From positions 1,612,001-1,676,000 of the forward strand of contig NZ_CP064954.1 in assembly GCF_011038655.2 (NCBI RefSeq): DNA of 64,000 bases, given 5' to 3'. Positions 1-64,000 of this stretch are shown here, one piece after another; positions within the stretch are counted from its first letter, which is position 1, and each line of letters opens with the position of its first letter. The notes below the pieces were generated by a model. The model had not been told where the DNA came from, made no database searches, and was given only the letters and a program-made list of their open reading frames with translations. The stretch comes from Corynebacterium lizhenjunii (GTDB lineage: Bacteria; Actinomycetota; Actinomycetes; Mycobacteriales; Mycobacteriaceae). The translations under genes and the position numbers were made by a program.

Positions 1-2
1 CC

Positions 3-935
3 ATCCTGGTAGGCGGAATCTTCCCGCCCACCTCCACCTCGCACTGCTTCGTGGGACAAGATGCCGAACCCACCCACTACAACACCACTCGCGTGGACGG
101 CACCCCGTGCATCTTCGGCAACCCCAACGCCGACTTCAACGTCTTTGTCGTAGGCGGCTCGCACGCAGAACAATGGATGTCCGGCCTGGACAAGCTAGGC
201 CGGGAGATGAACTTCCGCATTGTGCCCATCATGCGCCAAGGCTGCCCCATCGAACTTGGTGATGACCTCACCGTCACCCCTGAGTGCGCCACCTGGGGCG
301 CGGGCGTGGTCGAGCAAATCATCGACGCCCAGGCGGACCTCGTCATCTCCACCACCACCCGTCCGCAGAGCTTCTTTGGCCACGGGCCCGACGTGGTACC
401 AGCAGGCTACCTCGAATTCTGGAAAGAGCTAGATAAGCACAACATCCCCTTCCTGGGTCTGCGTGATAATCCCTGGGGCTTCGACGATGAAGGCATAGCC
501 CGCGAATTTGATGAATGCTACGTCGCCCTCGAAGACCCCGTGGAATGCGGCATGCGCCGCGAACAGGTCTACGCCCCCGTCGACCCCGGCGCTATTGCCC
601 TAGCCGAGTTCGACAACATGATTGCCGTGGACACCGCGGACTGGTTCTGTGAAGAAGACATCTGCCCCGTTGTCATCGGCAACACCGCCGTCTACCGGGA
701 CATGCACCACATCTCGAATGCCTTCGCAGACTCCGCCATGCCCTTGCTGCGCGAGTACCTCAAGCCCTTCCTGGCCCGGGAGCCACAAAAGCAGCGCGTG
801 CCCGCTGCCGCCCAACCCACTGCCCCGGCCAGCGCACAGGCGACGGTGGAGCGCAAGGGGGCACCGGCAAGCTCTACCCCCACCAGCCAAGAGCCCACCC
901 CGCTGCCCGTTGACTACTCCGCCAAGCCGGTTTAA
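3..935 (+). CDS. C-terminal SGNH domain of an acyltransferase-3 type protein (partial)
   Basis: The reading frame is open back to the first base of the window, so only the C-terminal part (about 310 residues) is visible. It has the two blocks expected of the SGNH/GDSL esterase-like domain that follows an acyltransferase-3 membrane domain in OafA-type cell-envelope acyltransferases: a GGSHAEQW block, where GDSH is usual, and a DMHHIS block near the end, equivalent to the D-x-x-H catalytic pair. The last 55 residues are a Pro/Ala/Thr-rich tail. The membrane acyltransferase half would lie upstream of the window. The usual GDSH Asp is Gly here, so esterase activity is uncertain. It converges on ffh across a strong hairpin. 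The family call is reasonable; the substrate is unknown. Confidence 0.7.
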   Translation: MLVGGIFPPTSTSHCFVGQDAEPTHYNTTRVDGTPCIFGNPNADFNVFVVGGSHAEQWMSGLDKLGREMNFRIVPIMRQGCPIELGDDLTVTPECATWGAGVVEQIIDAQADLVISTTTRPQSFFGHGPDVVPAGYLEFWKELDKHNIPFLGLRDNPWGFDDEGIAREFDECYVALEDPVECGMRREQVYAPVDPGAIALAEFDNMIAVDTADWFCEEDICPVVIGNTAVYRDMHHISNAFADSAMPLLREYLKPFLAREPQKQRVPAAAQPTAPASAQATVERKGAPASSTPTSQEPTPLPVDYSAKPV

Positions 936-973
936 AGGCCCGCCCGATTAGGGGCACACCCGACCAAAAACTA

Positions 974-1002
974 CACCCCCGGGAAGAAACTTCCCGGGGG
1001 TG
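974..1002. terminator. Bidirectional intrinsic terminator
   Basis: A perfect 13-bp stem (CACCCCCGGGAAG, loop AAA, then its complement) lies between the convergent acyltransferase and ffh stop codons. It is preceded by an A-rich stretch on the left, which becomes the U-tract for minus-strand transcripts, and so fits termination from both sides. Confidence 0.85.
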
Positions 1003-1008
1003 CGCTCA

Positions 1009-2610
1009 TTATTTGCCCTTACCGCCTTGGCCGAAATCCAGGTTATTGAGGTCAAAATTTTCCAGACCCTTGGGCAGCCCGCCCAAACCAGGCATACCCG
1101 GCATACCGCCGCCGGAGCCCATCTGCTGCTGGAGCTTCTGCAGCTCCTGCATAGACGGCATCCCGCCCGGCATACCGCCGCGGCCCTTAGGCGGCTTCCG
1201 CTTGCCGTTTTTGCCCTTGCGGCCCTTCGGCTTCTTCTTCGTCGCCGAACGCCCTCCGCCCATGCCAGGCATGCCGAACTGGCTGGCCATCTTAGACATC
1301 ATCTTCTTGGCCTCATTGAAGCGCTCGATGAGCTGGTTGACCTCAGAGACTGAGACACCAGAACCCTGAGCAATGCGCTTGCGGCGCGAGGCGTTGAGGA
1401 TCTTCGGGTCCTCGCGCTCCTGCGGGGTCATGCCGCGAATAATCGCCTGGATGCGGTCCAGCTGCTTTTCGTCAACCATGTCCGCCATCTGCGACATCTG
1501 CTTGCCGCCGGGCATCATCTTAAGCAAGTTAGCAATGGGGCCCATCTTTCGGATCATCAACATCTGATCCAGGAAGTCATTCAAAGTCAACTCCCCAGAG
1601 CCAATCTTGGCTGCAGCCTCCTCGGCCTTCTGGTGGTCCAGGGTGGCTTCCGCCTGCTCAATTAGCGAGAGCAAATCGCCCATACCCAGGATGCGGCTGG
1701 CCATGCGCTCCGGGTGGAAAACGTCAAAGTCTTCCAGCTTCTCGCCCGTAGAGGCAAACAGGATCGGCTTGCCGGTAACCTCACGGATAGACAGCGCCGC
1801 GCCGCCGCGGGCATCACCATCTAGCTTGGTCAGCACCACGCCAGTAAAGTCCACGCCATCACGGAAAGCTTGCGCGGTCTGCACCGCGTCCTGGCCGATC
1901 ATGGAGTCGATGACAAAAAGCACCTCATCCGGGTTGACGGCATCACGGATATTGCGGGCCTGGGTCATCAGGGTCTCATCAATACCCAAGCGGCCGGCGG
2001 TATCGATAATCACCACATCATGTTGGCTGCGTCGGGCCTCATCAATACCTGCCTGCGCGACGGCAACCGGGTCCCCATGGGAGGTACCCATTTCATGGTC
2101 ATGGGAGTCCACGGAAGTACCCGGGTCCGGCGCGAAGGTCTTTACGCCGGCGCGCTCGCCAACAATCTGCAATTGCTGCACTGCGCCTGGGCGCTGCAGG
2201 TCGCAAGCCACCAGCATGGGGGTGTGTCCGTTCTTGGCCAAGTGCTTGGCCAGCTTTCCGGCCAGGGTGGTCTTACCCGCACCCTGCAGGCCGGCCAGCA
2301 TAATCACCGTTGGCGGGTTCTTTGCCAACTGCAAGCGCCGGGTTTGTCCACCCAGAATCTCAATGAGCTCCTCATTGACAATCTTGACCACCTGCTGCGC
2401 GGGGTTGAGCGCCTCAGAGACCTCGTGGCCACTCGCGCGCTCCTTGATCCGCTTGATAAAGTCGCGGACCACAGGCAGCGAGACGTCGGCTTCCAACAGC
2501 GCTAGGCGAATCTCCCGCGCGGTGGTATTAATATCAGCCTCACTGAGCTTGCCCTTGCCGCGCAGGCCAGCCAGTGAGGTTTGTAGGCGGTCGGAAAGTG
2601 ACTCGAACAC
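1009..2610 (-). CDS. ffh: Signal recognition particle protein Ffh
   Basis: SRP54-type GTPase of 533 residues that binds SRP RNA and signal sequences of nascent membrane proteins and docks with FtsY. Visible parts are an N-terminal helical bundle (about 1-85), the G domain with the P-loop GLQGAGKTT at residues 107-115, a DTAGR motif and a TKLDG motif, then a methionine-rich M domain (about 325-440). A long Gly/Lys/Met/Pro-rich tail follows (about 455-533), longer than in E. coli but usual in actinobacteria. Translation starts at GTG, with AAGGGAG a few bases upstream. It lies in the ffh-glnD-glnK order known from mycobacteria. Its receptor gene ftsY is about 9 kb away in the same orientation. 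Confidence 0.97.
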   Translation of the reverse strand: MFESLSDRLQTSLAGLRGKGKLSEADINTTAREIRLALLEADVSLPVVRDFIKRIKERASGHEVSEALNPAQQVVKIVNEELIEILGGQTRRLQLAKNPPTVIMLAGLQGAGKTTLAGKLAKHLAKNGHTPMLVACDLQRPGAVQQLQIVGERAGVKTFAPDPGTSVDSHDHEMGTSHGDPVAVAQAGIDEARRSQHDVVIIDTAGRLGIDETLMTQARNIRDAVNPDEVLFVIDSMIGQDAVQTAQAFRDGVDFTGVVLTKLDGDARGGAALSIREVTGKPILFASTGEKLEDFDVFHPERMASRILGMGDLLSLIEQAEATLDHQKAEEAAAKIGSGELTLNDFLDQMLMIRKMGPIANLLKMMPGGKQMSQMADMVDEKQLDRIQAIIRGMTPQEREDPKILNASRRKRIAQGSGVSVSEVNQLIERFNEAKKMMSKMASQFGMPGMGGGRSATKKKPKGRKGKNGKRKPPKGRGGMPGGMPSMQELQKLQQQMGSGGGMPGMPGLGGLPKGLENFDLNNLDFGQGGKGK

Positions 2611-2674
2611 GACGCTCCCTTAAAAGACGAAAAAGTACGGGGTTGGGCGTACCGGAAAATTTTAACTAACTCCC

Positions 2675-4825
2675 CTACCTTAGCGAACCGGGGCCCACAG
2701 GCGAACCCGCGCCACTCCCTCCCGCCAGCGCCCGCATGACCGCCTGCACAATCGCCACCCGCTCATATTCCCCGCGAAACTGCACGTGCACAATCATCGT
2801 GGCGCCCAAAACCTCGTGGCGCACCCACTCCACGTCCGGCAGTGCACCCAGCAAATGCCCCAACGCGGCCACGCGCTCCACGGTGCGCACCACCAAAATC
2901 CCACCCCGGTCAAACACAGCCGTGGTAGGCTCCGGCGCAATCGGCGGCAGGACTGAATACGTCCCGGAGGCATAGGATTGGGCAAGGCGGGCGGCATCGG
3001 CGGCATCGGCCAAGCTCTGCTGAACGGTGCGAATGTCGAACTCCCCGCGGAAGGTGCCGTGTGGGCCCGCCACCAGCCGCGAGCCCACCACAGTCCACCC
3101 CATGGCCGCAATCAGCGCCAGCGGCCGGACCAACTCCCGCTGATAACTGCCGCGCCAATACACCGTCAGCTGCTGGTGCTCCCAGTCCATGCGCAGCCCA
3201 ATATCCTCCGGGGCCACCACGTGCGGGCGCACCGGAATGACGGGACGGAGAAACTCCAAGGCGCGCTGGCACATCTGCTCCATCGCCGCTTCCATCCCCC
3301 GTGTCCACACTCCCGGGCCGGTAGCCTGGGCATCCGCTTTCGCCAACACGCGCAGCAGCGTAATGGTTAGCGGATCATACTGCGCGGCGTCCAGCACGGC
3401 GTCGCGGGCAGCGTCCGAAGCCGGGTCCAGCCGTGCCGCTAGCCGGGCCAGCGTGGTGTGTTCTGCCACGATGGTCTGCACCCGGGAACGATCCGCCAGG
3501 TTCAGGCGCATGCGCGCAGCCTGACGTGTCACCAGCTCCGCCCCCACCTGGGCGTGCGGGCGGCCGTAGCCCTTGCCCATATCGTGAAACAGCGCCGCCA
3601 GAAGCAGCAGGTCCGGCCGGGCGACCTCGGTGCGGCGCTGCGCGCAGCGAATGACCGTATTAATGCAGTGGTGGTCCACCGAGTGAGTGTGTGTGCGTTC
3701 GCGCGGCAGCAGTCCCCGAATGGGCCCCCAGTCCGGTACCAGGCGCTCCCACAGGCCATGCGCGTCGAGTTCCCCAATAACCCGGCCAGTATGCTCCGGG
3801 GAGGACAGGATGGAGAAAAAATCGTCCACCGCCGCGCGCGGCCACAGCTGAGTCGGGGCCGGCAGGGCGCACAGTTGCTCCCAGGTTGCCTGCGCAATGG
3901 GCAAGCCCGTGCGTGCCGATGCCGCCGCCACCCGCGTCAGCAGCCACGGATCACTCAAGTCCGGGCGCCGGGAAAGCATGATGGACCCGCCGGCGTCGAT
4001 GACGTCAATATCCAAAGGCCGCCGCGGGGCTTGACGCCCGCCACGCCGATGCACCACGGCGCGCGCGGTGGCCAAGCCCGACTCCACCGCGCGCTCGATG
4101 GCCGTCGCAGCGCTCACCACCGCGGCGGTGAGCTGATAGCGGTCGTTAAAACCCAAATCGTGGGCAATCTCCGCAGCAAACTCCGGGTCCAAGGTGTCCC
4201 GGTGGCGCCGCGCGTGCACGTGCAACAAAGTGCGCACGTCCAGCAGCAGTTGGTGGTGGGCGCGCACATCTGGCATATCGCACAGATTGCCCAGGGCGAG
4301 GGCTTTGAGCAGCTGCACGTCTCGCAGTCCCCCGCGGCCGTTCTTCAGGTCCGGGTTGGTCATGGCGGCTACCCGCCCGGAGCGATGCCAGCGGGCTATC
4401 GCGGTATCAATAAACCCATCAAATCCCCGCTGAATCTGGCGGCGCCACGCGCCCAGCAGTGCCGCACGGGCTTGTTCACATAGCGGACGGTCCCCCGCGA
4501 TGAAGCGCAGGTCCAACTGGGCAAAGCCCGCCGAGGAATCCTCCAAGGCAATCGCCGCGCACTCCTGTGGAGTCCGCACCGCGAAATCCAGGTGATACTT
4601 CGCGTCCCACACCGGGCGCCACAGTCCATCGACGCTGTCGGCTAGGTCTGGGCCAGCATCCGGGACCAGCAATATGAGGTCGATGTCCGAATGGGGGGTC
4701 ATCTCTTGGCGCGCAAAAGACCCCGTGGCAGCCAGAGCGCTGCCCGGGGGAAGGTGCAGCTGCCCCACCACCGCGGCTGCGGCGGCGTGCGCTCGCGCGC
4801 GCACCTGCGCCGGGGAGGAATCCAC
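2675..4825 (-). CDS. glnD: PII nucleotidyltransferase GlnD
   Basis: 716-residue nitrogen-sensing enzyme that modifies and de-modifies the PII protein GlnK; in C. glutamicum it is an adenylyltransferase acting on Tyr51 of GlnK. The N-terminal nucleotidyltransferase site is visible as GSFARQE with SDIDL (about residues 35-50). The middle carries an HD hydrolase site, FHDMGKG (about 405-415). Two C-terminal ACT-like regions follow, one containing GTFRGEFDIRT and one beginning at GGILVVRTVERV; these would sense glutamine. It starts 2 bp after glnK ends, so the two are co-transcribed and probably translationally coupled. Confidence 0.95.
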   Translation of the reverse strand: MDSSPAQVRARAHAAAAAVVGQLHLPPGSALAATGSFARQEMTPHSDIDLILLVPDAGPDLADSVDGLWRPVWDAKYHLDFAVRTPQECAAIALEDSSAGFAQLDLRFIAGDRPLCEQARAALLGAWRRQIQRGFDGFIDTAIARWHRSGRVAAMTNPDLKNGRGGLRDVQLLKALALGNLCDMPDVRAHHQLLLDVRTLLHVHARRHRDTLDPEFAAEIAHDLGFNDRYQLTAAVVSAATAIERAVESGLATARAVVHRRGGRQAPRRPLDIDVIDAGGSIMLSRRPDLSDPWLLTRVAAASARTGLPIAQATWEQLCALPAPTQLWPRAAVDDFFSILSSPEHTGRVIGELDAHGLWERLVPDWGPIRGLLPRERTHTHSVDHHCINTVIRCAQRRTEVARPDLLLLAALFHDMGKGYGRPHAQVGAELVTRQAARMRLNLADRSRVQTIVAEHTTLARLAARLDPASDAARDAVLDAAQYDPLTITLLRVLAKADAQATGPGVWTRGMEAAMEQMCQRALEFLRPVIPVRPHVVAPEDIGLRMDWEHQQLTVYWRGSYQRELVRPLALIAAMGWTVVGSRLVAGPHGTFRGEFDIRTVQQSLADAADAARLAQSYASGTYSVLPPIAPEPTTAVFDRGGILVVRTVERVAALGHLLGALPDVEWVRHEVLGATMIVHVQFRGEYERVAIVQAVMRALAGGSGAGSPVGPGSLR

Positions 4826-4827
4826 GG

Positions 4828-5166
4828 CTAGATGGCGTCCTCGCCACGCTCACCCGTACGCACGCGGATGACGTCTTCGACGTTGGTGATCCACACTTTG
4901 CCGTCACCAATCTTGCCGGTAAAAGCTGCCTCCACTACTGCGGTGGCCACCTCTTCTACCCGTCCGGCTTCCACCAGGATTTCCAGTTTGACCTTGGGCA
5001 CGAAGTCAGTGGCGTATTCGGCGCCCCGGTAGACTTCGCTGTGCCCACGCTGCTGGCCAAAGCCCTGGGCCTCTGTCACGGTTAGCCCATGGATGTCTAG
5101 CTGCTCCAGGGCCGCACGGATCTCTGGGAGGGTAAAGGGCTTGACTACCGCCGTAATTAACTTCAT
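4828..5166 (-). CDS. glnK: PII signal transduction protein GlnK
   Basis: 112-residue trimeric PII protein. The start was placed at the ATG encoding MKLITAVVKP because it has a GGAG ribosome site and matches the family length; a longer open frame extends upstream. The T-loop reads SEVYRGAEY and places Tyr51 exactly at the modification site used by GlnD. A C-terminal TGKIGDGKVWI block matches the PII signature. In C. glutamicum adenylylated GlnK binds AmtR and releases nitrogen genes. The usual partner amtB is not upstream. Instead mrpG ends 4 bp before the start, and the GGAG of the glnK ribosome site is part of the last mrpG codons, so glnK looks coupled to the Mrp antiporter operon. Confidence 0.96.
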   Translation of the reverse strand: MKLITAVVKPFTLPEIRAALEQLDIHGLTVTEAQGFGQQRGHSEVYRGAEYATDFVPKVKLEILVEAGRVEEVATAVVEAAFTGKIGDGKVWITNVEDVIRVRTGERGEDAI

Positions 5167-5170
5167 GGTG

Positions 5171-5500
5171 TTACTCCTTACGCAACGCGTGCTTGACATC
5201 GGTCACGGTCACCCCGTAGATGGAGCGCCCCATGTAATACGAGCCCACGGAGCCGATGATCCACACGCCAAACAACGTCAGCAGCACCTTGAGCAGGTTA
5301 ACCAGGGAAAAACCGTGCTCGGCACTATCGACGATCAGTTTGGCTACCAACACCAGTGGGATGGCCAGGCCGATGGTGGGCCCCAGCAGGTTGACGCGAC
5401 TGAGGGCATCGGGCGCGCGCCACAGCGCTATGGCCGTAGCGACGGACAGGAAAGTCGCAGCCACAATGAGGATCGAGGCGATAACTTCGTACACACTCAT
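5171..5500 (-). CDS. mrpG: Mrp antiporter subunit G
   Basis: 109-residue membrane protein with three hydrophobic segments; the Ala/Leu-rich middle and the GPTIGLAIPLVL stretch are typical of PhaG/MnhG. It is the last subunit of a six-gene Mrp (Mnh) Na+(K+)/H+ antiporter operon running in the order A, C, D, E, F, G. It starts directly after mrpF stops. Its final codons AAG GAG TAA supply the Shine-Dalgarno sequence of glnK. Confidence 0.9.
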   Translation of the reverse strand: MSVYEVIASILIVAATFLSVATAIALWRAPDALSRVNLLGPTIGLAIPLVLVAKLIVDSAEHGFSLVNLLKVLLTLFGVWIIGSVGSYYMGRSIYGVTVTDVKHALRKE

Positions 5501-5502
5501 GC

Positions 5503-5775
5503 TTATCGGCGTCCCTTCGAGATGATGCGCGCCATGGACAGCGTAGGCAGCACACCGGCCACCACTGCAGCCAACAGCACGATGTCATAAGCTAGCGGCG
5601 CGCGGTTGACCATGGACCACAGTAGGTAAATGGCCACCATGCCGTAGAAGACCTTGTCAGCAACGACCGCCCTGGTGAGCTCGTCGCGGGTGCGCAGTGC
5701 CAGCAACAGGCTGGCACACACAGCCGCGCCGATGATGAACCCGCAGATGGTCACTACCCAGCCAAAAGCAGACAT
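5503..5775 (-). CDS. mrpF: Mrp antiporter subunit F
   Basis: 90-residue protein with three predicted membrane helices, matching the size and hydrophobic pattern of MrpF/MnhF/PhaF. Conserved features include an acidic/basic TRDELTRAVVADK segment after the first helix. Its ATG overlaps the stop codon of mrpE (TAATG), indicating translational coupling. The Mrp complex as a whole exchanges protons for Na+ or K+ across the plasma membrane; F is a small accessory subunit needed for assembly. Confidence 0.9.
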   Translation of the reverse strand: MSAFGWVVTICGFIIGAAVCASLLLALRTRDELTRAVVADKVFYGMVAIYLLWSMVNRAPLAYDIVLLAAVVAGVLPTLSMARIISKGRR

Positions 5776-6347
5776 TATTTCTCTCCTTCCACGTGCTTAT
5801 GGCCCTTAGCCTGCCGATGCCCCCGGTGCACCGTCACCTTGCCCTGCTTGCCCGGCCAGACAGGGTGCTTGGCAGTGGCATCGGCAGCCAAGGGAGTGTC
5901 CTCGGCGTTGGCAAGGTCTGGGGAGCGCATATGACGGCCCAAGGTATCCAGGGGGTACTCATAGAAGGCTGCATCAAGCTCCGCGTGCGGGCCTTGGCCG
6001 GGCACGCCATAGTCTATCCCCTTTACGTGCGGGGCGAGGCGTTGTTCCATGTCCGCCAAGGATTCGACGATGGCCTTCGGGTCATTGCCCTGGACGGCTT
6101 GGACGATGACGATACGCGGCAGCCCCTCCCGGGGAGGCTCGCGCAGTCCCAGCGACAGCGTGCCCGGGGTGGCGGTGATAGACGAGGTGAACCAGAAAAT
6201 CTCCCACGCGTTTGTTATCCGGAGCGGATAGCGCACCACCACGGGATGGTAGCCGTTGTCCGCCTTGAGCGAGTCCAGGGACAAACTAAAGCCTGCGACA
6301 AAAATTTCCTTGATGAGCCACGGAACGTAGGTCAATACGGTTTTCAT
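5775..6347 (-). CDS. mrpE: Mrp antiporter subunit E
   Basis: 190-residue MrpE/MnhE-family protein. The N-terminal third is membrane-associated and contains WLIKEIF and a segment ITNAWEIFWFTSSITATPGT, close to the conserved NSITLTPGT region of the family. The C-terminal tail is polar and His/Lys-rich (about residues 140-190), longer than in Bacillus MrpE. One copy of the window's iterated motif (TAGCCTGCCGATGCCCC, 5807-5823) falls within this tail. It begins immediately after the stop codon of mrpD. Confidence 0.9.
   Translation of the reverse strand: MKTVLTYVPWLIKEIFVAGFSLSLDSLKADNGYHPVVVRYPLRITNAWEIFWFTSSITATPGTLSLGLREPPREGLPRIVIVQAVQGNDPKAIVESLADMEQRLAPHVKGIDYGVPGQGPHAELDAAFYEYPLDTLGRHMRSPDLANAEDTPLAADATAKHPVWPGKQGKVTVHRGHRQAKGHKHVEGEK
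5807..5823 (+). repeat. Iterated 17-mer motif, strict copy
   Basis: The sequence TAGCCTGCCGATGCCCC lies antisense within the 3' part of mrpE. It is one of the strict copies of the dispersed motif described in the findings, and a second core copy in the opposite orientation lies about 55 bp away (5877-5886). Confidence 0.6.
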
Positions 6348-7883
6348 TTAACGGCCCTCCCTTGCGGCCAGGTCCGGCAGCGCTACCGCGTCGGTGCCCA
6401 GCACTGCTTGCGTGTAGCTGGCGGTATCCAACAGATCCTCGGCTGCTGCCAGGGTGACGTCGATGACGGGCCCCGAGAGGATGAACATGCACAGCGAGCC
6501 CATAATAAGTGCTGCGGACGGGGCCATGAGCTTTTTCCGGATGACCAACTCGTGCGGAACCTTTTCTACCGGAAGGTCCTTGCCCCAGAAGACTTCCCGC
6601 CACACGCGCAGCATGGACAAGAATGCGGCGAAGGAAGCGACCACGATTGCGCCGATGACCACCCAAGCCCAGGCGTTGCCCACCCGGGCGATCTCTACGA
6701 CGAGCATGACCTTGCCCCACATGCCAGAAAATGGGGGAAAGCCCACCACGGAGAAGGCACCAGCGGCGAAGATCCAGGCCAGAATCGGGTCACGGCGTGC
6801 CAGTCCCGACAGCTTGGACAGGCGGCCGGTGCCGTAGGTCTCCTCTATGGCACCGGAAGCCAAAATGAGCGAGCCCACGGTGAGCATATGGTGAATGGTA
6901 TAGAGGATGCCCGCAGCAAGGGCACGCTGGGCGTCTGCCGAAAGGAACGCGAGCATGACCAGAATCATGGGCATGCCGTTGAGCATCTGGTAGCCCAGCA
7001 CCCGGCGGATGGAGTTCTCCCCCAGACCACCGAAGGCGCCGATGACCATGGAAATGAGCATGGCGACGACAATAAGGGTGCCCCAGCGCGGGTCCATGTC
7101 AAACAGGTGCACGTAGAGGCGGTAGAGCATGTACACCGCAACCTTGGTATGCAGGCCGGAGAACAGACCCATGACAGCCGCTGACGTCCCCGGGTAGGTG
7201 CGCGGCAGCCAGGATTGCACCGGGAACACGCCCGCTTTCGCGGCAATGGCGATGACGATGAGCCCGGAAGCCACCGTAACCGGGCCGCCACCGGCGGCCG
7301 CGCCTTCCAGAGCCGCCAGGTTGACGCTGCCGGAGGTGGCGTAGACGTAGCCCACGCCCACCACCAGCAAGGTCGAGGCAAACAGATTGACCAGCACAAA
7401 GGCCCGGCCTGCCGCCAGGCGCGACCACGTTCCGGACATGGTGATAAGCCCGTAAGAGGGCAGCAGCATGACCTCGATGAACACGAAGAAATTAAACAGG
7501 TCCGCGGTCAGCAGGGCGCCGCACACACCGGTGATGAGGATCAGCGTCAGCGACGGGTAGTAGCGCGACTTAGTCTCACCACCCACGATGGCAAACCAAT
7601 TCGCGCCGAAGGCGACAATCATGGTGGTAATGAGCATCAGCGCCGAGAAAGAATCCGCCGCCAGGGCGATACCAACGTTGCCCGGATACAGGCCCACGCT
7701 GTGCGCCACTACCCCGTTGTTCATGGTGAACACCAGCAAACCCAGGCCAGCAAAAATACCAATGCCGGGGATTACCAGCATGATGCCGTCGCGCACCGCC
7801 CGCCACGGGGCCAGCAATGCAAACGCGGCAGCCACCAGCGGCACCGCGGGAAACAGCGGCAGGAGTTGTTCGACAGTGTGCAT
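6348..7883 (-). CDS. mrpD: Mrp antiporter subunit D
   Basis: 511-residue polytopic protein of the proton-translocating NADH-dehydrogenase subunit (NuoL/M/N) superfamily, with about 14 hydrophobic segments. Conserved elements include FFVFIEVMLLPSYGL (the acidic residue in helix 5), AAKAGVFPVQSWLP (the conserved Lys/Pro loop) and GFPPFSGMWGK. With MrpA it forms the likely ion-conducting core of the antiporter. It directly abuts both mrpC and mrpE. Confidence 0.94.
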   Translation of the reverse strand: MHTVEQLLPLFPAVPLVAAAFALLAPWRAVRDGIMLVIPGIGIFAGLGLLVFTMNNGVVAHSVGLYPGNVGIALAADSFSALMLITTMIVAFGANWFAIVGGETKSRYYPSLTLILITGVCGALLTADLFNFFVFIEVMLLPSYGLITMSGTWSRLAAGRAFVLVNLFASTLLVVGVGYVYATSGSVNLAALEGAAAGGGPVTVASGLIVIAIAAKAGVFPVQSWLPRTYPGTSAAVMGLFSGLHTKVAVYMLYRLYVHLFDMDPRWGTLIVVAMLISMVIGAFGGLGENSIRRVLGYQMLNGMPMILVMLAFLSADAQRALAAGILYTIHHMLTVGSLILASGAIEETYGTGRLSKLSGLARRDPILAWIFAAGAFSVVGFPPFSGMWGKVMLVVEIARVGNAWAWVVIGAIVVASFAAFLSMLRVWREVFWGKDLPVEKVPHELVIRKKLMAPSAALIMGSLCMFILSGPVIDVTLAAAEDLLDTASYTQAVLGTDAVALPDLAAREGR

Positions 7884-8318
7884 TTATACCTCCCCTCCTT
7901 CCGCGTTCTTAATGCGCTCCACAGCGTTGGCAGAGCGGGCCAGGATTTCCCGGTTCTGGGCATCACGACCCAGGGTGCTAAAGGCGTGGTCGATGGTGTT
8001 GTCATCCACCGGCTCCACCACGTCCGTGTCATCATTAGCGCCCATGGCGGCCATGGTCAGCAAGATAGTGGACGTGGCCATAGAAATCACCACCGCGGTC
8101 AGTACGAAAGCCTGCGGAAGAGGATCCGCCATCTGGTCCATGGAAGTCACCGACGGGAAGGACTCGCCGCGGTAAGAGTAGACGCCCGTGGCCAGCAGTG
8201 TCAGGTTTGCGCCGTGACCAAAAGCCATCATGCCTAGCACAATGCGCACCAGGCCGCGCTGCTGAATGAGGTAGACGGCAGAGCCGATAAGCAGGGCAAT
8301 GGTTAATGCCAGAATCAT
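7884..8318 (-). CDS. mrpC: Mrp antiporter subunit C
   Basis: 144-residue homologue of NuoK (MnhC/PhaC). Three membrane helices occupy the first 100 residues, with the conserved GLVRIVLGMMAFGHGANL region and DPLPQAFVLTAVVI, the NuoK-like DPLPQALVLTAIVI signature. A polar tail of about 35 residues follows. The start codon overlaps the mrpA stop. Confidence 0.94.
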   Translation of the reverse strand: MILALTIALLIGSAVYLIQQRGLVRIVLGMMAFGHGANLTLLATGVYSYRGESFPSVTSMDQMADPLPQAFVLTAVVISMATSTILLTMAAMGANDDTDVVEPVDDNTIDHAFSTLGRDAQNREILARSANAVERIKNAEGGEV

Positions 8319-11263
8319 TACTTCACACCTCCCTGCGGGCGCTCCCCGCGGTCAAGCAACCCCAAAGGTCGCGAGGACGGATTAATTGGGGCCGGGTAAG
8401 GATCATCTGCATCCTCTACCGCGATCTGCGGGGTATTAGGCAGCGAGGAATTATCGTCGTGAATCCACGGCAGATAGTCGCGTTCGGTACCCGGGCGCAA
8501 GTAGCCACCCAATGCATTGATGGCCATTGTCAGCATGCCCAGCACCGCTAGGTAAATACCCAGGTCAAAGATCAGCGAGGTAGTCCAGTGCTGGCCAAAG
8601 GCGTGGCCGTGGATAGCGGTGAGGAAGCCGCCATTGCCCAGGCCACCGTGCCAGTAGCCAATAAACCCGGCGGCCAGCGCGATAATAATGCCCACACCGG
8701 TGAGGTGAATAGGCGTCATCCGGCCAAAGACGATCTCATCAGAACCACGCGAGAGGTAGGTCAAGCCGATAGCCGCGCCCATAATCAGCGCGGCCGGGAA
8801 ACCGCCACCAGACTCATTGTGTCCGCGGAAGAACACCAGCACCGACAGCACCACCAGAATGGGCACCACAATGCTCAAGCCCTTACGTAGCGGCACCGAG
8901 TTCAGCTGAGACTGGCCAAACGGCGCCGGGCGGGTACCGGAAGTAAACGGGAAACGCGGCAGCGTAGAGGTAATCGCGGCGATAACCACCGCGGCCATAC
9001 CCAGCACGGAGAGCTCGCCCAACGTATCGAGGGCACGGAACTCCACGATGATGGTGGCCACCACATTGTCGCCACCGGTAATCCCCGGGGCTTCCGAGAG
9101 GTACCACAATGCCAGATCGGAGCGCCCGTTGCGGCCCATCAGGCCCCACACGCCCAGGAACGCTGCCACACCGGCTAATACCGCAATGACAATCGACCCC
9201 ACTTTGCGCTCGGTGTCCGGCACCGGGTGAAACTTCTCCGGCAGGTAGCGCAACACCATCATCATCACGATGACAGACAGCGCCTCCACCGTAAACTGCG
9301 TCAGCGCCACGTCCGGCGCGCCCAGCAAGAACATCTGCAAGGTCACGCCCGTGCCTGCGGTACCGATCATGACAGCACCGGTGAGTCGATTGCGCGTGCG
9401 CACCAAACCCCACATGGACAGTGCCACGATAGCCAGGGGCAACAGGTCCCAAGCATTATCCAGGCCCTCCACGCGCGGTGCCAGCGGGACACCATCGACG
9501 CCATCGCTAAGCACCGTTGCACCCGTCAGCGCCAGAATCAGCACAATGATGGGCAGAATAAGCCGCGAAGGATTATGGGTATCCGACATCTTGCCCACAA
9601 AGACCCCCACAGACGTTGCCGCCTTGTGCACGCCCTCCAGGAGCTCATTGCCCGTAGCGGGCACCAAACGCTTACCCTCAAAGGCCGCCCACAGTGACTT
9701 GCGGTAGACCATCCCGACAGCGCCGACTGCAAGCACCGCAACAGAAATCAACAGCGGCGTATTAATGCCATGCCACAGGCTCAAGTGCGTATGGGTCTCC
9801 ATGCCCACAGCCGCCACAACCGCATCCACTGGCCCATCCAGTGCCCCCATGAAGAAGACCACCGGCAAAGACATAAAACCTGGCAGCGCCGCAGGCAGCC
9901 ACAGGCGCACCGGAGCCTCATGGACTCCGGACATATCGCGCGGGCCATCAACAAAAGCGCCAAAGACAATCTTGGCGGAATACGTAAAGGTAAAGAAGGC
10001 ACCCACCGCGGCAGCTGCCAGCAAGACGATGGTGCCAGCGGTGCCAAAGGGGGCATCGGCAAGCGCGGTAAGCATGCCCTCCTTGGATACAAAACCAAAC
10101 AGCGGCGGAACTGCAGCCATGGACGCCGCACCAATCAGCACGGCGCCAAAGGTCCACGGCATCTTATTCCACAGCTTGCCCAGCCGGCGGATATCACGCG
10201 AGCCAGCCTCATGGTCAATGACACCAATTAGCATAAACAGCGAGGACTTAAACAGCGCGTGCGCCAGCGTGTGCACCACCGCGGCACCAATAGCAAAAGG
10301 CGTGCCCACGCCAATGGTGGCCACAATCCAGCCCAAATGCGACACCGTGGAGTACGCCGTGAGCTTCTTCAAATCCGTCTTCTGCACCGCAAAGACCGCG
10401 GACATCACCGCAGTGCCCATGCCCACCACAATCAGCAGCACATTCCACACCGCGACATCATGGAAAATAGTAGAGAAGCGAATGAGCAGATACACACCCG
10501 CCTTGACCACAGCGGCCGCGTGCAGGAAAGCCGACACCGGCGTCGCCGCTGCCATTGCCTCCGGCAACCAGAAATGGAAGGGGAACTGGGCGGACTTCGT
10601 AAAGGCAGAAACCGCCACCAGCACCGCCACTGCAGCGGTCACACCCGGGCGCTGCTCCCACACCCCGGACGCCAGAATGCCCTCAATACTGGTGGTTCCT
10701 GTCGCAGTAGCCGCCACCGCCAAAGCAGTCAACAGCGTCAAACCGCCGATGAAGGTCAGCACCAGCGTGCGCTGGGACCCCGCCTCCCCCGAAGACCCCG
10801 AACGCGCAATCAACATGAATGAAGCCAGGGACACCAATTCCCAAGCCAGGAACAACACAACGACATCATTGGCCAACACCAGTAGCAGAATGGACAGCGT
10901 AAAGGCCGTCATCAACGTGTAAAAACTGGTGTTGCCGTGCCCCTTGGGCAGGTAGGCAGCGGAGTAAATAAATACCACGCTGCCAATGACAAGCGCGAGC
11001 AAGGCAAAGAACACGCTCAGGGCGTCTCCGCGCAGGGAGAAACTCACGTCCACACCAGGGGCGAGGAAATCGCGAACCCACGTGACAGTCACCGTCAACG
11101 GCTCTCCGTCAAGGACCTGCGGTAGACGCGAACCGAGAACCGCCGCTGCCGCAACAAACAGGGCGGCCAGTGGCCAGCCCGCAGCACGATCGCAGACTTT
11201 CACGGTCACAGGAGCGAGCACAACTGCCAGTGCTGCGAGGAGGACTACATACACAAGAGTCAC
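8318..11263 (-). CDS. mrpA: Mrp antiporter subunit A (A-B fusion type)
   Basis: 981-residue first gene of the Mrp operon. Residues about 1-480 form a NuoL-like antiporter module, with FLAWELVSLASFML, TKSAQFPFHFWLPEAM (conserved Lys and His) and PLFGFVSKEG. A central region resembles the MrpA extension with its NuoJ-like part (FTVEALSVIVMMMVLR). The C-terminal section (about 800-940) contains GGGFPAALIMGAAIGL, characteristic of MrpB, so the usual separate B subunit is fused here, as in other actinobacteria. The start is GTG at 11261-11263. It encodes a LADAP stretch through one copy of the iterated motif (10050-10064). Confidence 0.94.
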   Translation of the reverse strand: MTLVYVVLLAALAVVLAPVTVKVCDRAAGWPLAALFVAAAAVLGSRLPQVLDGEPLTVTVTWVRDFLAPGVDVSFSLRGDALSVFFALLALVIGSVVFIYSAAYLPKGHGNTSFYTLMTAFTLSILLLVLANDVVVLFLAWELVSLASFMLIARSGSSGEAGSQRTLVLTFIGGLTLLTALAVAATATGTTSIEGILASGVWEQRPGVTAAVAVLVAVSAFTKSAQFPFHFWLPEAMAAATPVSAFLHAAAVVKAGVYLLIRFSTIFHDVAVWNVLLIVVGMGTAVMSAVFAVQKTDLKKLTAYSTVSHLGWIVATIGVGTPFAIGAAVVHTLAHALFKSSLFMLIGVIDHEAGSRDIRRLGKLWNKMPWTFGAVLIGAASMAAVPPLFGFVSKEGMLTALADAPFGTAGTIVLLAAAAVGAFFTFTYSAKIVFGAFVDGPRDMSGVHEAPVRLWLPAALPGFMSLPVVFFMGALDGPVDAVVAAVGMETHTHLSLWHGINTPLLISVAVLAVGAVGMVYRKSLWAAFEGKRLVPATGNELLEGVHKAATSVGVFVGKMSDTHNPSRLILPIIVLILALTGATVLSDGVDGVPLAPRVEGLDNAWDLLPLAIVALSMWGLVRTRNRLTGAVMIGTAGTGVTLQMFLLGAPDVALTQFTVEALSVIVMMMVLRYLPEKFHPVPDTERKVGSIVIAVLAGVAAFLGVWGLMGRNGRSDLALWYLSEAPGITGGDNVVATIIVEFRALDTLGELSVLGMAAVVIAAITSTLPRFPFTSGTRPAPFGQSQLNSVPLRKGLSIVVPILVVLSVLVFFRGHNESGGGFPAALIMGAAIGLTYLSRGSDEIVFGRMTPIHLTGVGIIIALAAGFIGYWHGGLGNGGFLTAIHGHAFGQHWTTSLIFDLGIYLAVLGMLTMAINALGGYLRPGTERDYLPWIHDDNSSLPNTPQIAVEDADDPYPAPINPSSRPLGLLDRGERPQGGVK

Positions 11264-11402
11264 GAACGAACTCGCCTCACAAACATTGGTCGGTTACATC
11301 TCACAAATGCCAACATGATCAGGTAAATCACAGCATTTACAGCGACGTCCAGACTACCAGCCTTGACAGAAACCGCGAACACATGCCGGTGGCGGCCTTG
11401 CC

Positions 11403-13139
11403 CTAGCGCTTCTCCCCTAGCAATGCGTCGACAAAGCCCTCAATCTCAAACGGCGCCAAATCATCAGCACCCTCACCCAAGCCCACCAGCTTGACCGGCA
11501 CGCCGAGTTCTTCTTGCACTTGGAAGACAATGCCGCCCTTGGCCGTACCATCCAGCTTGGTCAGCACCACGCCGGTGATGTCGACGACCTCTCGGAACAC
11601 GCGCGCCTGCATGAGCCCGTTCTGGCCCACCGTCGCGTCGATAACCAGCAGCACCTCATCGACCTGGGACTTTTTCTGCACTACGCGCTTGACTTTGCCC
11701 AGCTGGTCCATCAGGTCTACCGAGGTGTGCAAACGCCCCGCGGTGTCTACCAACACCACGTCTACGCCCTGCTCCACGCCGGCGGCCACGGCGTCGAAGG
11801 CCACCGACGCTGGGTCTGCGCCTTCCTTGCCGCGCACCGTCTCCGCTCCCACGCGCCGGCCCCAGGTCTCCAGCTGATCCGCCGCTGCCGCACGGAAGGT
11901 ATCCGCCGCTCCCAGCAGCACCCTGTGCCCCATCGACACCAGTACGCGCGCCAGCTTGCCGGTCGTGGTGGTCTTGCCCGTACCGTTGACGCCCACCACC
12001 ATGATGACCGCCGGCTTGCCCTCATGTGGAATGGCCTTAATCGCGCGGTCCATCTCCGGGTGACCTGCCTCGATGAGCACCTCGCGCAGCATCGCGCGCG
12101 CTTCTTCCTCACTGGCCACACCGTTGTGGGCAATTTTCTCCCGCAGGGCCTGCGTTACCTTCGCGGTCGCCTTGGAACCCAGGTCCGCCATAATCAGGGT
12201 GTCTTCGATTTCCTCCCAGGCGTCCTCATCCAGGTCGCCTGCAGACAAAATCCCCATCAACCCCTGCCCAATAGCATTCTGTGAGCGCGACAGCCGCCCG
12301 CGTAGCCTGCCGATACGCCCCCCTGCCGGAGCAATCTGCTCAACCTCGCGCGTCTGCGCTTCTACCGCCGCAGGCTCTGCAGCTTCTTGGTTGGGCTCGG
12401 CAACTGCCTGCCCCGGCTCAGCAGCTGCTGGCGCGGCCTCCGTGATTGCCGGCTCTGGCTGTGCAGCTGACGACTCAGCCTCTGCGCCTTGTGGTTCAGA
12501 CTCTGTTGCTGCCGGCTCGGCCTCCTCAAGCGCCTGCTCGATGGCATCCGCCTGAGCACTTGCCGCAACCGCGGACTCGACAGCCTCACGATGCCCCTGC
12601 TCGCTAATATCCTCCACCGCGTCAGCCGTGGCCTGATCACCATGATCCTCAGCTACTTCTTCGAAGATCGGCGTCTCCTCCTGGTTCGCGCGCACCTCTG
12701 CCAGCTGCGCGTTAGCAATCTCTGTTGCGGAAGGCTGCTCAGCAGCCGTGCCTGCTGATACCCCCTCATCGCCAGCTGGCACGTCCTCTGCGGGTTCCAC
12801 CACAGGCATCTCTGGCGGCTGCGCCGCGGGAGCCTCGTTGGCCTGCGCCACGGACACCTCCTGTGGCTGTACCCCCGCAGATTCTGCGGGCGCTGGCTCC
12901 GGCTGCGCGGGTGCTGCCCGCATCGGTTCAGGCTGCGCACTACCTGCTGGAGCGAAATTAAACCCGCCCTGCGCCTGGTAATTTCCAGATTTCTGCTCAC
13001 GGGTCAGTTCCTTTTGCTGCTGAGTCTTATCAAAGGAGACCTTCTTGGCCTCCCCGCGCTTTTTGCCCAGCACCACAAGGAGGACAACGATCAGCAGCAC
13101 CAAAACGATGCCGATAATAACGAGTTGCGAAGTATTCAT
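11403..13139 (-). CDS. ftsY: SRP receptor FtsY
   Basis: 578-residue membrane-anchored SRP receptor GTPase. A single N-terminal membrane helix (about residues 5-26) is followed by a very acidic Ala/Glu/Pro/Gln-rich linker (about 45-270) and the NG domain. The NG domain has the P-loop GVNGTGKTTTTGK (about 381-393), a DTAGR motif and a TKLDGTAKGG motif. Length and layout match actinobacterial FtsY. The linker is compositionally biased, and unlike the NG domain it should be poorly conserved. It lies between the Mrp operon and the first HNH repeat; in M. tuberculosis the adjacent genes would be amt and smc. Confidence 0.96.
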   Translation of the reverse strand: MNTSQLVIIGIVLVLLIVVLLVVLGKKRGEAKKVSFDKTQQQKELTREQKSGNYQAQGGFNFAPAGSAQPEPMRAAPAQPEPAPAESAGVQPQEVSVAQANEAPAAQPPEMPVVEPAEDVPAGDEGVSAGTAAEQPSATEIANAQLAEVRANQEETPIFEEVAEDHGDQATADAVEDISEQGHREAVESAVAASAQADAIEQALEEAEPAATESEPQGAEAESSAAQPEPAITEAAPAAAEPGQAVAEPNQEAAEPAAVEAQTREVEQIAPAGGRIGRLRGRLSRSQNAIGQGLMGILSAGDLDEDAWEEIEDTLIMADLGSKATAKVTQALREKIAHNGVASEEEARAMLREVLIEAGHPEMDRAIKAIPHEGKPAVIMVVGVNGTGKTTTTGKLARVLVSMGHRVLLGAADTFRAAAADQLETWGRRVGAETVRGKEGADPASVAFDAVAAGVEQGVDVVLVDTAGRLHTSVDLMDQLGKVKRVVQKKSQVDEVLLVIDATVGQNGLMQARVFREVVDITGVVLTKLDGTAKGGIVFQVQEELGVPVKLVGLGEGADDLAPFEIEGFVDALLGEKR

Positions 13140-13191
13140 TCCTCTATAGTGCCAAATCCCGCAGTCAAAGGCACCATTATCCGCCGCCCCT

Positions 13192-13208
13192 TAGCCTGCC
13201 GATGCCCC
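13192..13208 (+). repeat. Iterated 17-mer motif, left of HNH copy 1
   Basis: The sequence is TAGCCTGCCGATGCCCC. An inverted copy lies at 15070-15086, so the pair brackets the first HNH gene. Confidence 0.7.
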
Positions 13209-13649
13209 TGCGCCCGAAACCTCCGCCCAATCTCAGGCTCGTGCCCACCGCCTGGAGCATCTATCCCGTCTCAGGCTCGTATTCCGTCTCAGGCTGGTGC
13301 CCTCCGCCTGGAGCTCGCATTCAAATCCCCGCCATGTTCCTTCACCGCCAACTGCTTAGTGCCCACATTCTGGCCGCCACCCCGCCAGCGTGGCGCTCAC
13401 ACCCGGCCCTGGATTCCTGCCCACTTGACGCCAACATCCTGGTTCCCCCTCCCCACGGCCTGCCACCTACGCGTGGCCCGTCTCTACGACCCGGCGCTGA
13501 CACCTCGACCACAATCCCGCTTGTGCGCCGCAACCGCGCTACCCCATCTGGGTTGCGCTACCCCCGTGTGGGTGCCCCCATTACCATCGGTAAATCGTCC
13601 CAAAGTTTACCCTCATTGCACACTCGAGTGGACAATTTTCCGATAACCC

Positions 13650-13679
13650 TTGCGAACGTCTCGCGAGAGTGTTTATTCT
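13650..13679 (+). promoter_or_regulatory. Probable promoter and palindromic operator of HNH copy 1
   Basis: A -35-like TTGCGA (13650-13655) and a -10-like TATTCT (13674-13679) are 18 bp apart. The expected start of transcription then falls at or beside the ATG at 13687, suggesting a leaderless mRNA. A perfect 10-bp palindrome TCTCGCGAGA (13659-13668) sits between the two boxes, where a repressor would block polymerase. All of this is identical in the second copy. Confidence 0.5.
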
Positions 13680-13686
13680 CGGTGGC

Positions 13687-14853
13687 ATGAACTTCGAGAC
13701 ACTACTTGCGGGCCAAGGCCCCGTCATCGACGCCCTAGCCGGATTCGCCGGCCACAGCGTCGAAGACCTCACGGCAAACGGGCTGTGCCCACTTGTCGCA
13801 CGCAAGTACGTCACGCTATACAACACCTACTACGGACCCACCACCTACACCGGCCTGCAATACAAAGCCCTAACCGCCGCCCGCAACCAAGGACATTCTG
13901 CTGAAGCCTTAGACTTCATCGAGTCCAAAACCAAGCGAGTTAGTGACAAACTCGCCAAATGGAAACTACGCGTCAAACTGTGCAAGACGCCTGCCGCACA
14001 AATTGAGGCCGTTGCGCGTGAGCAGTTGAAGAAACTAGCCAAGCCGCGTGAAGTTAAAGAAGGCGTGAGCCTCACCCATCACGCTAATGGGCTGGCCACG
14101 CTGAAAGCTACGGGCAAGTCTGTCGACATTATGGACGTCCACGCTGTGGTTGACCCTCAAGACCAAGTAGAAAGCTTCCTTGCAGCCTTCAGGGGCGGGG
14201 GTGCTGGCAAACAACGCTACATCCCAATCATCCCCATCTACCTGGATCAGATTTGTGAGTTCGTCGACCGGATGCACAACCCCGGCCGGTATCCCACCGA
14301 TGCCGATATTCGCGTTCGCGCCTCCAACGGCGCCATCCTCACCGGCAAAGACCTCCTGGAACGCCTGTGTCTGGACTATGGGTTTATCGCAGCGCTATCG
14401 CGCGAGCATGGTCCTCTGGATTTGTACCGTTATTCGCGTACCGCTAACTCTAAGCAACGCTTATTGCTACTCGCCGAAGGAGCAGAATGCTCCTGGATAG
14501 ACTGCCACTTGCCGTTTGATAAGTGCCAGATCCACCACATCCAACCCTGGAACCACGGTGGCCAGACCAACATGTCGAATTTGACCCCGTTGTGTCCGCA
14601 CCATAACGGTGCTAATGAGGACCACCCGCCAGACGGTATCCCGATAACCCGAGGCCGGATGGTACGCATGGGTACCGGGGTTGGGTGGCAAGCACCCGGT
14701 GGCGCCCCACCAATACAAACCCGCCCCGCGCCCACACCGCCATCAGCCACACCCACCAACTTCCCACCCACCGACACCCCACCGCCCGCCCACCACCAAG
14801 CAACACCACCACCGGAAGCCCACCACCAGGCAACACCGCCACCGGAAAGCTAG
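13687..14853 (+). CDS. HNH endonuclease, 13E12-type repeat protein (copy 1)
   Basis: 388-residue protein resembling the HNH-containing 13E12 repeat proteins of mycobacteria and corynebacteria. The N-terminal 200 residues are helical and Lys-rich. An HNH nuclease site follows at about 260-310, with CSWIDCHLPFDKCQIHH, PWNHGG, NLTPLCPHHN. The tail is Pro/Thr-rich with a decapeptide repeat (HHQATPPPEA). I chose the ATG at 13687 over the in-frame GTG at 13669 because the GTG lies inside the promoter. The gene interrupts the ftsY-smc neighbourhood and is transcribed against both neighbours. A near-identical copy is at 34431-35642. Such proteins are regarded as mobile, but the mechanism and target are unknown. 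Confidence 0.88.
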   Translation: MNFETLLAGQGPVIDALAGFAGHSVEDLTANGLCPLVARKYVTLYNTYYGPTTYTGLQYKALTAARNQGHSAEALDFIESKTKRVSDKLAKWKLRVKLCKTPAAQIEAVAREQLKKLAKPREVKEGVSLTHHANGLATLKATGKSVDIMDVHAVVDPQDQVESFLAAFRGGGAGKQRYIPIIPIYLDQICEFVDRMHNPGRYPTDADIRVRASNGAILTGKDLLERLCLDYGFIAALSREHGPLDLYRYSRTANSKQRLLLLAEGAECSWIDCHLPFDKCQIHHIQPWNHGGQTNMSNLTPLCPHHNGANEDHPPDGIPITRGRMVRMGTGVGWQAPGGAPPIQTRPAPTPPSATPTNFPPTDTPPPAHHQATPPPEAHHQATPPPES

Positions 14854-15083
14854 CCGCCAGCAAACCAGCTAGAGGCCTCACTGCCAGCCGGCCGACCGGC
14901 CGGAAGGTATACGGCCTCTTGCCAGATGACAGGAATGCTGACGGTAGGGAGCTGGCGGCATCGGAAAGCACACAGCCCCAACCGCGACGACCAAAAACGC
15001 GCGGAAGGGGCCAGACGTGCGAGCACACCTACACGAAGCAAGAGGGGCGGGCGGCAGACGGTGAGGGACGGGGTATCGGCAGG
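14854..15083. other. 3' tail of HNH copy 1
   Basis: No gene seen. It is homologous to 35643-35870 with small insertions and deletions. It carries the conserved hairpin at 14975-15011 and ends with an inverted copy of the iterated motif. Confidence 0.6.
14975..15011 (+). terminator. Conserved hairpin downstream of HNH copy 1
   Basis: An outer stem GCCCC/GGGGC, an AA/AA internal loop, then an inner stem CCGCG paired with CGCGG across an A-rich loop. The 37 bases are identical in the second copy (35758-35794) although flanking bases differ, suggesting a selected RNA or DNA structure. There is no U-tract, so it may not be a simple terminator. Confidence 0.45.
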
Positions 15084-15086
15084 CTA
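15070..15086 (-). repeat. Iterated 17-mer motif at the smc stop codon
   Basis: Reads TAGCCTGCCGATACCCC on the minus strand. Its first three bases are the smc stop codon TAG. It forms the right-hand inverted partner of the copy at 13192-13208. Confidence 0.7.
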
Positions 15087-18000
15087 GGCGCGGTCGACGC
15101 CTAGGCGGGTGGCATCCTGGGCGGCACTATTCGTGCCGGGGGCTGCGCCGGCGGGGTTCATGCGCTGCGAAATGACGCGCGTGACGCCGTCGCCGCGCAT
15201 GGTCACACCGTAGAGCACATTGGCCACGTCCATAGTGGGCTTCTGGTGAGTGATCACAATAAGCTGGGAGTCCTTGCGCAGCTCCTCAAACAAGGCGATG
15301 AGGCGGCGAAGATTGACGTCATCCAAGGCAGCCTCAACCTCGTCCATGACATAAAAAGGGCTTGGGCGGGCACGGAAGATGGCCACCAGCATTGCCAGGG
15401 CGGTCAACGACTTTTCGCCACCGGAAAGCAAGGACAGACGCTTGACCTTCTTGCCCGGTGGGCGGGCCTCCACCTCAATGCCAGTGGCCAGCATGTCGTC
15501 TGGATCGGTGAGAATCAGTCGGCCCTCACCGCCGGGAAACAGCGTCTGAAAAACTTTGGGGAACTCGGCTTCTACATCGCGCCAGGCATCGGTAAACAGC
15601 TGTAGAATCTGCGCGTCCACGTCCTCAATGACCTCGCTTAAATCCTTGCGGGCCTGCAAGACGTCTTCTAACTGCGTCGACAGGAACGAGTAACGCTCCT
15701 CTAGCGCCTTGTATTCCTCCAGCGCCAGCGGATTGACTTTACCCAGCGCATTAAGGTCTTTTTCTGCTTGCTTCAAGCGGGCGCGCTCAGCGGCGACGTC
15801 AAAGTCGGGCCCAGGAGTGTAGTCGCGCAGTAAGTCCGCGATCGCGACTCCTAGTTGCTGGGAGATGCGTGCCTCGGCCTCGTCCACGCGCACCTGTGCC
15901 TCAGAACGCGCGACCTCCATACTGTGGGCGTTGGTGGTCAGGCGCTCTAGCTGCCCTCGCAACGAGTTGAGCTGCGCGGCGGACTCCTGAAGTCGAGCAC
16001 TCAGTTGGGTGCGCGTAGCCACGGCCTCGTCCCGACTGACAGTCGCGCGCTCCAAGGCTGCGGCTGTGCGCTGGGCCAGGTCCCGCGCATGGTCTTCTAC
16101 AGCGCGTGCCAACTTCGCCTGGGCGGCCCGGCGGGCCATGGCTTGCTCGTGGCGGGCTTTCGCTTGGCGCTCGTGCGCGGCCTGCCGGCGGAGGGCATCG
16201 GCTTTCCCAGAGGCCTGGGCTGCGGCGTCTTGGGCTGAGCGGGCCGCCAACTGTGCCTCTAACTCCATGCCTTTGACCTGTTCGAGGGCTGCCTGGGCGG
16301 CATCGCGCGCTTGGGAGGAGGGTTCTTCTGGCTGCTCGTCGAGCTCCACGCGGGCTAAACGGTCACGGACGTCGTCGCGCGCCGCACGCAACGCAGCCAG
16401 TCGCACCTCCATGTCGGTGGCACGGTCTGCCGCCTTGGTGTGTTCCGCTTTGCTCGCGTCGTGTTGTTTGAGCAAGCGTTCGTGGTCGCGCGTCCAAGCG
16501 GTGATCTGGGCGTCATGCTCGCGCAGCTCAGCCTTTGCGCTGGCTGCAGCCACTCGGGCGTCTTCGGCGGCCACCTGGGCGCCTTCAAACGTTCCGGACA
16601 GTTCTTCTAGCTGTTGCTGGGCGATGTCGAGTTCCTCCTCCGCGGCACGGATCCGCCCAGCAACTTCCACGGTGGAAGATCCTCCGCGCCCGGCTTGCAC
16701 CCATCCTTGGCCGCACAGTACCCCGGCTTCGGTTACGGCCCGCAGGCGAGGATCCTCTTCTACAATCGCACGGGCCTGGGCATAGGTGGGGGCTAAGACG
16801 ACATCGGCAAGCAAGCGGTTGAGCGCCGACGCCACCGGGGGCTCGAGGCTGACCAGGTCCAGCAGCCATTGCGCGCCTGAGGGCAGGACGGCGTCAATGC
16901 GCCACGGGGCAGTAGCGGCGGCGTGGGCATCCACCAGCACAGTCTTGCTGGCTTCCTGAAGTGCCTCGACGGTCTGGGCGTCGAACGTGCCGGTCAGGGC
17001 CTCGCTAAACGCGCCCAACGCGGCGGATAACGCCGTGCCATACTTCGTAGAGATGTGCTGCGCGATGGGCGCGAAGTCGCCTTCCAACTCCGGAGCTTGC
17101 GGCGCCGTTGAAGCCAGCGTCTCAATACGCGAACGCAATGTGTACACCGCGCGTTCGTGTTCGCGTTGGCTATCGCGCAGCTGCTCCAGGCGTTTGTCCG
17201 CGGCCGCGGACTCTGCTGCCGCCCGCAGGTTGTTCTCTTCCAGCGGCTGGCGGTTGGCCTGCAGCTCCGCGAGCGCTACGGCGGCTTCCTCGGCCTCGCG
17301 CTGGGTGGCCTGCGCGCGCTGCCGGGTGCCGCGCAGAAACTCATCCTGAGTCGCAATGTCCGCCTCCAGGACACTCAGCTGCTGAGCGAGGGATTCTTCT
17401 TCTGCAATCAGGCGCACCACGCCCTCGCGTCGGTCCGCGACAACGCGCAACGCTGCCATGTGTTCTCGGTCGGCAGCCGTAAAGGCATCTTGGGCGTTGG
17501 CAACTTCCTCCCGCACCATTTCCAGGCGGGCGGCGGCCTCTTCGGCGGCCTCAAGCAAGAGTGCGTAGTCGTCCTCGGCGTGGAGCGCGCGGGCTTCTAG
17601 CTCCTCCGGATCCTGGCCGGCGTAGGCTACCTGGCTGCCCACGTTGGCGGCGCGCTCCGCCGCGATGCGTTGGGTGGCCAAAATGCGCTCAGCTAAGGAA
17701 GATAGGTCAAACCACAGCTTTTGCGCGGCTTCAGCAGCGGGCTGGGCCTGGGCTAATTGGGCCTCCACGTCAGCATGCTCTGCCGCAGCGGTTTCCACCT
17801 GGGCGGATACTTGCGCCTGTTGTTCAGCCAGTGCTGCCGCCTGAAAGGCCGCGGAGTCTAGCTTGGCGCGTAACTCCATCACTTGATGCCCAGCCAGCCA
17901 GGAACGAGACTCCCGCAGTGCAGCCTGCACGGTAGCGGCGCGCTGCGCAGCCTCCGCTTGCCGGGCCAGGGGCTTGAGTTGCTTGCCCAATTCATCCGTC

Positions 18001-18581
18001 AGGTCCTGGAGCCGGTCCAGGTTTGCCTGCATGCCCACCAGTTTGCGCTGGGCTTTTTCTTTGCGGCGGCGGTGTTTGAGCACGCCGGCGGCTTCCTCGA
18101 TATAGGAACGCCGGTCTTCCGGGCGGGATTCAAGGATTTCTGCCAGCTTTCCCTGGCCGACGATAATGTGCATCTCGCGTCCGATGCCGCTATCGCTGAG
18201 CAGTTCTTGAATGTCCATCAGGCGCGCTTTGGCGCCGTTGATTTCGTATTCACTGGCGCCGTCGCGGTACATGCGGCGGGTTACAGAGACTTCGGTGTAG
18301 TCGATGGGCAGGGCGCCGTCGGAGTTATCAATGGTGAGGGTAACTTCCGCTCGGCCTAGGGCTTTGCGTTCCCCGGCGCCGGCAAAGATGACGTCTTGCA
18401 TTTTGCCGCCGCGCAGGGTCTTGGCGCTGCCCTCCCCCATAACCCACGCCAGGGCGTCTACCACGTTGGATTTCCCGGAGCCGTTGGGCCCCACCACGGC
18501 GCAGATGCCCGGTTCGAATTTGAGTGCCGTCGCTGACGCGAAGGATTTGAAGCCTTTGAGCGTGAGCGATTTGAGGTGCAT
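15084..18581 (-). CDS. smc: Chromosome segregation ATPase Smc
   Basis: 1165-residue structural-maintenance-of-chromosomes protein. The N-terminal Walker A GPNGSGKS is at residues 31-38, and long coiled coils flank a hinge in the middle of the protein. The C-terminal head has the ABC signature LSGGEK (about 1052) and the Walker B segment YVMDE (about 1077-1081). I placed the start at the ATG giving MHLKSLTLKGFKSF, the conserved N-terminus; an upstream in-frame extension of 88 codons is low-complexity and overlaps acyP in the same orientation. The stop codon is the first triplet of an iterated motif copy. Smc dimers condense and align chromosome arms with ScpA/ScpB, which are not in the window. 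Confidence 0.96.
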   Translation of the reverse strand: MHLKSLTLKGFKSFASATALKFEPGICAVVGPNGSGKSNVVDALAWVMGEGSAKTLRGGKMQDVIFAGAGERKALGRAEVTLTIDNSDGALPIDYTEVSVTRRMYRDGASEYEINGAKARLMDIQELLSDSGIGREMHIIVGQGKLAEILESRPEDRRSYIEEAAGVLKHRRRKEKAQRKLVGMQANLDRLQDLTDELGKQLKPLARQAEAAQRAATVQAALRESRSWLAGHQVMELRAKLDSAAFQAAALAEQQAQVSAQVETAAAEHADVEAQLAQAQPAAEAAQKLWFDLSSLAERILATQRIAAERAANVGSQVAYAGQDPEELEARALHAEDDYALLLEAAEEAAARLEMVREEVANAQDAFTAADREHMAALRVVADRREGVVRLIAEEESLAQQLSVLEADIATQDEFLRGTRQRAQATQREAEEAAVALAELQANRQPLEENNLRAAAESAAADKRLEQLRDSQREHERAVYTLRSRIETLASTAPQAPELEGDFAPIAQHISTKYGTALSAALGAFSEALTGTFDAQTVEALQEASKTVLVDAHAAATAPWRIDAVLPSGAQWLLDLVSLEPPVASALNRLLADVVLAPTYAQARAIVEEDPRLRAVTEAGVLCGQGWVQAGRGGSSTVEVAGRIRAAEEELDIAQQQLEELSGTFEGAQVAAEDARVAAASAKAELREHDAQITAWTRDHERLLKQHDASKAEHTKAADRATDMEVRLAALRAARDDVRDRLARVELDEQPEEPSSQARDAAQAALEQVKGMELEAQLAARSAQDAAAQASGKADALRRQAAHERQAKARHEQAMARRAAQAKLARAVEDHARDLAQRTAAALERATVSRDEAVATRTQLSARLQESAAQLNSLRGQLERLTTNAHSMEVARSEAQVRVDEAEARISQQLGVAIADLLRDYTPGPDFDVAAERARLKQAEKDLNALGKVNPLALEEYKALEERYSFLSTQLEDVLQARKDLSEVIEDVDAQILQLFTDAWRDVEAEFPKVFQTLFPGGEGRLILTDPDDMLATGIEVEARPPGKKVKRLSLLSGGEKSLTALAMLVAIFRARPSPFYVMDEVEAALDDVNLRRLIALFEELRKDSQLIVITHQKPTMDVANVLYGVTMRGDGVTRVISQRMNPAGAAPGTNSAAQDATRLGVDRA

Positions 18582-18622
18582 TCGTGTGAGTTTAGCACCC
18601 GTCGGCTGGGAGTTTGGGCGGC

Positions 18623-18901
18623 CTAACGTTCGCGGAAACCGCTCTCCCCGCGGGGTGCGGCCCACTGCGCTACCACGGTGCGCACGATTCCTGGCCGACC
18701 CTGGGTCGAAGGTTGTTCCTCCAGGTAGCGCAGCAGGGTCTCGCAGTCGGCCCGGGGCCCTTCGGCGACGACTTGCACGCGGCCGTCGCGCAGGTTGGTG
18801 GCGTGCCCGGTCAGGCCGAGTTCGAGCGCCCGGGCGCGGGTCCACCAGCGAAAGCCCACGCCCTGGACCTCGCCGTGGACAAATGCTGTCAAGCGTTCCA
18901 T
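18623..18901 (-). CDS. acyP: Acylphosphatase
   Basis: 92 residues, the normal length of the family. The N-terminal [11 protein letters not shown] block contains the phosphate-binding loop with catalytic Arg18, and [11 protein letters not shown] holds the catalytic Asn36. It hydrolyses acyl phosphates such as 1,3-bisphosphoglycerate; its cellular role is unclear. It sits between agcS and smc on the same strand, as acylphosphatase does next to smc in mycobacteria. Confidence 0.93.
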
Positions 18902-18905
18902 GGCG

Positions 18906-20417
18906 CTAGTGCTTGCCGATGCCGCGCAAGGTCGCCTGGTCTTCCTTGCTGCGGCGGGTTACCGGGTCGGTGCCGTCCCAGGCTTCGACGTTGGGCAGCT
19001 CGGGCAGCATGTCGCGGTGGAAGACGGGGTCCACGCCGCGACGACGCTGCTCGTTGTAGTTCTTCAGCAGTTTGATGGCCACGCCGCATAGCGGCACGAT
19101 GGCCGCGACGTTGAGCAGAACCATGATCGCTGCCCCGGTGTCTGCCAGGTCGAAGACGGTGCCCAGCGGGGCTACCGCGCCGTAGAAGACGAAGCCGAGA
19201 ACGGCGATGCGGAAGATCCACAAGGTGGCCTTATTGTCGCTGAGGTAGCCCACATTGGCTTCAGCCAAGTAGTAGTTGCCCAGGATAGAAGAAAACGCCA
19301 GGAAGAACAGGATGAAGGTCACGAAGTGGATACCCCAGGCGCCCACGGTGGACGCCAGGGCGTCTTGGGTAAGGGTGACGCCAGCAATCTCATCGGAGCC
19401 GAAGCTTTCGAAGTCAGTGCCCAGCAAAATGATGAAAGCTGTGATGCTGCACACAACCAGCGTGTCGAAATATACGCCCAGCGTCTGCACTAGGCCCTGC
19501 TTGACCGGGTGCGACACGGTGGCAGTTGCCGCGGCGTTGGGCGCGGAGCCTTCGCCGGCCTCGTTGGAAAACAGGCCGCGTTGGATGCCTTTCATCATGG
19601 CCGCACCGATGGTGGCCCCGGCGAACTCCCGCAGGCCGAAAGCTGCGCCGACGATGTCGCGGATCATGCCCGGGACTTCGCCGAAGTTGAGTACCACCAC
19701 GATCAGGCCCACAATCAAGTAGGCAGACGCCATAAACGGCACCACGACCTGGGTGATGTTAGCAATACGCTGCACACCCCCAATGATGATGATTGCCGTA
19801 ATGGCCGCGATGATCGCTCCCACCGTGGCCTTAAATCCAAAGGAGTCATTATCGAAGGACGTGGCCAAAGAGTCAATGATGGCGTTGGTTTGGAAGGCGT
19901 TGTAGAACCAGCCGAAGGTGATCGCAATGGCGATGGAGAAGACGACGGCCATCTTCTTCCAGCCCAGGCCGCGGTTCATGTAGTAGGCCGGGCCACCGCG
20001 GTAGGCATCTCCATCACGGACTTTCCACAGCTGCGCCAGGGTGGACTCTACAAAGGAGGTTGCCCCGCCTAGCAGCGCGATGATCCACATCCAAAACACC
20101 GCGCCCGGACCGCCGACAGAAATGGCCACGGCCACACCCGCGACATTGCCGGTACCCACACGGGAGGCCGCAGAGATGGTGAAGGCCTTGAAGGCAGAGA
20201 TTCCCCCGTAGTCGGCGTCTTGGTCCGCGCCTACCCCCTTGGGGCGCTCAACCACTGAACGGAACATGTCCGGGATCATCCGCAGTTGCACCACGGCGGT
20301 GCGGGCACCAAAATACACCCCGGCGGCGATAAGCAGCCAGGGTAGAATATACGTCCAGAGTGACGAGTTGATCGTCCCAATGACGGAACTGAAAAGATCT
20401 TGCATGCGCAATACCAT
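18906..20417 (-). CDS. Alanine/glycine:cation symporter family protein (AgcS)
   Basis: 503-residue polytopic protein of the AgcS (alanine or glycine:cation symporter) family. Conserved blocks include [32 protein letters not shown] and [23 protein letters not shown], which form the substrate/Na+ site in this family. About ten hydrophobic helices are visible. The frame opens with ATG at 20415-20417, and a second ATG four codons later (MQDLFSS) is an equally plausible start; neither has a strong ribosome site. Mycobacteria carry an unrelated gene at this position. The substrate is predicted only by family. Confidence 0.88.
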
Positions 20418-20467
20418 AACCGTCAGGTTTAGGATCTACCTATTTAATGCGGATACTATTGCCCCCG

Positions 20468-21301
20468 CTACGGGGCGCCTGGCAGCGTTTGGCAGGACGG
20501 GCACCAATGCGTGCCGCGCCCGGCGACTACCGCGCGGATTATCTCACTTCCACAGCGCTCGCACGGCTGGCCAGTTCGGCCGTAGGCCTGCAGGGAACGC
20601 GCAAAATATCCCGATTCGCCGTTGACGTTGACGTAGAGGGCATCAAAGCTGGTCCCGCCGGCGTCCAGCGCGCGGCGCATCACATCTTGTACCGCAGCCA
20701 CCAGCCTCAGCGCTTGGACCTGGCTCAGCTCGCAGGCACGCGTCTGCGGGTGAATCTGCGCCAGCCACAGCGACTCATCGGCATAAATGTTCCCCACACC
20801 GCTTAACACCGCCTGGTCCAACAACACAGCCTTGACCACCCTGCGGGTAGAGCGCAGGGCGGTGGCGGCGGCATCGGCAGAAAACTGCTCCTCTAGCGGG
20901 TCTGGGGCAATGTGGGAAATGTCTGCCCACGGCCCCAGGCGCCAGTACCCGAACGTGCGCTGGTCAACGAAGCTCAGTTGGGTGCCATCGTCCAATATTG
21001 CCCGGATGCGCACGTGCCGGGAATCCTGCGTGCCGACCCGCAGCTGCCCAGACATGCCCAGGTGAATGTGCAAGACGTCGCGGTGGGGATCCACTGAGTC
21101 CTCGCCAGCAAACTCACACCACAGGAATTTGCCGCGACGCCCGATGCCTTCTACCGTGCGCCCTTCCAACAGGCCTGCCATGGGCGCGTCCTGGCCCCGA
21201 ACAGCCCGCGGGTGCAGCACCTCAACACGGTCAAAAGTGCGCCCTGGCAGGTAGGTCTGCAAACCCCTGCGCACTGATTCGACTTCGGGTAGCTCCGGCA
21301 C
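20468..21301 (-). CDS. mutM: Formamidopyrimidine-DNA glycosylase MutM (Fpg)
   Basis: 277-residue bifunctional DNA glycosylase/AP lyase that removes 8-oxoguanine and other oxidised purines. The GTG start gives PELPEVESVRRGL after the initiator, with the catalytic N-terminal proline and Glu. The C-terminal zinc finger is present, with CERCGSEI and HWCPSCQ. The helix-two-turn-helix region includes QAVLSGVGNIYADE. A longer open frame extends through rnc but has no family similarity. It starts 4 bp after the rnc stop, forming an operon with rnc and the DUF177 gene. Confidence 0.95.
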   Translation of the reverse strand: MPELPEVESVRRGLQTYLPGRTFDRVEVLHPRAVRGQDAPMAGLLEGRTVEGIGRRGKFLWCEFAGEDSVDPHRDVLHIHLGMSGQLRVGTQDSRHVRIRAILDDGTQLSFVDQRTFGYWRLGPWADISHIAPDPLEEQFSADAAATALRSTRRVVKAVLLDQAVLSGVGNIYADESLWLAQIHPQTRACELSQVQALRLVAAVQDVMRRALDAGGTSFDALYVNVNGESGYFARSLQAYGRTGQPCERCGSEIIRAVVAGRGTHWCPSCQTLPGAP

Positions 21302-21305
21302 GAGC

Positions 21306-22091
21306 TTATGCGCTACCTTCGGGCGCACCGCCCTGAGCCAACTGGGACCCCAGGCGCGGGTTTTGGCGCAAGGCCTCACACGCCTGCTGGGCGGCCTCTG
21401 CCTCCGCGAGCTTCTTCTTCGTACCCACGCCGGTGCCCAGGAGCGTGCCATTGACATAGGCGTGGACGGTAAACACCTGCTCGTGCTCCGGGCCGGTGGA
21501 GGTGAACTCATAGACCGGCAAGCGCAATTTGTGCTGGGCACACAACTCCTGCAGGGTTGTCTTCCAGTCCAGGTGGCGGCCGGCGGAGGTGGCATTATCA
21601 ATCTTTTCTTTAAACAGACGCAAAATCACCTCCCGGGCAGTCTCAAAACCATGGGCGATGTAGATGGCACCGAAGAGAGCCTCCGTGGTATCCGCCAGAA
21701 TCGAGTCTTTGTCACTACCGCCGTTGAGGACCTCCCCCCTGCCCAGCAGGATAAACGGGCCCAGGCCAATTTCGCGGGCCACGTCTGCCAGCCCATAGCG
21801 CGAGACCATGGAGGCGCGCATCTTCGAAATGTCCGACTCCGGGCGCGAGGGGTACTGATCATAGAGCTGGGAGGCGACCGACAACCCCAGAACGGCGTCG
21901 CCTAAGAACTCCAGGCGCTCATTGTTGGGCAAAAACCCATTCTCATTAGCAAAGGAGCGGTGCGTGAGCGCTAAGCGCAGCAGCTCGTAGGGAATCCGCG
22001 TGCCCAGGGCTTGTTGGAGCTTGTTTAAGTCCAGCGTGGCCAGGACGGACTCCATGTATTCTTCACCGCTTACAGTGGCCTTTTTACTCAT
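21306..22091 (-). CDS. rnc: Ribonuclease III
   Basis: 261-residue double-strand-specific endoribonuclease that processes rRNA precursors and structured mRNAs. The nuclease domain carries the signature NERLEFLGDAVLG and the second metal-binding site ADTTEALFGA. The C-terminal double-stranded RNA-binding domain ends with KKKLAEAEAAQQACEAL. The start was set at the ATG of MSKKATVSGEEY, which overlaps the stop of the DUF177 gene as ATGA, so the two genes are coupled. Operon order DUF177-rnc-mutM is conserved in actinobacteria. Confidence 0.95.
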   Translation of the reverse strand: MSKKATVSGEEYMESVLATLDLNKLQQALGTRIPYELLRLALTHRSFANENGFLPNNERLEFLGDAVLGLSVASQLYDQYPSRPESDISKMRASMVSRYGLADVAREIGLGPFILLGRGEVLNGGSDKDSILADTTEALFGAIYIAHGFETAREVILRLFKEKIDNATSAGRHLDWKTTLQELCAQHKLRLPVYEFTSTGPEHEQVFTVHAYVNGTLLGTGVGTKKKLAEAEAAQQACEALRQNPRLGSQLAQGGAPEGSA

Positions 22092-22630
22092 AGGAACTTC
22101 TCCAGTCCTGCCCAGCGCAGATCGGTTGAGGCCGGCTCTTCCCCGGAGACCCCGGTGGTCACGCCCTCTGCGGCAATGTAGTCGCAGCCGCCCTCGCACG
22201 TGGGGTTAAACGGCAGGTTCAGTCCAGCCTCATCAATAACGGTCTGCAGCAAGTCCAGCTCATCGTGGTCAATCTGCGGGACCTCATCGCCTGAGCCGGT
22301 GTCTTCATCCTCCAGCGGGTCACCGCTAATAAAGTCCGCGTCTGCGGCAAAGACCTGGGATACGTGTAAATCTAGCGGTGGGTGGAGGGGGGCTAAGCAG
22401 CGCACGCACTCGCCGTGAAGGGTGGCGCGGATATCGGCGTCGACCAAAATGGCCCCGCCCAGTGGGGTTAGGGTGGCGTCGACTTCCACCTCGCCGCCTT
22501 CAGGAATAGCAATCATTTCTACGCCTATGCGCTGCGGGGCCGGCCCGGTTTGGGTCACCTGTTGCGGCAGGGCGTCTTCACCGTGGCTGCGCAACAGTTG
22601 CGCAACGTTGAATACAAATGGTGATGTCAT
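22088..22630 (-). CDS. DUF177/YceD family protein
   Basis: 180-residue acidic protein of the YceD (DUF177) family, which in many bacteria is linked to 23S rRNA maturation or to rpmF. Four cysteines are arranged as a likely metal site, C-x2-C near residue 90 (GECVRCLAPL) and C-x3-C near 160 (NPTCEGGCDY). I used the ATG at 22628-22630 (MTSPFVFNVAQLL); an upstream in-frame GTG would add ten residues that do not look conserved. There is no rpmF next to it here; the next gene is rnc, which overlaps its stop codon. Confidence 0.85.
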   Translation of the reverse strand: MTSPFVFNVAQLLRSHGEDALPQQVTQTGPAPQRIGVEMIAIPEGGEVEVDATLTPLGGAILVDADIRATLHGECVRCLAPLHPPLDLHVSQVFAADADFISGDPLEDEDTGSGDEVPQIDHDELDLLQTVIDEAGLNLPFNPTCEGGCDYIAAEGVTTGVSGEEPASTDLRWAGLEKFL

Positions 22631-22677
22631 GGTTAAGAAGTTACCCCGCGCAGGCACCACGGCGCCACCTCCTGCCG

Positions 22678-23397
22678 CTAGGAGCGGGAGTATCCGCCTT
22701 GCTCATAGCCGCCGTCGTAGCGCGACTCGTAGGCATTTCTTCCCGATGCCCCCGCCCCGTGCCGCAATGCCTGCCGGTCATTGCCGATGGTGCGTAAAAT
22801 ACCCGTGAGTGATTCTTCGAACTGCCCCAGCTTGGCGTCGACAAACTCGTCGCATTCACGGCGCAGGCGAGCGGATTCGGTGTGGGCGGCCTCCACCACG
22901 CGGTGGGCCTCGTCTTCGGCGCGGCGCACCACCTCAGACTCGGAAACCAGGCGGGCTTGCTCCTGGCGGCCCTCTTCTACCGAGCGATCGTAAGCCTGGT
23001 TACCGGAGTCCACCAGGCGCTCATACTCCGCTTGGGCTTGGTCCACGGTGCGCGCTGCCTTGTCTTCCGCCTGGGCCACCATGGTGGTCGCACGGTGTTG
23101 GGCATCATTGACCATGGCGTGGGAGTCCTCCTCCGCGCGCGCGATGGTGGTGCGGGCCTGTTCATCGGCCTCCGCCACCATTTGGTCGGCGCGGTCCTGG
23201 GCGCCATGCAGGATGGAGTCTTGCTTGTCGAGGACATCTTGGGCATCATCCAATTCGACGGGTAGCGCATTGCGCAGCTCATCGAGCAGCCCCAGCATGT
23301 CATTGCGGGGCACTACGCAGTTGGACGTCATGGGCACGCCGTAGGCTTGCTCCAGGATTTGCACTAGCTCATCAAGGGTCTCGAACACTCGGTACAT
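22678..23397 (-). CDS. SepIVA-like DivIVA-family coiled-coil protein
   Basis: 239-residue protein. An N-terminal segment MYRVFETLDELVQILEQ is followed by a short linker, then one long coiled coil rich in Ala, Glu and Gln (about 55-200) and a Gly/Tyr/Arg tail. Sequence style and position, directly before the DUF177-rnc-mutM genes, match Rv2927c (SepIVA), an essential septum-associated DivIVA-family protein of mycobacteria. I infer a role in coordinating polar growth and septation. The start at 23395-23397 was preferred to an upstream in-frame codon because the extension is unrelated to the family. Orthology rests on synteny and coiled-coil character. Confidence 0.75.
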   Translation of the reverse strand: MYRVFETLDELVQILEQAYGVPMTSNCVVPRNDMLGLLDELRNALPVELDDAQDVLDKQDSILHGAQDRADQMVAEADEQARTTIARAEEDSHAMVNDAQHRATTMVAQAEDKAARTVDQAQAEYERLVDSGNQAYDRSVEEGRQEQARLVSESEVVRRAEDEAHRVVEAAHTESARLRRECDEFVDAKLGQFEESLTGILRTIGNDRQALRHGAGASGRNAYESRYDGGYEQGGYSRS

Positions 23398-23471
23398 AGA
23401 CTGCAAGCGTACTGCGCACCCGCCCCGCGCGCGGTCTCCCACGCTACGAAGCGGACCAGATTTAGCGCACC

Positions 23472-24839
<1,368 letters not shown>

Positions 24840-24888
24840 TCAGGGGCTAGTTCGCGCGCCGGGGTGGCCCGCAGCGAGCCCGTTCAAT

Positions 24889-24907
24889 TTCCTAACGTCC
24901 GATAGTT
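24889..24907. promoter_or_regulatory. AmtR-box-like site upstream of gdh (proximal)
   Basis: CTAA-CGTCCG-ATAG (24892-24905) matches the C. glutamicum AmtR consensus CTAT-N6-ATAG at seven of eight fixed positions, with flanking T-runs on both sides. It lies about 70 bp upstream of the gdh start. AmtR itself is not in the window; the assignment is by motif and by the known AmtR control of gdh. Confidence 0.4.
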
Positions 24908-25006
24908 TCCCCGCAAATGTCGAAAATTGCAAGCCAGCCCCGGCGACCCAGCGCCAAAAAATGCGCTCCTACCTGCGCAAATTACGGCTAAAAATTTCTA
25001 TCAGAA

Positions 25007-25026
25007 TTTCTATACCCCTATCGGTA
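25007..25026. promoter_or_regulatory. AmtR-box-like site upstream of gdh (distal)
   Basis: TTTCTAT-ACCCCT-ATCG matches TTTCTAT-N6-ATAG with one mismatch in the right half. It sits about 185 bp upstream of gdh. Confidence 0.35.
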
Positions 25027-25110
25027 ATCATGGTTTTTCGGCACCCCGCGCACCGCAAAACAGGGAAGCCAGAAGAGCATGCCGCAGGGCGTTTGAAACC
25101 AAGGTGTCCA

Positions 25111-25116
25111 TATACT
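25111..25116 (+). promoter_or_regulatory. -10 element of the glycerate kinase gene
   Basis: TATACT ends 7 bp before the ATG at 25124 and no ribosome site is present. Transcription would start at or next to the ATG, giving a leaderless mRNA. No convincing -35 box was seen. Confidence 0.5.
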
Positions 25117-25123
25117 GTCAGCC

Positions 25124-26239
25124 ATGCTCGTTCTTGTCGCCCCCGATTCCTTCAAAGGCACCGCCACCGCCCAGCAAGCCGCCGCCAGCATCGCCTCCGG
25201 AGTGCGCGCCAGTCTTCCCGATGCCACCGTGGTCACCCTCCCCATGGCCGACGGCGGGGAAGGCACAGCGCAAATGCTTGCCGATGCCGCCGCCGCGGCA
25301 GGCGCCGAGGTCCTCGCCGTTACCCTGCCGGTCACCGACGCCATCGGCAGGCTCAGCGAAGCCACCTACTACCTCAACACCACCGCCAACACCGCCTACA
25401 TTGACGTTGCCGCAGCCACCGGCCTGCCCGCGGTGGCAGACCGGCTCAACCCCCGGCAGGCAGATAGCTACGGCACAGGTGTACTTATTGCCGATGCCGA
25501 AGCCAAAGGCGCAACCCACATCATCCTGGGCCTGGGCGGATCTGCCACCATCGACGGCGGCTCCGGCATCCTGACCGCCCTGGGCGCGCCGGGGCATGAC
25601 GCAACTGGCTTAGCCCTACCCCAAGGCGGGGCCGCACTGGTGCGCCTCGAGACCTTTGACACCGCGCAACTCAACATGAAGGCCGCTGCGCTGGATTACA
25701 CGCTGCTAGCAGATACTCGCGCCACCCCTGCCGAAGCCGCCGTGATGTACGGGCCACAAAAGGGCTGCACGCGCGAAGACTTGGCGCTACTCACAGGCGC
25801 CATGCTACATCTGTGCCAACGCACGGGAATTTCTGCCGATACCCCCTCCTTTGGCGCCGCCGGGTGCATCCCGGTGGGACTGGCCTGGCTCTCGCGCTTA
25901 CTGTGGGGCAATGAGGACCACCTACGAGTGCTACCCGGCGCGCAGGTCGTCGCCCAGGCATTGGGGCTGCCCGCTCGCCTGGCCGAGGCAGACCTGCTCA
26001 TTACCGGCGAGGGCCGCTTTGACCAGCAATCGCTCACCGGCAAGGTGGTGGGCACGCTTGCTCAGCTAGCCGCCGAGCACCAGGTTCCCCTGGCACTTAT
26101 CGCCGGAGAGATCACTGCCCCGGAGGAACTCAACGCCGTAGCCGCCGTGGAGCTGTCCGGCCACGGCCCCCTACCGGAGCAACTACGCGCGGCAGCGGCA
26201 GCGGTTATCGCACAATATCAAGCGTCCACGGGTAAATAG
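25124..26239 (+). CDS. Glycerate 2-kinase (GlxK/GckA family)
   Basis: 371-residue type-1 glycerate kinase that phosphorylates D-glycerate to 2-phosphoglycerate, feeding glycolysis just above pyruvate kinase. Family blocks visible are the N-terminal APDSFKGTATAQQAA, MADGGEGT (about residues 41-48), the glycine-rich HIILGLGGSATIDGG, and near the end LITGEGRFDQQSLTGK. Length is normal. Its stop lies 35 bp inside the 3' end of a convergent small gene. Two codon runs (LADA, ISADTP) coincide with copies of the iterated motif. Confidence 0.92.
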   Translation: MLVLVAPDSFKGTATAQQAAASIASGVRASLPDATVVTLPMADGGEGTAQMLADAAAAAGAEVLAVTLPVTDAIGRLSEATYYLNTTANTAYIDVAAATGLPAVADRLNPRQADSYGTGVLIADAEAKGATHIILGLGGSATIDGGSGILTALGAPGHDATGLALPQGGAALVRLETFDTAQLNMKAAALDYTLLADTRATPAEAAVMYGPQKGCTREDLALLTGAMLHLCQRTGISADTPSFGAAGCIPVGLAWLSRLLWGNEDHLRVLPGAQVVAQALGLPARLAEADLLITGEGRFDQQSLTGKVVGTLAQLAAEHQVPLALIAGEITAPEELNAVAAVELSGHGPLPEQLRAAAAAVIAQYQASTGK

Positions 26240-26603
26240 CGGGCCGTTCGTGGGCGCGTTCATCCTCTAACAAAACGTGATCCTTGGGTAGCGCCGCGTG
26301 TGGGGTCAACAATCGCGAGAGCACCATGGCGAGCTGGTTGACCGAGCCCTGGACACCAGCGACAGAGATGTCATAACGGTAGACAGAGGCGAACTCCAAG
26401 TCGCGGTCTTCGTGTTCATCGCGATAGACCTGGCGCAGCTGCTCGTCCACACCGTCCGGCAAAGCGGGATTGGCCTCCAGCTCCACGCGGGCACTGCCCA
26501 ACTGGCCGGAGTCCACCAGCTTATTAACGGCAGTACTAAAGACCTCTTGTACGCGGCTGGCCTGCTCATCTGGCGCCAGAACACAAAACTGAATAATTGG
26601 CAT
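26205..26603 (-). CDS. Hypothetical protein, 132 residues
   Basis: A soluble protein without recognised domain. It begins MPIIQFCVLAPDEQ, has a strongly charged middle (DEHEDRDLEF) and ends PWTLDIVR. The ATG at 26601-26603 was chosen over a longer in-frame ORF because the extension runs into the divergent amidohydrolase gene. Its 3' end overlaps the convergent glycerate kinase gene by 35 bp. The start codon overlaps a DtxR-like site. I do not recognise a function. Confidence 0.7.
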   Translation of the reverse strand: MPIIQFCVLAPDEQASRVQEVFSTAVNKLVDSGQLGSARVELEANPALPDGVDEQLRQVYRDEHEDRDLEFASVYRYDISVAGVQGSVNQLAMVLSRLLTPHAALPKDHVLLEDERAHERPAIYPWTLDIVR

Positions 26604-26621
26604 GAGGCTTACCTTACCTAA
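26603..26621. promoter_or_regulatory. DtxR-box-like site
   Basis: Read on the minus strand, TTAGGTAAGGTAAGCCTCA agrees with the 19-bp DtxR iron box at 14 of 19 positions, including the full TTAGGT left half and CCT on the right. It overlaps the start codon of the 132-residue gene and lies 33 bp upstream of the amidohydrolase start, so it could control either. Motif evidence only. Confidence 0.35.
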
Positions 26622-26653
26622 TGGTCCTCGCGGAGGGTCTAGAGTTGATAGAC

Positions 26654-27901
26654 ATGTCACACGTCTCGCCCCTTTCTGCTCCACTTTCTGCGGCAAACAT
26701 CGCCCAGATTCTGGACTCCACCACGGCGGATTTATCCTGGCAGGAAGCCTTCTACCAGGACCTCCACCAGCACCCAGAGCTCTCCCACCAGGAGCAGCGC
26801 ACTGCCAGGCGCATCCGCGAACAGCTAGAAGGCATGGATTGCGAAGTGGTCTCCCCCATCGGTGGCACGGGACTGGTGGCAATCTTCCGCAACGGCCCCG
26901 GCCCCACGGTGCTCACCCGCGCCGACTTCGACGCGTTGCCCGTGCGCGAGGACACCGGCGTAGACTTTGCGGCCACAAATGGGTGCATGCACGCCTGCGG
27001 CCATGACATGCACACCACCGCTTTGCTGGGAGCATGTGCACTTCTCGATGCCGCCCGCGAGCACTGGTCCGGCACCTTCCTGGCGCTATTCCAGCCTGCG
27101 GAAGAGACCTCCGATGGTGCCAAAACCATGCTTGCCGATTCCCTCGTTGACCGCGTTCCCCGCCCCGACGTCTGCTTGGGCCAACACGTCATGCCTGGAC
27201 CTGCTGGGCAGGTCCAGATTGCCCCGGGCCCGATCCTGGCTGGTTGCGATTCGCTGCGCATCCGAATCCCGGGGCGCTCCGCGCACGCGTCCATGCCGCA
27301 TAATTCGATCGACCCGACCTTCATTGCCGCCATGGTAGTGGTGCGCCTGCAGGCGATCGTGGGCCGGGAGGTAGCCCCGAGCGACTTCTTTGTCATCTCC
27401 GTAGGCGAACTACACGCGGGGGACAAAAACAACATCATCCCCGATTCCGCAGAGCTGGTGCTCAATACCCGCTACTATGACCCGGCCTTGGCCCAGAGGG
27501 TGTATGCCAGCCTGGAACGGATGGTGCGGGCGGAATGCGCGGCATCGGCAAGCCCTGGCGAGCCCACCTTTGAGTACTTTGCCCACGGCGAGGTCACCGA
27601 CAATGACCCGCAAGCCCACGCCAGGCTGGCCCCCGTCTTTGTAGAAGTCTTTGGGACAGACTGCGTTCCTGCCGTACCCGCTACCGCATCCGAGGACTTT
27701 TGCTACCTGCCTCAGGCGTGGGGCGTGCCCTATTACTTTTGGTTGGTGGGCTCTACCCCGGAACACCGCCTGGATAATCCACCGGTTAACCACCAGGCTG
27801 ACTTCCTACCGGACTACGCACCCACGGTGGCCGCCAGCACGCGGGCCGCGGCCGCAGCGACGCTGAGCTTTTTGCACGCAACCCAGCCCCGCACCCCCTA
27901 A
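26654..27901 (+). CDS. M20D-family amidohydrolase
   Basis: 415-residue metal-dependent amidohydrolase of the HipO/AmhX/IAA-amino-acid hydrolase group, which cleaves N-acyl or aminoacyl amides. The zinc site is visible as MHACGHDMH (about 113-121), the catalytic pair Glu-Glu in FQPAEETSDG (about 150), and the late ligand block VPATASEDFCYL. The dimerisation 'lid' domain lies between about 180 and 300 (IPGRSAHASMPHNSIDP). The ATG at 26654 (MSHVSPL) is preceded by a possible -10 (TAGAGT) only a few bases away, so the mRNA may be leaderless; an ATG at 26621 is an alternative start. The substrate cannot be read from the sequence. Confidence 0.88.
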   Translation: MSHVSPLSAPLSAANIAQILDSTTADLSWQEAFYQDLHQHPELSHQEQRTARRIREQLEGMDCEVVSPIGGTGLVAIFRNGPGPTVLTRADFDALPVREDTGVDFAATNGCMHACGHDMHTTALLGACALLDAAREHWSGTFLALFQPAEETSDGAKTMLADSLVDRVPRPDVCLGQHVMPGPAGQVQIAPGPILAGCDSLRIRIPGRSAHASMPHNSIDPTFIAAMVVVRLQAIVGREVAPSDFFVISVGELHAGDKNNIIPDSAELVLNTRYYDPALAQRVYASLERMVRAECAASASPGEPTFEYFAHGEVTDNDPQAHARLAPVFVEVFGTDCVPAVPATASEDFCYLPQAWGVPYYFWLVGSTPEHRLDNPPVNHQADFLPDYAPTVAASTRAAAAATLSFLHATQPRTP

Positions 27902-27960
27902 GCAGCGCGGGTGCACATTAAGCTGTGGAGTGACTGTGTTACACCGACCGTGAGGATTCA

Positions 27961-30414
27961 ATGTCATCTGCAGCTTCTTCCCGCCCAGCCTCTGCTGGAA
28001 CAACGCCTACAACAACGCCTACATCGCATTCGGCGTTTAGCGCCGCCATCCCCGGCCACGTCCGCGCCGCTAGTGGCGTTGGCCCTCAGGCAGCCAGCAA
28101 TCGCAAGTTCTGGTCCGGCCTGGCTGCCACCGTGGTGGACACCATCGCCGAGCGCTGGGAGGCTACTCGCCGCACCTACGCCGCCACCCGGCAGCAGCAC
28201 TATTTTTCCGCCGAGTTCCTCCAAGGCCGCGCGCTGCTCAATAACCTAACCAACTTGGACCTGGTTGATGATGCCGTTGCGGGTGCCCGCGCCGGTGGCC
28301 GCGAGCTGGCCGATGTCCTCGAAGCCGAACACGACGCCGCACTGGGCAATGGCGGCCTGGGCCGCCTAGCGGCGTGCTTCCTGGATTCGGCCGTGACCCA
28401 GGACTACCCTGTCACCGGCTACGGCCTGCTCTACCGCTATGGACTCTTCCGCCAGTCCTTCGACAACGGCCACCAAAAGGAAGAACCGGACTCCTGGATG
28501 GAAAACGGCTATGACTTTGTCATCCGCCGCGCCACGGACCAGCGCCGGGTACACTTCGATGACCTGGATGTCCGGGCTATCCCCTACGATATGCCAATTA
28601 CTGGCTATGGCACCGATAACGTGGGCACGCTGCGCCTGTGGAAGTCGGAGCCCATCGAGGAGTTTGATTATGATGCCTTCAACTCGCAACGCTTCACCGA
28701 CGCCATCGTCGAGCGCGAGCGAGTCATGGACATCTGCCGCGTGCTCTACCCGAACGACACCACCTATGAGGGCAAAGTGTTGCGCGTGCGCCAGCAATAC
28801 TTCTTCGTGTCCGCCTCCCTGCAGCAGATGATCGACAACTATCTGGCCCACCACGGCAAGGATCTGCGCGGCTTTGCCGCCTATAACTCCATTCAGCTCA
28901 ATGACACCCACCCGGTGCTGGCCATCCCGGAGCTCATGCGCTTGCTCATGGACGTCCACGGACTGGGCTGGGAGGACTCCTGGGCAGTGGTGCGGGAGAC
29001 CTTTGCCTACACCAACCACACCGTGCTTGCCGAGGCCCTGGAAAGCTGGGAGGTTTCCATTTTCCAGAAGCTCTTCTGGCGTATTTGGGAGATTGTGGAA
29101 GAAATCGACCGGCGTTTCCGCCTGGAGATGGCCGAACGTGGACTGGACCAGGGCCGGATTGACTACATGGCACCGGTCTCCGGCGGGCAGGTACACATGG
29201 CGTGGATTGCCTGCTATGCGGCATACTCCATCAATGGCGTGGCGGCGCTGCACACGGAGATTATCAAGGCGGAAACCCTCTCCCAGTGGCATGAACTCTG
29301 GCCGGAGAAGTTCAACAACAAGACCAACGGTGTCACGCCGCGGCGCTGGTTGAAGATGTGCAACCCCCGCCTGGCGCAGCTGCTGACACAGCTTTCCGGC
29401 TCCGATGAGTGGGTCACCGACCTGACCTCTTTAAGCGAGCTGGCGCACTTGGCAGACGATGAGCAGGTGCTCGATGACCTGATGGCGCTCAAGCACCGCA
29501 ACAAGCAGGACTTTGCCGCCTGGATTAAGGACTACCAGGGCGCTGAGGTCAATCCTGATTCCATCTTCGACGTGCAAATCAAGCGCCTGCACGAGTACAA
29601 GCGGCAATTGCTCAATGCCCTCTACATCCTGGATCTGTACTTCCGCATTAAAGAAGATGGCGAGGAGGTGCCGGCCCGCACCTTCATCTTTGGCGCGAAG
29701 GCGGCGCCGGGTTATGTGCGCGCTAAGGAGATAATCAAGCTCATCAACACCATCGCCGAACTGGTGAACAATGACCCCGCCACCAAGGACATCATCCGGG
29801 TGGTCTTTGTGGAAAACTACAATGTCTCCCCTGCGGAGCGCATTATTCCCGCCGCTGACGTCTCCGAGCAGATCTCTGTCGCGGGCAAGGAGGCCTCCGG
29901 CACGTCCAACATGAAATTCATGATGAACGGCGCGCTGACCCTGGGAACCATGGATGGCGCCAACGTAGAGATTGTCGATGCCGTTGGCGAGGACAACGCC
30001 TATATCTTCGGCGCCCGCGTAGAGCAGCTGCCCCAGTTGCGCGCCGACTACAACCCCGGCCACCTCTATGACACCGTGCCTGGTTTAGCGCGCGTCCTCG
30101 ATGCCCTCACCAGCGGGTTGCTGGGGCACGAAAACACTGGCATCTTCGGGGATGTGCGCTCCAGCTTGCTAGACGGCCAGGGCGAACACGCCCAAGACCA
30201 GTACTACGTCCTGGGTGATTTCGCCGCCTACCGCGAAGCGCGCGACCGCATGGCGCAGGACTACGTGGACGACCCCCGCGGCTGGGCGCGCAAGGCGTGG
30301 CTCAATATCTGCTACTCCGGGCGCTTTTCTTCCGATCGCACCATCGCTGACTACGCCCGCGACGTCTGGAAGATAGAACCCGCCCCCATCGCGGGCGCAA
30401 GCTCCACCCGCTAG
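27961..30414 (+). CDS. glgP: Glycogen/maltodextrin phosphorylase
   Basis: 817-residue phosphorylase that releases glucose-1-phosphate from glycogen or maltodextrin. Conserved segments include EHDAALGNGGLGRLAACFLDS, QLNDTHPVLAIPELMR, PEKFNNKTNGVTPRRWL, and the PLP attachment region EASGTSNMKFMMNG, whose Lys is near residue 652. The N-terminal 25 residues are Ser/Thr/Ala-rich and variable. A GAGG ribosome site precedes the ATG. It works with the debranching enzyme GlgX encoded about 20 kb away in this window. Confidence 0.95.
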   Translation: MSSAASSRPASAGTTPTTTPTSHSAFSAAIPGHVRAASGVGPQAASNRKFWSGLAATVVDTIAERWEATRRTYAATRQQHYFSAEFLQGRALLNNLTNLDLVDDAVAGARAGGRELADVLEAEHDAALGNGGLGRLAACFLDSAVTQDYPVTGYGLLYRYGLFRQSFDNGHQKEEPDSWMENGYDFVIRRATDQRRVHFDDLDVRAIPYDMPITGYGTDNVGTLRLWKSEPIEEFDYDAFNSQRFTDAIVERERVMDICRVLYPNDTTYEGKVLRVRQQYFFVSASLQQMIDNYLAHHGKDLRGFAAYNSIQLNDTHPVLAIPELMRLLMDVHGLGWEDSWAVVRETFAYTNHTVLAEALESWEVSIFQKLFWRIWEIVEEIDRRFRLEMAERGLDQGRIDYMAPVSGGQVHMAWIACYAAYSINGVAALHTEIIKAETLSQWHELWPEKFNNKTNGVTPRRWLKMCNPRLAQLLTQLSGSDEWVTDLTSLSELAHLADDEQVLDDLMALKHRNKQDFAAWIKDYQGAEVNPDSIFDVQIKRLHEYKRQLLNALYILDLYFRIKEDGEEVPARTFIFGAKAAPGYVRAKEIIKLINTIAELVNNDPATKDIIRVVFVENYNVSPAERIIPAADVSEQISVAGKEASGTSNMKFMMNGALTLGTMDGANVEIVDAVGEDNAYIFGARVEQLPQLRADYNPGHLYDTVPGLARVLDALTSGLLGHENTGIFGDVRSSLLDGQGEHAQDQYYVLGDFAAYREARDRMAQDYVDDPRGWARKAWLNICYSGRFSSDRTIADYARDVWKIEPAPIAGASSTR

Positions 30415-30554
30415 CGCCCACCGGCGGCTAGCCAGGAGGTGCTGCGGCGCCCGAACGGCGCCCGGTTAACTGGCGCCTCTCCCCGCTGGCGCTGCCAAAT
30501 AGGCGGATCCGCTCGCCCGCCGGGCGGGCCTGCGTCCGCCCACCTGGCGGGCCG
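30415..30554. terminator. GC-rich hairpin region between glgP and pyk
   Basis: The convergent genes glgP and pyk are separated by 140 bp with several overlapping GC-rich inverted repeats, for example GCCCGCC-G-GGCGGGC. No U-tract is obvious. It probably ends both transcripts. Confidence 0.4.
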
Positions 30555-31982
30555 CTAGGCGCTAGGGCGCTGCGTCTGGCCCAGGGTATGAACCTGCACC
30601 ATGTTCGTGTTGCCGGAGATTCCCGGCGGAGTACCGGCGATGAGGACAATCAAGTCGCCCTCGTCGTATTCCTCCATGCTCAGCAGGGCCTCGTCCACGG
30701 CCCGGATCATATCATCCGTGGAATCAACATCCGGGCTCAAGAAGGTCTGCGCGCCCCAGGTCAGCGCCAACTGAGAACGCACTGCAGGGAAAGGCGTAAA
30801 CGCCAGCAGCGGCAGGCGCGAGTGCAGGCGTGCGACGCGCTTGGCGGTATCGCCAGAAGACGTAAACGCCACGATGGCCTTGGCATTGAGGCGCTCGGCA
30901 ATATCGCGCGCGGAATACGACACCACACCGCGCTTGGTGCGCGGCACGTGCGACAAGGGCGGGACCTGTCCGCCGGATTCAGCGCTGCGCACAATACGGG
31001 CCATGGTTCGTACCACGTTGTGCGGGTCAATGCCCACGGAAGTCTCCCCAGACAGCATGACTGCGTCCGCGCCGTCAACCACGGCATTGGCCACATCGGA
31101 TGCCTCCGCACGAGTCGGACGCAAGTTAGTGATCATGGAGTCCAACATCTGGGTGGCCACAATCACCGGCTTGGCGTTTTCACGCGCAATCTGAATAGCG
31201 CGCTTCTGGAACAGCGGCACCTGCTCCAGCGGCACCTCAACACCCAAGTCGCCGCGGGCGATCATAATGGCATCGAAAGCCAACACAATCGACTCCAGCG
31301 CGTCTACAGCCTCAGGCTTTTCCAGCTTCGCAATAACCGGAACGCGGCGGCCTTCCTCATCCATAATGGCGTGCACCAAATCCACATCCGCGGGGGAACG
31401 CACGAAGGACAGCGCCACCATGTCCACGCCCAGCTTGAGCGCAAAGCGCAAATCCGCGATGTCCTTATCCGATAGCGCCGGGACCGAAATATCCATCCCC
31501 GGCAAAGAAACGCCCTTGTTATTGGACACCGGGCCGCCTTCAACGACCTCACAGACCACATCAGGGCCGTCTACTTCCTTGCACACCACGGCCACCTTGC
31601 CATCGTCGATGAGAAGGCGATCTCCCGGCTTAGCATCCTGGGCGAGGTTCTTATAGGTAGTAGAAACCCGGTCATGGGTGCCCTCGACGTCCTCGACGGT
31701 AATGCGCACAATCTCGCCTTCCGCCCAGAACTCCTGCGTATTAATAAAGCGCCCCAAACGAATCTTCGGCCCCTGCAAGTCAGCCAAAACGCCCACGGCG
31801 CGGCCAGTTGCATCAGTTGCCTCGCGCACCCAGGCATAGTTGCGCTCGTGGTCCACGTGGTCGCCGTGCGACATATTCAAACGCGCCACATCCATGCCGT
31901 CTTGCACCAAGCGCAAGATGCCCTCCTGGCTAGCCACCGCCGGGCCCAGGGTGCACACAATCTTCGTTCTTCTGTCCAGCAT
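30555..31982 (-). CDS. pyk: Pyruvate kinase
   Basis: 475-residue glycolytic enzyme that converts phosphoenolpyruvate and ADP to pyruvate and ATP. The N-terminus MLDRRTKIVCTLGPA, the RLNMSHG and LADLQGPKIRLG segments and the active-site signature VIAKLEKPEAVDALE with the catalytic Lys are all present, followed by MIARGDLGVEVPLEQVP. The C-terminal regulatory domain is of normal size. It lies downstream of lgt on the same strand, as in C. glutamicum and mycobacteria. The ATG is followed by standard coding bias and no longer start is possible. Confidence 0.96.
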   Translation of the reverse strand: MLDRRTKIVCTLGPAVASQEGILRLVQDGMDVARLNMSHGDHVDHERNYAWVREATDATGRAVGVLADLQGPKIRLGRFINTQEFWAEGEIVRITVEDVEGTHDRVSTTYKNLAQDAKPGDRLLIDDGKVAVVCKEVDGPDVVCEVVEGGPVSNNKGVSLPGMDISVPALSDKDIADLRFALKLGVDMVALSFVRSPADVDLVHAIMDEEGRRVPVIAKLEKPEAVDALESIVLAFDAIMIARGDLGVEVPLEQVPLFQKRAIQIARENAKPVIVATQMLDSMITNLRPTRAEASDVANAVVDGADAVMLSGETSVGIDPHNVVRTMARIVRSAESGGQVPPLSHVPRTKRGVVSYSARDIAERLNAKAIVAFTSSGDTAKRVARLHSRLPLLAFTPFPAVRSQLALTWGAQTFLSPDVDSTDDMIRAVDEALLSMEEYDEGDLIVLIAGTPPGISGNTNMVQVHTLGQTQRPSA

Positions 31983-32163
31983 CGTCTATCCGACCTTCTA
32001 CTTTCTTCGAGGACTTACCGGATTCCAAACTACTCGTCTTTTACCCCTCCGGCCACCATTGCGGCTCAAACTGTGGCCCACACCGCCCAACGCCCCGCCA
32101 GCTACATCGGGCACAAACAAAAAGAACCGGTCCCCCGAAGCACAGGAAACCGGAAAGGTTAAC

Positions 32164-32180
32164 GGGGCATCGGCAAGCTA
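32164..32180 (-). repeat. Iterated 17-mer motif at the lgt stop codon
   Basis: Reads TAGCTTGCCGATGCCCC on the minus strand; its TAG is the lgt stop codon. Confidence 0.7.
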
Positions 32181-33059
32181 AGCACCCGCCCGGGCGGCAA
32201 ACTTCGGGTCAACCTCAGCCGGAGACTCCTGGCCGCGCGGCAACCGGAAGAACACCACCAACGCCACCGCACACAACACCACCGCTACCAGGACGTTAAT
32301 GCGCATGTCGAAGACCATCGTGGCCTCATCGGCACGCAGATTCTCCACCACAAAACGCCCCGCCGTATACGCCACCACGTACAGGGCAAAAACCCGGCCA
32401 TGACCCAACGACCACCGCTTATGCGCCCACAAGAGGAACCCACACACCGCCAGGTTCCACAGCAGCTCATACAAGAACGTGGGGTGCACGCTGGCAACAA
32501 CCTCCCCCGTGGACCGCCCCGTCATGGGAGCAAATCGGCCGGCCTCATCCACACGATAATAGATGTCCAAGGCCCACGGCACCGTGGTCTCGCGGCCATA
32601 AAGCTCCTGGTTAAACCAGTTGCCCAGGCGGCCAATCGCCTGCGCGGCCACCAGGCCGGGCGCGACGGCATCGGCAAACGGGCCCAGCGGCACGCCCTTA
32701 ATCCTGAACAACACCCACATGGCCAACAATCCCAGCGCAACCGCGCCCCAAATGCCCAGCCCACCATTACTCACCTTGAACACATCCACCGGATGACACT
32801 CGGCGCAAAAGTACTTGTCATAGTCTGTGAGCACATGGTAGGCCCGCCCGCCAATAATCCCCGCAGGGATAATCACAATCGCAGCATCCCACACCGTGTC
32901 CGGGTTGCCGCCCATCGCGCGATAACGCCGCAACGTCAGCCACAGCGCAAAGATAATGCCCACAACAATGCACAGCGCATACGCCCGAATAGGCACGGGA
33001 CCAAGATGCCACACGCCCTGCGGCGGGGAAGGGATATTAGCCAGGTGATAAATCTGCAC
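32178..33059 (-). CDS. lgt: Prolipoprotein diacylglyceryl transferase
   Basis: 293-residue integral membrane enzyme that attaches diacylglycerol to the lipobox cysteine of prolipoproteins, the first step of lipoprotein maturation. Seven hydrophobic segments are seen. The Lgt signature is clear in [17 protein letters not shown] (about 148-164), and [11 protein letters not shown] marks the second conserved block. The C-terminal extension is short compared with mycobacterial Lgt. Mycobacteria have trpB and trpA immediately upstream; here a TrpC-like gene is the direct neighbour. Its likely substrate in this window is the lipoprotein at 48889-49593. Confidence 0.95.
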
Positions 33060-33097
33060 CCCTTGAGTCTGCCAAAGACGCGCCTCGCGCGCAGGAT

Positions 33098-33946
33098 TTA
33101 CCCCTGCTTACGTGACGGGCACGACGGATGCCTCCCCGTGGCGACCAACCGACGCGCCGAACCCAAAGGATCCGTGGCGGTCAAAATAGACTCGCCCACC
33201 AGCACAGCATCCGCCCCCTGCGAGGCATAATCAAAAACATTGCGGGAACTCTCCACCCCACCGGCAGCTATGCGCACGCACGTCTCCGGCAACCCCGGCA
33301 CAATACGACCAAACACATGCCGATACAACTCATCCGAAGCCAAAGACCACGCGTTAATCCCAATCACCGACGCCCCCGCTCCTAGCGCCCGGTCCGCCTC
33401 CTTCGGGGTACGCACCTCCAACAGCGCAGTCATTCCCAGCGACTCAATCCTATCCAGCAGCGAAACCAGCCGCGCATGGTCCAATAGCTCGACTTGCAGG
33501 GGGACGATATCGGCGCCGTAGCAGCGGGCCTCGTGAATCTGATAGGGGTCCACAATGATGTCCCGGCACATCATGGGCAGATTCGTCGCCGCCCGTGCCA
33601 CCGCCATGTCCACCATTGAGCCCCGAAACCGCCGCGGCTGAGTCTGCACTGCCAACAACCCCACACCCACATCTTCTAGCTGCTGGGCAAACCTCCCCCA
33701 CTCCTGCGGGGAGCCCCAACCGGTAATTTCCCCACGGTACGGCACTGCCCGCTTGAGCTCCGCAATAACCGAGCACCCCGGGGCCAGCAAGGCCGCCAGC
33801 GCGTCACGGGGTGGCGGGGAGGAGCGCGAACGCGCCTTGATGTCCGCGAAGCTGACCAGTGCCTCCCGCGCCGCGACGTCCTCACGCACGCCAGCAACAA
33901 TCCTGTCTACCAGGATTGACCGGGGTGCCCGAGGCTGCGTGTTCAT
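33098..33946 (-). CDS. TrpC-like protein with altered active site
   Basis: 282-residue homologue of indole-3-glycerol phosphate synthase. The fold is clearly kept ([40 protein letters not shown], and a C-terminus similar to M. tuberculosis TrpC), but key residues differ from functional TrpC. LRKDF is MCRDI (catalytic Lys to Arg), VVTEQRRF is AVQTQPRRF (Glu lost), IGVNARDL is IGINAWSL, and IAESGV is IAAGGV (Glu and Ser lost). The start ATG has a GGAG site 6 bp upstream. No trpB or trpA follows; lgt does. I think it is a paralogue kept for another role or a decaying enzyme. Confidence 0.8.
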
Positions 33947-34053
33947 CACTGTCTCCCTGCGCCAACTGTCCGCGCCACTGTTTCCCACAGCGTAGTGGTC
34001 CACGCCATTGCCCGCGAAATTCTTCCCCCTATTCTCCCCCATCCACGCTGCCC

Positions 34054-34070
34054 AAGCTTGCCGATGCCCC
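34054..34070 (+). repeat. Iterated motif, left of HNH copy 2
   Basis: AAGCTTGCCGATGCCCC, followed by another C. It has an inverted partner at 35854-35870 on the other side of the HNH gene. Confidence 0.7.
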
Positions 34071-34393
34071 CTCCCCTCACCCAGCGCCCGCACCCGGCGC
34101 ACCTCCCGCCGCCTGCAACCGAACCGGCATATCCCACCCCCGGCCCTACACGTGACCTGTCTCCGAGACCTGCCGCCAACACCCCGACTGCCATCGCTAC
34201 CGGCTGGCGCCTACGCGTGACCTGACTCCACGACCCGGCGCCGACATCCCGACCGAAATCCGGATTGTGCGCCGCAACCGCGCTACCCCGTCTGGGTTGC
34301 GCTACCCCCGTGTGGGTGCCCCCATTACCATCGGTAAATCGTCCCAAAGTTTACCCTCATTGCACACTCGAGTGGACAATTTTCCGATAACCC

Positions 34394-34423
34394 TTGCGAA
34401 CGTCTCGCGAGAGTGTTTATTCT
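34394..34423 (+). promoter_or_regulatory. Probable promoter and palindrome of HNH copy 2
   Basis: Identical to copy 1: TTGCGA (34394-34399), palindrome TCTCGCGAGA (34403-34412), TATTCT (34418-34423), then the ATG at 34431 with no room for a ribosome site. Confidence 0.5.
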
Positions 34424-34430
34424 CGGTGGC

Positions 34431-35642
34431 ATGAACTTCGAGACACTACTTGCGGGCCAAGGCCCCGTCATCGACGCACTAGCTGGTTTCGCCGGCCACA
34501 GCGTCGAAGACCTCACGGCAAACGGGCTGTGCCCGTTTGTCGCACGCAAGTACGTCACGCTGTATAACACCTACTACGGACAGACCTCATTTACCGGCTT
34601 GCAATACAAAGCCCTAACCGCTGCCCGCACCCAAGGGCATTCTGCTGAAGCCTTAGACTTCATCGAGTCCAAAACCAGGCGAGTTGCCGACAAGCTCGCC
34701 AAATGGAAACTACGCGTCAAACTCTGCAAGACGCCTGCCGCACAAATCGAGGCCGTTGCCCGGGAACAGCTAAAGAAACTAGCCAAGCCGCGCGAGGTTA
34801 AAGAAGGCGTAAAACTCACCCACCACGCCAATGGGCTAGCCACGCTCAAAGCCACAGGCAAATCTGTCGACATTATGGATGTCCACGCTGTGGTAGACCC
34901 GCAAGACCAAGTAGAAAGCTTCCTGGCAGCCTTTAGGGGCACAGGGGCTGGCAAACAACGCTACATCCCGATCATTCCCATCTACATTGATCAGATTTGT
35001 GAGTTCGTCGACCGGATGCACAACCCCGGCCGCTATCCCACCGATGCCGATATCCGCGTCCGCGCCTCCAACGGCGCCATCCTCACCGGCAAAGACCTCC
35101 TGGAACGCCTGTGTCTGGACTATGGGTTTATCGCAGCCCTCTCCCGCGAACACGGCCCATTGGACTTGTACCGCTACTCGCGTACCGCTAACTCTAAGCA
35201 ACGCCTCTTGCTACTCGCCGAGGGTGCAGAATGCTCCTGGGTGGGCTGTCACTTGCCGTTTGATAAGTGCCAGATCCACCACATCCACCCCTGGAACCAA
35301 GGTGGTCAAACCAATATGTCGAATCTGACCCCGTTGTGTCCGCATCATAACGGTGCTAATGAGGACCACCCACCAGATGGCATCCCGATAACCCGAGGCC
35401 GGATAGTACGAATGGGTACCGGGGTCGGATGGCAAGCACCCGGTGGCGCCCCACCAACACAAACCCGACCCATAGCGGCACCGCCATCAGCCACACCCAC
35501 CGACTCCCCACCGCAAGCCCATCACCAAGCAACACCACCACCGCAAGCCCAACACCAGGCACCACCGCCACCGGAAGCCCATCACCAGGCAACACCGCCA
35601 CCGGAAGCCCACCACCAGGCAACACCGCCACCGGAAAGCTAG
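34431..35642 (+). CDS. HNH endonuclease, 13E12-type repeat protein (copy 2)
   Basis: 403-residue protein nearly identical to the product of 13687-14853. The HNH site (about 260-310) is intact: CSWVGCHLPFDKCQIHH, PWNQGG, NLTPLCPHHN. It is 15 residues longer because the Pro-rich tail has more decapeptide units of the type HHQATPPPEA, some diverged to QHQAPPPP. Substitutions between the copies are many at the DNA level (often synonymous) but few in the protein, which suggests both are under purifying selection or exchange sequence. It lies between the TrpC-like gene and the tryptophan-associated membrane gene. Confidence 0.88.
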   Translation: MNFETLLAGQGPVIDALAGFAGHSVEDLTANGLCPFVARKYVTLYNTYYGQTSFTGLQYKALTAARTQGHSAEALDFIESKTRRVADKLAKWKLRVKLCKTPAAQIEAVAREQLKKLAKPREVKEGVKLTHHANGLATLKATGKSVDIMDVHAVVDPQDQVESFLAAFRGTGAGKQRYIPIIPIYIDQICEFVDRMHNPGRYPTDADIRVRASNGAILTGKDLLERLCLDYGFIAALSREHGPLDLYRYSRTANSKQRLLLLAEGAECSWVGCHLPFDKCQIHHIHPWNQGGQTNMSNLTPLCPHHNGANEDHPPDGIPITRGRIVRMGTGVGWQAPGGAPPTQTRPIAAPPSATPTDSPPQAHHQATPPPQAQHQAPPPPEAHHQATPPPEAHHQATPPPES

Positions 35643-35757
35643 CCGCCAGCAGACCAGCTAGAGGCCAGCAAGCGGACCAGCCGGAAGGTATGCGTCCTCT
35701 TGCCAGATGGCAGGCACCGGCGGGCGGCAGGAAGCTGGCGGCATCGGAAAGCACACA

Positions 35758-35794
35758 GCCCCAACCGCGACGACCAAAAACGCGCGGAAGGGGC
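35758..35794 (+). terminator. Conserved hairpin downstream of HNH copy 2
   Basis: Same 37-base structure as at 14975-15011 (GCCCC...GGGGC outer stem, CCGCG/CGCGG inner stem). Confidence 0.45.
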
Positions 35795-35853
35795 TACAGG
35801 TGCGAGCACACCTACACGAAGCAAGAGTGAGCGGGCGGCAGACGGTGAGGGAC

Positions 35854-35870
35854 GGGGTATCGGCAGGCTA
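35854..35870 (-). repeat. Iterated 17-mer motif, right of HNH copy 2
   Basis: TAGCCTGCCGATACCCC on the minus strand; its TAG is the stop of the duplicated gene fragment. It is in inverted orientation to the copy at 34054-34070. Confidence 0.7.
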
Positions 35871-36108
35871 GGCGCGGGGGTCGGTGGGGTCGATGTCCTC
35901 GTCGAGGGCGTCCCAGAGCACGCGGCCGGAGTTGGGGCTTTCACGCAGCTCCTGCTGAAGTTTATCGGCGCGCACAGCTTTGGTCTCATAGCGCGTTGAA
36001 CGCGCAGAGTCTTGGCCGGGGCGCATCGCCAGCAAAATGGCACCGAATAACGCCACGGCAGCTGCTGCGATGGCCAGTGCCGGTCCTGTCACGGTGGCAT
36101 CGGCGGCA
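35868..36108 (-). pseudogene. 3' fragment of the Trp-associated membrane protein gene
   Basis: Codes for the last 80 or so residues of the protein whose complete gene is at 39203-39832. It was created by the 297-bp target duplication and ends at the insertion sequence boundary. It has no promoter or 5' part of its own. One substitution changes a methionine to isoleucine relative to the intact gene. Confidence 0.85.
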
Positions 36109-36491
36109 CCCGAGTTACGACATTTTAGTGCGGAATTCGGGGTTCAATGATTGCGTCGACGAGTTGTTGGGTTTCCGGTGGCAGTGGTGTGGCGGCGTGA
36201 ATGGTGGTGCCGTTGAGGGTCAATTCGATTGTTCGGTGCTTTTTGAGGGTTCTCACGACACGCTTGATGCTTTTGCCGGTTGCTGTTTCGATCATTTTGC
36301 TTATCGCTAGTGCAGCCATGACGATATTGAGGTGGGCGTTGATCGAGTCTTGTGTTCTCGCATAGACTGGGCGGGCTTTGAGGTCAGATTTCGACATACG
36401 GAATGATTTTTCAATGTTGAGCAGGTGTCTGTATGTCGCCAGCACCTGTTGTGGTGGCAGTGACTCGCCCCGGGATTGTGAGAGTGGGTGT

Positions 36492-37430
36492 TTAAGCCGC
36501 TTGGGCTTCTGATTGCTCCCTGTTGGGATTGGTGAGACGGTACCACATTTCGTGTTCCTTTGGTGGAATGTAGTCAATGGATCCGTGTAGTCGGTCGGTG
36601 TTGTACCAACTCACCCAGCTCGCGGTGGCTGCTTCGACTTCCTGCCAGTTGCTCCACTTACGGCCTTCGAAATCAATCTCCTCACTCTTATACAGGCCAA
36701 TGGTGGACTCCATAAGCCCGTTGTCGTAGGCATCGCCGACAGTTCCGATAGAACCAGTCATTCCTTCCCGGGCTATGAGCCCGCGCAGCTCGGCACTGGT
36801 GTACTGCGAGCCTGCATCCGAATGATGGATGACTCCTACCGGGCTAAAGTTTGGGTCTTCGCGGCTGCGAAGGCTAATAGCTTGGCGCAGCGCGCTGAGG
36901 ATAAACTCAGTGGTCTTTGACTCGGCAACGCTATAGCCCAGTATCCTGCGCGAATACACGTCGGTGACAAACGCAACGTAGCAAAAGCCCTGCTTGGTGT
37001 AGACATAGGTAAAATCTGCCACCCACCACTGATCCGGGCGTTCTACGCTTTCCCAGGCTCGTTTGCAGTGATCGGCAAACCGGGGATTGTTCGGGTTGGC
37101 CACTGTCGTGCGCGTGGATTTACGCCGCAGCACACCACTAATGCCCAACAGGGTCATCAAGCGATTGACTTTCTCCCGACCAATGTCCCATCCAGCCCGC
37201 TTGGCTGCCTTCCACAGCTTGCGACGCCCGTAGACCCGCCGATTAGCAACCCACAGGTCGTAGAGCCGGTTTGCCTCGTATGCTTCGTCAAGCTCGGCAT
37301 CGGTAGGACCGAAATTTCGTGCCTGATACCGGTAATAGGTAGCAGGAGAAATCTGGTACTGATGCTCGTTGAGGACCTGGCACATCCGCTCGATGGAATA
37401 AAGGTGCCGGTGAGCATGGAGAAACTCCAC
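36492..37430 (-). CDS. IS3 transposase OrfB (DDE integrase domain)
   Basis: 312-residue catalytic subunit of the IS3 transposase. An N-terminal HTH_21-like region (YGRRKLWKAAKRAG) precedes the rve integrase core with its DDE residues: WWVADFTYV, VIHHSDAGSQYTS and NGLMESTIGLYKSEEI. It lies in the -1 frame relative to orfA. The start at GTG 37428-37430 is formal, because the active product is normally an OrfAB fusion made by frameshifting at the A-rich run before the orfA stop. No frame damage is seen. Confidence 0.93.
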   Translation of the reverse strand: MEFLHAHRHLYSIERMCQVLNEHQYQISPATYYRYQARNFGPTDAELDEAYEANRLYDLWVANRRVYGRRKLWKAAKRAGWDIGREKVNRLMTLLGISGVLRRKSTRTTVANPNNPRFADHCKRAWESVERPDQWWVADFTYVYTKQGFCYVAFVTDVYSRRILGYSVAESKTTEFILSALRQAISLRSREDPNFSPVGVIHHSDAGSQYTSAELRGLIAREGMTGSIGTVGDAYDNGLMESTIGLYKSEEIDFEGRKWSNWQEVEAATASWVSWYNTDRLHGSIDYIPPKEHEMWYRLTNPNREQSEAQAA

Positions 37431-37432
37431 GA

Positions 37433-37765
37433 CTATTTTTGTTTGCGGTCGAGCTCCGCCTGGGCGAAAAAAGCCGAGGCCAACCTCAAGATCTCGTTGG
37501 CCTCTGTCAGCTGCTTGACTTCCTTGCGCAACCGGGCAATCTCGGCGTCCTTGTCCTGCTCGGCAGCAAGCGAGGAAGCCGCTGCTTCCTTCTCGGCTTT
37601 CAGGATCCAGTTATTCAGTGTCGCCGGGTTGATATCCAGCATCCCACCGATCTTGCGGCGCGCCCCAATCTTCGTCGCGCCCTCCTCGGCAACCGCCTCG
37701 TAGTACAAGCGCAGCGCACGGTCCTTGGTCTCTTGATCAAACCTCATAGTGCCCATGGGCCCCAT
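37433..37765 (-). CDS. IS3 transposase OrfA
   Basis: 110-residue DNA-binding subunit with an N-terminal helix-turn-helix (ALRLYYEAVAEEGATKIGARR; INPATLNNWI) and a C-terminal leucine zipper (DAEIARLRKEVKQLTEANEI). It ends ...KQK with the codons CAA AAA TAG; a -1 slip on this A5 run would read on through ATA GTC GTG into orfB, which is the usual IS3 expression scheme. Confidence 0.92.
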   Translation of the reverse strand: MGPMGTMRFDQETKDRALRLYYEAVAEEGATKIGARRKIGGMLDINPATLNNWILKAEKEAAASSLAAEQDKDAEIARLRKEVKQLTEANEILRLASAFFAQAELDRKQK

Positions 37766-39146
37766 TATCTCCTATTTAGCTCGTGCACTCTCACACCCCC
37801 AGGACGCCTCACAGTGATGTCAGGGTCGTCTCGTAGCCTTTAATCCCAGCTAGGGACCTATGTTTGGCTGCTAATTCGTAGTTGACCTTCTTGTTCGGAG
37901 CTTTCAGATCAACGTAGCGATTACGTTTGATGGCGACTTTGCCTTCTACGGCCCGGGCAGCCTTGGCTAACTGCTCGTCGATTCCTCGTAGGCTACGCCG
38001 GGCCCGGTCGTGCGAGTAATGGAAATGCGTCACGGAGTCTGGCTTTTTCAACTTCGAGCTACGCCCATGCGTGTAGGAAGGCTGGGACCATATTTGCCCG
38101 TGTGCATAGTCTTCGTCGGGGTGATCGATTCTCCACTGTGCAATGACTTCGGGAATACGGGGGACTTTTGTTGACAGGATGTAGTCAAGCCCGGCTTCGA
38201 CAAGGGCGGTCTTATTGTCGGCAGAAAACATGCCCGCGTCAGCAACGACAGTTACCTGGTCGATATTATAGGCGGCCTGAAAGGCCCGGATCATTGGCAG
38301 CATTGTCTGTGTTTCGGCTTGGTTGCCTTCGTAAGCCCCAATGTGTAAAGGAAAGCCTGCAGCATCGGTAAGCAGGCCTACTAAGATCTGCGGTTCAACC
38401 CGGCGTTCTTTAGAAAATCCTGATTTACGCAGGTCATCTGGTGTATCAGTTTCAAAGTAGAGTGTGGTCACGTCGTACAAGATGAAGCTACCTGTACCGA
38501 TGCTGGCTTGAGACGCTAGCGCCTGAGTGAGGATTTCGCGGAAGGATTCAGTAGCAAAGTGCGGAAGATGTCGCTGGATAGTGCGATAGTTAACGCTTTG
38601 AACACCGACGTCAGCCAGGGTTTCTATCGAGTCCAGCTTCGAGCCCGGTGAAATGATACGAGCGCGTACCAAATCCAAAAAGACACGATTGTCACCGGTA
38701 GCAACATCTAAGCCCAGCTGCTGATAGCAGGCATCAATGCAGTCAAGGAGAACCCCAGCTTTCTGGGAGCTCACCGGCAACGGGTTGTCCTTTGAGCCGG
38801 TTGCCGAAGGCCTAGCACGTTGATCAAGGCCTAAATCCAAGGCGAGCTGATCGCCATCAATAACGCGCTGAGCTTGCGCTTTAAGCAGTGCCAGTTCATT
38901 GTCATCGTGAGCAGAGCCGATATGCTTCATCGACTTTTTGCCCCCACGTTCACTCAAGACCACCTGGACAGCCACGGCCCCAGAAGCAGTGGTGACAGTA
39001 CGGATGTAGGGACTCATAAAAGATCACACTACAGCCAACCCCGCCACCTACCCCCTTAGTGCGGAAAATTCCGGCCCACAAAAAGCAAACCCCCAGGCCA
39101 ACGTGTCAAGGGTTAACTTAATCACACCCCAATGTCGTAACTCGGG

Positions 39147-39443
39147 CTACACGAAGCAAGAGTGAGCGGGCGGCAGACGGTGAGGGACGGGGTATCGGCA
39201 GGCTAGGCGCGGGGGTCGGTGGGGTCGATGTCCTCGTCGAGGGCGTCCCAGAGCACGCGGCCGGAGTTGGGGCTTTCACGCAGCTCCTGCTGTAGTTTAT
39301 CGGCGCGCACAGCTTTGGTCTCATAGCGCGTTGAACGCGCAGAGTCTTGGCCGGGGCGCATCGCCAGCAACATGGCACCGAATAACGCCACGGCAGCTGC
39401 TGCGATGGCCAGTGCCGGTCCTGTCACGGTGGCATCGGCGGCA
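39147..39443. repeat. 297-bp direct repeat, right flank of IS1634-type element
   Basis: Partner of 35812-36108. It contains the 3' part of the intact gene at 39203-39832 plus the tail of the HNH repeat, so the duplication preserved the gene despite insertion within it. Confidence 0.9.
39189..39205 (-). repeat. Iterated 17-mer motif at the Trp-associated gene stop codon
   Basis: TAGCCTGCCGATACCCC on the minus strand, with TAG as the stop codon. It is the duplicated version of 35854-35870. Confidence 0.7.
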
Positions 39444-39832
39444 GTGACTTGCGCCCAGCTAGAAATGGACTCTGCGCCCACCGCGGTGGTGTTATCCCCG
39501 GCGGAATGCAGCAGCTGCTGCGTGCGGTCAAGGTCAGCGCCGTAGGTCAGCAGGGCCACGGGGCGCCAGGCCACGCCGGCTGCCGCCAGGGCCACGGCGA
39601 CGCCAATGCCCCGCCGGGCCCCGCGGCGCAACGCTAACCCCGCCAATGCGCCGGCAAGCAACAGCAGTGCAACTGCGGTGGACTCCAGCGCCCAGGTGCT
39701 CCCGGTGAGGTCATAGGTAGCGGTGCCGGATTTGTCATCGTCAACGGTGGCGTGCACCCAAGTCATGCGCGAGGCCGCCCACAACCCCAGGGCCGCCAAG
39801 GTCATGCACGCGGGCCCGTACTTTCTACCCAT
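39203..39832 (-). CDS. Tryptophan-operon-associated membrane protein (TIGR02234 type)
   Basis: 209-residue protein with four hydrophobic helices (about 8-22, 50-68, 74-96, 138-158) and a charged C-terminal tail ending [11 protein letters not shown]. The size, helix pattern and place between hisI and trpC match the actinobacterial Trp_oprn_chp family (Rv1610 in M. tuberculosis). Its function is unknown. Its start overlaps the hisI stop by 8 bp, so it is the last cistron of the his operon. The last 80 codons lie in the 297-bp repeat. Confidence 0.85.
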
Positions 39833-40226
39833 GGTGGTTGCTCCCCTGCGGTGTCTCGGCGGCTAGCAGAATATCGGCGTCAAAACAGGTGCGGTCCCCG
39901 GTGTGGCACGCCCCGCCGGTCTGGGTGACTACCAGCAAGATAGTGTCGCCATCGCAGTCCAGGGCTACAGACTCTACCCGTTGGGTGTGGCCGGAGGTTG
40001 CGCCCTTGATCCAGTATTCGTTGCGGGAGCGCGAGAAATACGTGGCCTGACGCGTGGCCAGCGTGTGCGCCAGAGCGTGAGTGTCCATCCACGCCAGCAT
40101 CAGGACTTCGCCCTCGGTGGACTGCACCACCGCGGGCAGCAGTCCGGCGTCGTTGAGTTTGAGGCGGCCGGCTATAGCGGCGTCTAGCTCGAAGGTGTCC
40201 GGCTGTCCGGGTATGGAGGGACTCAT
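39825..40226 (-). CDS. hisI: Phosphoribosyl-AMP cyclohydrolase
   Basis: 133-residue zinc enzyme for step three of histidine synthesis. The metal site is visible in DCDGDTILL and [13 protein letters not shown], and the substrate region in [15 protein letters not shown]. It is the stand-alone HisI type, without a fused HisE domain. Start and stop overlap hisF (ATGA) and the downstream membrane gene. Confidence 0.96.
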
Positions 40227-40987
40227 TGGCGCACCTCGTGACCGGCGGCGGCGAGGGCGTCTTTGACATCGGCCAGCTCTACTTCGCCGAAGTGGAAAAT
40301 GGACGCCGCCAGCACGGCATCCGCGCCAGCTGCGATAGCCGGCGGGAAATGCTCGGGAGCACCTGCCCCGCCGGAGGCGATGACCGGTACGTCCACTGCC
40401 GCGCGCACTGCGGCGATGAGTTCCAGGTCAAAGCCTTGCTTGGTGCCATCGCCATCCATGGAATTGAGCAGGATTTCGCCCACGCCCAGCTCCTGGCCGC
40501 GCCGCGCCCACTCGATGGCATCCATGCCCGCCGAGCGGGTGCCACCATGGGTGGTCACCTCAAACCCGGAGGGTTGCTCCGTGTTGCGGCGCGCGTCAAC
40601 TGAGAGCACGATGCATTGGGAGCCGAAGACATCTGCAAGCTCGCGCAGCAGTTCCGGGCGCGCTATGGCCGCCGAGTTGACCGAGACCTTGTCTGCCCCG
40701 GCGCGCAGCAGTGCGCGGACATCCTCCGCGCTGCGCACCCCGCCGCCTACGGTCAGGGGAATAAACACCTGGTCAGCAGTCCGGCGCACCACGTCGAGCA
40801 TGGTCCCCCTGTTGTCCTTGGAGGCGCTAACATCCAGGAAGGTCAGCTCGTCTGCGCCAAGCTGGTCGTAGCGCTGCGCCAGTTCCACCGGGTCGCCGGC
40901 ATCGCGCAAGTTCTCAAAATTGACTCCCTTGACCACCCGGCCGTGGTCTACGTCCAGGCAAGGGATTACGCGCACTGCTAGTGCCAT
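40223..40987 (-). CDS. hisF: Imidazole glycerol phosphate synthase, cyclase subunit
   Basis: 254-residue (beta/alpha)8 barrel that joins with HisH to make imidazole glycerol phosphate and AICAR. The N-terminus [19 protein letters not shown] has the catalytic Asp (Asp11 equivalent), and [18 protein letters not shown] holds the second catalytic Asp. It precedes hisI with a 4-bp overlap and follows impA by 2 bp. Confidence 0.97.
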
Positions 40988-40989
40988 GG

Positions 40990-41805
40990 TTAGTCCTCTT
41001 CTTCCGATTGTTCCTGCAAGGCCGCCAGCAAGGTGGCATGTACCTCAGGGGTGCCCACTACTAAGCCTGCCGATGCCGCCGTCCACTGCCTTCCCTCCGG
41101 GTCCGTCGCCGTGCCCCCGGCCGCACGCACCAGCAGGGCACCGGCGGCATTGTCCCAAGGGTGGGCAGAATAGTTGACCGCCCCGGCAAACACACCTTGG
41201 GCAACGAAGGCGGTGTCTACCCCCACGGATCCGGTCATGCGGGGGCGCAGGCCGGTAGACAGCAAGTTGGCATAATTTTGTGGGCTCAGGTGGGTAGAGC
41301 AGCCGACGTGCCTGATGGCGCTGGCGGCGGCAACACCGCCCTGGGTGGTGGCGCCCGCGGGAGCAACACCGCCCTGGGTGGTGGCGCTGGCGGGAGCAAC
41401 TGCGCCGTGGCTGCGCAACACCCCTCCTTCGGCTGCAGCGACGCGGCGGCCAAGCAGCGGAAAACTGGCCACCGCCACCACCGGCTGCCCGCGGTGGAGC
41501 AGTGAAACCAGAATCCCGCAGAGGGGGTTTCCGGCGGAATAGTTGGCAGTGCCGTCGATCGGGTCAACTACCCACACGGTGTCCTGGCACAGGTTGCCGC
41601 CGAATTCCTCACCGTAGACGGCAATTCCGGTGAATTGGGTCAGCGCGGTGCGCAGACGCTGCTCGATGGCCCAATCCACCTGGGTGACAAACCCACCGCC
41701 ACTTTTTTGCTGGGCCGGTGGGGCCCCTAGCCCCTGGATAAAGAGGGGCTCAACCTCGTCTACTGCCGCCTCGGCGACAGCGAGGAGCGCACCTGGCGTG
41801 TGCAT
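40990..41805 (-). CDS. impA: Inositol monophosphatase family protein (ImpA/HisN-like)
   Basis: 271-residue Mg-dependent phosphatase with the family motifs GEEFGG and [12 protein letters not shown] (metal ligands) and [16 protein letters not shown] near the end. In C. glutamicum the gene at this place in the his operon is impA; a related enzyme (HisN) is the histidinol-phosphate phosphatase. This product may serve either role. An insertion of about 45 residues around position 135-180 is built from repeats of the type [10 protein letters not shown], encoded by 30-bp DNA repeats at about 41333-41400, and is absent from usual family members. Confidence 0.9.
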
Positions 41806-42570
41806 CTACAACGCCTCTTCGACCGGCAGGGGCTCAACTGCTGCCACGGCGGCCAGAGCGTCCGGCAAGGTAAAACGTTGTTCATAGAGGGCTTTGCCAA
41901 TGATCGCGGAGTCGATGCCTTCGTTGGCATAACGGGCTAGCTCGCATAGATCCGCGATGGAGGAAATGCCGCCGGAGGCGGTGATTTTAGCCTCGGTGGC
42001 CGCTGCGACCTCGCGCAGCAGGTCCACATTCGGGCCCGTGAGCGTACCGTCTTTGGTCACGTCGGTGACCACAAAACGCTGACAGCCTGCAGCGTCTAGG
42101 CGTTCTAGGACCTCCCAGAGGTCCCCACCATCGGAGACCCAGCCATTGCCCTTGGTGCGCCAGTGCCCGTCTTCGAGGCGCACGGCCAAGTCCACGGCCA
42201 CTGCCTCCGGGTACTGCGCCAGCACCTGCGCGATCCATTCGGGATTCTCCAATGCAGCGGTGCCGATGTTGACCCGGCGGGCGCCGGTATCCAGGGCACG
42301 ACGCAGCGAGGCATCATCACGAATACCCCCGGTTAGCTCCACATGCAAGTCCACCTGCCGGGCGATGTCTGCCATCAGCTCGTGGTTGGAACCGCGATTA
42401 AAGGCCGCATCCAAATCCACAAAGTGCAGCCAGGTTGCCCCTTGCTCTTGCCACTTCAGCGCAGCAGCCAAGGGGTCCCCATAAGATTTTTCTGTCCCGG
42501 CTAGGCCTTGGTCCAGACGCACGGCATGGCCGTCTACCACGTCAACGGCGGGAATGAGTTCAAAAGTCAT
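41806..42570 (-). CDS. hisA: ProFAR isomerase HisA
   Basis: 254-residue barrel enzyme that isomerises the ribose of ProFAR. The N-terminus [18 protein letters not shown] has the catalytic Asp, the second is in [15 protein letters not shown], and [12 protein letters not shown] forms the phosphate site. In some actinobacteria the protein (PriA) also does the TrpF step; the sequence alone does not settle this. It ends one base before impA begins. Confidence 0.96.
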
Positions 42571-42622
42571 TGGCTTAAATCCTTATTCGGTCCAAAAGGG
42601 GCGGGCGGCGCGCTGCCCGCAG

Positions 42623-43255
42623 TTAGAAGGCCTGCAACCAGTTGCGCAGCAAGGCTGCACCGGCATCGCCAGATTTTTCTGGATGGAACTGGGTAGCCCA
42701 CAGCGCCGCGTGCTCCACAGCTGCAACACAGCGGTCCCCACCGTAACTGGTCCAGGAGACGGCGGGGACGGGGGTATCGGCAGACTCAAGCTGGAACTGG
42801 CGCACCCCGTAGGAATGCACAAAGTAGAAGCGCTCATCTGCAGGCAGGCCAGCAAACATAAGGCTGCCTGGAGCGATGTCTACCGTGTTCCACCCCATGT
42901 GCGGCAGCACAGGGGCCTGAAGGCGCTCAACCACACCCGGCCACTGGCCGCAACCGGCCGCCTGCGTGCCGTGCTCAGTGCCGGATTCAAAAAGCACCTG
43001 CATACCCACGCAAATGCCCAGCACCGGGCGCTGTGTTGCCACCCGCTGCGCGATTATGTCCGGGCCGCCCACAGATTCCAATCCCTGCATGCACGCCGCG
43101 AAAGCGCCCACCCCGGGAACCAGCAAGCCATCGGCCTCCGCAGCAATGAGAGGATCCGCAGTAATGGTAACCTGCGCCCCTACCCGTTCCAGCGCGCGCT
43201 GAGCCGAACGGAGGTTGCCTGCCCCATAATCCAAAAGGGCAACGTGTGAAATCAT
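42623..43255 (-). CDS. hisH: Imidazole glycerol phosphate synthase, glutaminase subunit
   Basis: 210-residue class-I glutamine amidotransferase that feeds ammonia to HisF. The nucleophile Cys82 is in [13 protein letters not shown], and the His/Glu of the triad lie in [10 protein letters not shown] (about 191-193). The oxyanion region [10 protein letters not shown] is typical. It follows the MFS gene by 3 bp. Confidence 0.96.
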
Positions 43256-43258
43256 GGT

Positions 43259-44545
43259 TTATACCTTACGCATTCGCTGTAGACGTGTCTTGATATTGTC
43301 ATGCTCCGCAATGCGGTGCGCCCCCAGGTAGAAGTCCAGGCCCGTCATCACCACGCCAGCCAGGATGATAAGCGCGCCTGCACCGTAGGCCGTGGCGTAG
43401 CCAGCCGCAGTGACCAACCCCGCCAGGAGGACAGAGCCCAGCCCTGTCCCGGCGTCGTAGAAAATGTTCCACACAGCGGAGGCCTCGGAGACATTCTCCC
43501 GCGGCAGGCGCGAAAACATTGATAGCAGGGCCTCATTTTGAATGATGCCGAACGCGCCACCAAAAAGGACCGCGGCCACAACCAGCCAGCCTACGTGCCA
43601 GTGGTAGGCCATGGTGCCCGCCATCAGCGCCAGACCGGAAAACGCCACCAGCTGCGAGGGGATGGACAACAACCCAGGTTTGCCGGTGCGGTCCGCAACC
43701 ATACCGGCAAAATAGCGAAAGACCATCGCCGCCCCGCCAACGACAGACAACATGATGCCACCCAGCACAGCGCCAGTCACCGGATCAATCTCGCGCACCG
43801 AGGCCGGCAAGAAGGAGGCGATGAGCCCGTAACTCATCGACAGCGTGGTCACCGACAGTGCTGGCACCAGCACCAGCTTCCACGTCGCCGCCCGCCGGGG
43901 TGGCGCGGGATCCTCCGCCGGGGTGGCGCGGTCTTCTACCGCCGCGGTCTTGCTCCGCCCCTGCGCCGGGGCGGGCTTGATGGAGGGCAAGCGCACGCAC
44001 ATCACCATTCCTAGCGCGCCCATGCACGCAGCCGTAATGTAGGCGGCGTCGTAGCTCCACTGGCCCTGGATCCACAGCCCGGCTGGGAGGAAGAGCATCT
44101 GCGACAACCCCACGAACACGCCCATAGTGCCAGTGGCTTTACCCAAGTAGCGCAGCGGGACAAGTTCTGCGATCATGGCGGATTGCGCCACAGTAAGAGC
44201 GCCGAAACCCACCCCCCGCAGCGCGCAGAACAGCAGCACCAGGCCAGGTTCCATGCCCAGCAGGTGTCCCAGAGCCGGCACGCCAAGCATGGCGGCAGAG
44301 ACCGCCATGACCGGCCGGTAACCCCAGCGTCGCAGCAGCCAGGGGGTCAGAATCTGAGTGACCACCGTAGCGGCCATAAAAATTCCGGTGGTGGCGCCGG
44401 CTAGCCCGGCAGAGCCCCCATGGTCAAGAACGGCCAGCGGCAGCAACGGCAGGAGCAACGACCAGGCGCCAAAGGCAGCGGTCATGGCCACCATTGTTTC
44501 CGTGTAACCGTTAATTGACCACAGCCGAAACTCTTGCGCCACCAC
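43259..44545 (-). CDS. MFS transporter within the his operon
   Basis: 428-residue major facilitator with about twelve hydrophobic segments and a charged central loop of about 45 residues rich in Ala/Pro/Arg. Helix-2/3 loop LLRRWGYRPVMAV and the GVGFGALTVAQSAMIAELVP segment fit drug/metabolite exporters. It sits between hisB and hisH as cg2301 does in C. glutamicum. The position suggests a link to histidine metabolism, possibly export of histidine or an intermediate, but that is inference. Confidence 0.85.
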   Translation of the reverse strand: MVAQEFRLWSINGYTETMVAMTAAFGAWSLLLPLLPLAVLDHGGSAGLAGATTGIFMAATVVTQILTPWLLRRWGYRPVMAVSAAMLGVPALGHLLGMEPGLVLLFCALRGVGFGALTVAQSAMIAELVPLRYLGKATGTMGVFVGLSQMLFLPAGLWIQGQWSYDAAYITAACMGALGMVMCVRLPSIKPAPAQGRSKTAAVEDRATPAEDPAPPRRAATWKLVLVPALSVTTLSMSYGLIASFLPASVREIDPVTGAVLGGIMLSVVGGAAMVFRYFAGMVADRTGKPGLLSIPSQLVAFSGLALMAGTMAYHWHVGWLVVAAVLFGGAFGIIQNEALLSMFSRLPRENVSEASAVWNIFYDAGTGLGSVLLAGLVTAAGYATAYGAGALIILAGVVMTGLDFYLGAHRIAEHDNIKTRLQRMRKV

Positions 44546-44678
44546 TTTCCTCCGTATTCTTGCTCAACACCGGCCTAACGTCGCTGCTTCCAAGCCCAGC
44601 ATAGGGGCCACGACCAGTCTTAAAGGTCAATCCCTAGCCGCAGCTCCAGGCCTGGGAGCCAGGTTCTAGGCGCTGGTT

Positions 44679-44849
44679 CTAGACCAAACCGGATGCGCTG
44701 ACCATCCACGCCACTGCCGCCCCGAGGGTGACCGTGGCCAGGATGCCCGCGATTAAGGTCCAGTACTTCGCGCCATTTTGATACGCTGCCCACGCCCCGC
44801 CGACAAGCAGGCCGGCGAGCAGGAACAGAATCATAACCATAAAATGCAC
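44679..44849 (-). CDS. Small membrane protein in the his operon
   Basis: A 56-residue ORF not visible in a long-ORF scan. From GTG 44847-44849 it reads MHFMVMILFLLAGLLVGG, then an AAYQNGAKYW loop, then ATVTLGAAVAWMVSASGLV before a TAG. There are two hydrophobic helices with a short polar loop. An internal ATG at 44838-44840 is an alternative start (53 residues). It begins 5 bp after the hisB stop. In C. glutamicum a small membrane gene (cg2302) lies at this same position, which supports it as real. Confidence 0.65.
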   Translation of the reverse strand: MHFMVMILFLLAGLLVGGAWAAYQNGAKYWTLIAGILATVTLGAAVAWMVSASGLV

Positions 44850-44854
44850 AGCTA

Positions 44855-45499
44855 CTAGAGTGCACCCTTTGTCGAAGGAATGCCAACTACCCGGCCGTCG
44901 GGCGCAACGGCATGGCGCAGGGCGCGCGCCACGGCCTTGTATTCGGCCTCCGTAATGTGGTGGGGGTCGCGACCATAGCGCACATTGACGTGGAGAGTAA
45001 CCCCGCTATGGGCGGCGAAAGTCTCGAAGAAGTGGCGGTTAATCACGGTGGCGTAGTGCCCGCCGATGATTTGCCACTCCAGGTTTTCCGGCTCGCCATT
45101 CATCACGAAGTAAGGTCGGCCGGAGATGTCTACGACGGCTTCCACCAGCGCCTCATCCATGGGAAGCAGTTGGGAGCCAAAGCGGGTGATTCCCGCCTTG
45201 GTGCCCAGTGCTTGGGCGAAGGCCTTGCCCAGGACGATCGCGGTGTCTTCGACGGTGTGGTGGGCGTCGACGTCGATGTCGCCATCGGCACGCACCCGCA
45301 GGTCAAAGCAGCCGTGGGTGGCAAAGGCGGTGAGCATGTGGTCAAAGAAAGGCAAAAGGGTACGAATGTCAGATTTCCCGGTGCCGTCCAGATTGATCTC
45401 TACTTCAATGTTCGACTCCGAGGTTCGGCGCTGGTGGGAGCCTATTCTTGCCGATGCCCCCGTCGCCTCCCGCTCGCCTGGGTGTTGTTGTGTGCTCAA
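44855..45499 (-). CDS. hisB: Imidazoleglycerol-phosphate dehydratase
   Basis: 214-residue Mn-dependent dehydratase, the stand-alone IGPD type. Family blocks include [47 protein letters not shown] and the late [11 protein letters not shown]. The first 25 residues are variable; in them the iterated motif contributes TGASARIG. It ends GVPSTKGAL-like, normal for actinobacteria. Confidence 0.96.
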
Positions 45500-45571
45500 C
45501 CGCGTTCTCCTCTACTGTTCCTGGTATCGCCGGGCCTGGTCTCGCCGGGCCCGGATACCCTGGTCCTGGGT

Positions 45572-48114
<2,543 letters not shown>

Positions 48115-48178
48115 GGCAATACTCCTTCAACTGCGCGGGCCCACCCCACGCGGCTAATTCTTTACAATCACATTCATA

Positions 48179-48724
48179 CTATACGGATAGGGTTTCCTGC
48201 CGCGTACTGGGGCCTTGCCCCTGGGCTTCCCAGTCGCTATCAGCACTAACAAAGGCGGCGGACCAATACGCCAACATCGCGCCAAAAGAACTGCACACCC
48301 ACGCCACTCCCGGGGACATCGCGGGCACCCAACTAACAGTTTGGCCAGGCTGGACGGAATCTGGCGCAACACTAGTGGCCGTAGCACCGCCACAGACAAA
48401 GAATGCCGCCGCCCCCGCCAGCGCTACAACGCCCACCCACAACAGCATGCCGATGCCCCGCTGGTCCCCCGCGCGCACATACGCCAGGCTTCCCAGCACC
48501 AGGCCCAATAAAGTCGTTATCAGCGCAAAGCTTCCCAGGGAGGCAAACTGGACATCCGCCACGGTGTCTACGCTGACGTGGCCGTCGCCCACCGCCTGGC
48601 CGCTGACGGCGGGGCGCCACAACCCCCACAGCGCCCCGGCCGCACTATAGGCTATGAGCGCGCAGGCCAACACTCCAGCCCCGGCACCCAGGCTGCGCCG
48701 CGTGTCAGACTTCATTGCCCACAT
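48179..48724 (-). CDS. Membrane protein of unknown function
   Basis: 181 residues with four hydrophobic helices (about 12-35, 62-82, 92-112, 138-158) and a hydrophilic C-terminal tail ending RQETLSV. Two starts exist, ATG 48722-48724 with GGGG upstream and ATG 48713-48715; I used the first. The pattern loosely recalls DUF2567-type membrane proteins of actinobacteria, but I cannot name the family with confidence. It is upstream of hisD on the same strand with 64 bp between them. Confidence 0.7.
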   Translation of the reverse strand: MWAMKSDTRRSLGAGAGVLACALIAYSAAGALWGLWRPAVSGQAVGDGHVSVDTVADVQFASLGSFALITTLLGLVLGSLAYVRAGDQRGIGMLLWVGVVALAGAAAFFVCGGATATSVAPDSVQPGQTVSWVPAMSPGVAWVCSSFGAMLAYWSAAFVSADSDWEAQGQGPSTRQETLSV

Positions 48725-48800
48725 GCTTGCCCCTTTCCCAGAGACTTCTTCACCGCTTCTTCTCTACTGCTTCTTCTTCGCCACATCTGCACACAAAAGT

Positions 48801-48830
48801 AGGGCCCCAAGATCAACATCTCGAGGCCCT
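48801..48830 (-). terminator. Intrinsic terminator of the lipoprotein gene
   Basis: Stem AGGGCC/GGCCCT with a CCA/CGA internal loop, inner stem AGAT/ATCT and loop CAAC, followed on the minus strand by ACTTTTGTG. It lies 58 bp past the stop of the lipoprotein gene. Confidence 0.65.
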
Positions 48831-48888
48831 GCCACAGGCGCACGCCACGCAGCGGCGTATACGGACACGCGTGGCACTACTTAACCGT

Positions 48889-49593
48889 TTAAGGCTGCAC
48901 CGGCGAGCACATCTTCCACCGACCACCTTCATTGGCGAAGATCATGGTGGCCGACTCGATACCATTGGGGTTGCGGGTGGTCACGGTTGCGGAGGCCTCG
49001 TCGCCATTAGCGCTGACATCGCTCACACTCTCCAAGCCAAACTTGCCCCATTCCGGGGTCATCTGGGTAATCGGAACGTTGTTAAACTGGTCCAGCTCAG
49101 TCATCGGTACCGGAGGCTGCTGGGCCAGCACGCGTTGGCACGTGGAGTCCAGCATGTAGCGGCCGAAGTCACCAATGGTCTGCTGTGCGTAGAGGCCGTT
49201 GACCAGGCCGGTGATTGCCTCCTTGACGGCCGGGTCGTCTTGGCCGCCCTCGATGGGGGCAAAGCCTTCTGCCGGCGCCTGCGGCTGGCCTTCGAAGGGG
49301 TTGACCAAGGTTTGCGGAGCCTGTTGCGGCTGCTCCGGCTCCTTTGTTTCTTCCTTCTTGTCTTCTTCCTTCTTCTCCTCTTGTTCCTCCGGCTTGTCCT
49401 CAGAAGGCTTCTCCGAAGACGTGGGCGCCGCCGAGGTGGAGGCCTTTGCGGAAGTAGTCTTCACAGTCGAAGACGCTGCAGAATTCTCTTCATCGCCGCT
49501 GCCGCAGGCCGCCAGACCTAAAGGTAGGGCGAGCGCCAGTGCGGCGATGACAGGACGTGCAGGGGTGCGCAGGGACAAAATAACTCCAAACAT
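48889..49593 (-). CDS. Secreted lipoprotein of unknown function
   Basis: 234 residues. A signal peptide with twin basic residues and the lipobox LAAC (Cys30) is followed by a Ser/Thr/Ala and then strongly charged Glu/Lys/Pro linker (about 40-95), and a small folded domain (about 110-234) with two cysteines (STCQRVL; KMCSPVQP) that could form a disulfide. The domain resembles the small alpha-beta DUF4878/NTF2-like lipoproteins of actinobacteria, though I am not sure. The ATG at 49591-49593 was chosen because it starts the signal peptide directly; upstream in-frame codons add non-signal sequence. Lgt in this window would lipidate it. Confidence 0.8.
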   Translation of the reverse strand: MFGVILSLRTPARPVIAALALALPLGLAACGSGDEENSAASSTVKTTSAKASTSAAPTSSEKPSEDKPEEQEEKKEEDKKEETKEPEQPQQAPQTLVNPFEGQPQAPAEGFAPIEGGQDDPAVKEAITGLVNGLYAQQTIGDFGRYMLDSTCQRVLAQQPPVPMTELDQFNNVPITQMTPEWGKFGLESVSDVSANGDEASATVTTRNPNGIESATMIFANEGGRWKMCSPVQP

Positions 49594-49766
49594 AAATTGA
49601 TTACTTTCTTGGCGGCGAAGTCCACCTCCAAGAAAAGCGCGGGTCATGCGCTGCAATGTGGGACCCAAGTCTAACAGGGACAACGTAAATGCCAAGTTGA
49701 CAATCCCTTAAAAGAACCTGTGAAAGCTAACACACCACCGCGCCCGCACGGGCGCTACCACCAGGA

Positions 49767-49772
49767 TAGACT
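49767..49772 (+). promoter_or_regulatory. -10 element of the tetR gene
   Basis: TAGACT is 8 bp before the GTG start at 49781, again pointing to a leaderless transcript. Confidence 0.4.
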
Positions 49773-49780
49773 GGCTCCTT

Positions 49781-50381
49781 GTGCACCTTCATCGCGACTT
49801 AATTGTCTCCACCGCAGTGGCTTTGCTCAATGAATACGGCCTGGCAGATACCACCATGCGCCGCGTGGCCACCACGTTGTCGGTTGCCCCCGGCGCGCTG
49901 TATTGGCACATCAACAACAAGCAAGCCCTCATCGCAGCCATCGCGGATTACATCGTGGGGCCGGTGCTCGACGCGCCTGCCACGGACGCTACGGAGCTAA
50001 GCCGCCGGCTGCGCCAACGCCTGCTAGCCTTCCGCGATGGAGCTGAGGTGGTCAGCGCAGGCCTGTCCCAGGTGGATAACCCCACGTGGTGGCGGTTGGT
50101 CGAGCACGTCGAGCAGTCCTTGGCCGCCAGCGTTGAGTGCGCGGCCGTCCCGGAGAGCCTGCGTGCGGCTGCGACCGCCCTGATTCATCTGACGGTGGGT
50201 GCCACCACCTTCGAGCAGTCCCGCGGCCAGTTGGCTGCCTTCGCCGCAGCCGCCCCGCCTGCAGAGCCCGCTGAGCCTGCCGATGCCGCGCTTGCCGATG
50301 CCGCTGAGCCTGCCACGTCCGAACTGGAGCGGGCGGTGGCCTTTATCATCCGTGGACTTCAGTCCACTACTGTGGAAGATT

Positions 50382-50395
<14 letters not shown>
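49781..50395 (+). CDS. TetR-family transcriptional regulator
   Basis: 204-residue regulator. The N-terminal helix-turn-helix is at about residues 24-45 (TTMRRVATTLSVAPGALYWH, with the usual LYWHI/NK continuation). The ligand domain is Ala-rich, and a low-complexity loop around 165-185 (PAEPAEPADAALADAAEPA) is built partly from two adjacent copies of the iterated motif. It overlaps the glgX start by 14 bp, so the two are one operon; the regulator may control glgX and itself. The ligand is unknown. Confidence 0.9.
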
Positions 50396-52544
<2,149 letters not shown>

Positions 52545-52591
52545 TCGCTGACCATTCCGCCGCCGCACTCTCACCAGGAAGGACTCCCCCT

Positions 52592-54055
52592 GTGCCCGTC
52601 CCACCCACCACTGTCAGCGCCCACGGAGCCCAGCTGGGCTTTTGCGCCGAAGCTTTGCTGATCCAGCATTCTTTCCTGGCGCAAAGCCTGGGCCAGCCGC
52701 GCGAGGAAACCGTGCCCTGGTCGGAAATTGACCAGGTAGAACTCGAGTCCACGCCGGCCGCGTGCTTCGATGTAGTCCATCTCCACACCGCCAGTGGCCG
52801 CCGTCGCTTGCGTTTTGCGCCAGGCACTGCGGCGCAAACGGCCCAACGCCTGCTGGAGGCAGGAATGGCTGGGGAGATCGCAAAACCGGCAAACGGAGAT
52901 GAGGCCGCTACCACGGCAGAGGCCTTAGCCGGCTTGGATTTCACCGCCGTGGATGTGGAGACCGCTAATGATGATTGGGGCTCCATCTGCGCCATCGGCG
53001 CTGTGCGCTACCGCGATGGCCAGGAGGTTGCCTCCCGCAGCTGGTTATGCACTCCCCCGCCAGGCATGGAGGAGTTTGCAGCAGTCAATGTGTCCATTCA
53101 TGGCATCACGTCGCAGCAGCTTGCCGATGCCCCCTCCTGCGCCCAAGCCCTGCAGGAGTTGCTGGGGTTCCTGGGCGAGGATGTACTGGTGGCCCACAAC
53201 GTCCAATTTGATGCCACCGCACTGCAGCGCGCGGCGCAGGCGTGCGAGGTGGAGCTGCCAGAGATTTCCCTGGCCTGCTCGCTAGCACTGGCGCGCGATG
53301 CCTCCCGGGCGGGAGTATTGAGCGTGGACAACCATCGCCTGCCAACGGTGCACGCCGCGCTGGGTGGGCCAGAATTTACCCACCATGACGCCACGGCGGA
53401 TGCCCGCGCCGCTGGGTTCATTATCACCGGCCTGGCACAGGTCTGGGCACGCCAACAAGATTCTGCGGTGGCACAGCTCTGGGCGGAGAAGCAGGATGCT
53501 GGGAAGGCTGCGGGCGAAGGGGGCATCGGCAAGATAGCCCAATTGTGCGCTGCCCGGGAGTTCACCTTGGGCACGCTGCGCACCGGCGAGGTGATGCCCG
53601 TGCTGCGCGCCGCCACCGCGCCAACTGCCCCGGAGGATCTGGGCGCGGGCACGGATTTCCGGGATAGCACCCGCAATGCTGGGCGGGGTGAGAACGGGCG
53701 CAGTGGTCGGCGCTCGCCTGCCCCGTGGGCTGCGGTATCCACGCCGGATGCCGTTCCGGAACCAGATTCTTCCGCTGACCCGGATAATCCGCTCTTTGGC
53801 CAGCACGTGACCCTAACTGGCGAGTTTTCCCCTTATGACAAGGGCATGCTGTGGGAACGCCTGGCGGCAGCCGGGGCGCAGGTAGGCAAGTCGGTGACCA
53901 AGAAGACCACCGTATTGGTGCTGGGAAGCTGGGCCACGCAGACCTCAAAGGAAAAGCGCGCCCATGAGCTTATTGCTAAAGGCCAAGACATTGCACTGTG
54001 GCCGCAGGAGCAACTGCTTGAGGCGCTGGGCCTAGATATTCAGCCGCCGTTTTAG
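52592..54055 (+). CDS. DEDD exonuclease with C-terminal BRCT domain
   Basis: 487-residue protein. The N-terminal 100 residues form a PH-like region of unknown role. A DnaQ-type 3'-5' exonuclease domain follows (about 112-285), with FTAVDVETAN (DxE), VLVAHNVQFDATAL and THHDATADARA. A Ser/Arg-rich linker leads to a BRCT domain (about 405-485: LFGQHVTLTGEFSPYD and GAQVGKSVTKKTTVLV). This layout occurs in actinobacterial 'DNA polymerase III epsilon'-like proteins, which are probably repair exonucleases rather than the replicase subunit. The start is GTG with AGGAAGGA upstream. Confidence 0.88.
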   Translation: MPVPPTTVSAHGAQLGFCAEALLIQHSFLAQSLGQPREETVPWSEIDQVELESTPAACFDVVHLHTASGRRRLRFAPGTAAQTAQRLLEAGMAGEIAKPANGDEAATTAEALAGLDFTAVDVETANDDWGSICAIGAVRYRDGQEVASRSWLCTPPPGMEEFAAVNVSIHGITSQQLADAPSCAQALQELLGFLGEDVLVAHNVQFDATALQRAAQACEVELPEISLACSLALARDASRAGVLSVDNHRLPTVHAALGGPEFTHHDATADARAAGFIITGLAQVWARQQDSAVAQLWAEKQDAGKAAGEGGIGKIAQLCAAREFTLGTLRTGEVMPVLRAATAPTAPEDLGAGTDFRDSTRNAGRGENGRSGRRSPAPWAAVSTPDAVPEPDSSADPDNPLFGQHVTLTGEFSPYDKGMLWERLAAAGAQVGKSVTKKTTVLVLGSWATQTSKEKRAHELIAKGQDIALWPQEQLLEALGLDIQPPF

Positions 54056-54059
54056 AGAA

Positions 54060-54065
54060 TAAAAT
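54060..54065 (+). promoter_or_regulatory. Candidate -10 of the leader-ORF transcript
   Basis: TAAAAT directly after the exonuclease stop codon. A start about 7 bp on (near 54072) would place the 5' arm of the hairpin at the very start of the mRNA. The -35 is not convincing. Confidence 0.35.
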
Positions 54066-54076
54066 TCGCGCCGGCG

Positions 54077-54138
54077 GGAACCTTTCAAGTGTGGAGGCAG
54101 TCCAATGAGGTATATGCACTGCACATAGAAAGGTTTCC
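54077..54138 (+). promoter_or_regulatory. Hairpin that can mask the ribosome site of the next gene
   Basis: AACCTTTC (54079-54086) pairs perfectly with GAAAGGTT (54128-54135), and GGA/TCC continue the stem after a one-base bulge. The 3' arm contains the AAAGG Shine-Dalgarno 7 bp before the ATG at 54141. A short ORF occupies the loop. Confidence 0.55.
54105..54128 (+). CDS. Seven-codon leader ORF
   Basis: ATG AGG TAT ATG CAC TGC ACA TAG encodes MRYMHCT. It has a perfect GGAGG ribosome site (54093-54097) with 7-base spacing, better than that of the gene it precedes. Its stop codon touches the 3' arm of the hairpin that masks the next ribosome site, so translating it would open that site. This is a structural inference; expression is unproven. 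Confidence 0.45.
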   Translation: MRYMHCT

Positions 54139-54140
54139 TC

Positions 54141-54800
54141 ATGACGTTAACGCTTAGCCCAGCGGCTACCCGTCCGGTTGCTTCCCCGCTGTTGCCCACC
54201 AATCTTTATCCGGCGATGTGCCCGCACACCCTGGCTAAGCCGGTGCGGCTTAGCGATGATGGCTTTTTTGATTCCATAGTCAGCGTAAACCTGTGCCAGG
54301 GCCATGACATGCGCCTGAAGTGTCTAACCCCGGGCAGCCACGCCAGCGTGGATGTCAGCCATCGCGGCTTGGCCACTTTGGGGCTTAGCGTGCACCACGC
54401 GTGGCAATTGGCGGCTCGCAACGTCTTGGCGGCCGCGGCCACGGAGCGCGGCTACCGTTTTCTTACCCGGCCCTGCCAGCCCAATAGCGGACGGCGCTCC
54501 ACCCGGCAGCTTCCCCCAGGAGTGCAGGTCTACACTGATACCCTGCCAGTGACGGCCTGGTTGGCGCACCCCATGACATTTAGCGTGCTCCACCAGCACC
54601 TTTCCGGTCTGTTAGGGAGTACGCAGCTGGTCTACTGTGCGCCCACCGCACAGGTGCTCTGTGTGTTTGCCCACGCCTCGCCTTCGCAGCTACGCAGCCT
54701 GCAGGCCTTCACTGACCGCATGGCCGGGGTGTCTACCCCCACAACCGCGACCGCGCCACTAGCATGGGCCAACGGATTCCCCCGTGCCCTGCAGGTGTAG
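54141..54800 (+). CDS. Hypothetical protein, 219 residues, with leader-ORF control
   Basis: No recognised family. It is soluble, rich in Leu/Ala/Thr/His with several Cys, including CQGHDMRLKC and VYCAPTAQVLCVFAH, and lacks a signal peptide or clear membrane helix. A stretch HHAWQLAARNVLAAAATERGY is probably an amphipathic helix. The ATG has AAAGG upstream, inside the 3' arm of the 54077-54138 hairpin. It lies between the exonuclease and relS, on the same strand. Confidence 0.75.
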   Translation: MTLTLSPAATRPVASPLLPTNLYPAMCPHTLAKPVRLSDDGFFDSIVSVNLCQGHDMRLKCLTPGSHASVDVSHRGLATLGLSVHHAWQLAARNVLAAAATERGYRFLTRPCQPNSGRRSTRQLPPGVQVYTDTLPVTAWLAHPMTFSVLHQHLSGLLGSTQLVYCAPTAQVLCVFAHASPSQLRSLQAFTDRMAGVSTPTTATAPLAWANGFPRALQV

Positions 54801-54878
54801 GCCCAGGTGGAGAAGGCAGTGCTCCGGAAAGCCGCGCCCTTGCCCATTGCAATCAACGTTGAAGAGAGGTCCCCTGAC

Positions 54879-55859
54879 GTGCCAGAGAACGTGATATCCC
54901 AGCTGGGCAACCGCTATCACGAGTGGGTGCGCCAACACCCGGAGGCAGCGCAGGAGTTCTCTGCGGACATTGAGCAGCTGCTTGATGATGCCGGGGTGGT
55001 CTACGACCGCGTCATCACCCGGGTCAAAGGCTGGCCCTCACTCAAAGCCAAGGCCAAGAAACGCCGGGCAGATGGCAGCCCGGTCTACCCCGTTCCGTGG
55101 GAAGACATTCATGACACGGTGGGCGTGCGGGTGACAGTGTTTCACTCCACCGTCATCCCCCAGGCCATTGACATCCTGGGCAAAGCCTTCGAGGTAGTGC
55201 GTAGCGTGGACAAAGCCCAACAGACCCGGATTTCTGGTGGCTTTGGGTACGGCTCGCACCACTTGGTACTGCGCGTGCCGGAGCACAATGAAGACCTACA
55301 GGCTTACGTCGGCTTGATCTTCGAGGTGCAAATTCGCACCGTCTTGCAGCACGCCTGGGCAGAGTTTGAACACGACTTGCGCTATAAGCAAGGCTCAAAG
55401 CCACCCTCCCCGCAAGTGGACCGGCTGTTTACCCTTGCCGCAGGTCTGATAGAGCTGGCGGACCAACAGTTTGATGATATTGCCGCGCTCATGGAGGTAG
55501 GCCCCGCCCCGCAGGATTCCGTAGAAATAACCCCGGAGAACCTGCCCGGAGTGCTGGCCATACTCCTCGGGGATAAGTACTCCCCCTCCCGTTTAGAGCA
55601 CATCCGCTTCCTGGCGGTAGTGCTAGAGGCCCACGGCATTGACACCTTGGCCAAGCTGAAGGATTTACTCAATGAATCCAACATTGCAGCGGTGCGCAGC
55701 GCCATGCGCTACAGCTTCCGGCCCGGGCAGGTGCGCCTGGTCGATGATCTGCTGCTCTACCGCTTTGGGACAGCCCACATCACGGCCACCGGAGAGCTGG
55801 GCGATCACAAAGGCCGCACCGAACGGCTGCAGCGCCGCCTCAAACAGCTGCGCCCCTAA
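54879..55859 (+). CDS. relS: Small alarmone synthetase RelS-type
   Basis: 326-residue protein with a RelA/SpoT-type (p)ppGpp synthetase domain: [23 protein letters not shown], and [23 protein letters not shown]. No HD hydrolase, TGS or ACT domain is present. The C-terminal 110 residues are an extra helical region ([17 protein letters not shown]). C. glutamicum RelS (cg2324) is the closest known counterpart by size and by lying upstream of ilvA. I chose the GTG at 54879 because GAGAGG is upstream; an in-frame codon at 54807 would add 24 residues. Confidence 0.88.
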
Positions 55860-55904
55860 ACCCGGCAGGGCTGCCTCTCAAACTAGATACCCCTCCAAAC
55901 GCAG

Positions 55905-56300
55905 CTAGGCGCGGCCGCGGCGGTCCATGCCGCGGAATTTCTCCATCTCGCGGCGCTCCCGCTTGGTCGGCCGGCCCGCACCCCGGTCTCGCACGGGCAC
56001 CGCAGGAATAAACGCCGCTGGTGGCGGCGGTGGGGCATGGTCGATGTAACAGCTACGCGCTAGCGAGGCACCTACCCTTTTGCGTACTGTGGCCAGCACT
56101 TCTAAGTCATGCTCGTGGTGGTTGCGCCACACACGCACCCTGTCACCCGGCACCACCTGCTGGGCGGGCTTGGTTGCCTTGCCGTTGAGCTTGACGTGGC
56201 CGGCTTTGACGGCATCGGCAGCCTCGCTGCGCGTCTTAAACATGCGCACCGCCCACACCCAGGCATCAATGCGCACCGGGAGGCCATCTGGGGAAGTCAC
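55905..56300 (-). CDS. S4-domain RNA-binding protein (Hsp15/RqcP type)
   Basis: 131-residue protein with an N-terminal S4 domain (RIDAWVWAVRMFKTRSEA, VKLNGKATKPAQQVVPGDRV) and a basic Pro/Arg-rich C-terminus (RPTKRERREMEKFRG). Such proteins bind 50S-tRNA complexes or rRNA in ribosome rescue. A GTG start at 56298-56300 is adjacent to the stop of the next gene upstream (TAGGTG). Confidence 0.88.
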   Translation of the reverse strand: MTSPDGLPVRIDAWVWAVRMFKTRSEAADAVKAGHVKLNGKATKPAQQVVPGDRVRVWRNHHEHDLEVLATVRKRVGASLARSCYIDHAPPPPPAAFIPAVPVRDRGAGRPTKRERREMEKFRGMDRRGRA

Positions 56301-56537
56301 CTAGTACTGATCCTTGTGGTTAATGATCTTGTTGATCTTGGCCCAGTTGTAGACGCCGCCCACCACCGCGATGATCAGCCCGAGGATAAGCCACGCCGCC
56401 TCATTGGCAAACATCCACGCCCCCACCAAGCCCACGCCGGCACCGACGGCCACGGAGACCACCACATTGCGCGAGTGCTTCCGCACGGCTTGCTTACGCT
56501 GTTCAATGGGATTATTGGGGCGCGGTTGTAGAGTCAT
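56301..56537 (-). CDS. Small two-helix membrane protein
   Basis: 78 residues. A basic N-terminus (RPNNPIEQRKQAVRKHSRN) precedes two hydrophobic helices, the second containing AAWLILGLIIAVVGGVYNW, and a short charged tail. The ATG at 56535-56537 overlaps the stop of the YigZ-family gene (ATGA). Function unknown. Confidence 0.75.
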   Translation of the reverse strand: MTLQPRPNNPIEQRKQAVRKHSRNVVVSVAVGAGVGLVGAWMFANEAAWLILGLIIAVVGGVYNWAKINKIINHKDQY

Positions 56538-57178
56538 AGCGGCAATTCTACCCACTTGGCTCCGGCTGCTTTGGCAACCACCTGCCCCTGTGTCAGGGCC
56601 GCTAATTCTGCATTCAACTCATCACGCCCGCCTGGCGCGATAGCAAGCGTATAGGTGACCTGAGCCCCGTAGTCGGTGTCCACCACCGAGTATCCGCGCC
56701 CACGCAACTCTGCTTCCATGCGCCCGGCCTCTGCATGAGAAAAGCTCACGGCATAGAGCTCCCGGCTGGCTCGGCATACCCGGGTGACCTGGTCCATGGC
56801 AGCGCTTACCGCACCGCCATAGGCGTGGACGAGCCCTCCGGCCCCCAGTTTGATTCCCCCAAAATAGCGCACCACCACAGCACACACGTCCAACATTCCG
56901 GAGCCCTTGAGCACATCCAGCATGGGTTTTCCTGCGGTGCCGGAAGGCTCGCCGTCATCGGAGGAACGCTCCACGGGATTGGCGCCATCGACGTGGTAGA
57001 TATAGGCACTGCAGTGGTGGCGCGCATCGGGGAAACGCGCCTTGGCGGCATCAATAAACCCGCGCGCCTGCGCCTCATCACACACCCGGGTAATCAGCGT
57101 GATAAACCGGGAGCGTTTAATTTCCACCTCATCTTCTACCACGTCCGTGGTGGGGCGGATATAAGAATCCATGCTCAT
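56534..57178 (-). CDS. YigZ/IMPACT family protein (UPF0029)
   Basis: 214-residue protein. The signature region is SSDDGEPSGTAGKPMLDVL (about 72-90) with VVVRYFGGIKLGAGGLVHAY after it, and an N-terminal half that binds nucleotides or translation factors in homologues. A C-terminal DUF1949-like ferredoxin fold follows. Homologues act in translation control, but the bacterial role is unclear. It is the first gene of a three-gene operon with the small membrane protein and S4 gene. Confidence 0.9.
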   Translation of the reverse strand: MSMDSYIRPTTDVVEDEVEIKRSRFITLITRVCDEAQARGFIDAAKARFPDARHHCSAYIYHVDGANPVERSSDDGEPSGTAGKPMLDVLKGSGMLDVCAVVVRYFGGIKLGAGGLVHAYGGAVSAAMDQVTRVCRASRELYAVSFSHAEAGRMEAELRGRGYSVVDTDYGAQVTYTLAIAPGGRDELNAELAALTQGQVVAKAAGAKWVELPL

Positions 57179-57190
57179 AAGCTCCCGCGC

Positions 57191-58477
57191 CTATTGGGAG
57201 GCCACCAGGTAGTCATATTCCGGCGTGCCTGGCTCCAGGTGCTGGCAGGAAATCTTGGAGTTAGCCATGCGCTCTAGCAGGCCACTAAAGTCCGCAGCAC
57301 GGCTAAGCTCCAAACCCACCAAGGCCGCACCGGTTTCGCGGTTGTTGCGCTTGAGGTATTCAAAGAGCGTGATGTCGTCATTTGGCCCCAGAATCTCCGT
57401 GAGGAAGTGGCGCAGCTGGCCCGGCTCTTGGGGAAAGTTAACCAGGAAGTAATGCTTCAGGCCGCGGTGGACCAGGGAACGCTCCATAATCTCGTTGTAG
57501 CGCAGCACGTCATTATTGCCGCCAGAAATTACGCACACCACCACGGAGCCTTCCTGCAGCTTGAGCTCGCGCAGGCCCGCCACGGATAGCGCACCGGCGG
57601 GCTCAGCGATGATGCCCTCGTTTTGGTACAGGCCCAGCTGCTCGGTGCACACAGCGCCCTCGGAGACTGTATCCCAGTGCAGCCGGCCTTGGTTGGCTTC
57701 CAGGATTTGGAAAGGCAGGGAGCCAATGCGTTTGACCGCAGCGCCATCCACGAAGGGGTCCACGGCGGGCAGGGTCACGGGCTCACCTGCGGCAAAAGCA
57801 GCGGTGAGCGACGCTGCACCTGCAGGTTCAATGCCCACAATCGCCGTGCGCGGGGCCATATCTGCCAGGTAGGAGGTGATGCCGGAAATCAGCCCACCAC
57901 CCCCCACAGGGACCACAATGGTATCTAGTGACTTGCCCAGGGCGGAAAGCTGGGAGACCACCTCAGCTGCCACGGTTCCTTGGCCGGTGATGGTATCGCG
58001 GGCATCGAAAGGTTCAATGAAGTTGGCGCCCGTTGCCTCGGCTTCGGCATGGGCGGCGGCAGCGGCCTCGTCAAAGTTTGCACCCGTGACCACCAGCTCC
58101 ACCTGCTCGCCACCGTGGACCAGGATGCGGTCGCGCTTTTGCTTCGGCGTCGGCTCCGGTACATAAATCTTGCCCCGGATACCCATGGTGCGGCACGCAT
58201 AAGCCACGCCCTGGGCGTGGTTGCCTGCGGAGGCGGTGACAATCCCCTTGGCTCGCTCGGCATCGCTTAAGTTGGAAATCCCAAACAGGGCGCCGCGAAT
58301 CTTGTAGGAGCGGACGTCTTGCAGGTCCTCGCGCTTGAGGTAGACCTCCCAGCCGGTGTCTTGGGACAAGCGGGGACAATACTGCAAGGGTGTGGGAGCA
58401 ATCTCGGAGGAAATTCGTGCCTGAGCTTGCTGGATGTCAAAAGCGTGAATGGGCTCGAATACCGCAGATGTAGTCAT
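57191..58477 (-). CDS. ilvA: Threonine dehydratase
   Basis: 428-residue PLP enzyme that deaminates threonine to 2-oxobutyrate, the first step towards isoleucine. The PLP Lys59 is in DLQDVRSYKIRGAL, and the phosphate-binding loop is GGGGLISG. The C-terminal ACT-like region (about 340-428, HYFLVNFPQEPGQLRHFL) is a single, shortened regulatory domain, as in C. glutamicum IlvA, which is feedback-inhibited by isoleucine. Confidence 0.96.
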   Translation of the reverse strand: MTTSAVFEPIHAFDIQQAQARISSEIAPTPLQYCPRLSQDTGWEVYLKREDLQDVRSYKIRGALFGISNLSDAERAKGIVTASAGNHAQGVAYACRTMGIRGKIYVPEPTPKQKRDRILVHGGEQVELVVTGANFDEAAAAAHAEAEATGANFIEPFDARDTITGQGTVAAEVVSQLSALGKSLDTIVVPVGGGGLISGITSYLADMAPRTAIVGIEPAGAASLTAAFAAGEPVTLPAVDPFVDGAAVKRIGSLPFQILEANQGRLHWDTVSEGAVCTEQLGLYQNEGIIAEPAGALSVAGLRELKLQEGSVVVCVISGGNNDVLRYNEIMERSLVHRGLKHYFLVNFPQEPGQLRHFLTEILGPNDDITLFEYLKRNNRETGAALVGLELSRAADFSGLLERMANSKISCQHLEPGTPEYDYLVASQ

Positions 58478-58646
58478 GGCGACCTAGTTTAGCCGCCGCC
58501 AGCTTCCCGCCTAGCATTACCTAGTGATCGACCGGTGCCCCCAAGCGGCTAGCCACAACGGGAAGAAAGTGCTACATTTTTGTTCGACTACCCAGCGCAC
58601 GCGCTACCGTCAGATCAACATCCCAACCCCTTCTGAGGAGAACTCT

Positions 58647-59231
58647 ATGCGCCAACACCGTGTGTCCGTGGCCCTCGTCGCTGCCGTTAGCACCAGCCTT
58701 GCCTTGCTGAGCCCCGCCGTCGCCCAGGCGGAGTCCAGCAAGCCTGGCTCCTCCCAGCCTGCTGCCTCCGCTTCTGCCACCCCGGGCACCCAGCCTGCCG
58801 ATACCCCCGCTACCGCACCCTCCACCGAACCCTCCGCTGGCGAAACCCCTGCAGATGCCAACGCCATCAGCGCCGAAGAGTGCAAGGCGCAGGTGGAGGC
58901 CGCTAAGAAGGCCCACCGTGAAAAGGGCGGATCTTCCTTCGTAGGCCCGGGTGAGTTCGCCCAGGGCGTGATCAATGGCTATGGCTCCTCCGGCATGCCA
59001 AAGCTGCCGGAGTGCGCCCAGAAGCCTGGTGACAAGAAGGATGATGATCCTTACAAGAAGCCCGAGTTCCAGATTTTGAACGTTCCTGATTCGGTTATTG
59101 AGGCTTTCACCTGGATCGGCGCCATCATGTCTGGCATCGCGGGCATGATTCAGCTGGTGACCGTCATCGCTAAGTTCAACCCGGACGTTGCCAATATGAT
59201 CCGCCACCAGCTCAAGGGCCTGGCCCGCTAA
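58647..59231 (+). CDS. Secreted protein with hydrophobic C-terminal helix
   Basis: 194 residues. A Sec signal peptide (about 1-28, ending AVAQA) precedes a Ser/Pro/Ala/Thr-rich region (30-75), a central segment with two Cys (EECKAQVEAAKK and LPECAQKPGDKK), and a C-terminal hydrophobic stretch around IGAIMSGIAGMIQLVTV, then MIRHQLKGLAR. It could sit in the mycolate layer or membrane. I do not recognise the family. The GAGGAG ribosome site fixes the start. A perfect terminator follows. Confidence 0.75.
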   Translation: MRQHRVSVALVAAVSTSLALLSPAVAQAESSKPGSSQPAASASATPGTQPADTPATAPSTEPSAGETPADANAISAEECKAQVEAAKKAHREKGGSSFVGPGEFAQGVINGYGSSGMPKLPECAQKPGDKKDDDPYKKPEFQILNVPDSVIEAFTWIGAIMSGIAGMIQLVTVIAKFNPDVANMIRHQLKGLAR

Positions 59232-59285
59232 GAGCGCGTACCTGGTCCGCTAAGAGCTCGGCTAAACACTGCCAGTGGAAACCAG

Positions 59286-59319
59286 AAAGCCCCGGCGTGC
59301 ATATACACGCCGGGGCTTT
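59286..59319. terminator. Strong bidirectional terminator
   Basis: A perfect 14-bp stem AAAGCCCCGGCGTG with loop CATATA and its complement, ending in TTT. It separates the secreted protein gene from the convergent MetE-like gene. Confidence 0.9.
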
Positions 59320-59373
59320 GTGCTGCTGTTAAGAGCCTGGCAGGGAGCGAGGCCCGAGGCCGCAGGTGAGCGC

Positions 59374-60582
59374 TTAGTACAGCTCTGCAGAAGCGATCTC
59401 TGCACCCTTGACCAGGGACTCCAGCTTGGCCCAGGCCAGCTGCTCATGGATGCGCCCGCCCAGACCGCAGTCCGTGGAGGCAATCACGTTGTCCGGGCCC
59501 ACCAGCTCAGCGAACTGGATAATTCGGTCTGCGACCAGACGCGGGTCCTCGATGAGGTTGGTAGAGTGTGAGACCACACCAGGGATGATCACAGTCCCCT
59601 CCGGCAGCTTGCGGTCCTTCCACACGCGCCACTCCGCAGCGTGGCGAACGTTGGCGGCCTCGAAGGTAAAGCCGCCGACCTTGGCCTGCAAAATTTCATC
59701 GACAATCTCCTCGAAGGGGACATCGGTGGAGTGCGGGCCATGCCAGGAGCCCCAGCAGATATGTAGGCGCACCTGAGAAGGATCGATCCCCTCGATGGAG
59801 GCGTTGATGGCTTCCACATTCTTGCGCACATAGCTGCGGAAGTCCTCGTAGGACGGCTCCGGGTTGATCTGGTCGAATGCTTCTGCCAGGTCCGGGGCGT
59901 CAAGCTGCACGGTAAAGCCGGCATCGGCAATGGCCTTGTACTCATGGGACATCACCTGGGCGGTGGCAGCCAGCAGCTCATCGTAGTTGGGATAATACAA
60001 GTTGCGGATGCGCGCCGCAGAACCCGGCGATACCGCAGCGACGAAGCCCTCAGCCTGTGTGCCAGCGGCGTTGAGACCAGTGCGCAGGTGCTGCAGGTCT
60101 GCTGCCAGGGCTGCTTCACCGATGTAGGACAGCTCGGATTCAATGGTGGGCAACAGCAGCGGCTTTTTTCCTACCCACACACCAGAGGTGGGGTCCGCGT
60201 AGGCCTCTGCAAACGCGTGCTGGTCACGGCGGTCAAAGAAGGCAGTCAGCTCCACGTTACCCGGGGTGTAGCGGACAATTTTGCCGGCTGCGTCCGGCTC
60301 TTGAGGGTCGGTGGGGCGCAGCCCACCCAGGCGACTAAAGGAGTAGGTCCACCAGGAGCCGAAGTCGATGGAGTCCAGCATCGCGTGGCCGTACTCGCCT
60401 TCATTGACGATGTCAATGCCCAGGTCCACCTGGCGTTGGACCACCTTGTTCACGGAGTCTTGCAGGACCTCGTGGAAGCGCTCAGTGTCAATCTCGCCAG
60501 CCAGACGCTGCTGGTTAGCCTCCAGCAGCTCCTTGGTGCGTGGCAGGGAGCCAACGTGGGTGGTACGAATCTTATTAGCCAT
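59374..60582 (-). CDS. MetE-like cobalamin-independent methionine synthase family protein
   Basis: 402-residue protein homologous to the C-terminal barrel of MetE and to epoxyalkane:coenzyme M transferases, too short to be full MetE (about 750). The N-terminus is RTTHVGSLPRT. The likely zinc ligands are HICWG (His and Cys) near 268 and the Cys of IASTDCGLGG near 373. VLQDSVNKVVQRQVDLGIDIVNEGE is the conserved front segment. It is preceded by two McbR operator boxes, so it belongs to the sulfur/methionine regulon. It may be a methyl- or sulfur-transfer enzyme; the substrate is unknown. Confidence 0.82.
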   Translation of the reverse strand: MANKIRTTHVGSLPRTKELLEANQQRLAGEIDTERFHEVLQDSVNKVVQRQVDLGIDIVNEGEYGHAMLDSIDFGSWWTYSFSRLGGLRPTDPQEPDAAGKIVRYTPGNVELTAFFDRRDQHAFAEAYADPTSGVWVGKKPLLLPTIESELSYIGEAALAADLQHLRTGLNAAGTQAEGFVAAVSPGSAARIRNLYYPNYDELLAATAQVMSHEYKAIADAGFTVQLDAPDLAEAFDQINPEPSYEDFRSYVRKNVEAINASIEGIDPSQVRLHICWGSWHGPHSTDVPFEEIVDEILQAKVGGFTFEAANVRHAAEWRVWKDRKLPEGTVIIPGVVSHSTNLIEDPRLVADRIIQFAELVGPDNVIASTDCGLGGRIHEQLAWAKLESLVKGAEIASAELY

Positions 60583-60639
60583 GGGACCCTTTCTGTCTCA
60601 AACTCGAGCCGCAGGCTATCCCGCCTGGACTACACTTTC

Positions 60640-60669
60640 TAGACTGCACAGTCTAGACCATGCGGTCTA
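60640..60669. promoter_or_regulatory. Two overlapping McbR operators
   Basis: Two perfect matches to the C. glutamicum McbR box TAGAC-N6-GTCTA: TAGAC-TGCACA-GTCTA (60640-60655) and TAGAC-CATGCG-GTCTA (60654-60669). They share two bases, and the repeating core has a 14-bp period. They lie 58-87 bp upstream of the MetE-like gene. Confidence 0.85.
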
Positions 60670-60672
60670 GAC

Positions 60673-60974
60673 GGAGAAATTGACTACACAAGTGACCTAC
60701 CCGCCTGGTCCACCTGGTCTACCTGCCTGGTCTACCTGGTCCACCCGGCCTTGACCCCCACCCCACCACTTACATAACACCAACTTTACGTGATATGGGT
60801 CTCGATTAGCCCGTTTTCTGAAAATCTGAGGAGTATTTTATAAGAATTTCTTGCTAGGCTGAGCTCGATAACTGGAAATCTGGCATGCGCCTGAGAGTCT
60901 GGTTAGAACTCCTAAGGGAAATGGCCCAGCGGAGTATGTCAGTACAGTCCATTCGTTCACCCAGTGAGGTACTC
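60673..60974. other. Upstream region of the pilin gene
   Basis: No gene. Contains a pentamer-like tandem run of CCTGGTC(T/C)ACCTG units (about 60704-60746), then AT-rich sequence (60775-60860) that probably contains the pilin promoter. An in-frame ATG at 60885 would extend the pilin by 30 residues but lies before a better start. Confidence 0.6.
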
Positions 60975-62663
60975 GTGAACATCTTCACCAAGAGCCTGAC
61001 CGCTGCCCTTGCCAGCAGCGTGGTAGTGGTCGGCGCAGGTGCTTTTAGCCCGGCCTATGCTCAGGACACCAACACCCCCCCAGCTAACCCAGCTAATACG
61101 GAAAACCCGGCCGCCACAGCCAACGCGGGCACCCCGCCGGTAGCGGCAGCCACCTCCATTGGTTCCCTAGCTGACTTGCCGCAAGACGGCGACGTCTCCC
61201 TGACCGTCCACAAATTCTCCAACAACGGCACCCCTGGTCCTGCCGGCGATGGCACCGAGCTGGACTCGGTAGCTGACCTGGGCAAGCCGCTACCAGGCGC
61301 CACTTTCACCATCGAGCGCGTGGACAACATCAACCTGCGCACCCAAGCCGGCTGGATTGAGGCCGAAAAGCTGGCCAAGGGCAAAGAAGGCGCCATTACC
61401 CCAACCCTGGTGGAGGCTGAACAAGTCACCACCAACGACAAAGGCATTGCGCAATTCACCGGCAAGAAGGTGGGCTTGTACAAGGTCACCGAGACCAAGG
61501 CACCCGAGGGCCACCGGGCCACCACCGCACCGTTCTACGTTGCACTGCCCATGACCAACACGGATGGTTCTGGCTGGTTGCGCGAGGTCCACGTCTACCC
61601 CAAGAACCAGAAGCAGTCTGAGTTTGGCACTAAGACGATCAATGACTCAGGAACCCGCGTCACTCACAACCTCTTGCGTTACACCATCGTCCAGCCGCTA
61701 GAACAGCGCGCCCGCACTGCCCCGGCTCGTAAGTACTACCACATCGAAGATCTCTACCCCGCCGATCGCGTCGAGCAGGGTAAGTACTTCAATCAGCGCA
61801 ATGGTGCCAGCGACGTGCACGTGCTGGGCTATATGCGCAACTACCACTACAACGTTGTCGACGATGGCAAGGGCAGCCTGAAGATCGTCTTTACCGAAGT
61901 TGGCCTGCGCAAACTAGACATCGAATCCCGCCAGCCAGATGCCAAGCTGACCATCAATGTCAACTTGGCAGTAAAGGGAGTGGACCTCACCGGGCCCGTG
62001 ATCAACCGGTACAACTACAAGGAAGTTTTTGAAGACACCCCGCCGGCCAACCCCACCCCGCCGGACCAGCCCGAAACCCTGCCGGAGCCCCCAAGGTTTA
62101 TGCCCCGGCAACCCACTTTCCCCACCCCCGTGGAACCTGCCGGTGATCCCGTAGAGCCGCCTGCCGATGTCGATCCACAATGGCCGGTATCCTGGTTCGG
62201 CCAGGTCAACATCCGCAAAGTAAACACCAGCGGCACCCCCCTCGACGGTGCAGAATTTGCCCTCTTCGATTGCGACGCCAAAGGCAACTACAACCCCGAG
62301 AAGTACCTGTGGTCCGAAATTATCCCCACCGAAGACGGCGTGGAGATCCAGCAACTGCGCGTCAACGACTGGGAAAACAATGCACCCAAGGATGCCTCGA
62401 ACTCCTTCTACTGCCTGGTAGAGACCAAGGCCCCGGACAACTATGAGCTCAACGCCCAGCCCGTGCGCTTCCAGGTGCTCAAAGGCAACCAGGAAGAAAC
62501 CATTGGACTAACCGAAGTGGTCTTCACCGACGTCGAGCGCAACGCCGGTGGCAAACTGCCGCTAACCGGCGGCAAGGGCATCCTCGCCCTCATCCTCGCC
62601 GGTGGCATAGCCCTGCTCGTGGGCCGTGGCTACTCCATCTACTCCCAGCGCCGCAGCTCCTAA
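60975..62663 (+). CDS. SpaA-type major pilin / sortase-anchored surface protein
   Basis: 562-residue surface protein. The GTG start has GAGG upstream and is followed directly by a signal peptide (to about 31). A pilin motif WLREVHVYPKNQ has its Lys at residue 210, the site joined to the next subunit's LPxTG threonine. Two E-box-like segments (VTETKAPEG and LVETKAPDN) mark isopeptide-forming Cna-B/SpaA domains, and a Pro-rich linker (about 355-395) separates them. The sorting signal LPLTG (528-532), hydrophobic helix and SQRRSS tail end the protein. No sortase or minor pilin gene is adjacent. Confidence 0.92.
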   Translation: MNIFTKSLTAALASSVVVVGAGAFSPAYAQDTNTPPANPANTENPAATANAGTPPVAAATSIGSLADLPQDGDVSLTVHKFSNNGTPGPAGDGTELDSVADLGKPLPGATFTIERVDNINLRTQAGWIEAEKLAKGKEGAITPTLVEAEQVTTNDKGIAQFTGKKVGLYKVTETKAPEGHRATTAPFYVALPMTNTDGSGWLREVHVYPKNQKQSEFGTKTINDSGTRVTHNLLRYTIVQPLEQRARTAPARKYYHIEDLYPADRVEQGKYFNQRNGASDVHVLGYMRNYHYNVVDDGKGSLKIVFTEVGLRKLDIESRQPDAKLTINVNLAVKGVDLTGPVINRYNYKEVFEDTPPANPTPPDQPETLPEPPRFMPRQPTFPTPVEPAGDPVEPPADVDPQWPVSWFGQVNIRKVNTSGTPLDGAEFALFDCDAKGNYNPEKYLWSEIIPTEDGVEIQQLRVNDWENNAPKDASNSFYCLVETKAPDNYELNAQPVRFQVLKGNQEETIGLTEVVFTDVERNAGGKLPLTGGKGILALILAGGIALLVGRGYSIYSQRRSS

Positions 62664-62716
62664 CAGCGGCGCCTGCACCCTCTGACCTGCCTGCTCACGG
62701 CGGCGGGTCAGAGGCG

Positions 62717-62733
62717 GGGGCATCGGCAAGCTC
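62717..62733 (-). repeat. Iterated motif between pilin and dnaE
   Basis: Reads GAGCTTGCCGATGCCCC on the minus strand, in the 118 bp separating the convergent pilin and dnaE genes. Confidence 0.7.
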
Positions 62734-62781
62734 TGGGCTCGGGCCCAGCGAACCAGGCCGGGCCCGGGGGCGCAACCAGAC

Positions 62782-64000
62782 CTAGCCCAGGATTCCTGGG
62801 CCCATGGTGGCCTTCAGATCCCCCATAAGGTTGCCGGAACGCTCCACCCGCAGATGCTCGCCCAGGACCATCAGCGTCGACTCCTGCCCTGCCTGCAGGG
62901 TGAGGTAGACGTCTGACTCGCCGTGATTGCGGGCCAAAACTCCCTTGAGCTTGGCAATGCTTTCTGGCGTGCACTGCTCCGTACGCATGAACAGACGCAG
63001 CGGCAGCCCGGCACCGCCGCCAGGGCCTAAATCAGGGACGCGAATATCGGAGCAAAACAGCGACATGCGCTCATCGCGGACCTTCACCGTTACCTTGGCA
63101 ATGATGATGTTATCTTCCACAATCTGCGGCGCCACCAGGGAATAGACCTGGTTAAAAACCAGGAGGTCCACCTGGGCACCATTGTGGTCTTCCATAGTGA
63201 CAATGGCCCAAGGCGAGCCGTCTTTCTTGGAATAGCGCCGGTCCACGCCGGAGATAATCCCACCAATTTCTAGCTCCTGGCCGTTGTGGACCTCGTTGGC
63301 CAAAATCTTTGGCAGCGGGGTGTTGGTCTGGGACTCCAAGGCCTCCTCGAAGCCGTCCAAGGGGTGGCCGGAGACATACAACCCCAGCATTTCACGCTCC
63401 AGGGCCAACTCATGCTTGCGCTCCCACGCCTGGTCCGGGACTTCGATGGCAAAGGCACTCGCCGCGCCACCCTCCTCAGCACCTAAGCCAGCAAAGAGGT
63501 CGAACTGGCCCTTATCCGCAGCCTTCTTGGTGGACTGTACGGAATCTACGGCATCTTCGTGAATGAGCATCAAGCCCTTGCGCGGGTGACCCAAATCATC
63601 AAAAGCCCCGGCCTTGATCAACGACTCCGTCACGCGCTTGCTGCAAGCCACCAGGTCAATCTTGTCCAGGTAATCAGAAAAGGACGCGAACTCTCCCTTG
63701 TCCTGGCGGGTCTTGACAATGGATTCCACCACTTCCGAACCCACGTTGCGGATGGCGCCCAAGCCGAAGCGAATGTCCTCACCAACGGCCTGGAAGTCCA
63801 GCTGGGACTCATTGACAGACGGCGGCAGCACCCGGATGCCCAGGTGGCGGCAGTCCGCCAGATAGATCGCAGACTTGTCCTTCTTATCGCCCACAGAGGT
63901 CAGCAAGGCGGCCATGTATTCCGGCGCATAGTAGGCCTTGAGGAAGGCAGTCCAGAAAGACACCAGGCCGTAGCCGGCAGCGTGGGACTTGTTAAATGCG
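62782..64000 (-). CDS. dnaE: DNA polymerase III alpha subunit DnaE (C-terminal part)
   Basis: The 3' part of a long gene that runs off the right end of the window; 406 codons are visible and the frame stays open to the last base. The visible part includes the end of the finger/thumb region (FNKSHAAGYGLVSFWTA, conserved in DnaE), the helix-hairpin-helix region, an OB-fold section (IGGIISGVDRRYSKKDGSPW) and the C-terminal tail. It is the essential replicative polymerase. Confidence 0.93.
   Translation of the reverse strand, partial: AFNKSHAAGYGLVSFWTAFLKAYYAPEYMAALLTSVGDKKDKSAIYLADCRHLGIRVLPPSVNESQLDFQAVGEDIRFGLGAIRNVGSEVVESIVKTRQDKGEFASFSDYLDKIDLVACSKRVTESLIKAGAFDDLGHPRKGLMLIHEDAVDSVQSTKKAADKGQFDLFAGLGAEEGGAASAFAIEVPDQAWERKHELALEREMLGLYVSGHPLDGFEEALESQTNTPLPKILANEVHNGQELEIGGIISGVDRRYSKKDGSPWAIVTMEDHNGAQVDLLVFNQVYSLVAPQIVEDNIIIAKVTVKVRDERMSLFCSDIRVPDLGPGGGAGLPLRLFMRTEQCTPESIAKLKGVLARNHGESDVYLTLQAGQESTLMVLGEHLRVERSGNLMGDLKATMGPGILG

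Follow-up and report, generated by a model that had tools for sequence, protein, structure and literature searches.

The DNA uptake sequences of the Neisseriaceae (DUS) are non-palindromic words that lie on both strands and are read by the minor pilin ComP, close inverted pairs, which can form terminators, being frequent in Neisseria. The uptake sequences of the Pasteurellaceae (USS) carry flanking tracts that are one-sided and A/T-rich. In the available portions of the literature, such sequences are reported for two families, both Gram-negative (PMC5031613, PMC3630211). DUS are 10-12 bases long, number roughly a thousand or more and frequently lie within genes, with rare one-base variants and with dialects among related species (PMC3630211, PMC5031613), and their distribution has been used for finding mobile elements (PMC7371117). 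USS have a short core, found genome-wide and in two versions within the family (PMC3630211). The cyanobacterial word HIP1, GCGATCGC, is palindromic and has been connected with orphan methylases (PMC4390886). A paper on Micrococcus luteus, a member of the Actinobacteria, counts TadA pilus ATPases and ComEA among the components of its transformation machinery; the term "uptake sequence" is absent from the main text (PMC6667448). In the sections available from a 2017 spaced-motif scan, the pairs reported for Corynebacterium are all CRISPR-related (PMC5217627). A literature search returned no earlier description of the Corynebacterium word treated here; the matches listed included no transformation of Corynebacterium and, for the string TGCCGATGCC, none related by title.

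The window, i.e. the whole stretch of DNA analysed, spans 64,000 nt of Corynebacterium lizhenjunii (GCF_011038655.2, NZ_CP064954.1, positions 1,612,001 to 1,676,000, forward strand). It holds 31 exact matches to TGCCGATRCC, whose two spellings are TGCCGATGCC and TGCCGATACC (Table 1), with 15 on the plus and 16 on the minus strand; 100 shuffles gave 0.45 on average. An earlier note had counted 30 copies, evenly distributed over both strands, where base composition predicts less than one. All 30 sites are real and both other statements hold; 28 had been placed exactly, two were shifted by one base (correctly 47176 and 50293), and 3914 had been overlooked. The 16-mer AGCYTGCCGATRCCCC occurs 10 times exactly and 26 times with at most two mismatches (0.27 expected), and the 24 copies of TGCCGATGCC compare with 0.5 and 1.3 expected under third- and fourth-order Markov backgrounds. 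By eye, site 15072 is related to a segment common to 35856 and 39191.

Table 1. Exact copies of TGCCGATRCC in the 64,000-nt window (intergenic: according to a simple gene finder).
Word	Position	Strand	Remark
TGCCGATGCC	3914..3923	+	exact match; not among the earlier note's sites
TGCCGATGCC	5812..5821	+	exact match, full 16-mer
TGCCGATGCC	5877..5886	-	exact match; inverted partner of 5812, 65 bp
TGCCGATGCC	10052..10061	-	exact match
TGCCGATGCC	13197..13206	+	full 16-mer; intergenic
TGCCGATACC	15072..15081	-	full 16-mer; directly 3' of smc stop codon
TGCCGATGCC	18914..18923	+	exact match
TGCCGATGCC	20870..20879	-	exact match
TGCCGATGCC	25279..25288	+	exact match
TGCCGATGCC	25489..25498	+	exact match
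TGCCGATACC	25834..25843	+	exact match
TGCCGATGCC	27541..27550	-	exact match
TGCCGATGCC	32166..32175	-	full 16-mer; intergenic
TGCCGATGCC	32667..32676	-	exact match
TGCCGATGCC	34059..34068	+	full 16-mer
TGCCGATACC	35856..35865	-	full 16-mer; within segment common to 39191
TGCCGATACC	39191..39200	-	full 16-mer; within segment common to 35856
TGCCGATGCC	41068..41077	+	exact match
TGCCGATACC	42773..42782	-	exact match
TGCCGATGCC	45449..45458	+	exact match
TGCCGATGCC	47176..47185	-	exact match
TGCCGATACC	48085..48094	-	exact match
TGCCGATGCC	48448..48457	+	exact match
TGCCGATGCC	50278..50287	+	15 bp from its direct partner 50293
TGCCGATGCC	50293..50302	+	direct partner of 50278
TGCCGATGCC	53122..53131	+	full 16-mer
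TGCCGATGCC	53522..53531	-	exact match
TGCCGATGCC	56211..56220	-	exact match
TGCCGATACC	58796..58805	+	full 16-mer
TGCCGATGCC	59920..59929	-	exact match
TGCCGATGCC	62719..62728	-	full 16-mer; intergenic

The 2.6 Mb chromosome carries 1,101 copies, one per 2.4 kb, with 557 forward and 544 reverse, compared with 17 (11 forward, 6 reverse) for the reversed word used as a control. In 484 kb of the genome, TGCCGATGCC was found 182 times, whereas Markov backgrounds of the same two orders, with words masked, give 2.5 and 4.7. The earlier note would have given way to a background model yielding about 30 copies per 64 kb or to a word missing from the remaining chromosome; both orders fall far too low and the word is present genome-wide. 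The count by strand and replichore that it proposed is equally even, with 98 leading and 95 lagging copies in the window and 20 further stretches, L180 omitted. One-base deviations are rare, as the 29 one-mismatch neighbours of TGCCGATGCC total 211 in the same 484 kb (66 and 90 expected) against the 182 perfect copies, TGCCGATACC with its 20 copies being treated as the word and not as a neighbour. The word is not a palindrome, the complement GGCATCGGCA differing from TGCCGATGCC. Copies are scattered without clusters at the 20-kb scale (mean 8.1 and variance 8.4 per stretch, 21 stretches), and eight close pairs are spaced 42-100 bp, five of them inverted. Among the 20 sampled stretches a single one, of 20 kb, lacks the word (0 copies, 8.3 expected), and this one codes for prophage proteins. 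Phage BFK20 has one GCTTNNCGACG and no GCTTNNCGATG in 43 kb, but phage records in general helped little, since they could not be paired with the dialects of their hosts.

Across the genus the word exists in dialects, of which the TGCCGATRCC core represents one. The comparison with other Corynebacterium species suggested by the earlier note showed that the word recurs, GCTTNNCGACG or GCTTNNCGATG being iterated in 188 of 242 genomes, but as dialect spellings and not everywhere. By class, 163 genomes have ACG, 17 ATG and eight both, one (G012) uses the unrelated word TGACGNCGCG, eight are doubtful and 45 are word-less, i.e. without GCTTNNCGAYG and TGACGNCGCG. Other words were sought in a few of these 45, and none convincing was found in G029, G043 and G131 (100 kb each), G112 and G241 (80 kb each), G007 (60 kb) or G206 (40 kb), further samples being too short to judge. 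Across 220 genomes from 30 other genera, GCTTNNCGACG showed no comparable enrichment; an apparent word in Prauserella (L059) was rejected as one tandem array. These genus-wide dialects, the in-place re-spelling described below, a polar C-rich tract and the absence from a prophage go beyond the earlier note.

Between close species sharing a dialect, words were kept in 36 of 41 cases versus 182 of 300 control sites, and in a second such comparison in 37 of 40 versus 334 of 459. Between distant species they were not clearly better kept than control sites (2/6 against 0.46 for G001-G101, 0/2 against 0.38 for G000-G128, 2/5 against 0.09 for G002-G009). G001 and G219 have different dialects. From G219 to G001, 20 of 26 otherwise intact words have the partner's base at the site, versus 57 of 140 non-word sites with an identical five-base context (P = 0.001); from G001 to G219 the figures are 20 of 25 and 62 of 326 (P = 6e-10). 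With stricter contexts, which may themselves contain worn words, the second direction keeps its contrast (CGATGNC 28/108, P = 8e-7; NCCGATG 17/80, P = 2e-7), whereas in the first it is not significant (CGACGNC 26/44, P = 0.19; NCCGACG 16/29, P = 0.15), and the odds were slightly lowered because of this weakening. A shuffled-pattern control (13/160, 11/102) was discarded as too lenient, given that the dialect base lies in a CG context and, in the main frame, falls on a third codon position where the change is silent. The G001/G219 pair suggests a concerted in-place change of dispersed sites.

C. lizhenjunii (G000) has the genes of a Tad locus, comEA and comEC. This machinery is near-universal in the genus (ComEC in 241 of 242 genomes, TadA in 239, an Rv3654c-type pilin in 241), word or not, and therefore its presence does not predict the word or separate the word-bearing and word-less classes. 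One marker tree, an unbalanced sample restricted to species with loci available, sets the word-less G043, which has tad genes and ComEC, amid species that bear the word. A weak Pfam match of TadA (exponent of E at most 47) characterizes 34 of 44 word-less versus 8 of 182 word-bearing genomes (P = 4e-17, kinship ignored), eight of the 242 with TadA fragmentary or missing or ComEC absent, and the eight doubtful genomes, being left aside; for ComEC, compared likewise, the medians are 41 and 42 (P = 0.02). Comparison of the tad regions of G001 and G219, with the Rv3654c-type pilins compared by eye, pointed to no word reader, the least similar products being a T2SSF-like protein (70%) and a CpaE-like protein (74%).

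The word is selected at the DNA level, as the earlier note had held. GCC-GAT-GCC encodes 105 of 187 Ala-Asp-Ala against 15.8 expected, and antisense GCA-TCG-GCA encodes 21 of 132 Ala-Ser-Ala against 0.4; the codons that spell the word are overused in several frames. Gene calls based on a simple codon score place 158 of 202 copies inside genes, spread along gene length, and 44 outside, some of which may sit in missed genes because the coding fraction of 0.78 is probably too low. That a common Ala-Asp-Ala peptide or a codon bias yields the word is very improbable: although 98 of the 158 genic copies encode xADA or xADT, 57 are antisense, exchanging the dialect base leaves the main-frame amino acid unchanged, and the fullest consensus belongs to the 44 non-genic copies. 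This reading was set aside. On average about 5-30 bases downstream of the word lies a C-rich tract that is polar and independent of gene orientation (profiles omit words too close to stretch ends). Beyond the word there is little homology: of the 20,301 pairs that the 202 copies form, just 11 have a flank with at least 30 identical positions out of 50. That the copies are relics of a scattered mobile repeat, as the segment common to 35856 and 39191 and, by eye, 15072 might suggest, is scarcely credible for most of them, since their flanks share little and the majority lie within predicted genes; this origin was set aside.

A Chi-like hotspot, at which the word would tell a nuclease-helicase (AdnAB, RecBCD) to halt degradation and begin recombination, would account for an iterated, mostly genic word with species-specific spelling and absent from the prophage stretch, and the strand-polar C-rich flank might suit a single-strand reader. 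Known Chi words, however, favour the leading strand and are shorter than the 10-mer of Corynebacterium, which is divided 98 to 95 between leading and lagging strands; Chi is therefore doubtful and was set aside. KOPS was likewise set aside, since orientation does not follow the replichores. It is unlikely that the word is a site of chromosome architecture or modification read by an abundant internal protein (a nucleoid protein, or a methylase as for HIP1). Its genome-wide, unclustered scatter on both strands would agree with such a role, but the word lacks a palindrome, which also removes it from the HIP1 class, and methylase sites tend to have fewer than ten fixed bases. Moreover, with about 1,000 architectural sites, little selection would be expected on any single one, but few one-base variants are seen and many sites have switched one base in place, which biased transfer would explain more easily than architectural selection.

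The word is probably a DNA uptake sequence for natural transformation via the Tad pilus and ComEA/ComEC. A sequence-specific surface reader, for which a minor pilin or a partner of the Tad pilus is the likeliest candidate, would favour word-bearing DNA, which the pilus would draw inward and of which ComEA and ComEC would pass one strand, before homologous recombination swaps out the resident allele. We infer that this reader acts in DNA uptake and sits on the Tad pilus, and that the word-bearing species are naturally transformable. Fragments with a good word would enter more often than those with a broken one, so that copies would stay perfect and new ones spread, while newly arrived phage DNA would stay unmarked; a change in the reader's taste would lead to re-spelling of copies genome-wide and thus to dialects. 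On balance, DNA self-recognition tags would have originated independently a third time, and here for the first time in Gram-positives: most Corynebacterium species would use a Tad-pilus reader for GCTTNNCGAYG (one species using an unrelated word), the spelling would help to define gene-exchange partners, and the genome would follow the reader by re-spelling about 1,000 sites. If this is true, uptake sequences arise repeatedly, many corynebacteria are naturally transformable, a route opens to transforming hard-to-handle species, and the reader could be found by comparing species whose words differ by one base. The change in the G001/G219 pair would also make models of molecular drive testable.

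Of the two likenesses named in the earlier note, HIP1 and DNA uptake sequences, the latter fits better; HIP1 is palindromic and the Corynebacterium word, although also highly iterated, is not. Chi sites are similarly iterated and species-specific, but the word has no strand bias. Micrococcus luteus is also an actinobacterium with TadA and ComEA, but from a different family. Like USS, the word is short, genome-wide and provided with a one-sided flanking tract, which is C-rich here, and it is unrelated to them in sequence. Like DUS, it is abundant, strand-neutral, sharp and divided into dialects, whereas its sequence is again unrelated, its few close inverted pairs and C-rich downstream tract differ, and it belongs to a Gram-positive genus with a Tad pilus instead of the type IVa pilus.

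The decanucleotide TGCCGATRCC, for which the earlier note had counted 30 copies per 64 kb, is indeed iterated in the window, the exact number being 31 (15 on the plus and 16 on the minus strand), where dinucleotide-preserving shuffles predict 0.45. That observation was correct and an understatement, as the word is genome-wide, is selected at the DNA level and has genus-wide dialects. The chromosome (one contig, 2,607,882 bases) carries 557 forward and 544 reverse copies, one per 2.4 kb, versus 11 and 6 copies of the backward-read control, so that the equal strand use claimed for the window extends to the whole genome. The 16-base form has 10 exact copies in the window, and 26 with at most two mismatches. 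The earlier note had also proposed checks against higher-order backgrounds, beyond the window and by replichore, and the first two uphold the iteration. TGCCGATGCC, the top 10-mer of the window under a Markov model of order 3, is found 24 times versus 0.5 expected, or 1.3 under order 4. Twenty evenly spaced stretches of 20 kb, sampled together with the window (464 kb), contain 193 copies of TGCCGATRCC; by local GC skew, the leading strand bears 98 of these and the lagging strand 95. When one stretch is added (484 kb), TGCCGATGCC occurs 182 times, versus 2.5 (order 3) and 4.7 (order 4) expected with words masked, and TGCCGATACC 20 times; the 29 other one-mismatch neighbours of TGCCGATGCC sum to 211, with 66 and 90 expected. 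Copies are scattered as by chance (mean 8.1 and variance 8.4 per 20 kb, 21 stretches), and 13 neighbouring pairs lie less than 50 bp apart versus 3.7 expected, 12 of them direct and mostly spaced by about 15 bp.

Only one of the 20 sampled stretches (genome 1,430,001-1,450,000) is free of the word, with 0 copies versus 8.3 expected (Poisson 2.4e-4 for this one stretch). Several of its 10 scanned open frames have matches among phage families (capsid, portal, terminase), and this prophage also shows a sub-threshold RecT match.

Around the core, A-G-C-Y is favoured before and S-C-C after (193 copies), the fullest consensus being that of copies outside predicted genes, AGCTTGCCGATGCCCC. Homology beyond the word is rare, at least 30 of 50 flanking bases being identical in only 11 of 20,301 pairs (202 copies). 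The window copies at 35856 and 39191, with 50/50 and 42/50 identical flanking bases, belong to a repeated gene 3' end containing TGCCGATACC, to which the copy at 15072 appears related by eye. A C-rich tract extends from about 5 to 30 bases downstream of the word (C averaging 0.38-0.51, G 0.21-0.32), whereas the two bases are nearly balanced upstream. Each of the 8 GCTT-type species sampled shows this excess, and the flank profile of the species with an unrelated word lacks it. In the window's genome, the excess hardly differs between copies in sense, in antisense and outside genes (C 0.43/0.45/0.47, G 0.27/0.23/0.22), and it is therefore no by-product of the reading frame.

A gene finder based on simple codon scoring, likely to overlook some genes (coding fraction 0.777), places 158 of the 202 copies inside predicted genes and 44 outside. 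Genic copies are read as xADA/xADT in sense (98), as GIG (31) or ASA (21) in antisense, or otherwise (8). The codons of the word are over-chosen in each tripeptide: GCC-GAT-GCC spells 105 of 187 ADA (15.8 expected), GCC-GAT-ACC 16 of 44 ADT (4.8), GGC-ATC-GGC 37 of 92 GIG (13.1) and GCA-TCG-GCA 21 of 132 ASA (0.4). Selection thus acts on the DNA word and not on the peptide, as the earlier note had suspected. The tripeptides themselves exceed amino-acid-frequency expectation for ADA (187 vs 118), GIG (92 vs 45) and ASA (132 vs 111), with no excess for ADT (44 vs 52). It is beyond reasonable doubt that the word spans the genome and that selection acts on it at the DNA level.

In stretches sampled from several further Corynebacterium species, the top words (GCTTCTCGACG, GCTTATCGACG, GCTTTTCGACG and GCTTGCCGACG) share the form GCTTNNCGAYG, in which Y distinguishes an ATG and an ACG dialect. 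Both forms were counted in 242 Corynebacterium genomes classed by count thresholds. GCTTNNCGACG is iterated in 163 of them (median 1,100, range 195-1,964; reversed control median 67), evenly on both strands (mean z -0.02), and GCTTNNCGATG in 17 (median 964, range 159-1,184; control median 14; other form median 69). The remaining genomes comprise 8 above both thresholds, 8 doubtful cases, 45 that iterate neither form and one, G012 (2.03 Mb), that iterates an unrelated word, TGACGNCGCG, preceded by TT (563 forward and 581 reverse, 1,144 in all; control 50), which reaches this level in no other of the 242. With 680 copies, the species of the window falls in the GATG group, and its core is longer. 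Both thresholds are clearly passed by G024 (1,337 ATG, 352 ACG), and by G052, G149, G180, G181, G195, G238 and G239 with only 150-165 ATG; such genomes are perhaps in transition, or their reader is relaxed. Identical counts suggest that the ACG genomes G130, G147, G061, G148, G145, G126 and G035 are C. pollutisoli, C. senegalense, C. glaucum, C. silvaticum, C. riegelii, C. pelargi and C. curieae, respectively. In genome G029 (stretches L182 and L200-L203), GAAGGTCACCTAC and related 12-mers occur 8 times in 100 kb, with 0.01 expected.

Outside the genus, counts of GCTTNNCGACG differ, by eye, no more than about 2.6-fold from those of its reversed control across 30 other genera of the family (220 genomes), and GCTTNNCGAYG occurs at most 3 times per locus in 62 loci of 9-24 kb. 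An apparent word of Prauserella cavernicola, GCGAGTCCCCC (13765-14266 of the sampled locus), was discarded as a tandem array of a 21-base unit, 15 of 17 copies lying in one run. Three word-less rows branch first in a tree of 38 SMC proteins, on which, as drawn and with several forks open, the dialects need 3 changes. In a helicase tree of 16 tad loci, the placement of word-less G043 among word-bearing species points to a loss of the word.

Dialects were compared between G001 (ATG) and G219 (ACG) over 111 kb aligned at 78.7% identity. The other eight bases are intact at 26 of 41 G219 words, where G001 shows T 20, C 5 and A 1 times, and at 25 of 44 G001 words, where G219 shows C 20 and T 5 times; shuffled patterns in the same alignment are intact at 160/803 and 102/475. 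Since the dialect base is part of a CG context and its changes are silent in the main frame, the control was repeated with non-word sites: from G219 to G001, 20/26 words switch vs 57/140 CGACG (P 0.001), and from G001 to G219, 20/25 vs 62/326 CGATG (P 6e-10). Against longer-context controls, which may include worn words, significance holds from G001 to G219 (28/108, P 8e-7; 17/80, P 2e-7) and not from G219 to G001 (26/44, P 0.19; 16/29, P 0.15). Re-spelling in place is thus supported by the alignment of some 40 words in each direction in one species pair. Where close species share a dialect, words are retained more than control sites (36/41 vs 182/300, P 4e-4; 37/40 vs 334/459, P 0.004); at about 73-89% identity, numbers are small and the outcome mixed, so single copies turn over. 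Switching, retention and genome counts together indicate that words are read base by base and that the reader's taste changed between related species.

Competence-related loci in the genome of the window (G000)
Feature	Genome position	Genome	Remark
comEA	1,876,845-1,877,540	G000	adjoins comEC
comEC	1,875,589-1,876,848 (5589-6848 of stretch L263)	G000	Competence domain match
tad locus	near 223.5 kb	G000	CpaE-like, TadA, T2SSF, Rv3654c-type proteins

The word behaves in the manner of uptake sequences, and by analogy an uptake function is likely, although we reach uptake from the word by inference. Biased uptake with recombination would keep words perfect and spread them to both strands, words being tolerated where the reading frame permits; newly arrived phage DNA would stay unmarked, and once the reader adopted another dialect the genome would come to match it. 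The candidate reader would be a Tad pilus with a minor pilin. A further product of the G000 tad locus is a small DUF4244 protein, whose match to Flp is sub-threshold. ComEC of G000 is short (419 residues), the Competence domain being the sole match. Apart from these loci, the window encodes an LPXTG-anchored major pilin of the SpaH/EbpB family (60885-62663).

Against uptake stands the presence of ComEC, TadA and pilin genes in word-less species as well: ComEC (241 of 242 genomes), TadA (239) and the Rv3654c-type pilin (241) are near-universal, so none separates word-bearing from word-less species. The TadA Pfam E-value exponent is at most 47 in 8/182 word-bearing vs 34/44 word-less genomes (P 4e-17, kinship ignored; medians 52.5 and 44.5), a contrast that relaxed or altered pilus function would explain, as would shared ancestry; for ComEC, the medians of the two groups are 42 and 41 (P 0.02). 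Alternatively, the word may serve an internal reader, Chi-like or architectural. A Chi-like role is at odds with the strand neutrality of the word, and weak per-site selection by an internal reader hardly accounts for many sites switching in place.

Also weighing against uptake, none of the open-access journal papers listed, most of them judged by title and abstract opening, was found to report natural transformation in Corynebacterium or to describe for this genus any iterated word or uptake sequence. For uptake, the closest likeness is with Neisseria, where the minor pilin ComP acts as reader and words with one changed base are uncommon (PMC12616744, PMC5031613), and where eight dialects are described (PMC3630211); the Corynebacterium word likewise has dialects and few one-base variants. 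In the actinobacterium Micrococcus luteus, TadA and ComEA are named among the components of the transformation machinery (PMC6667448), and the genome of the window has both genes.
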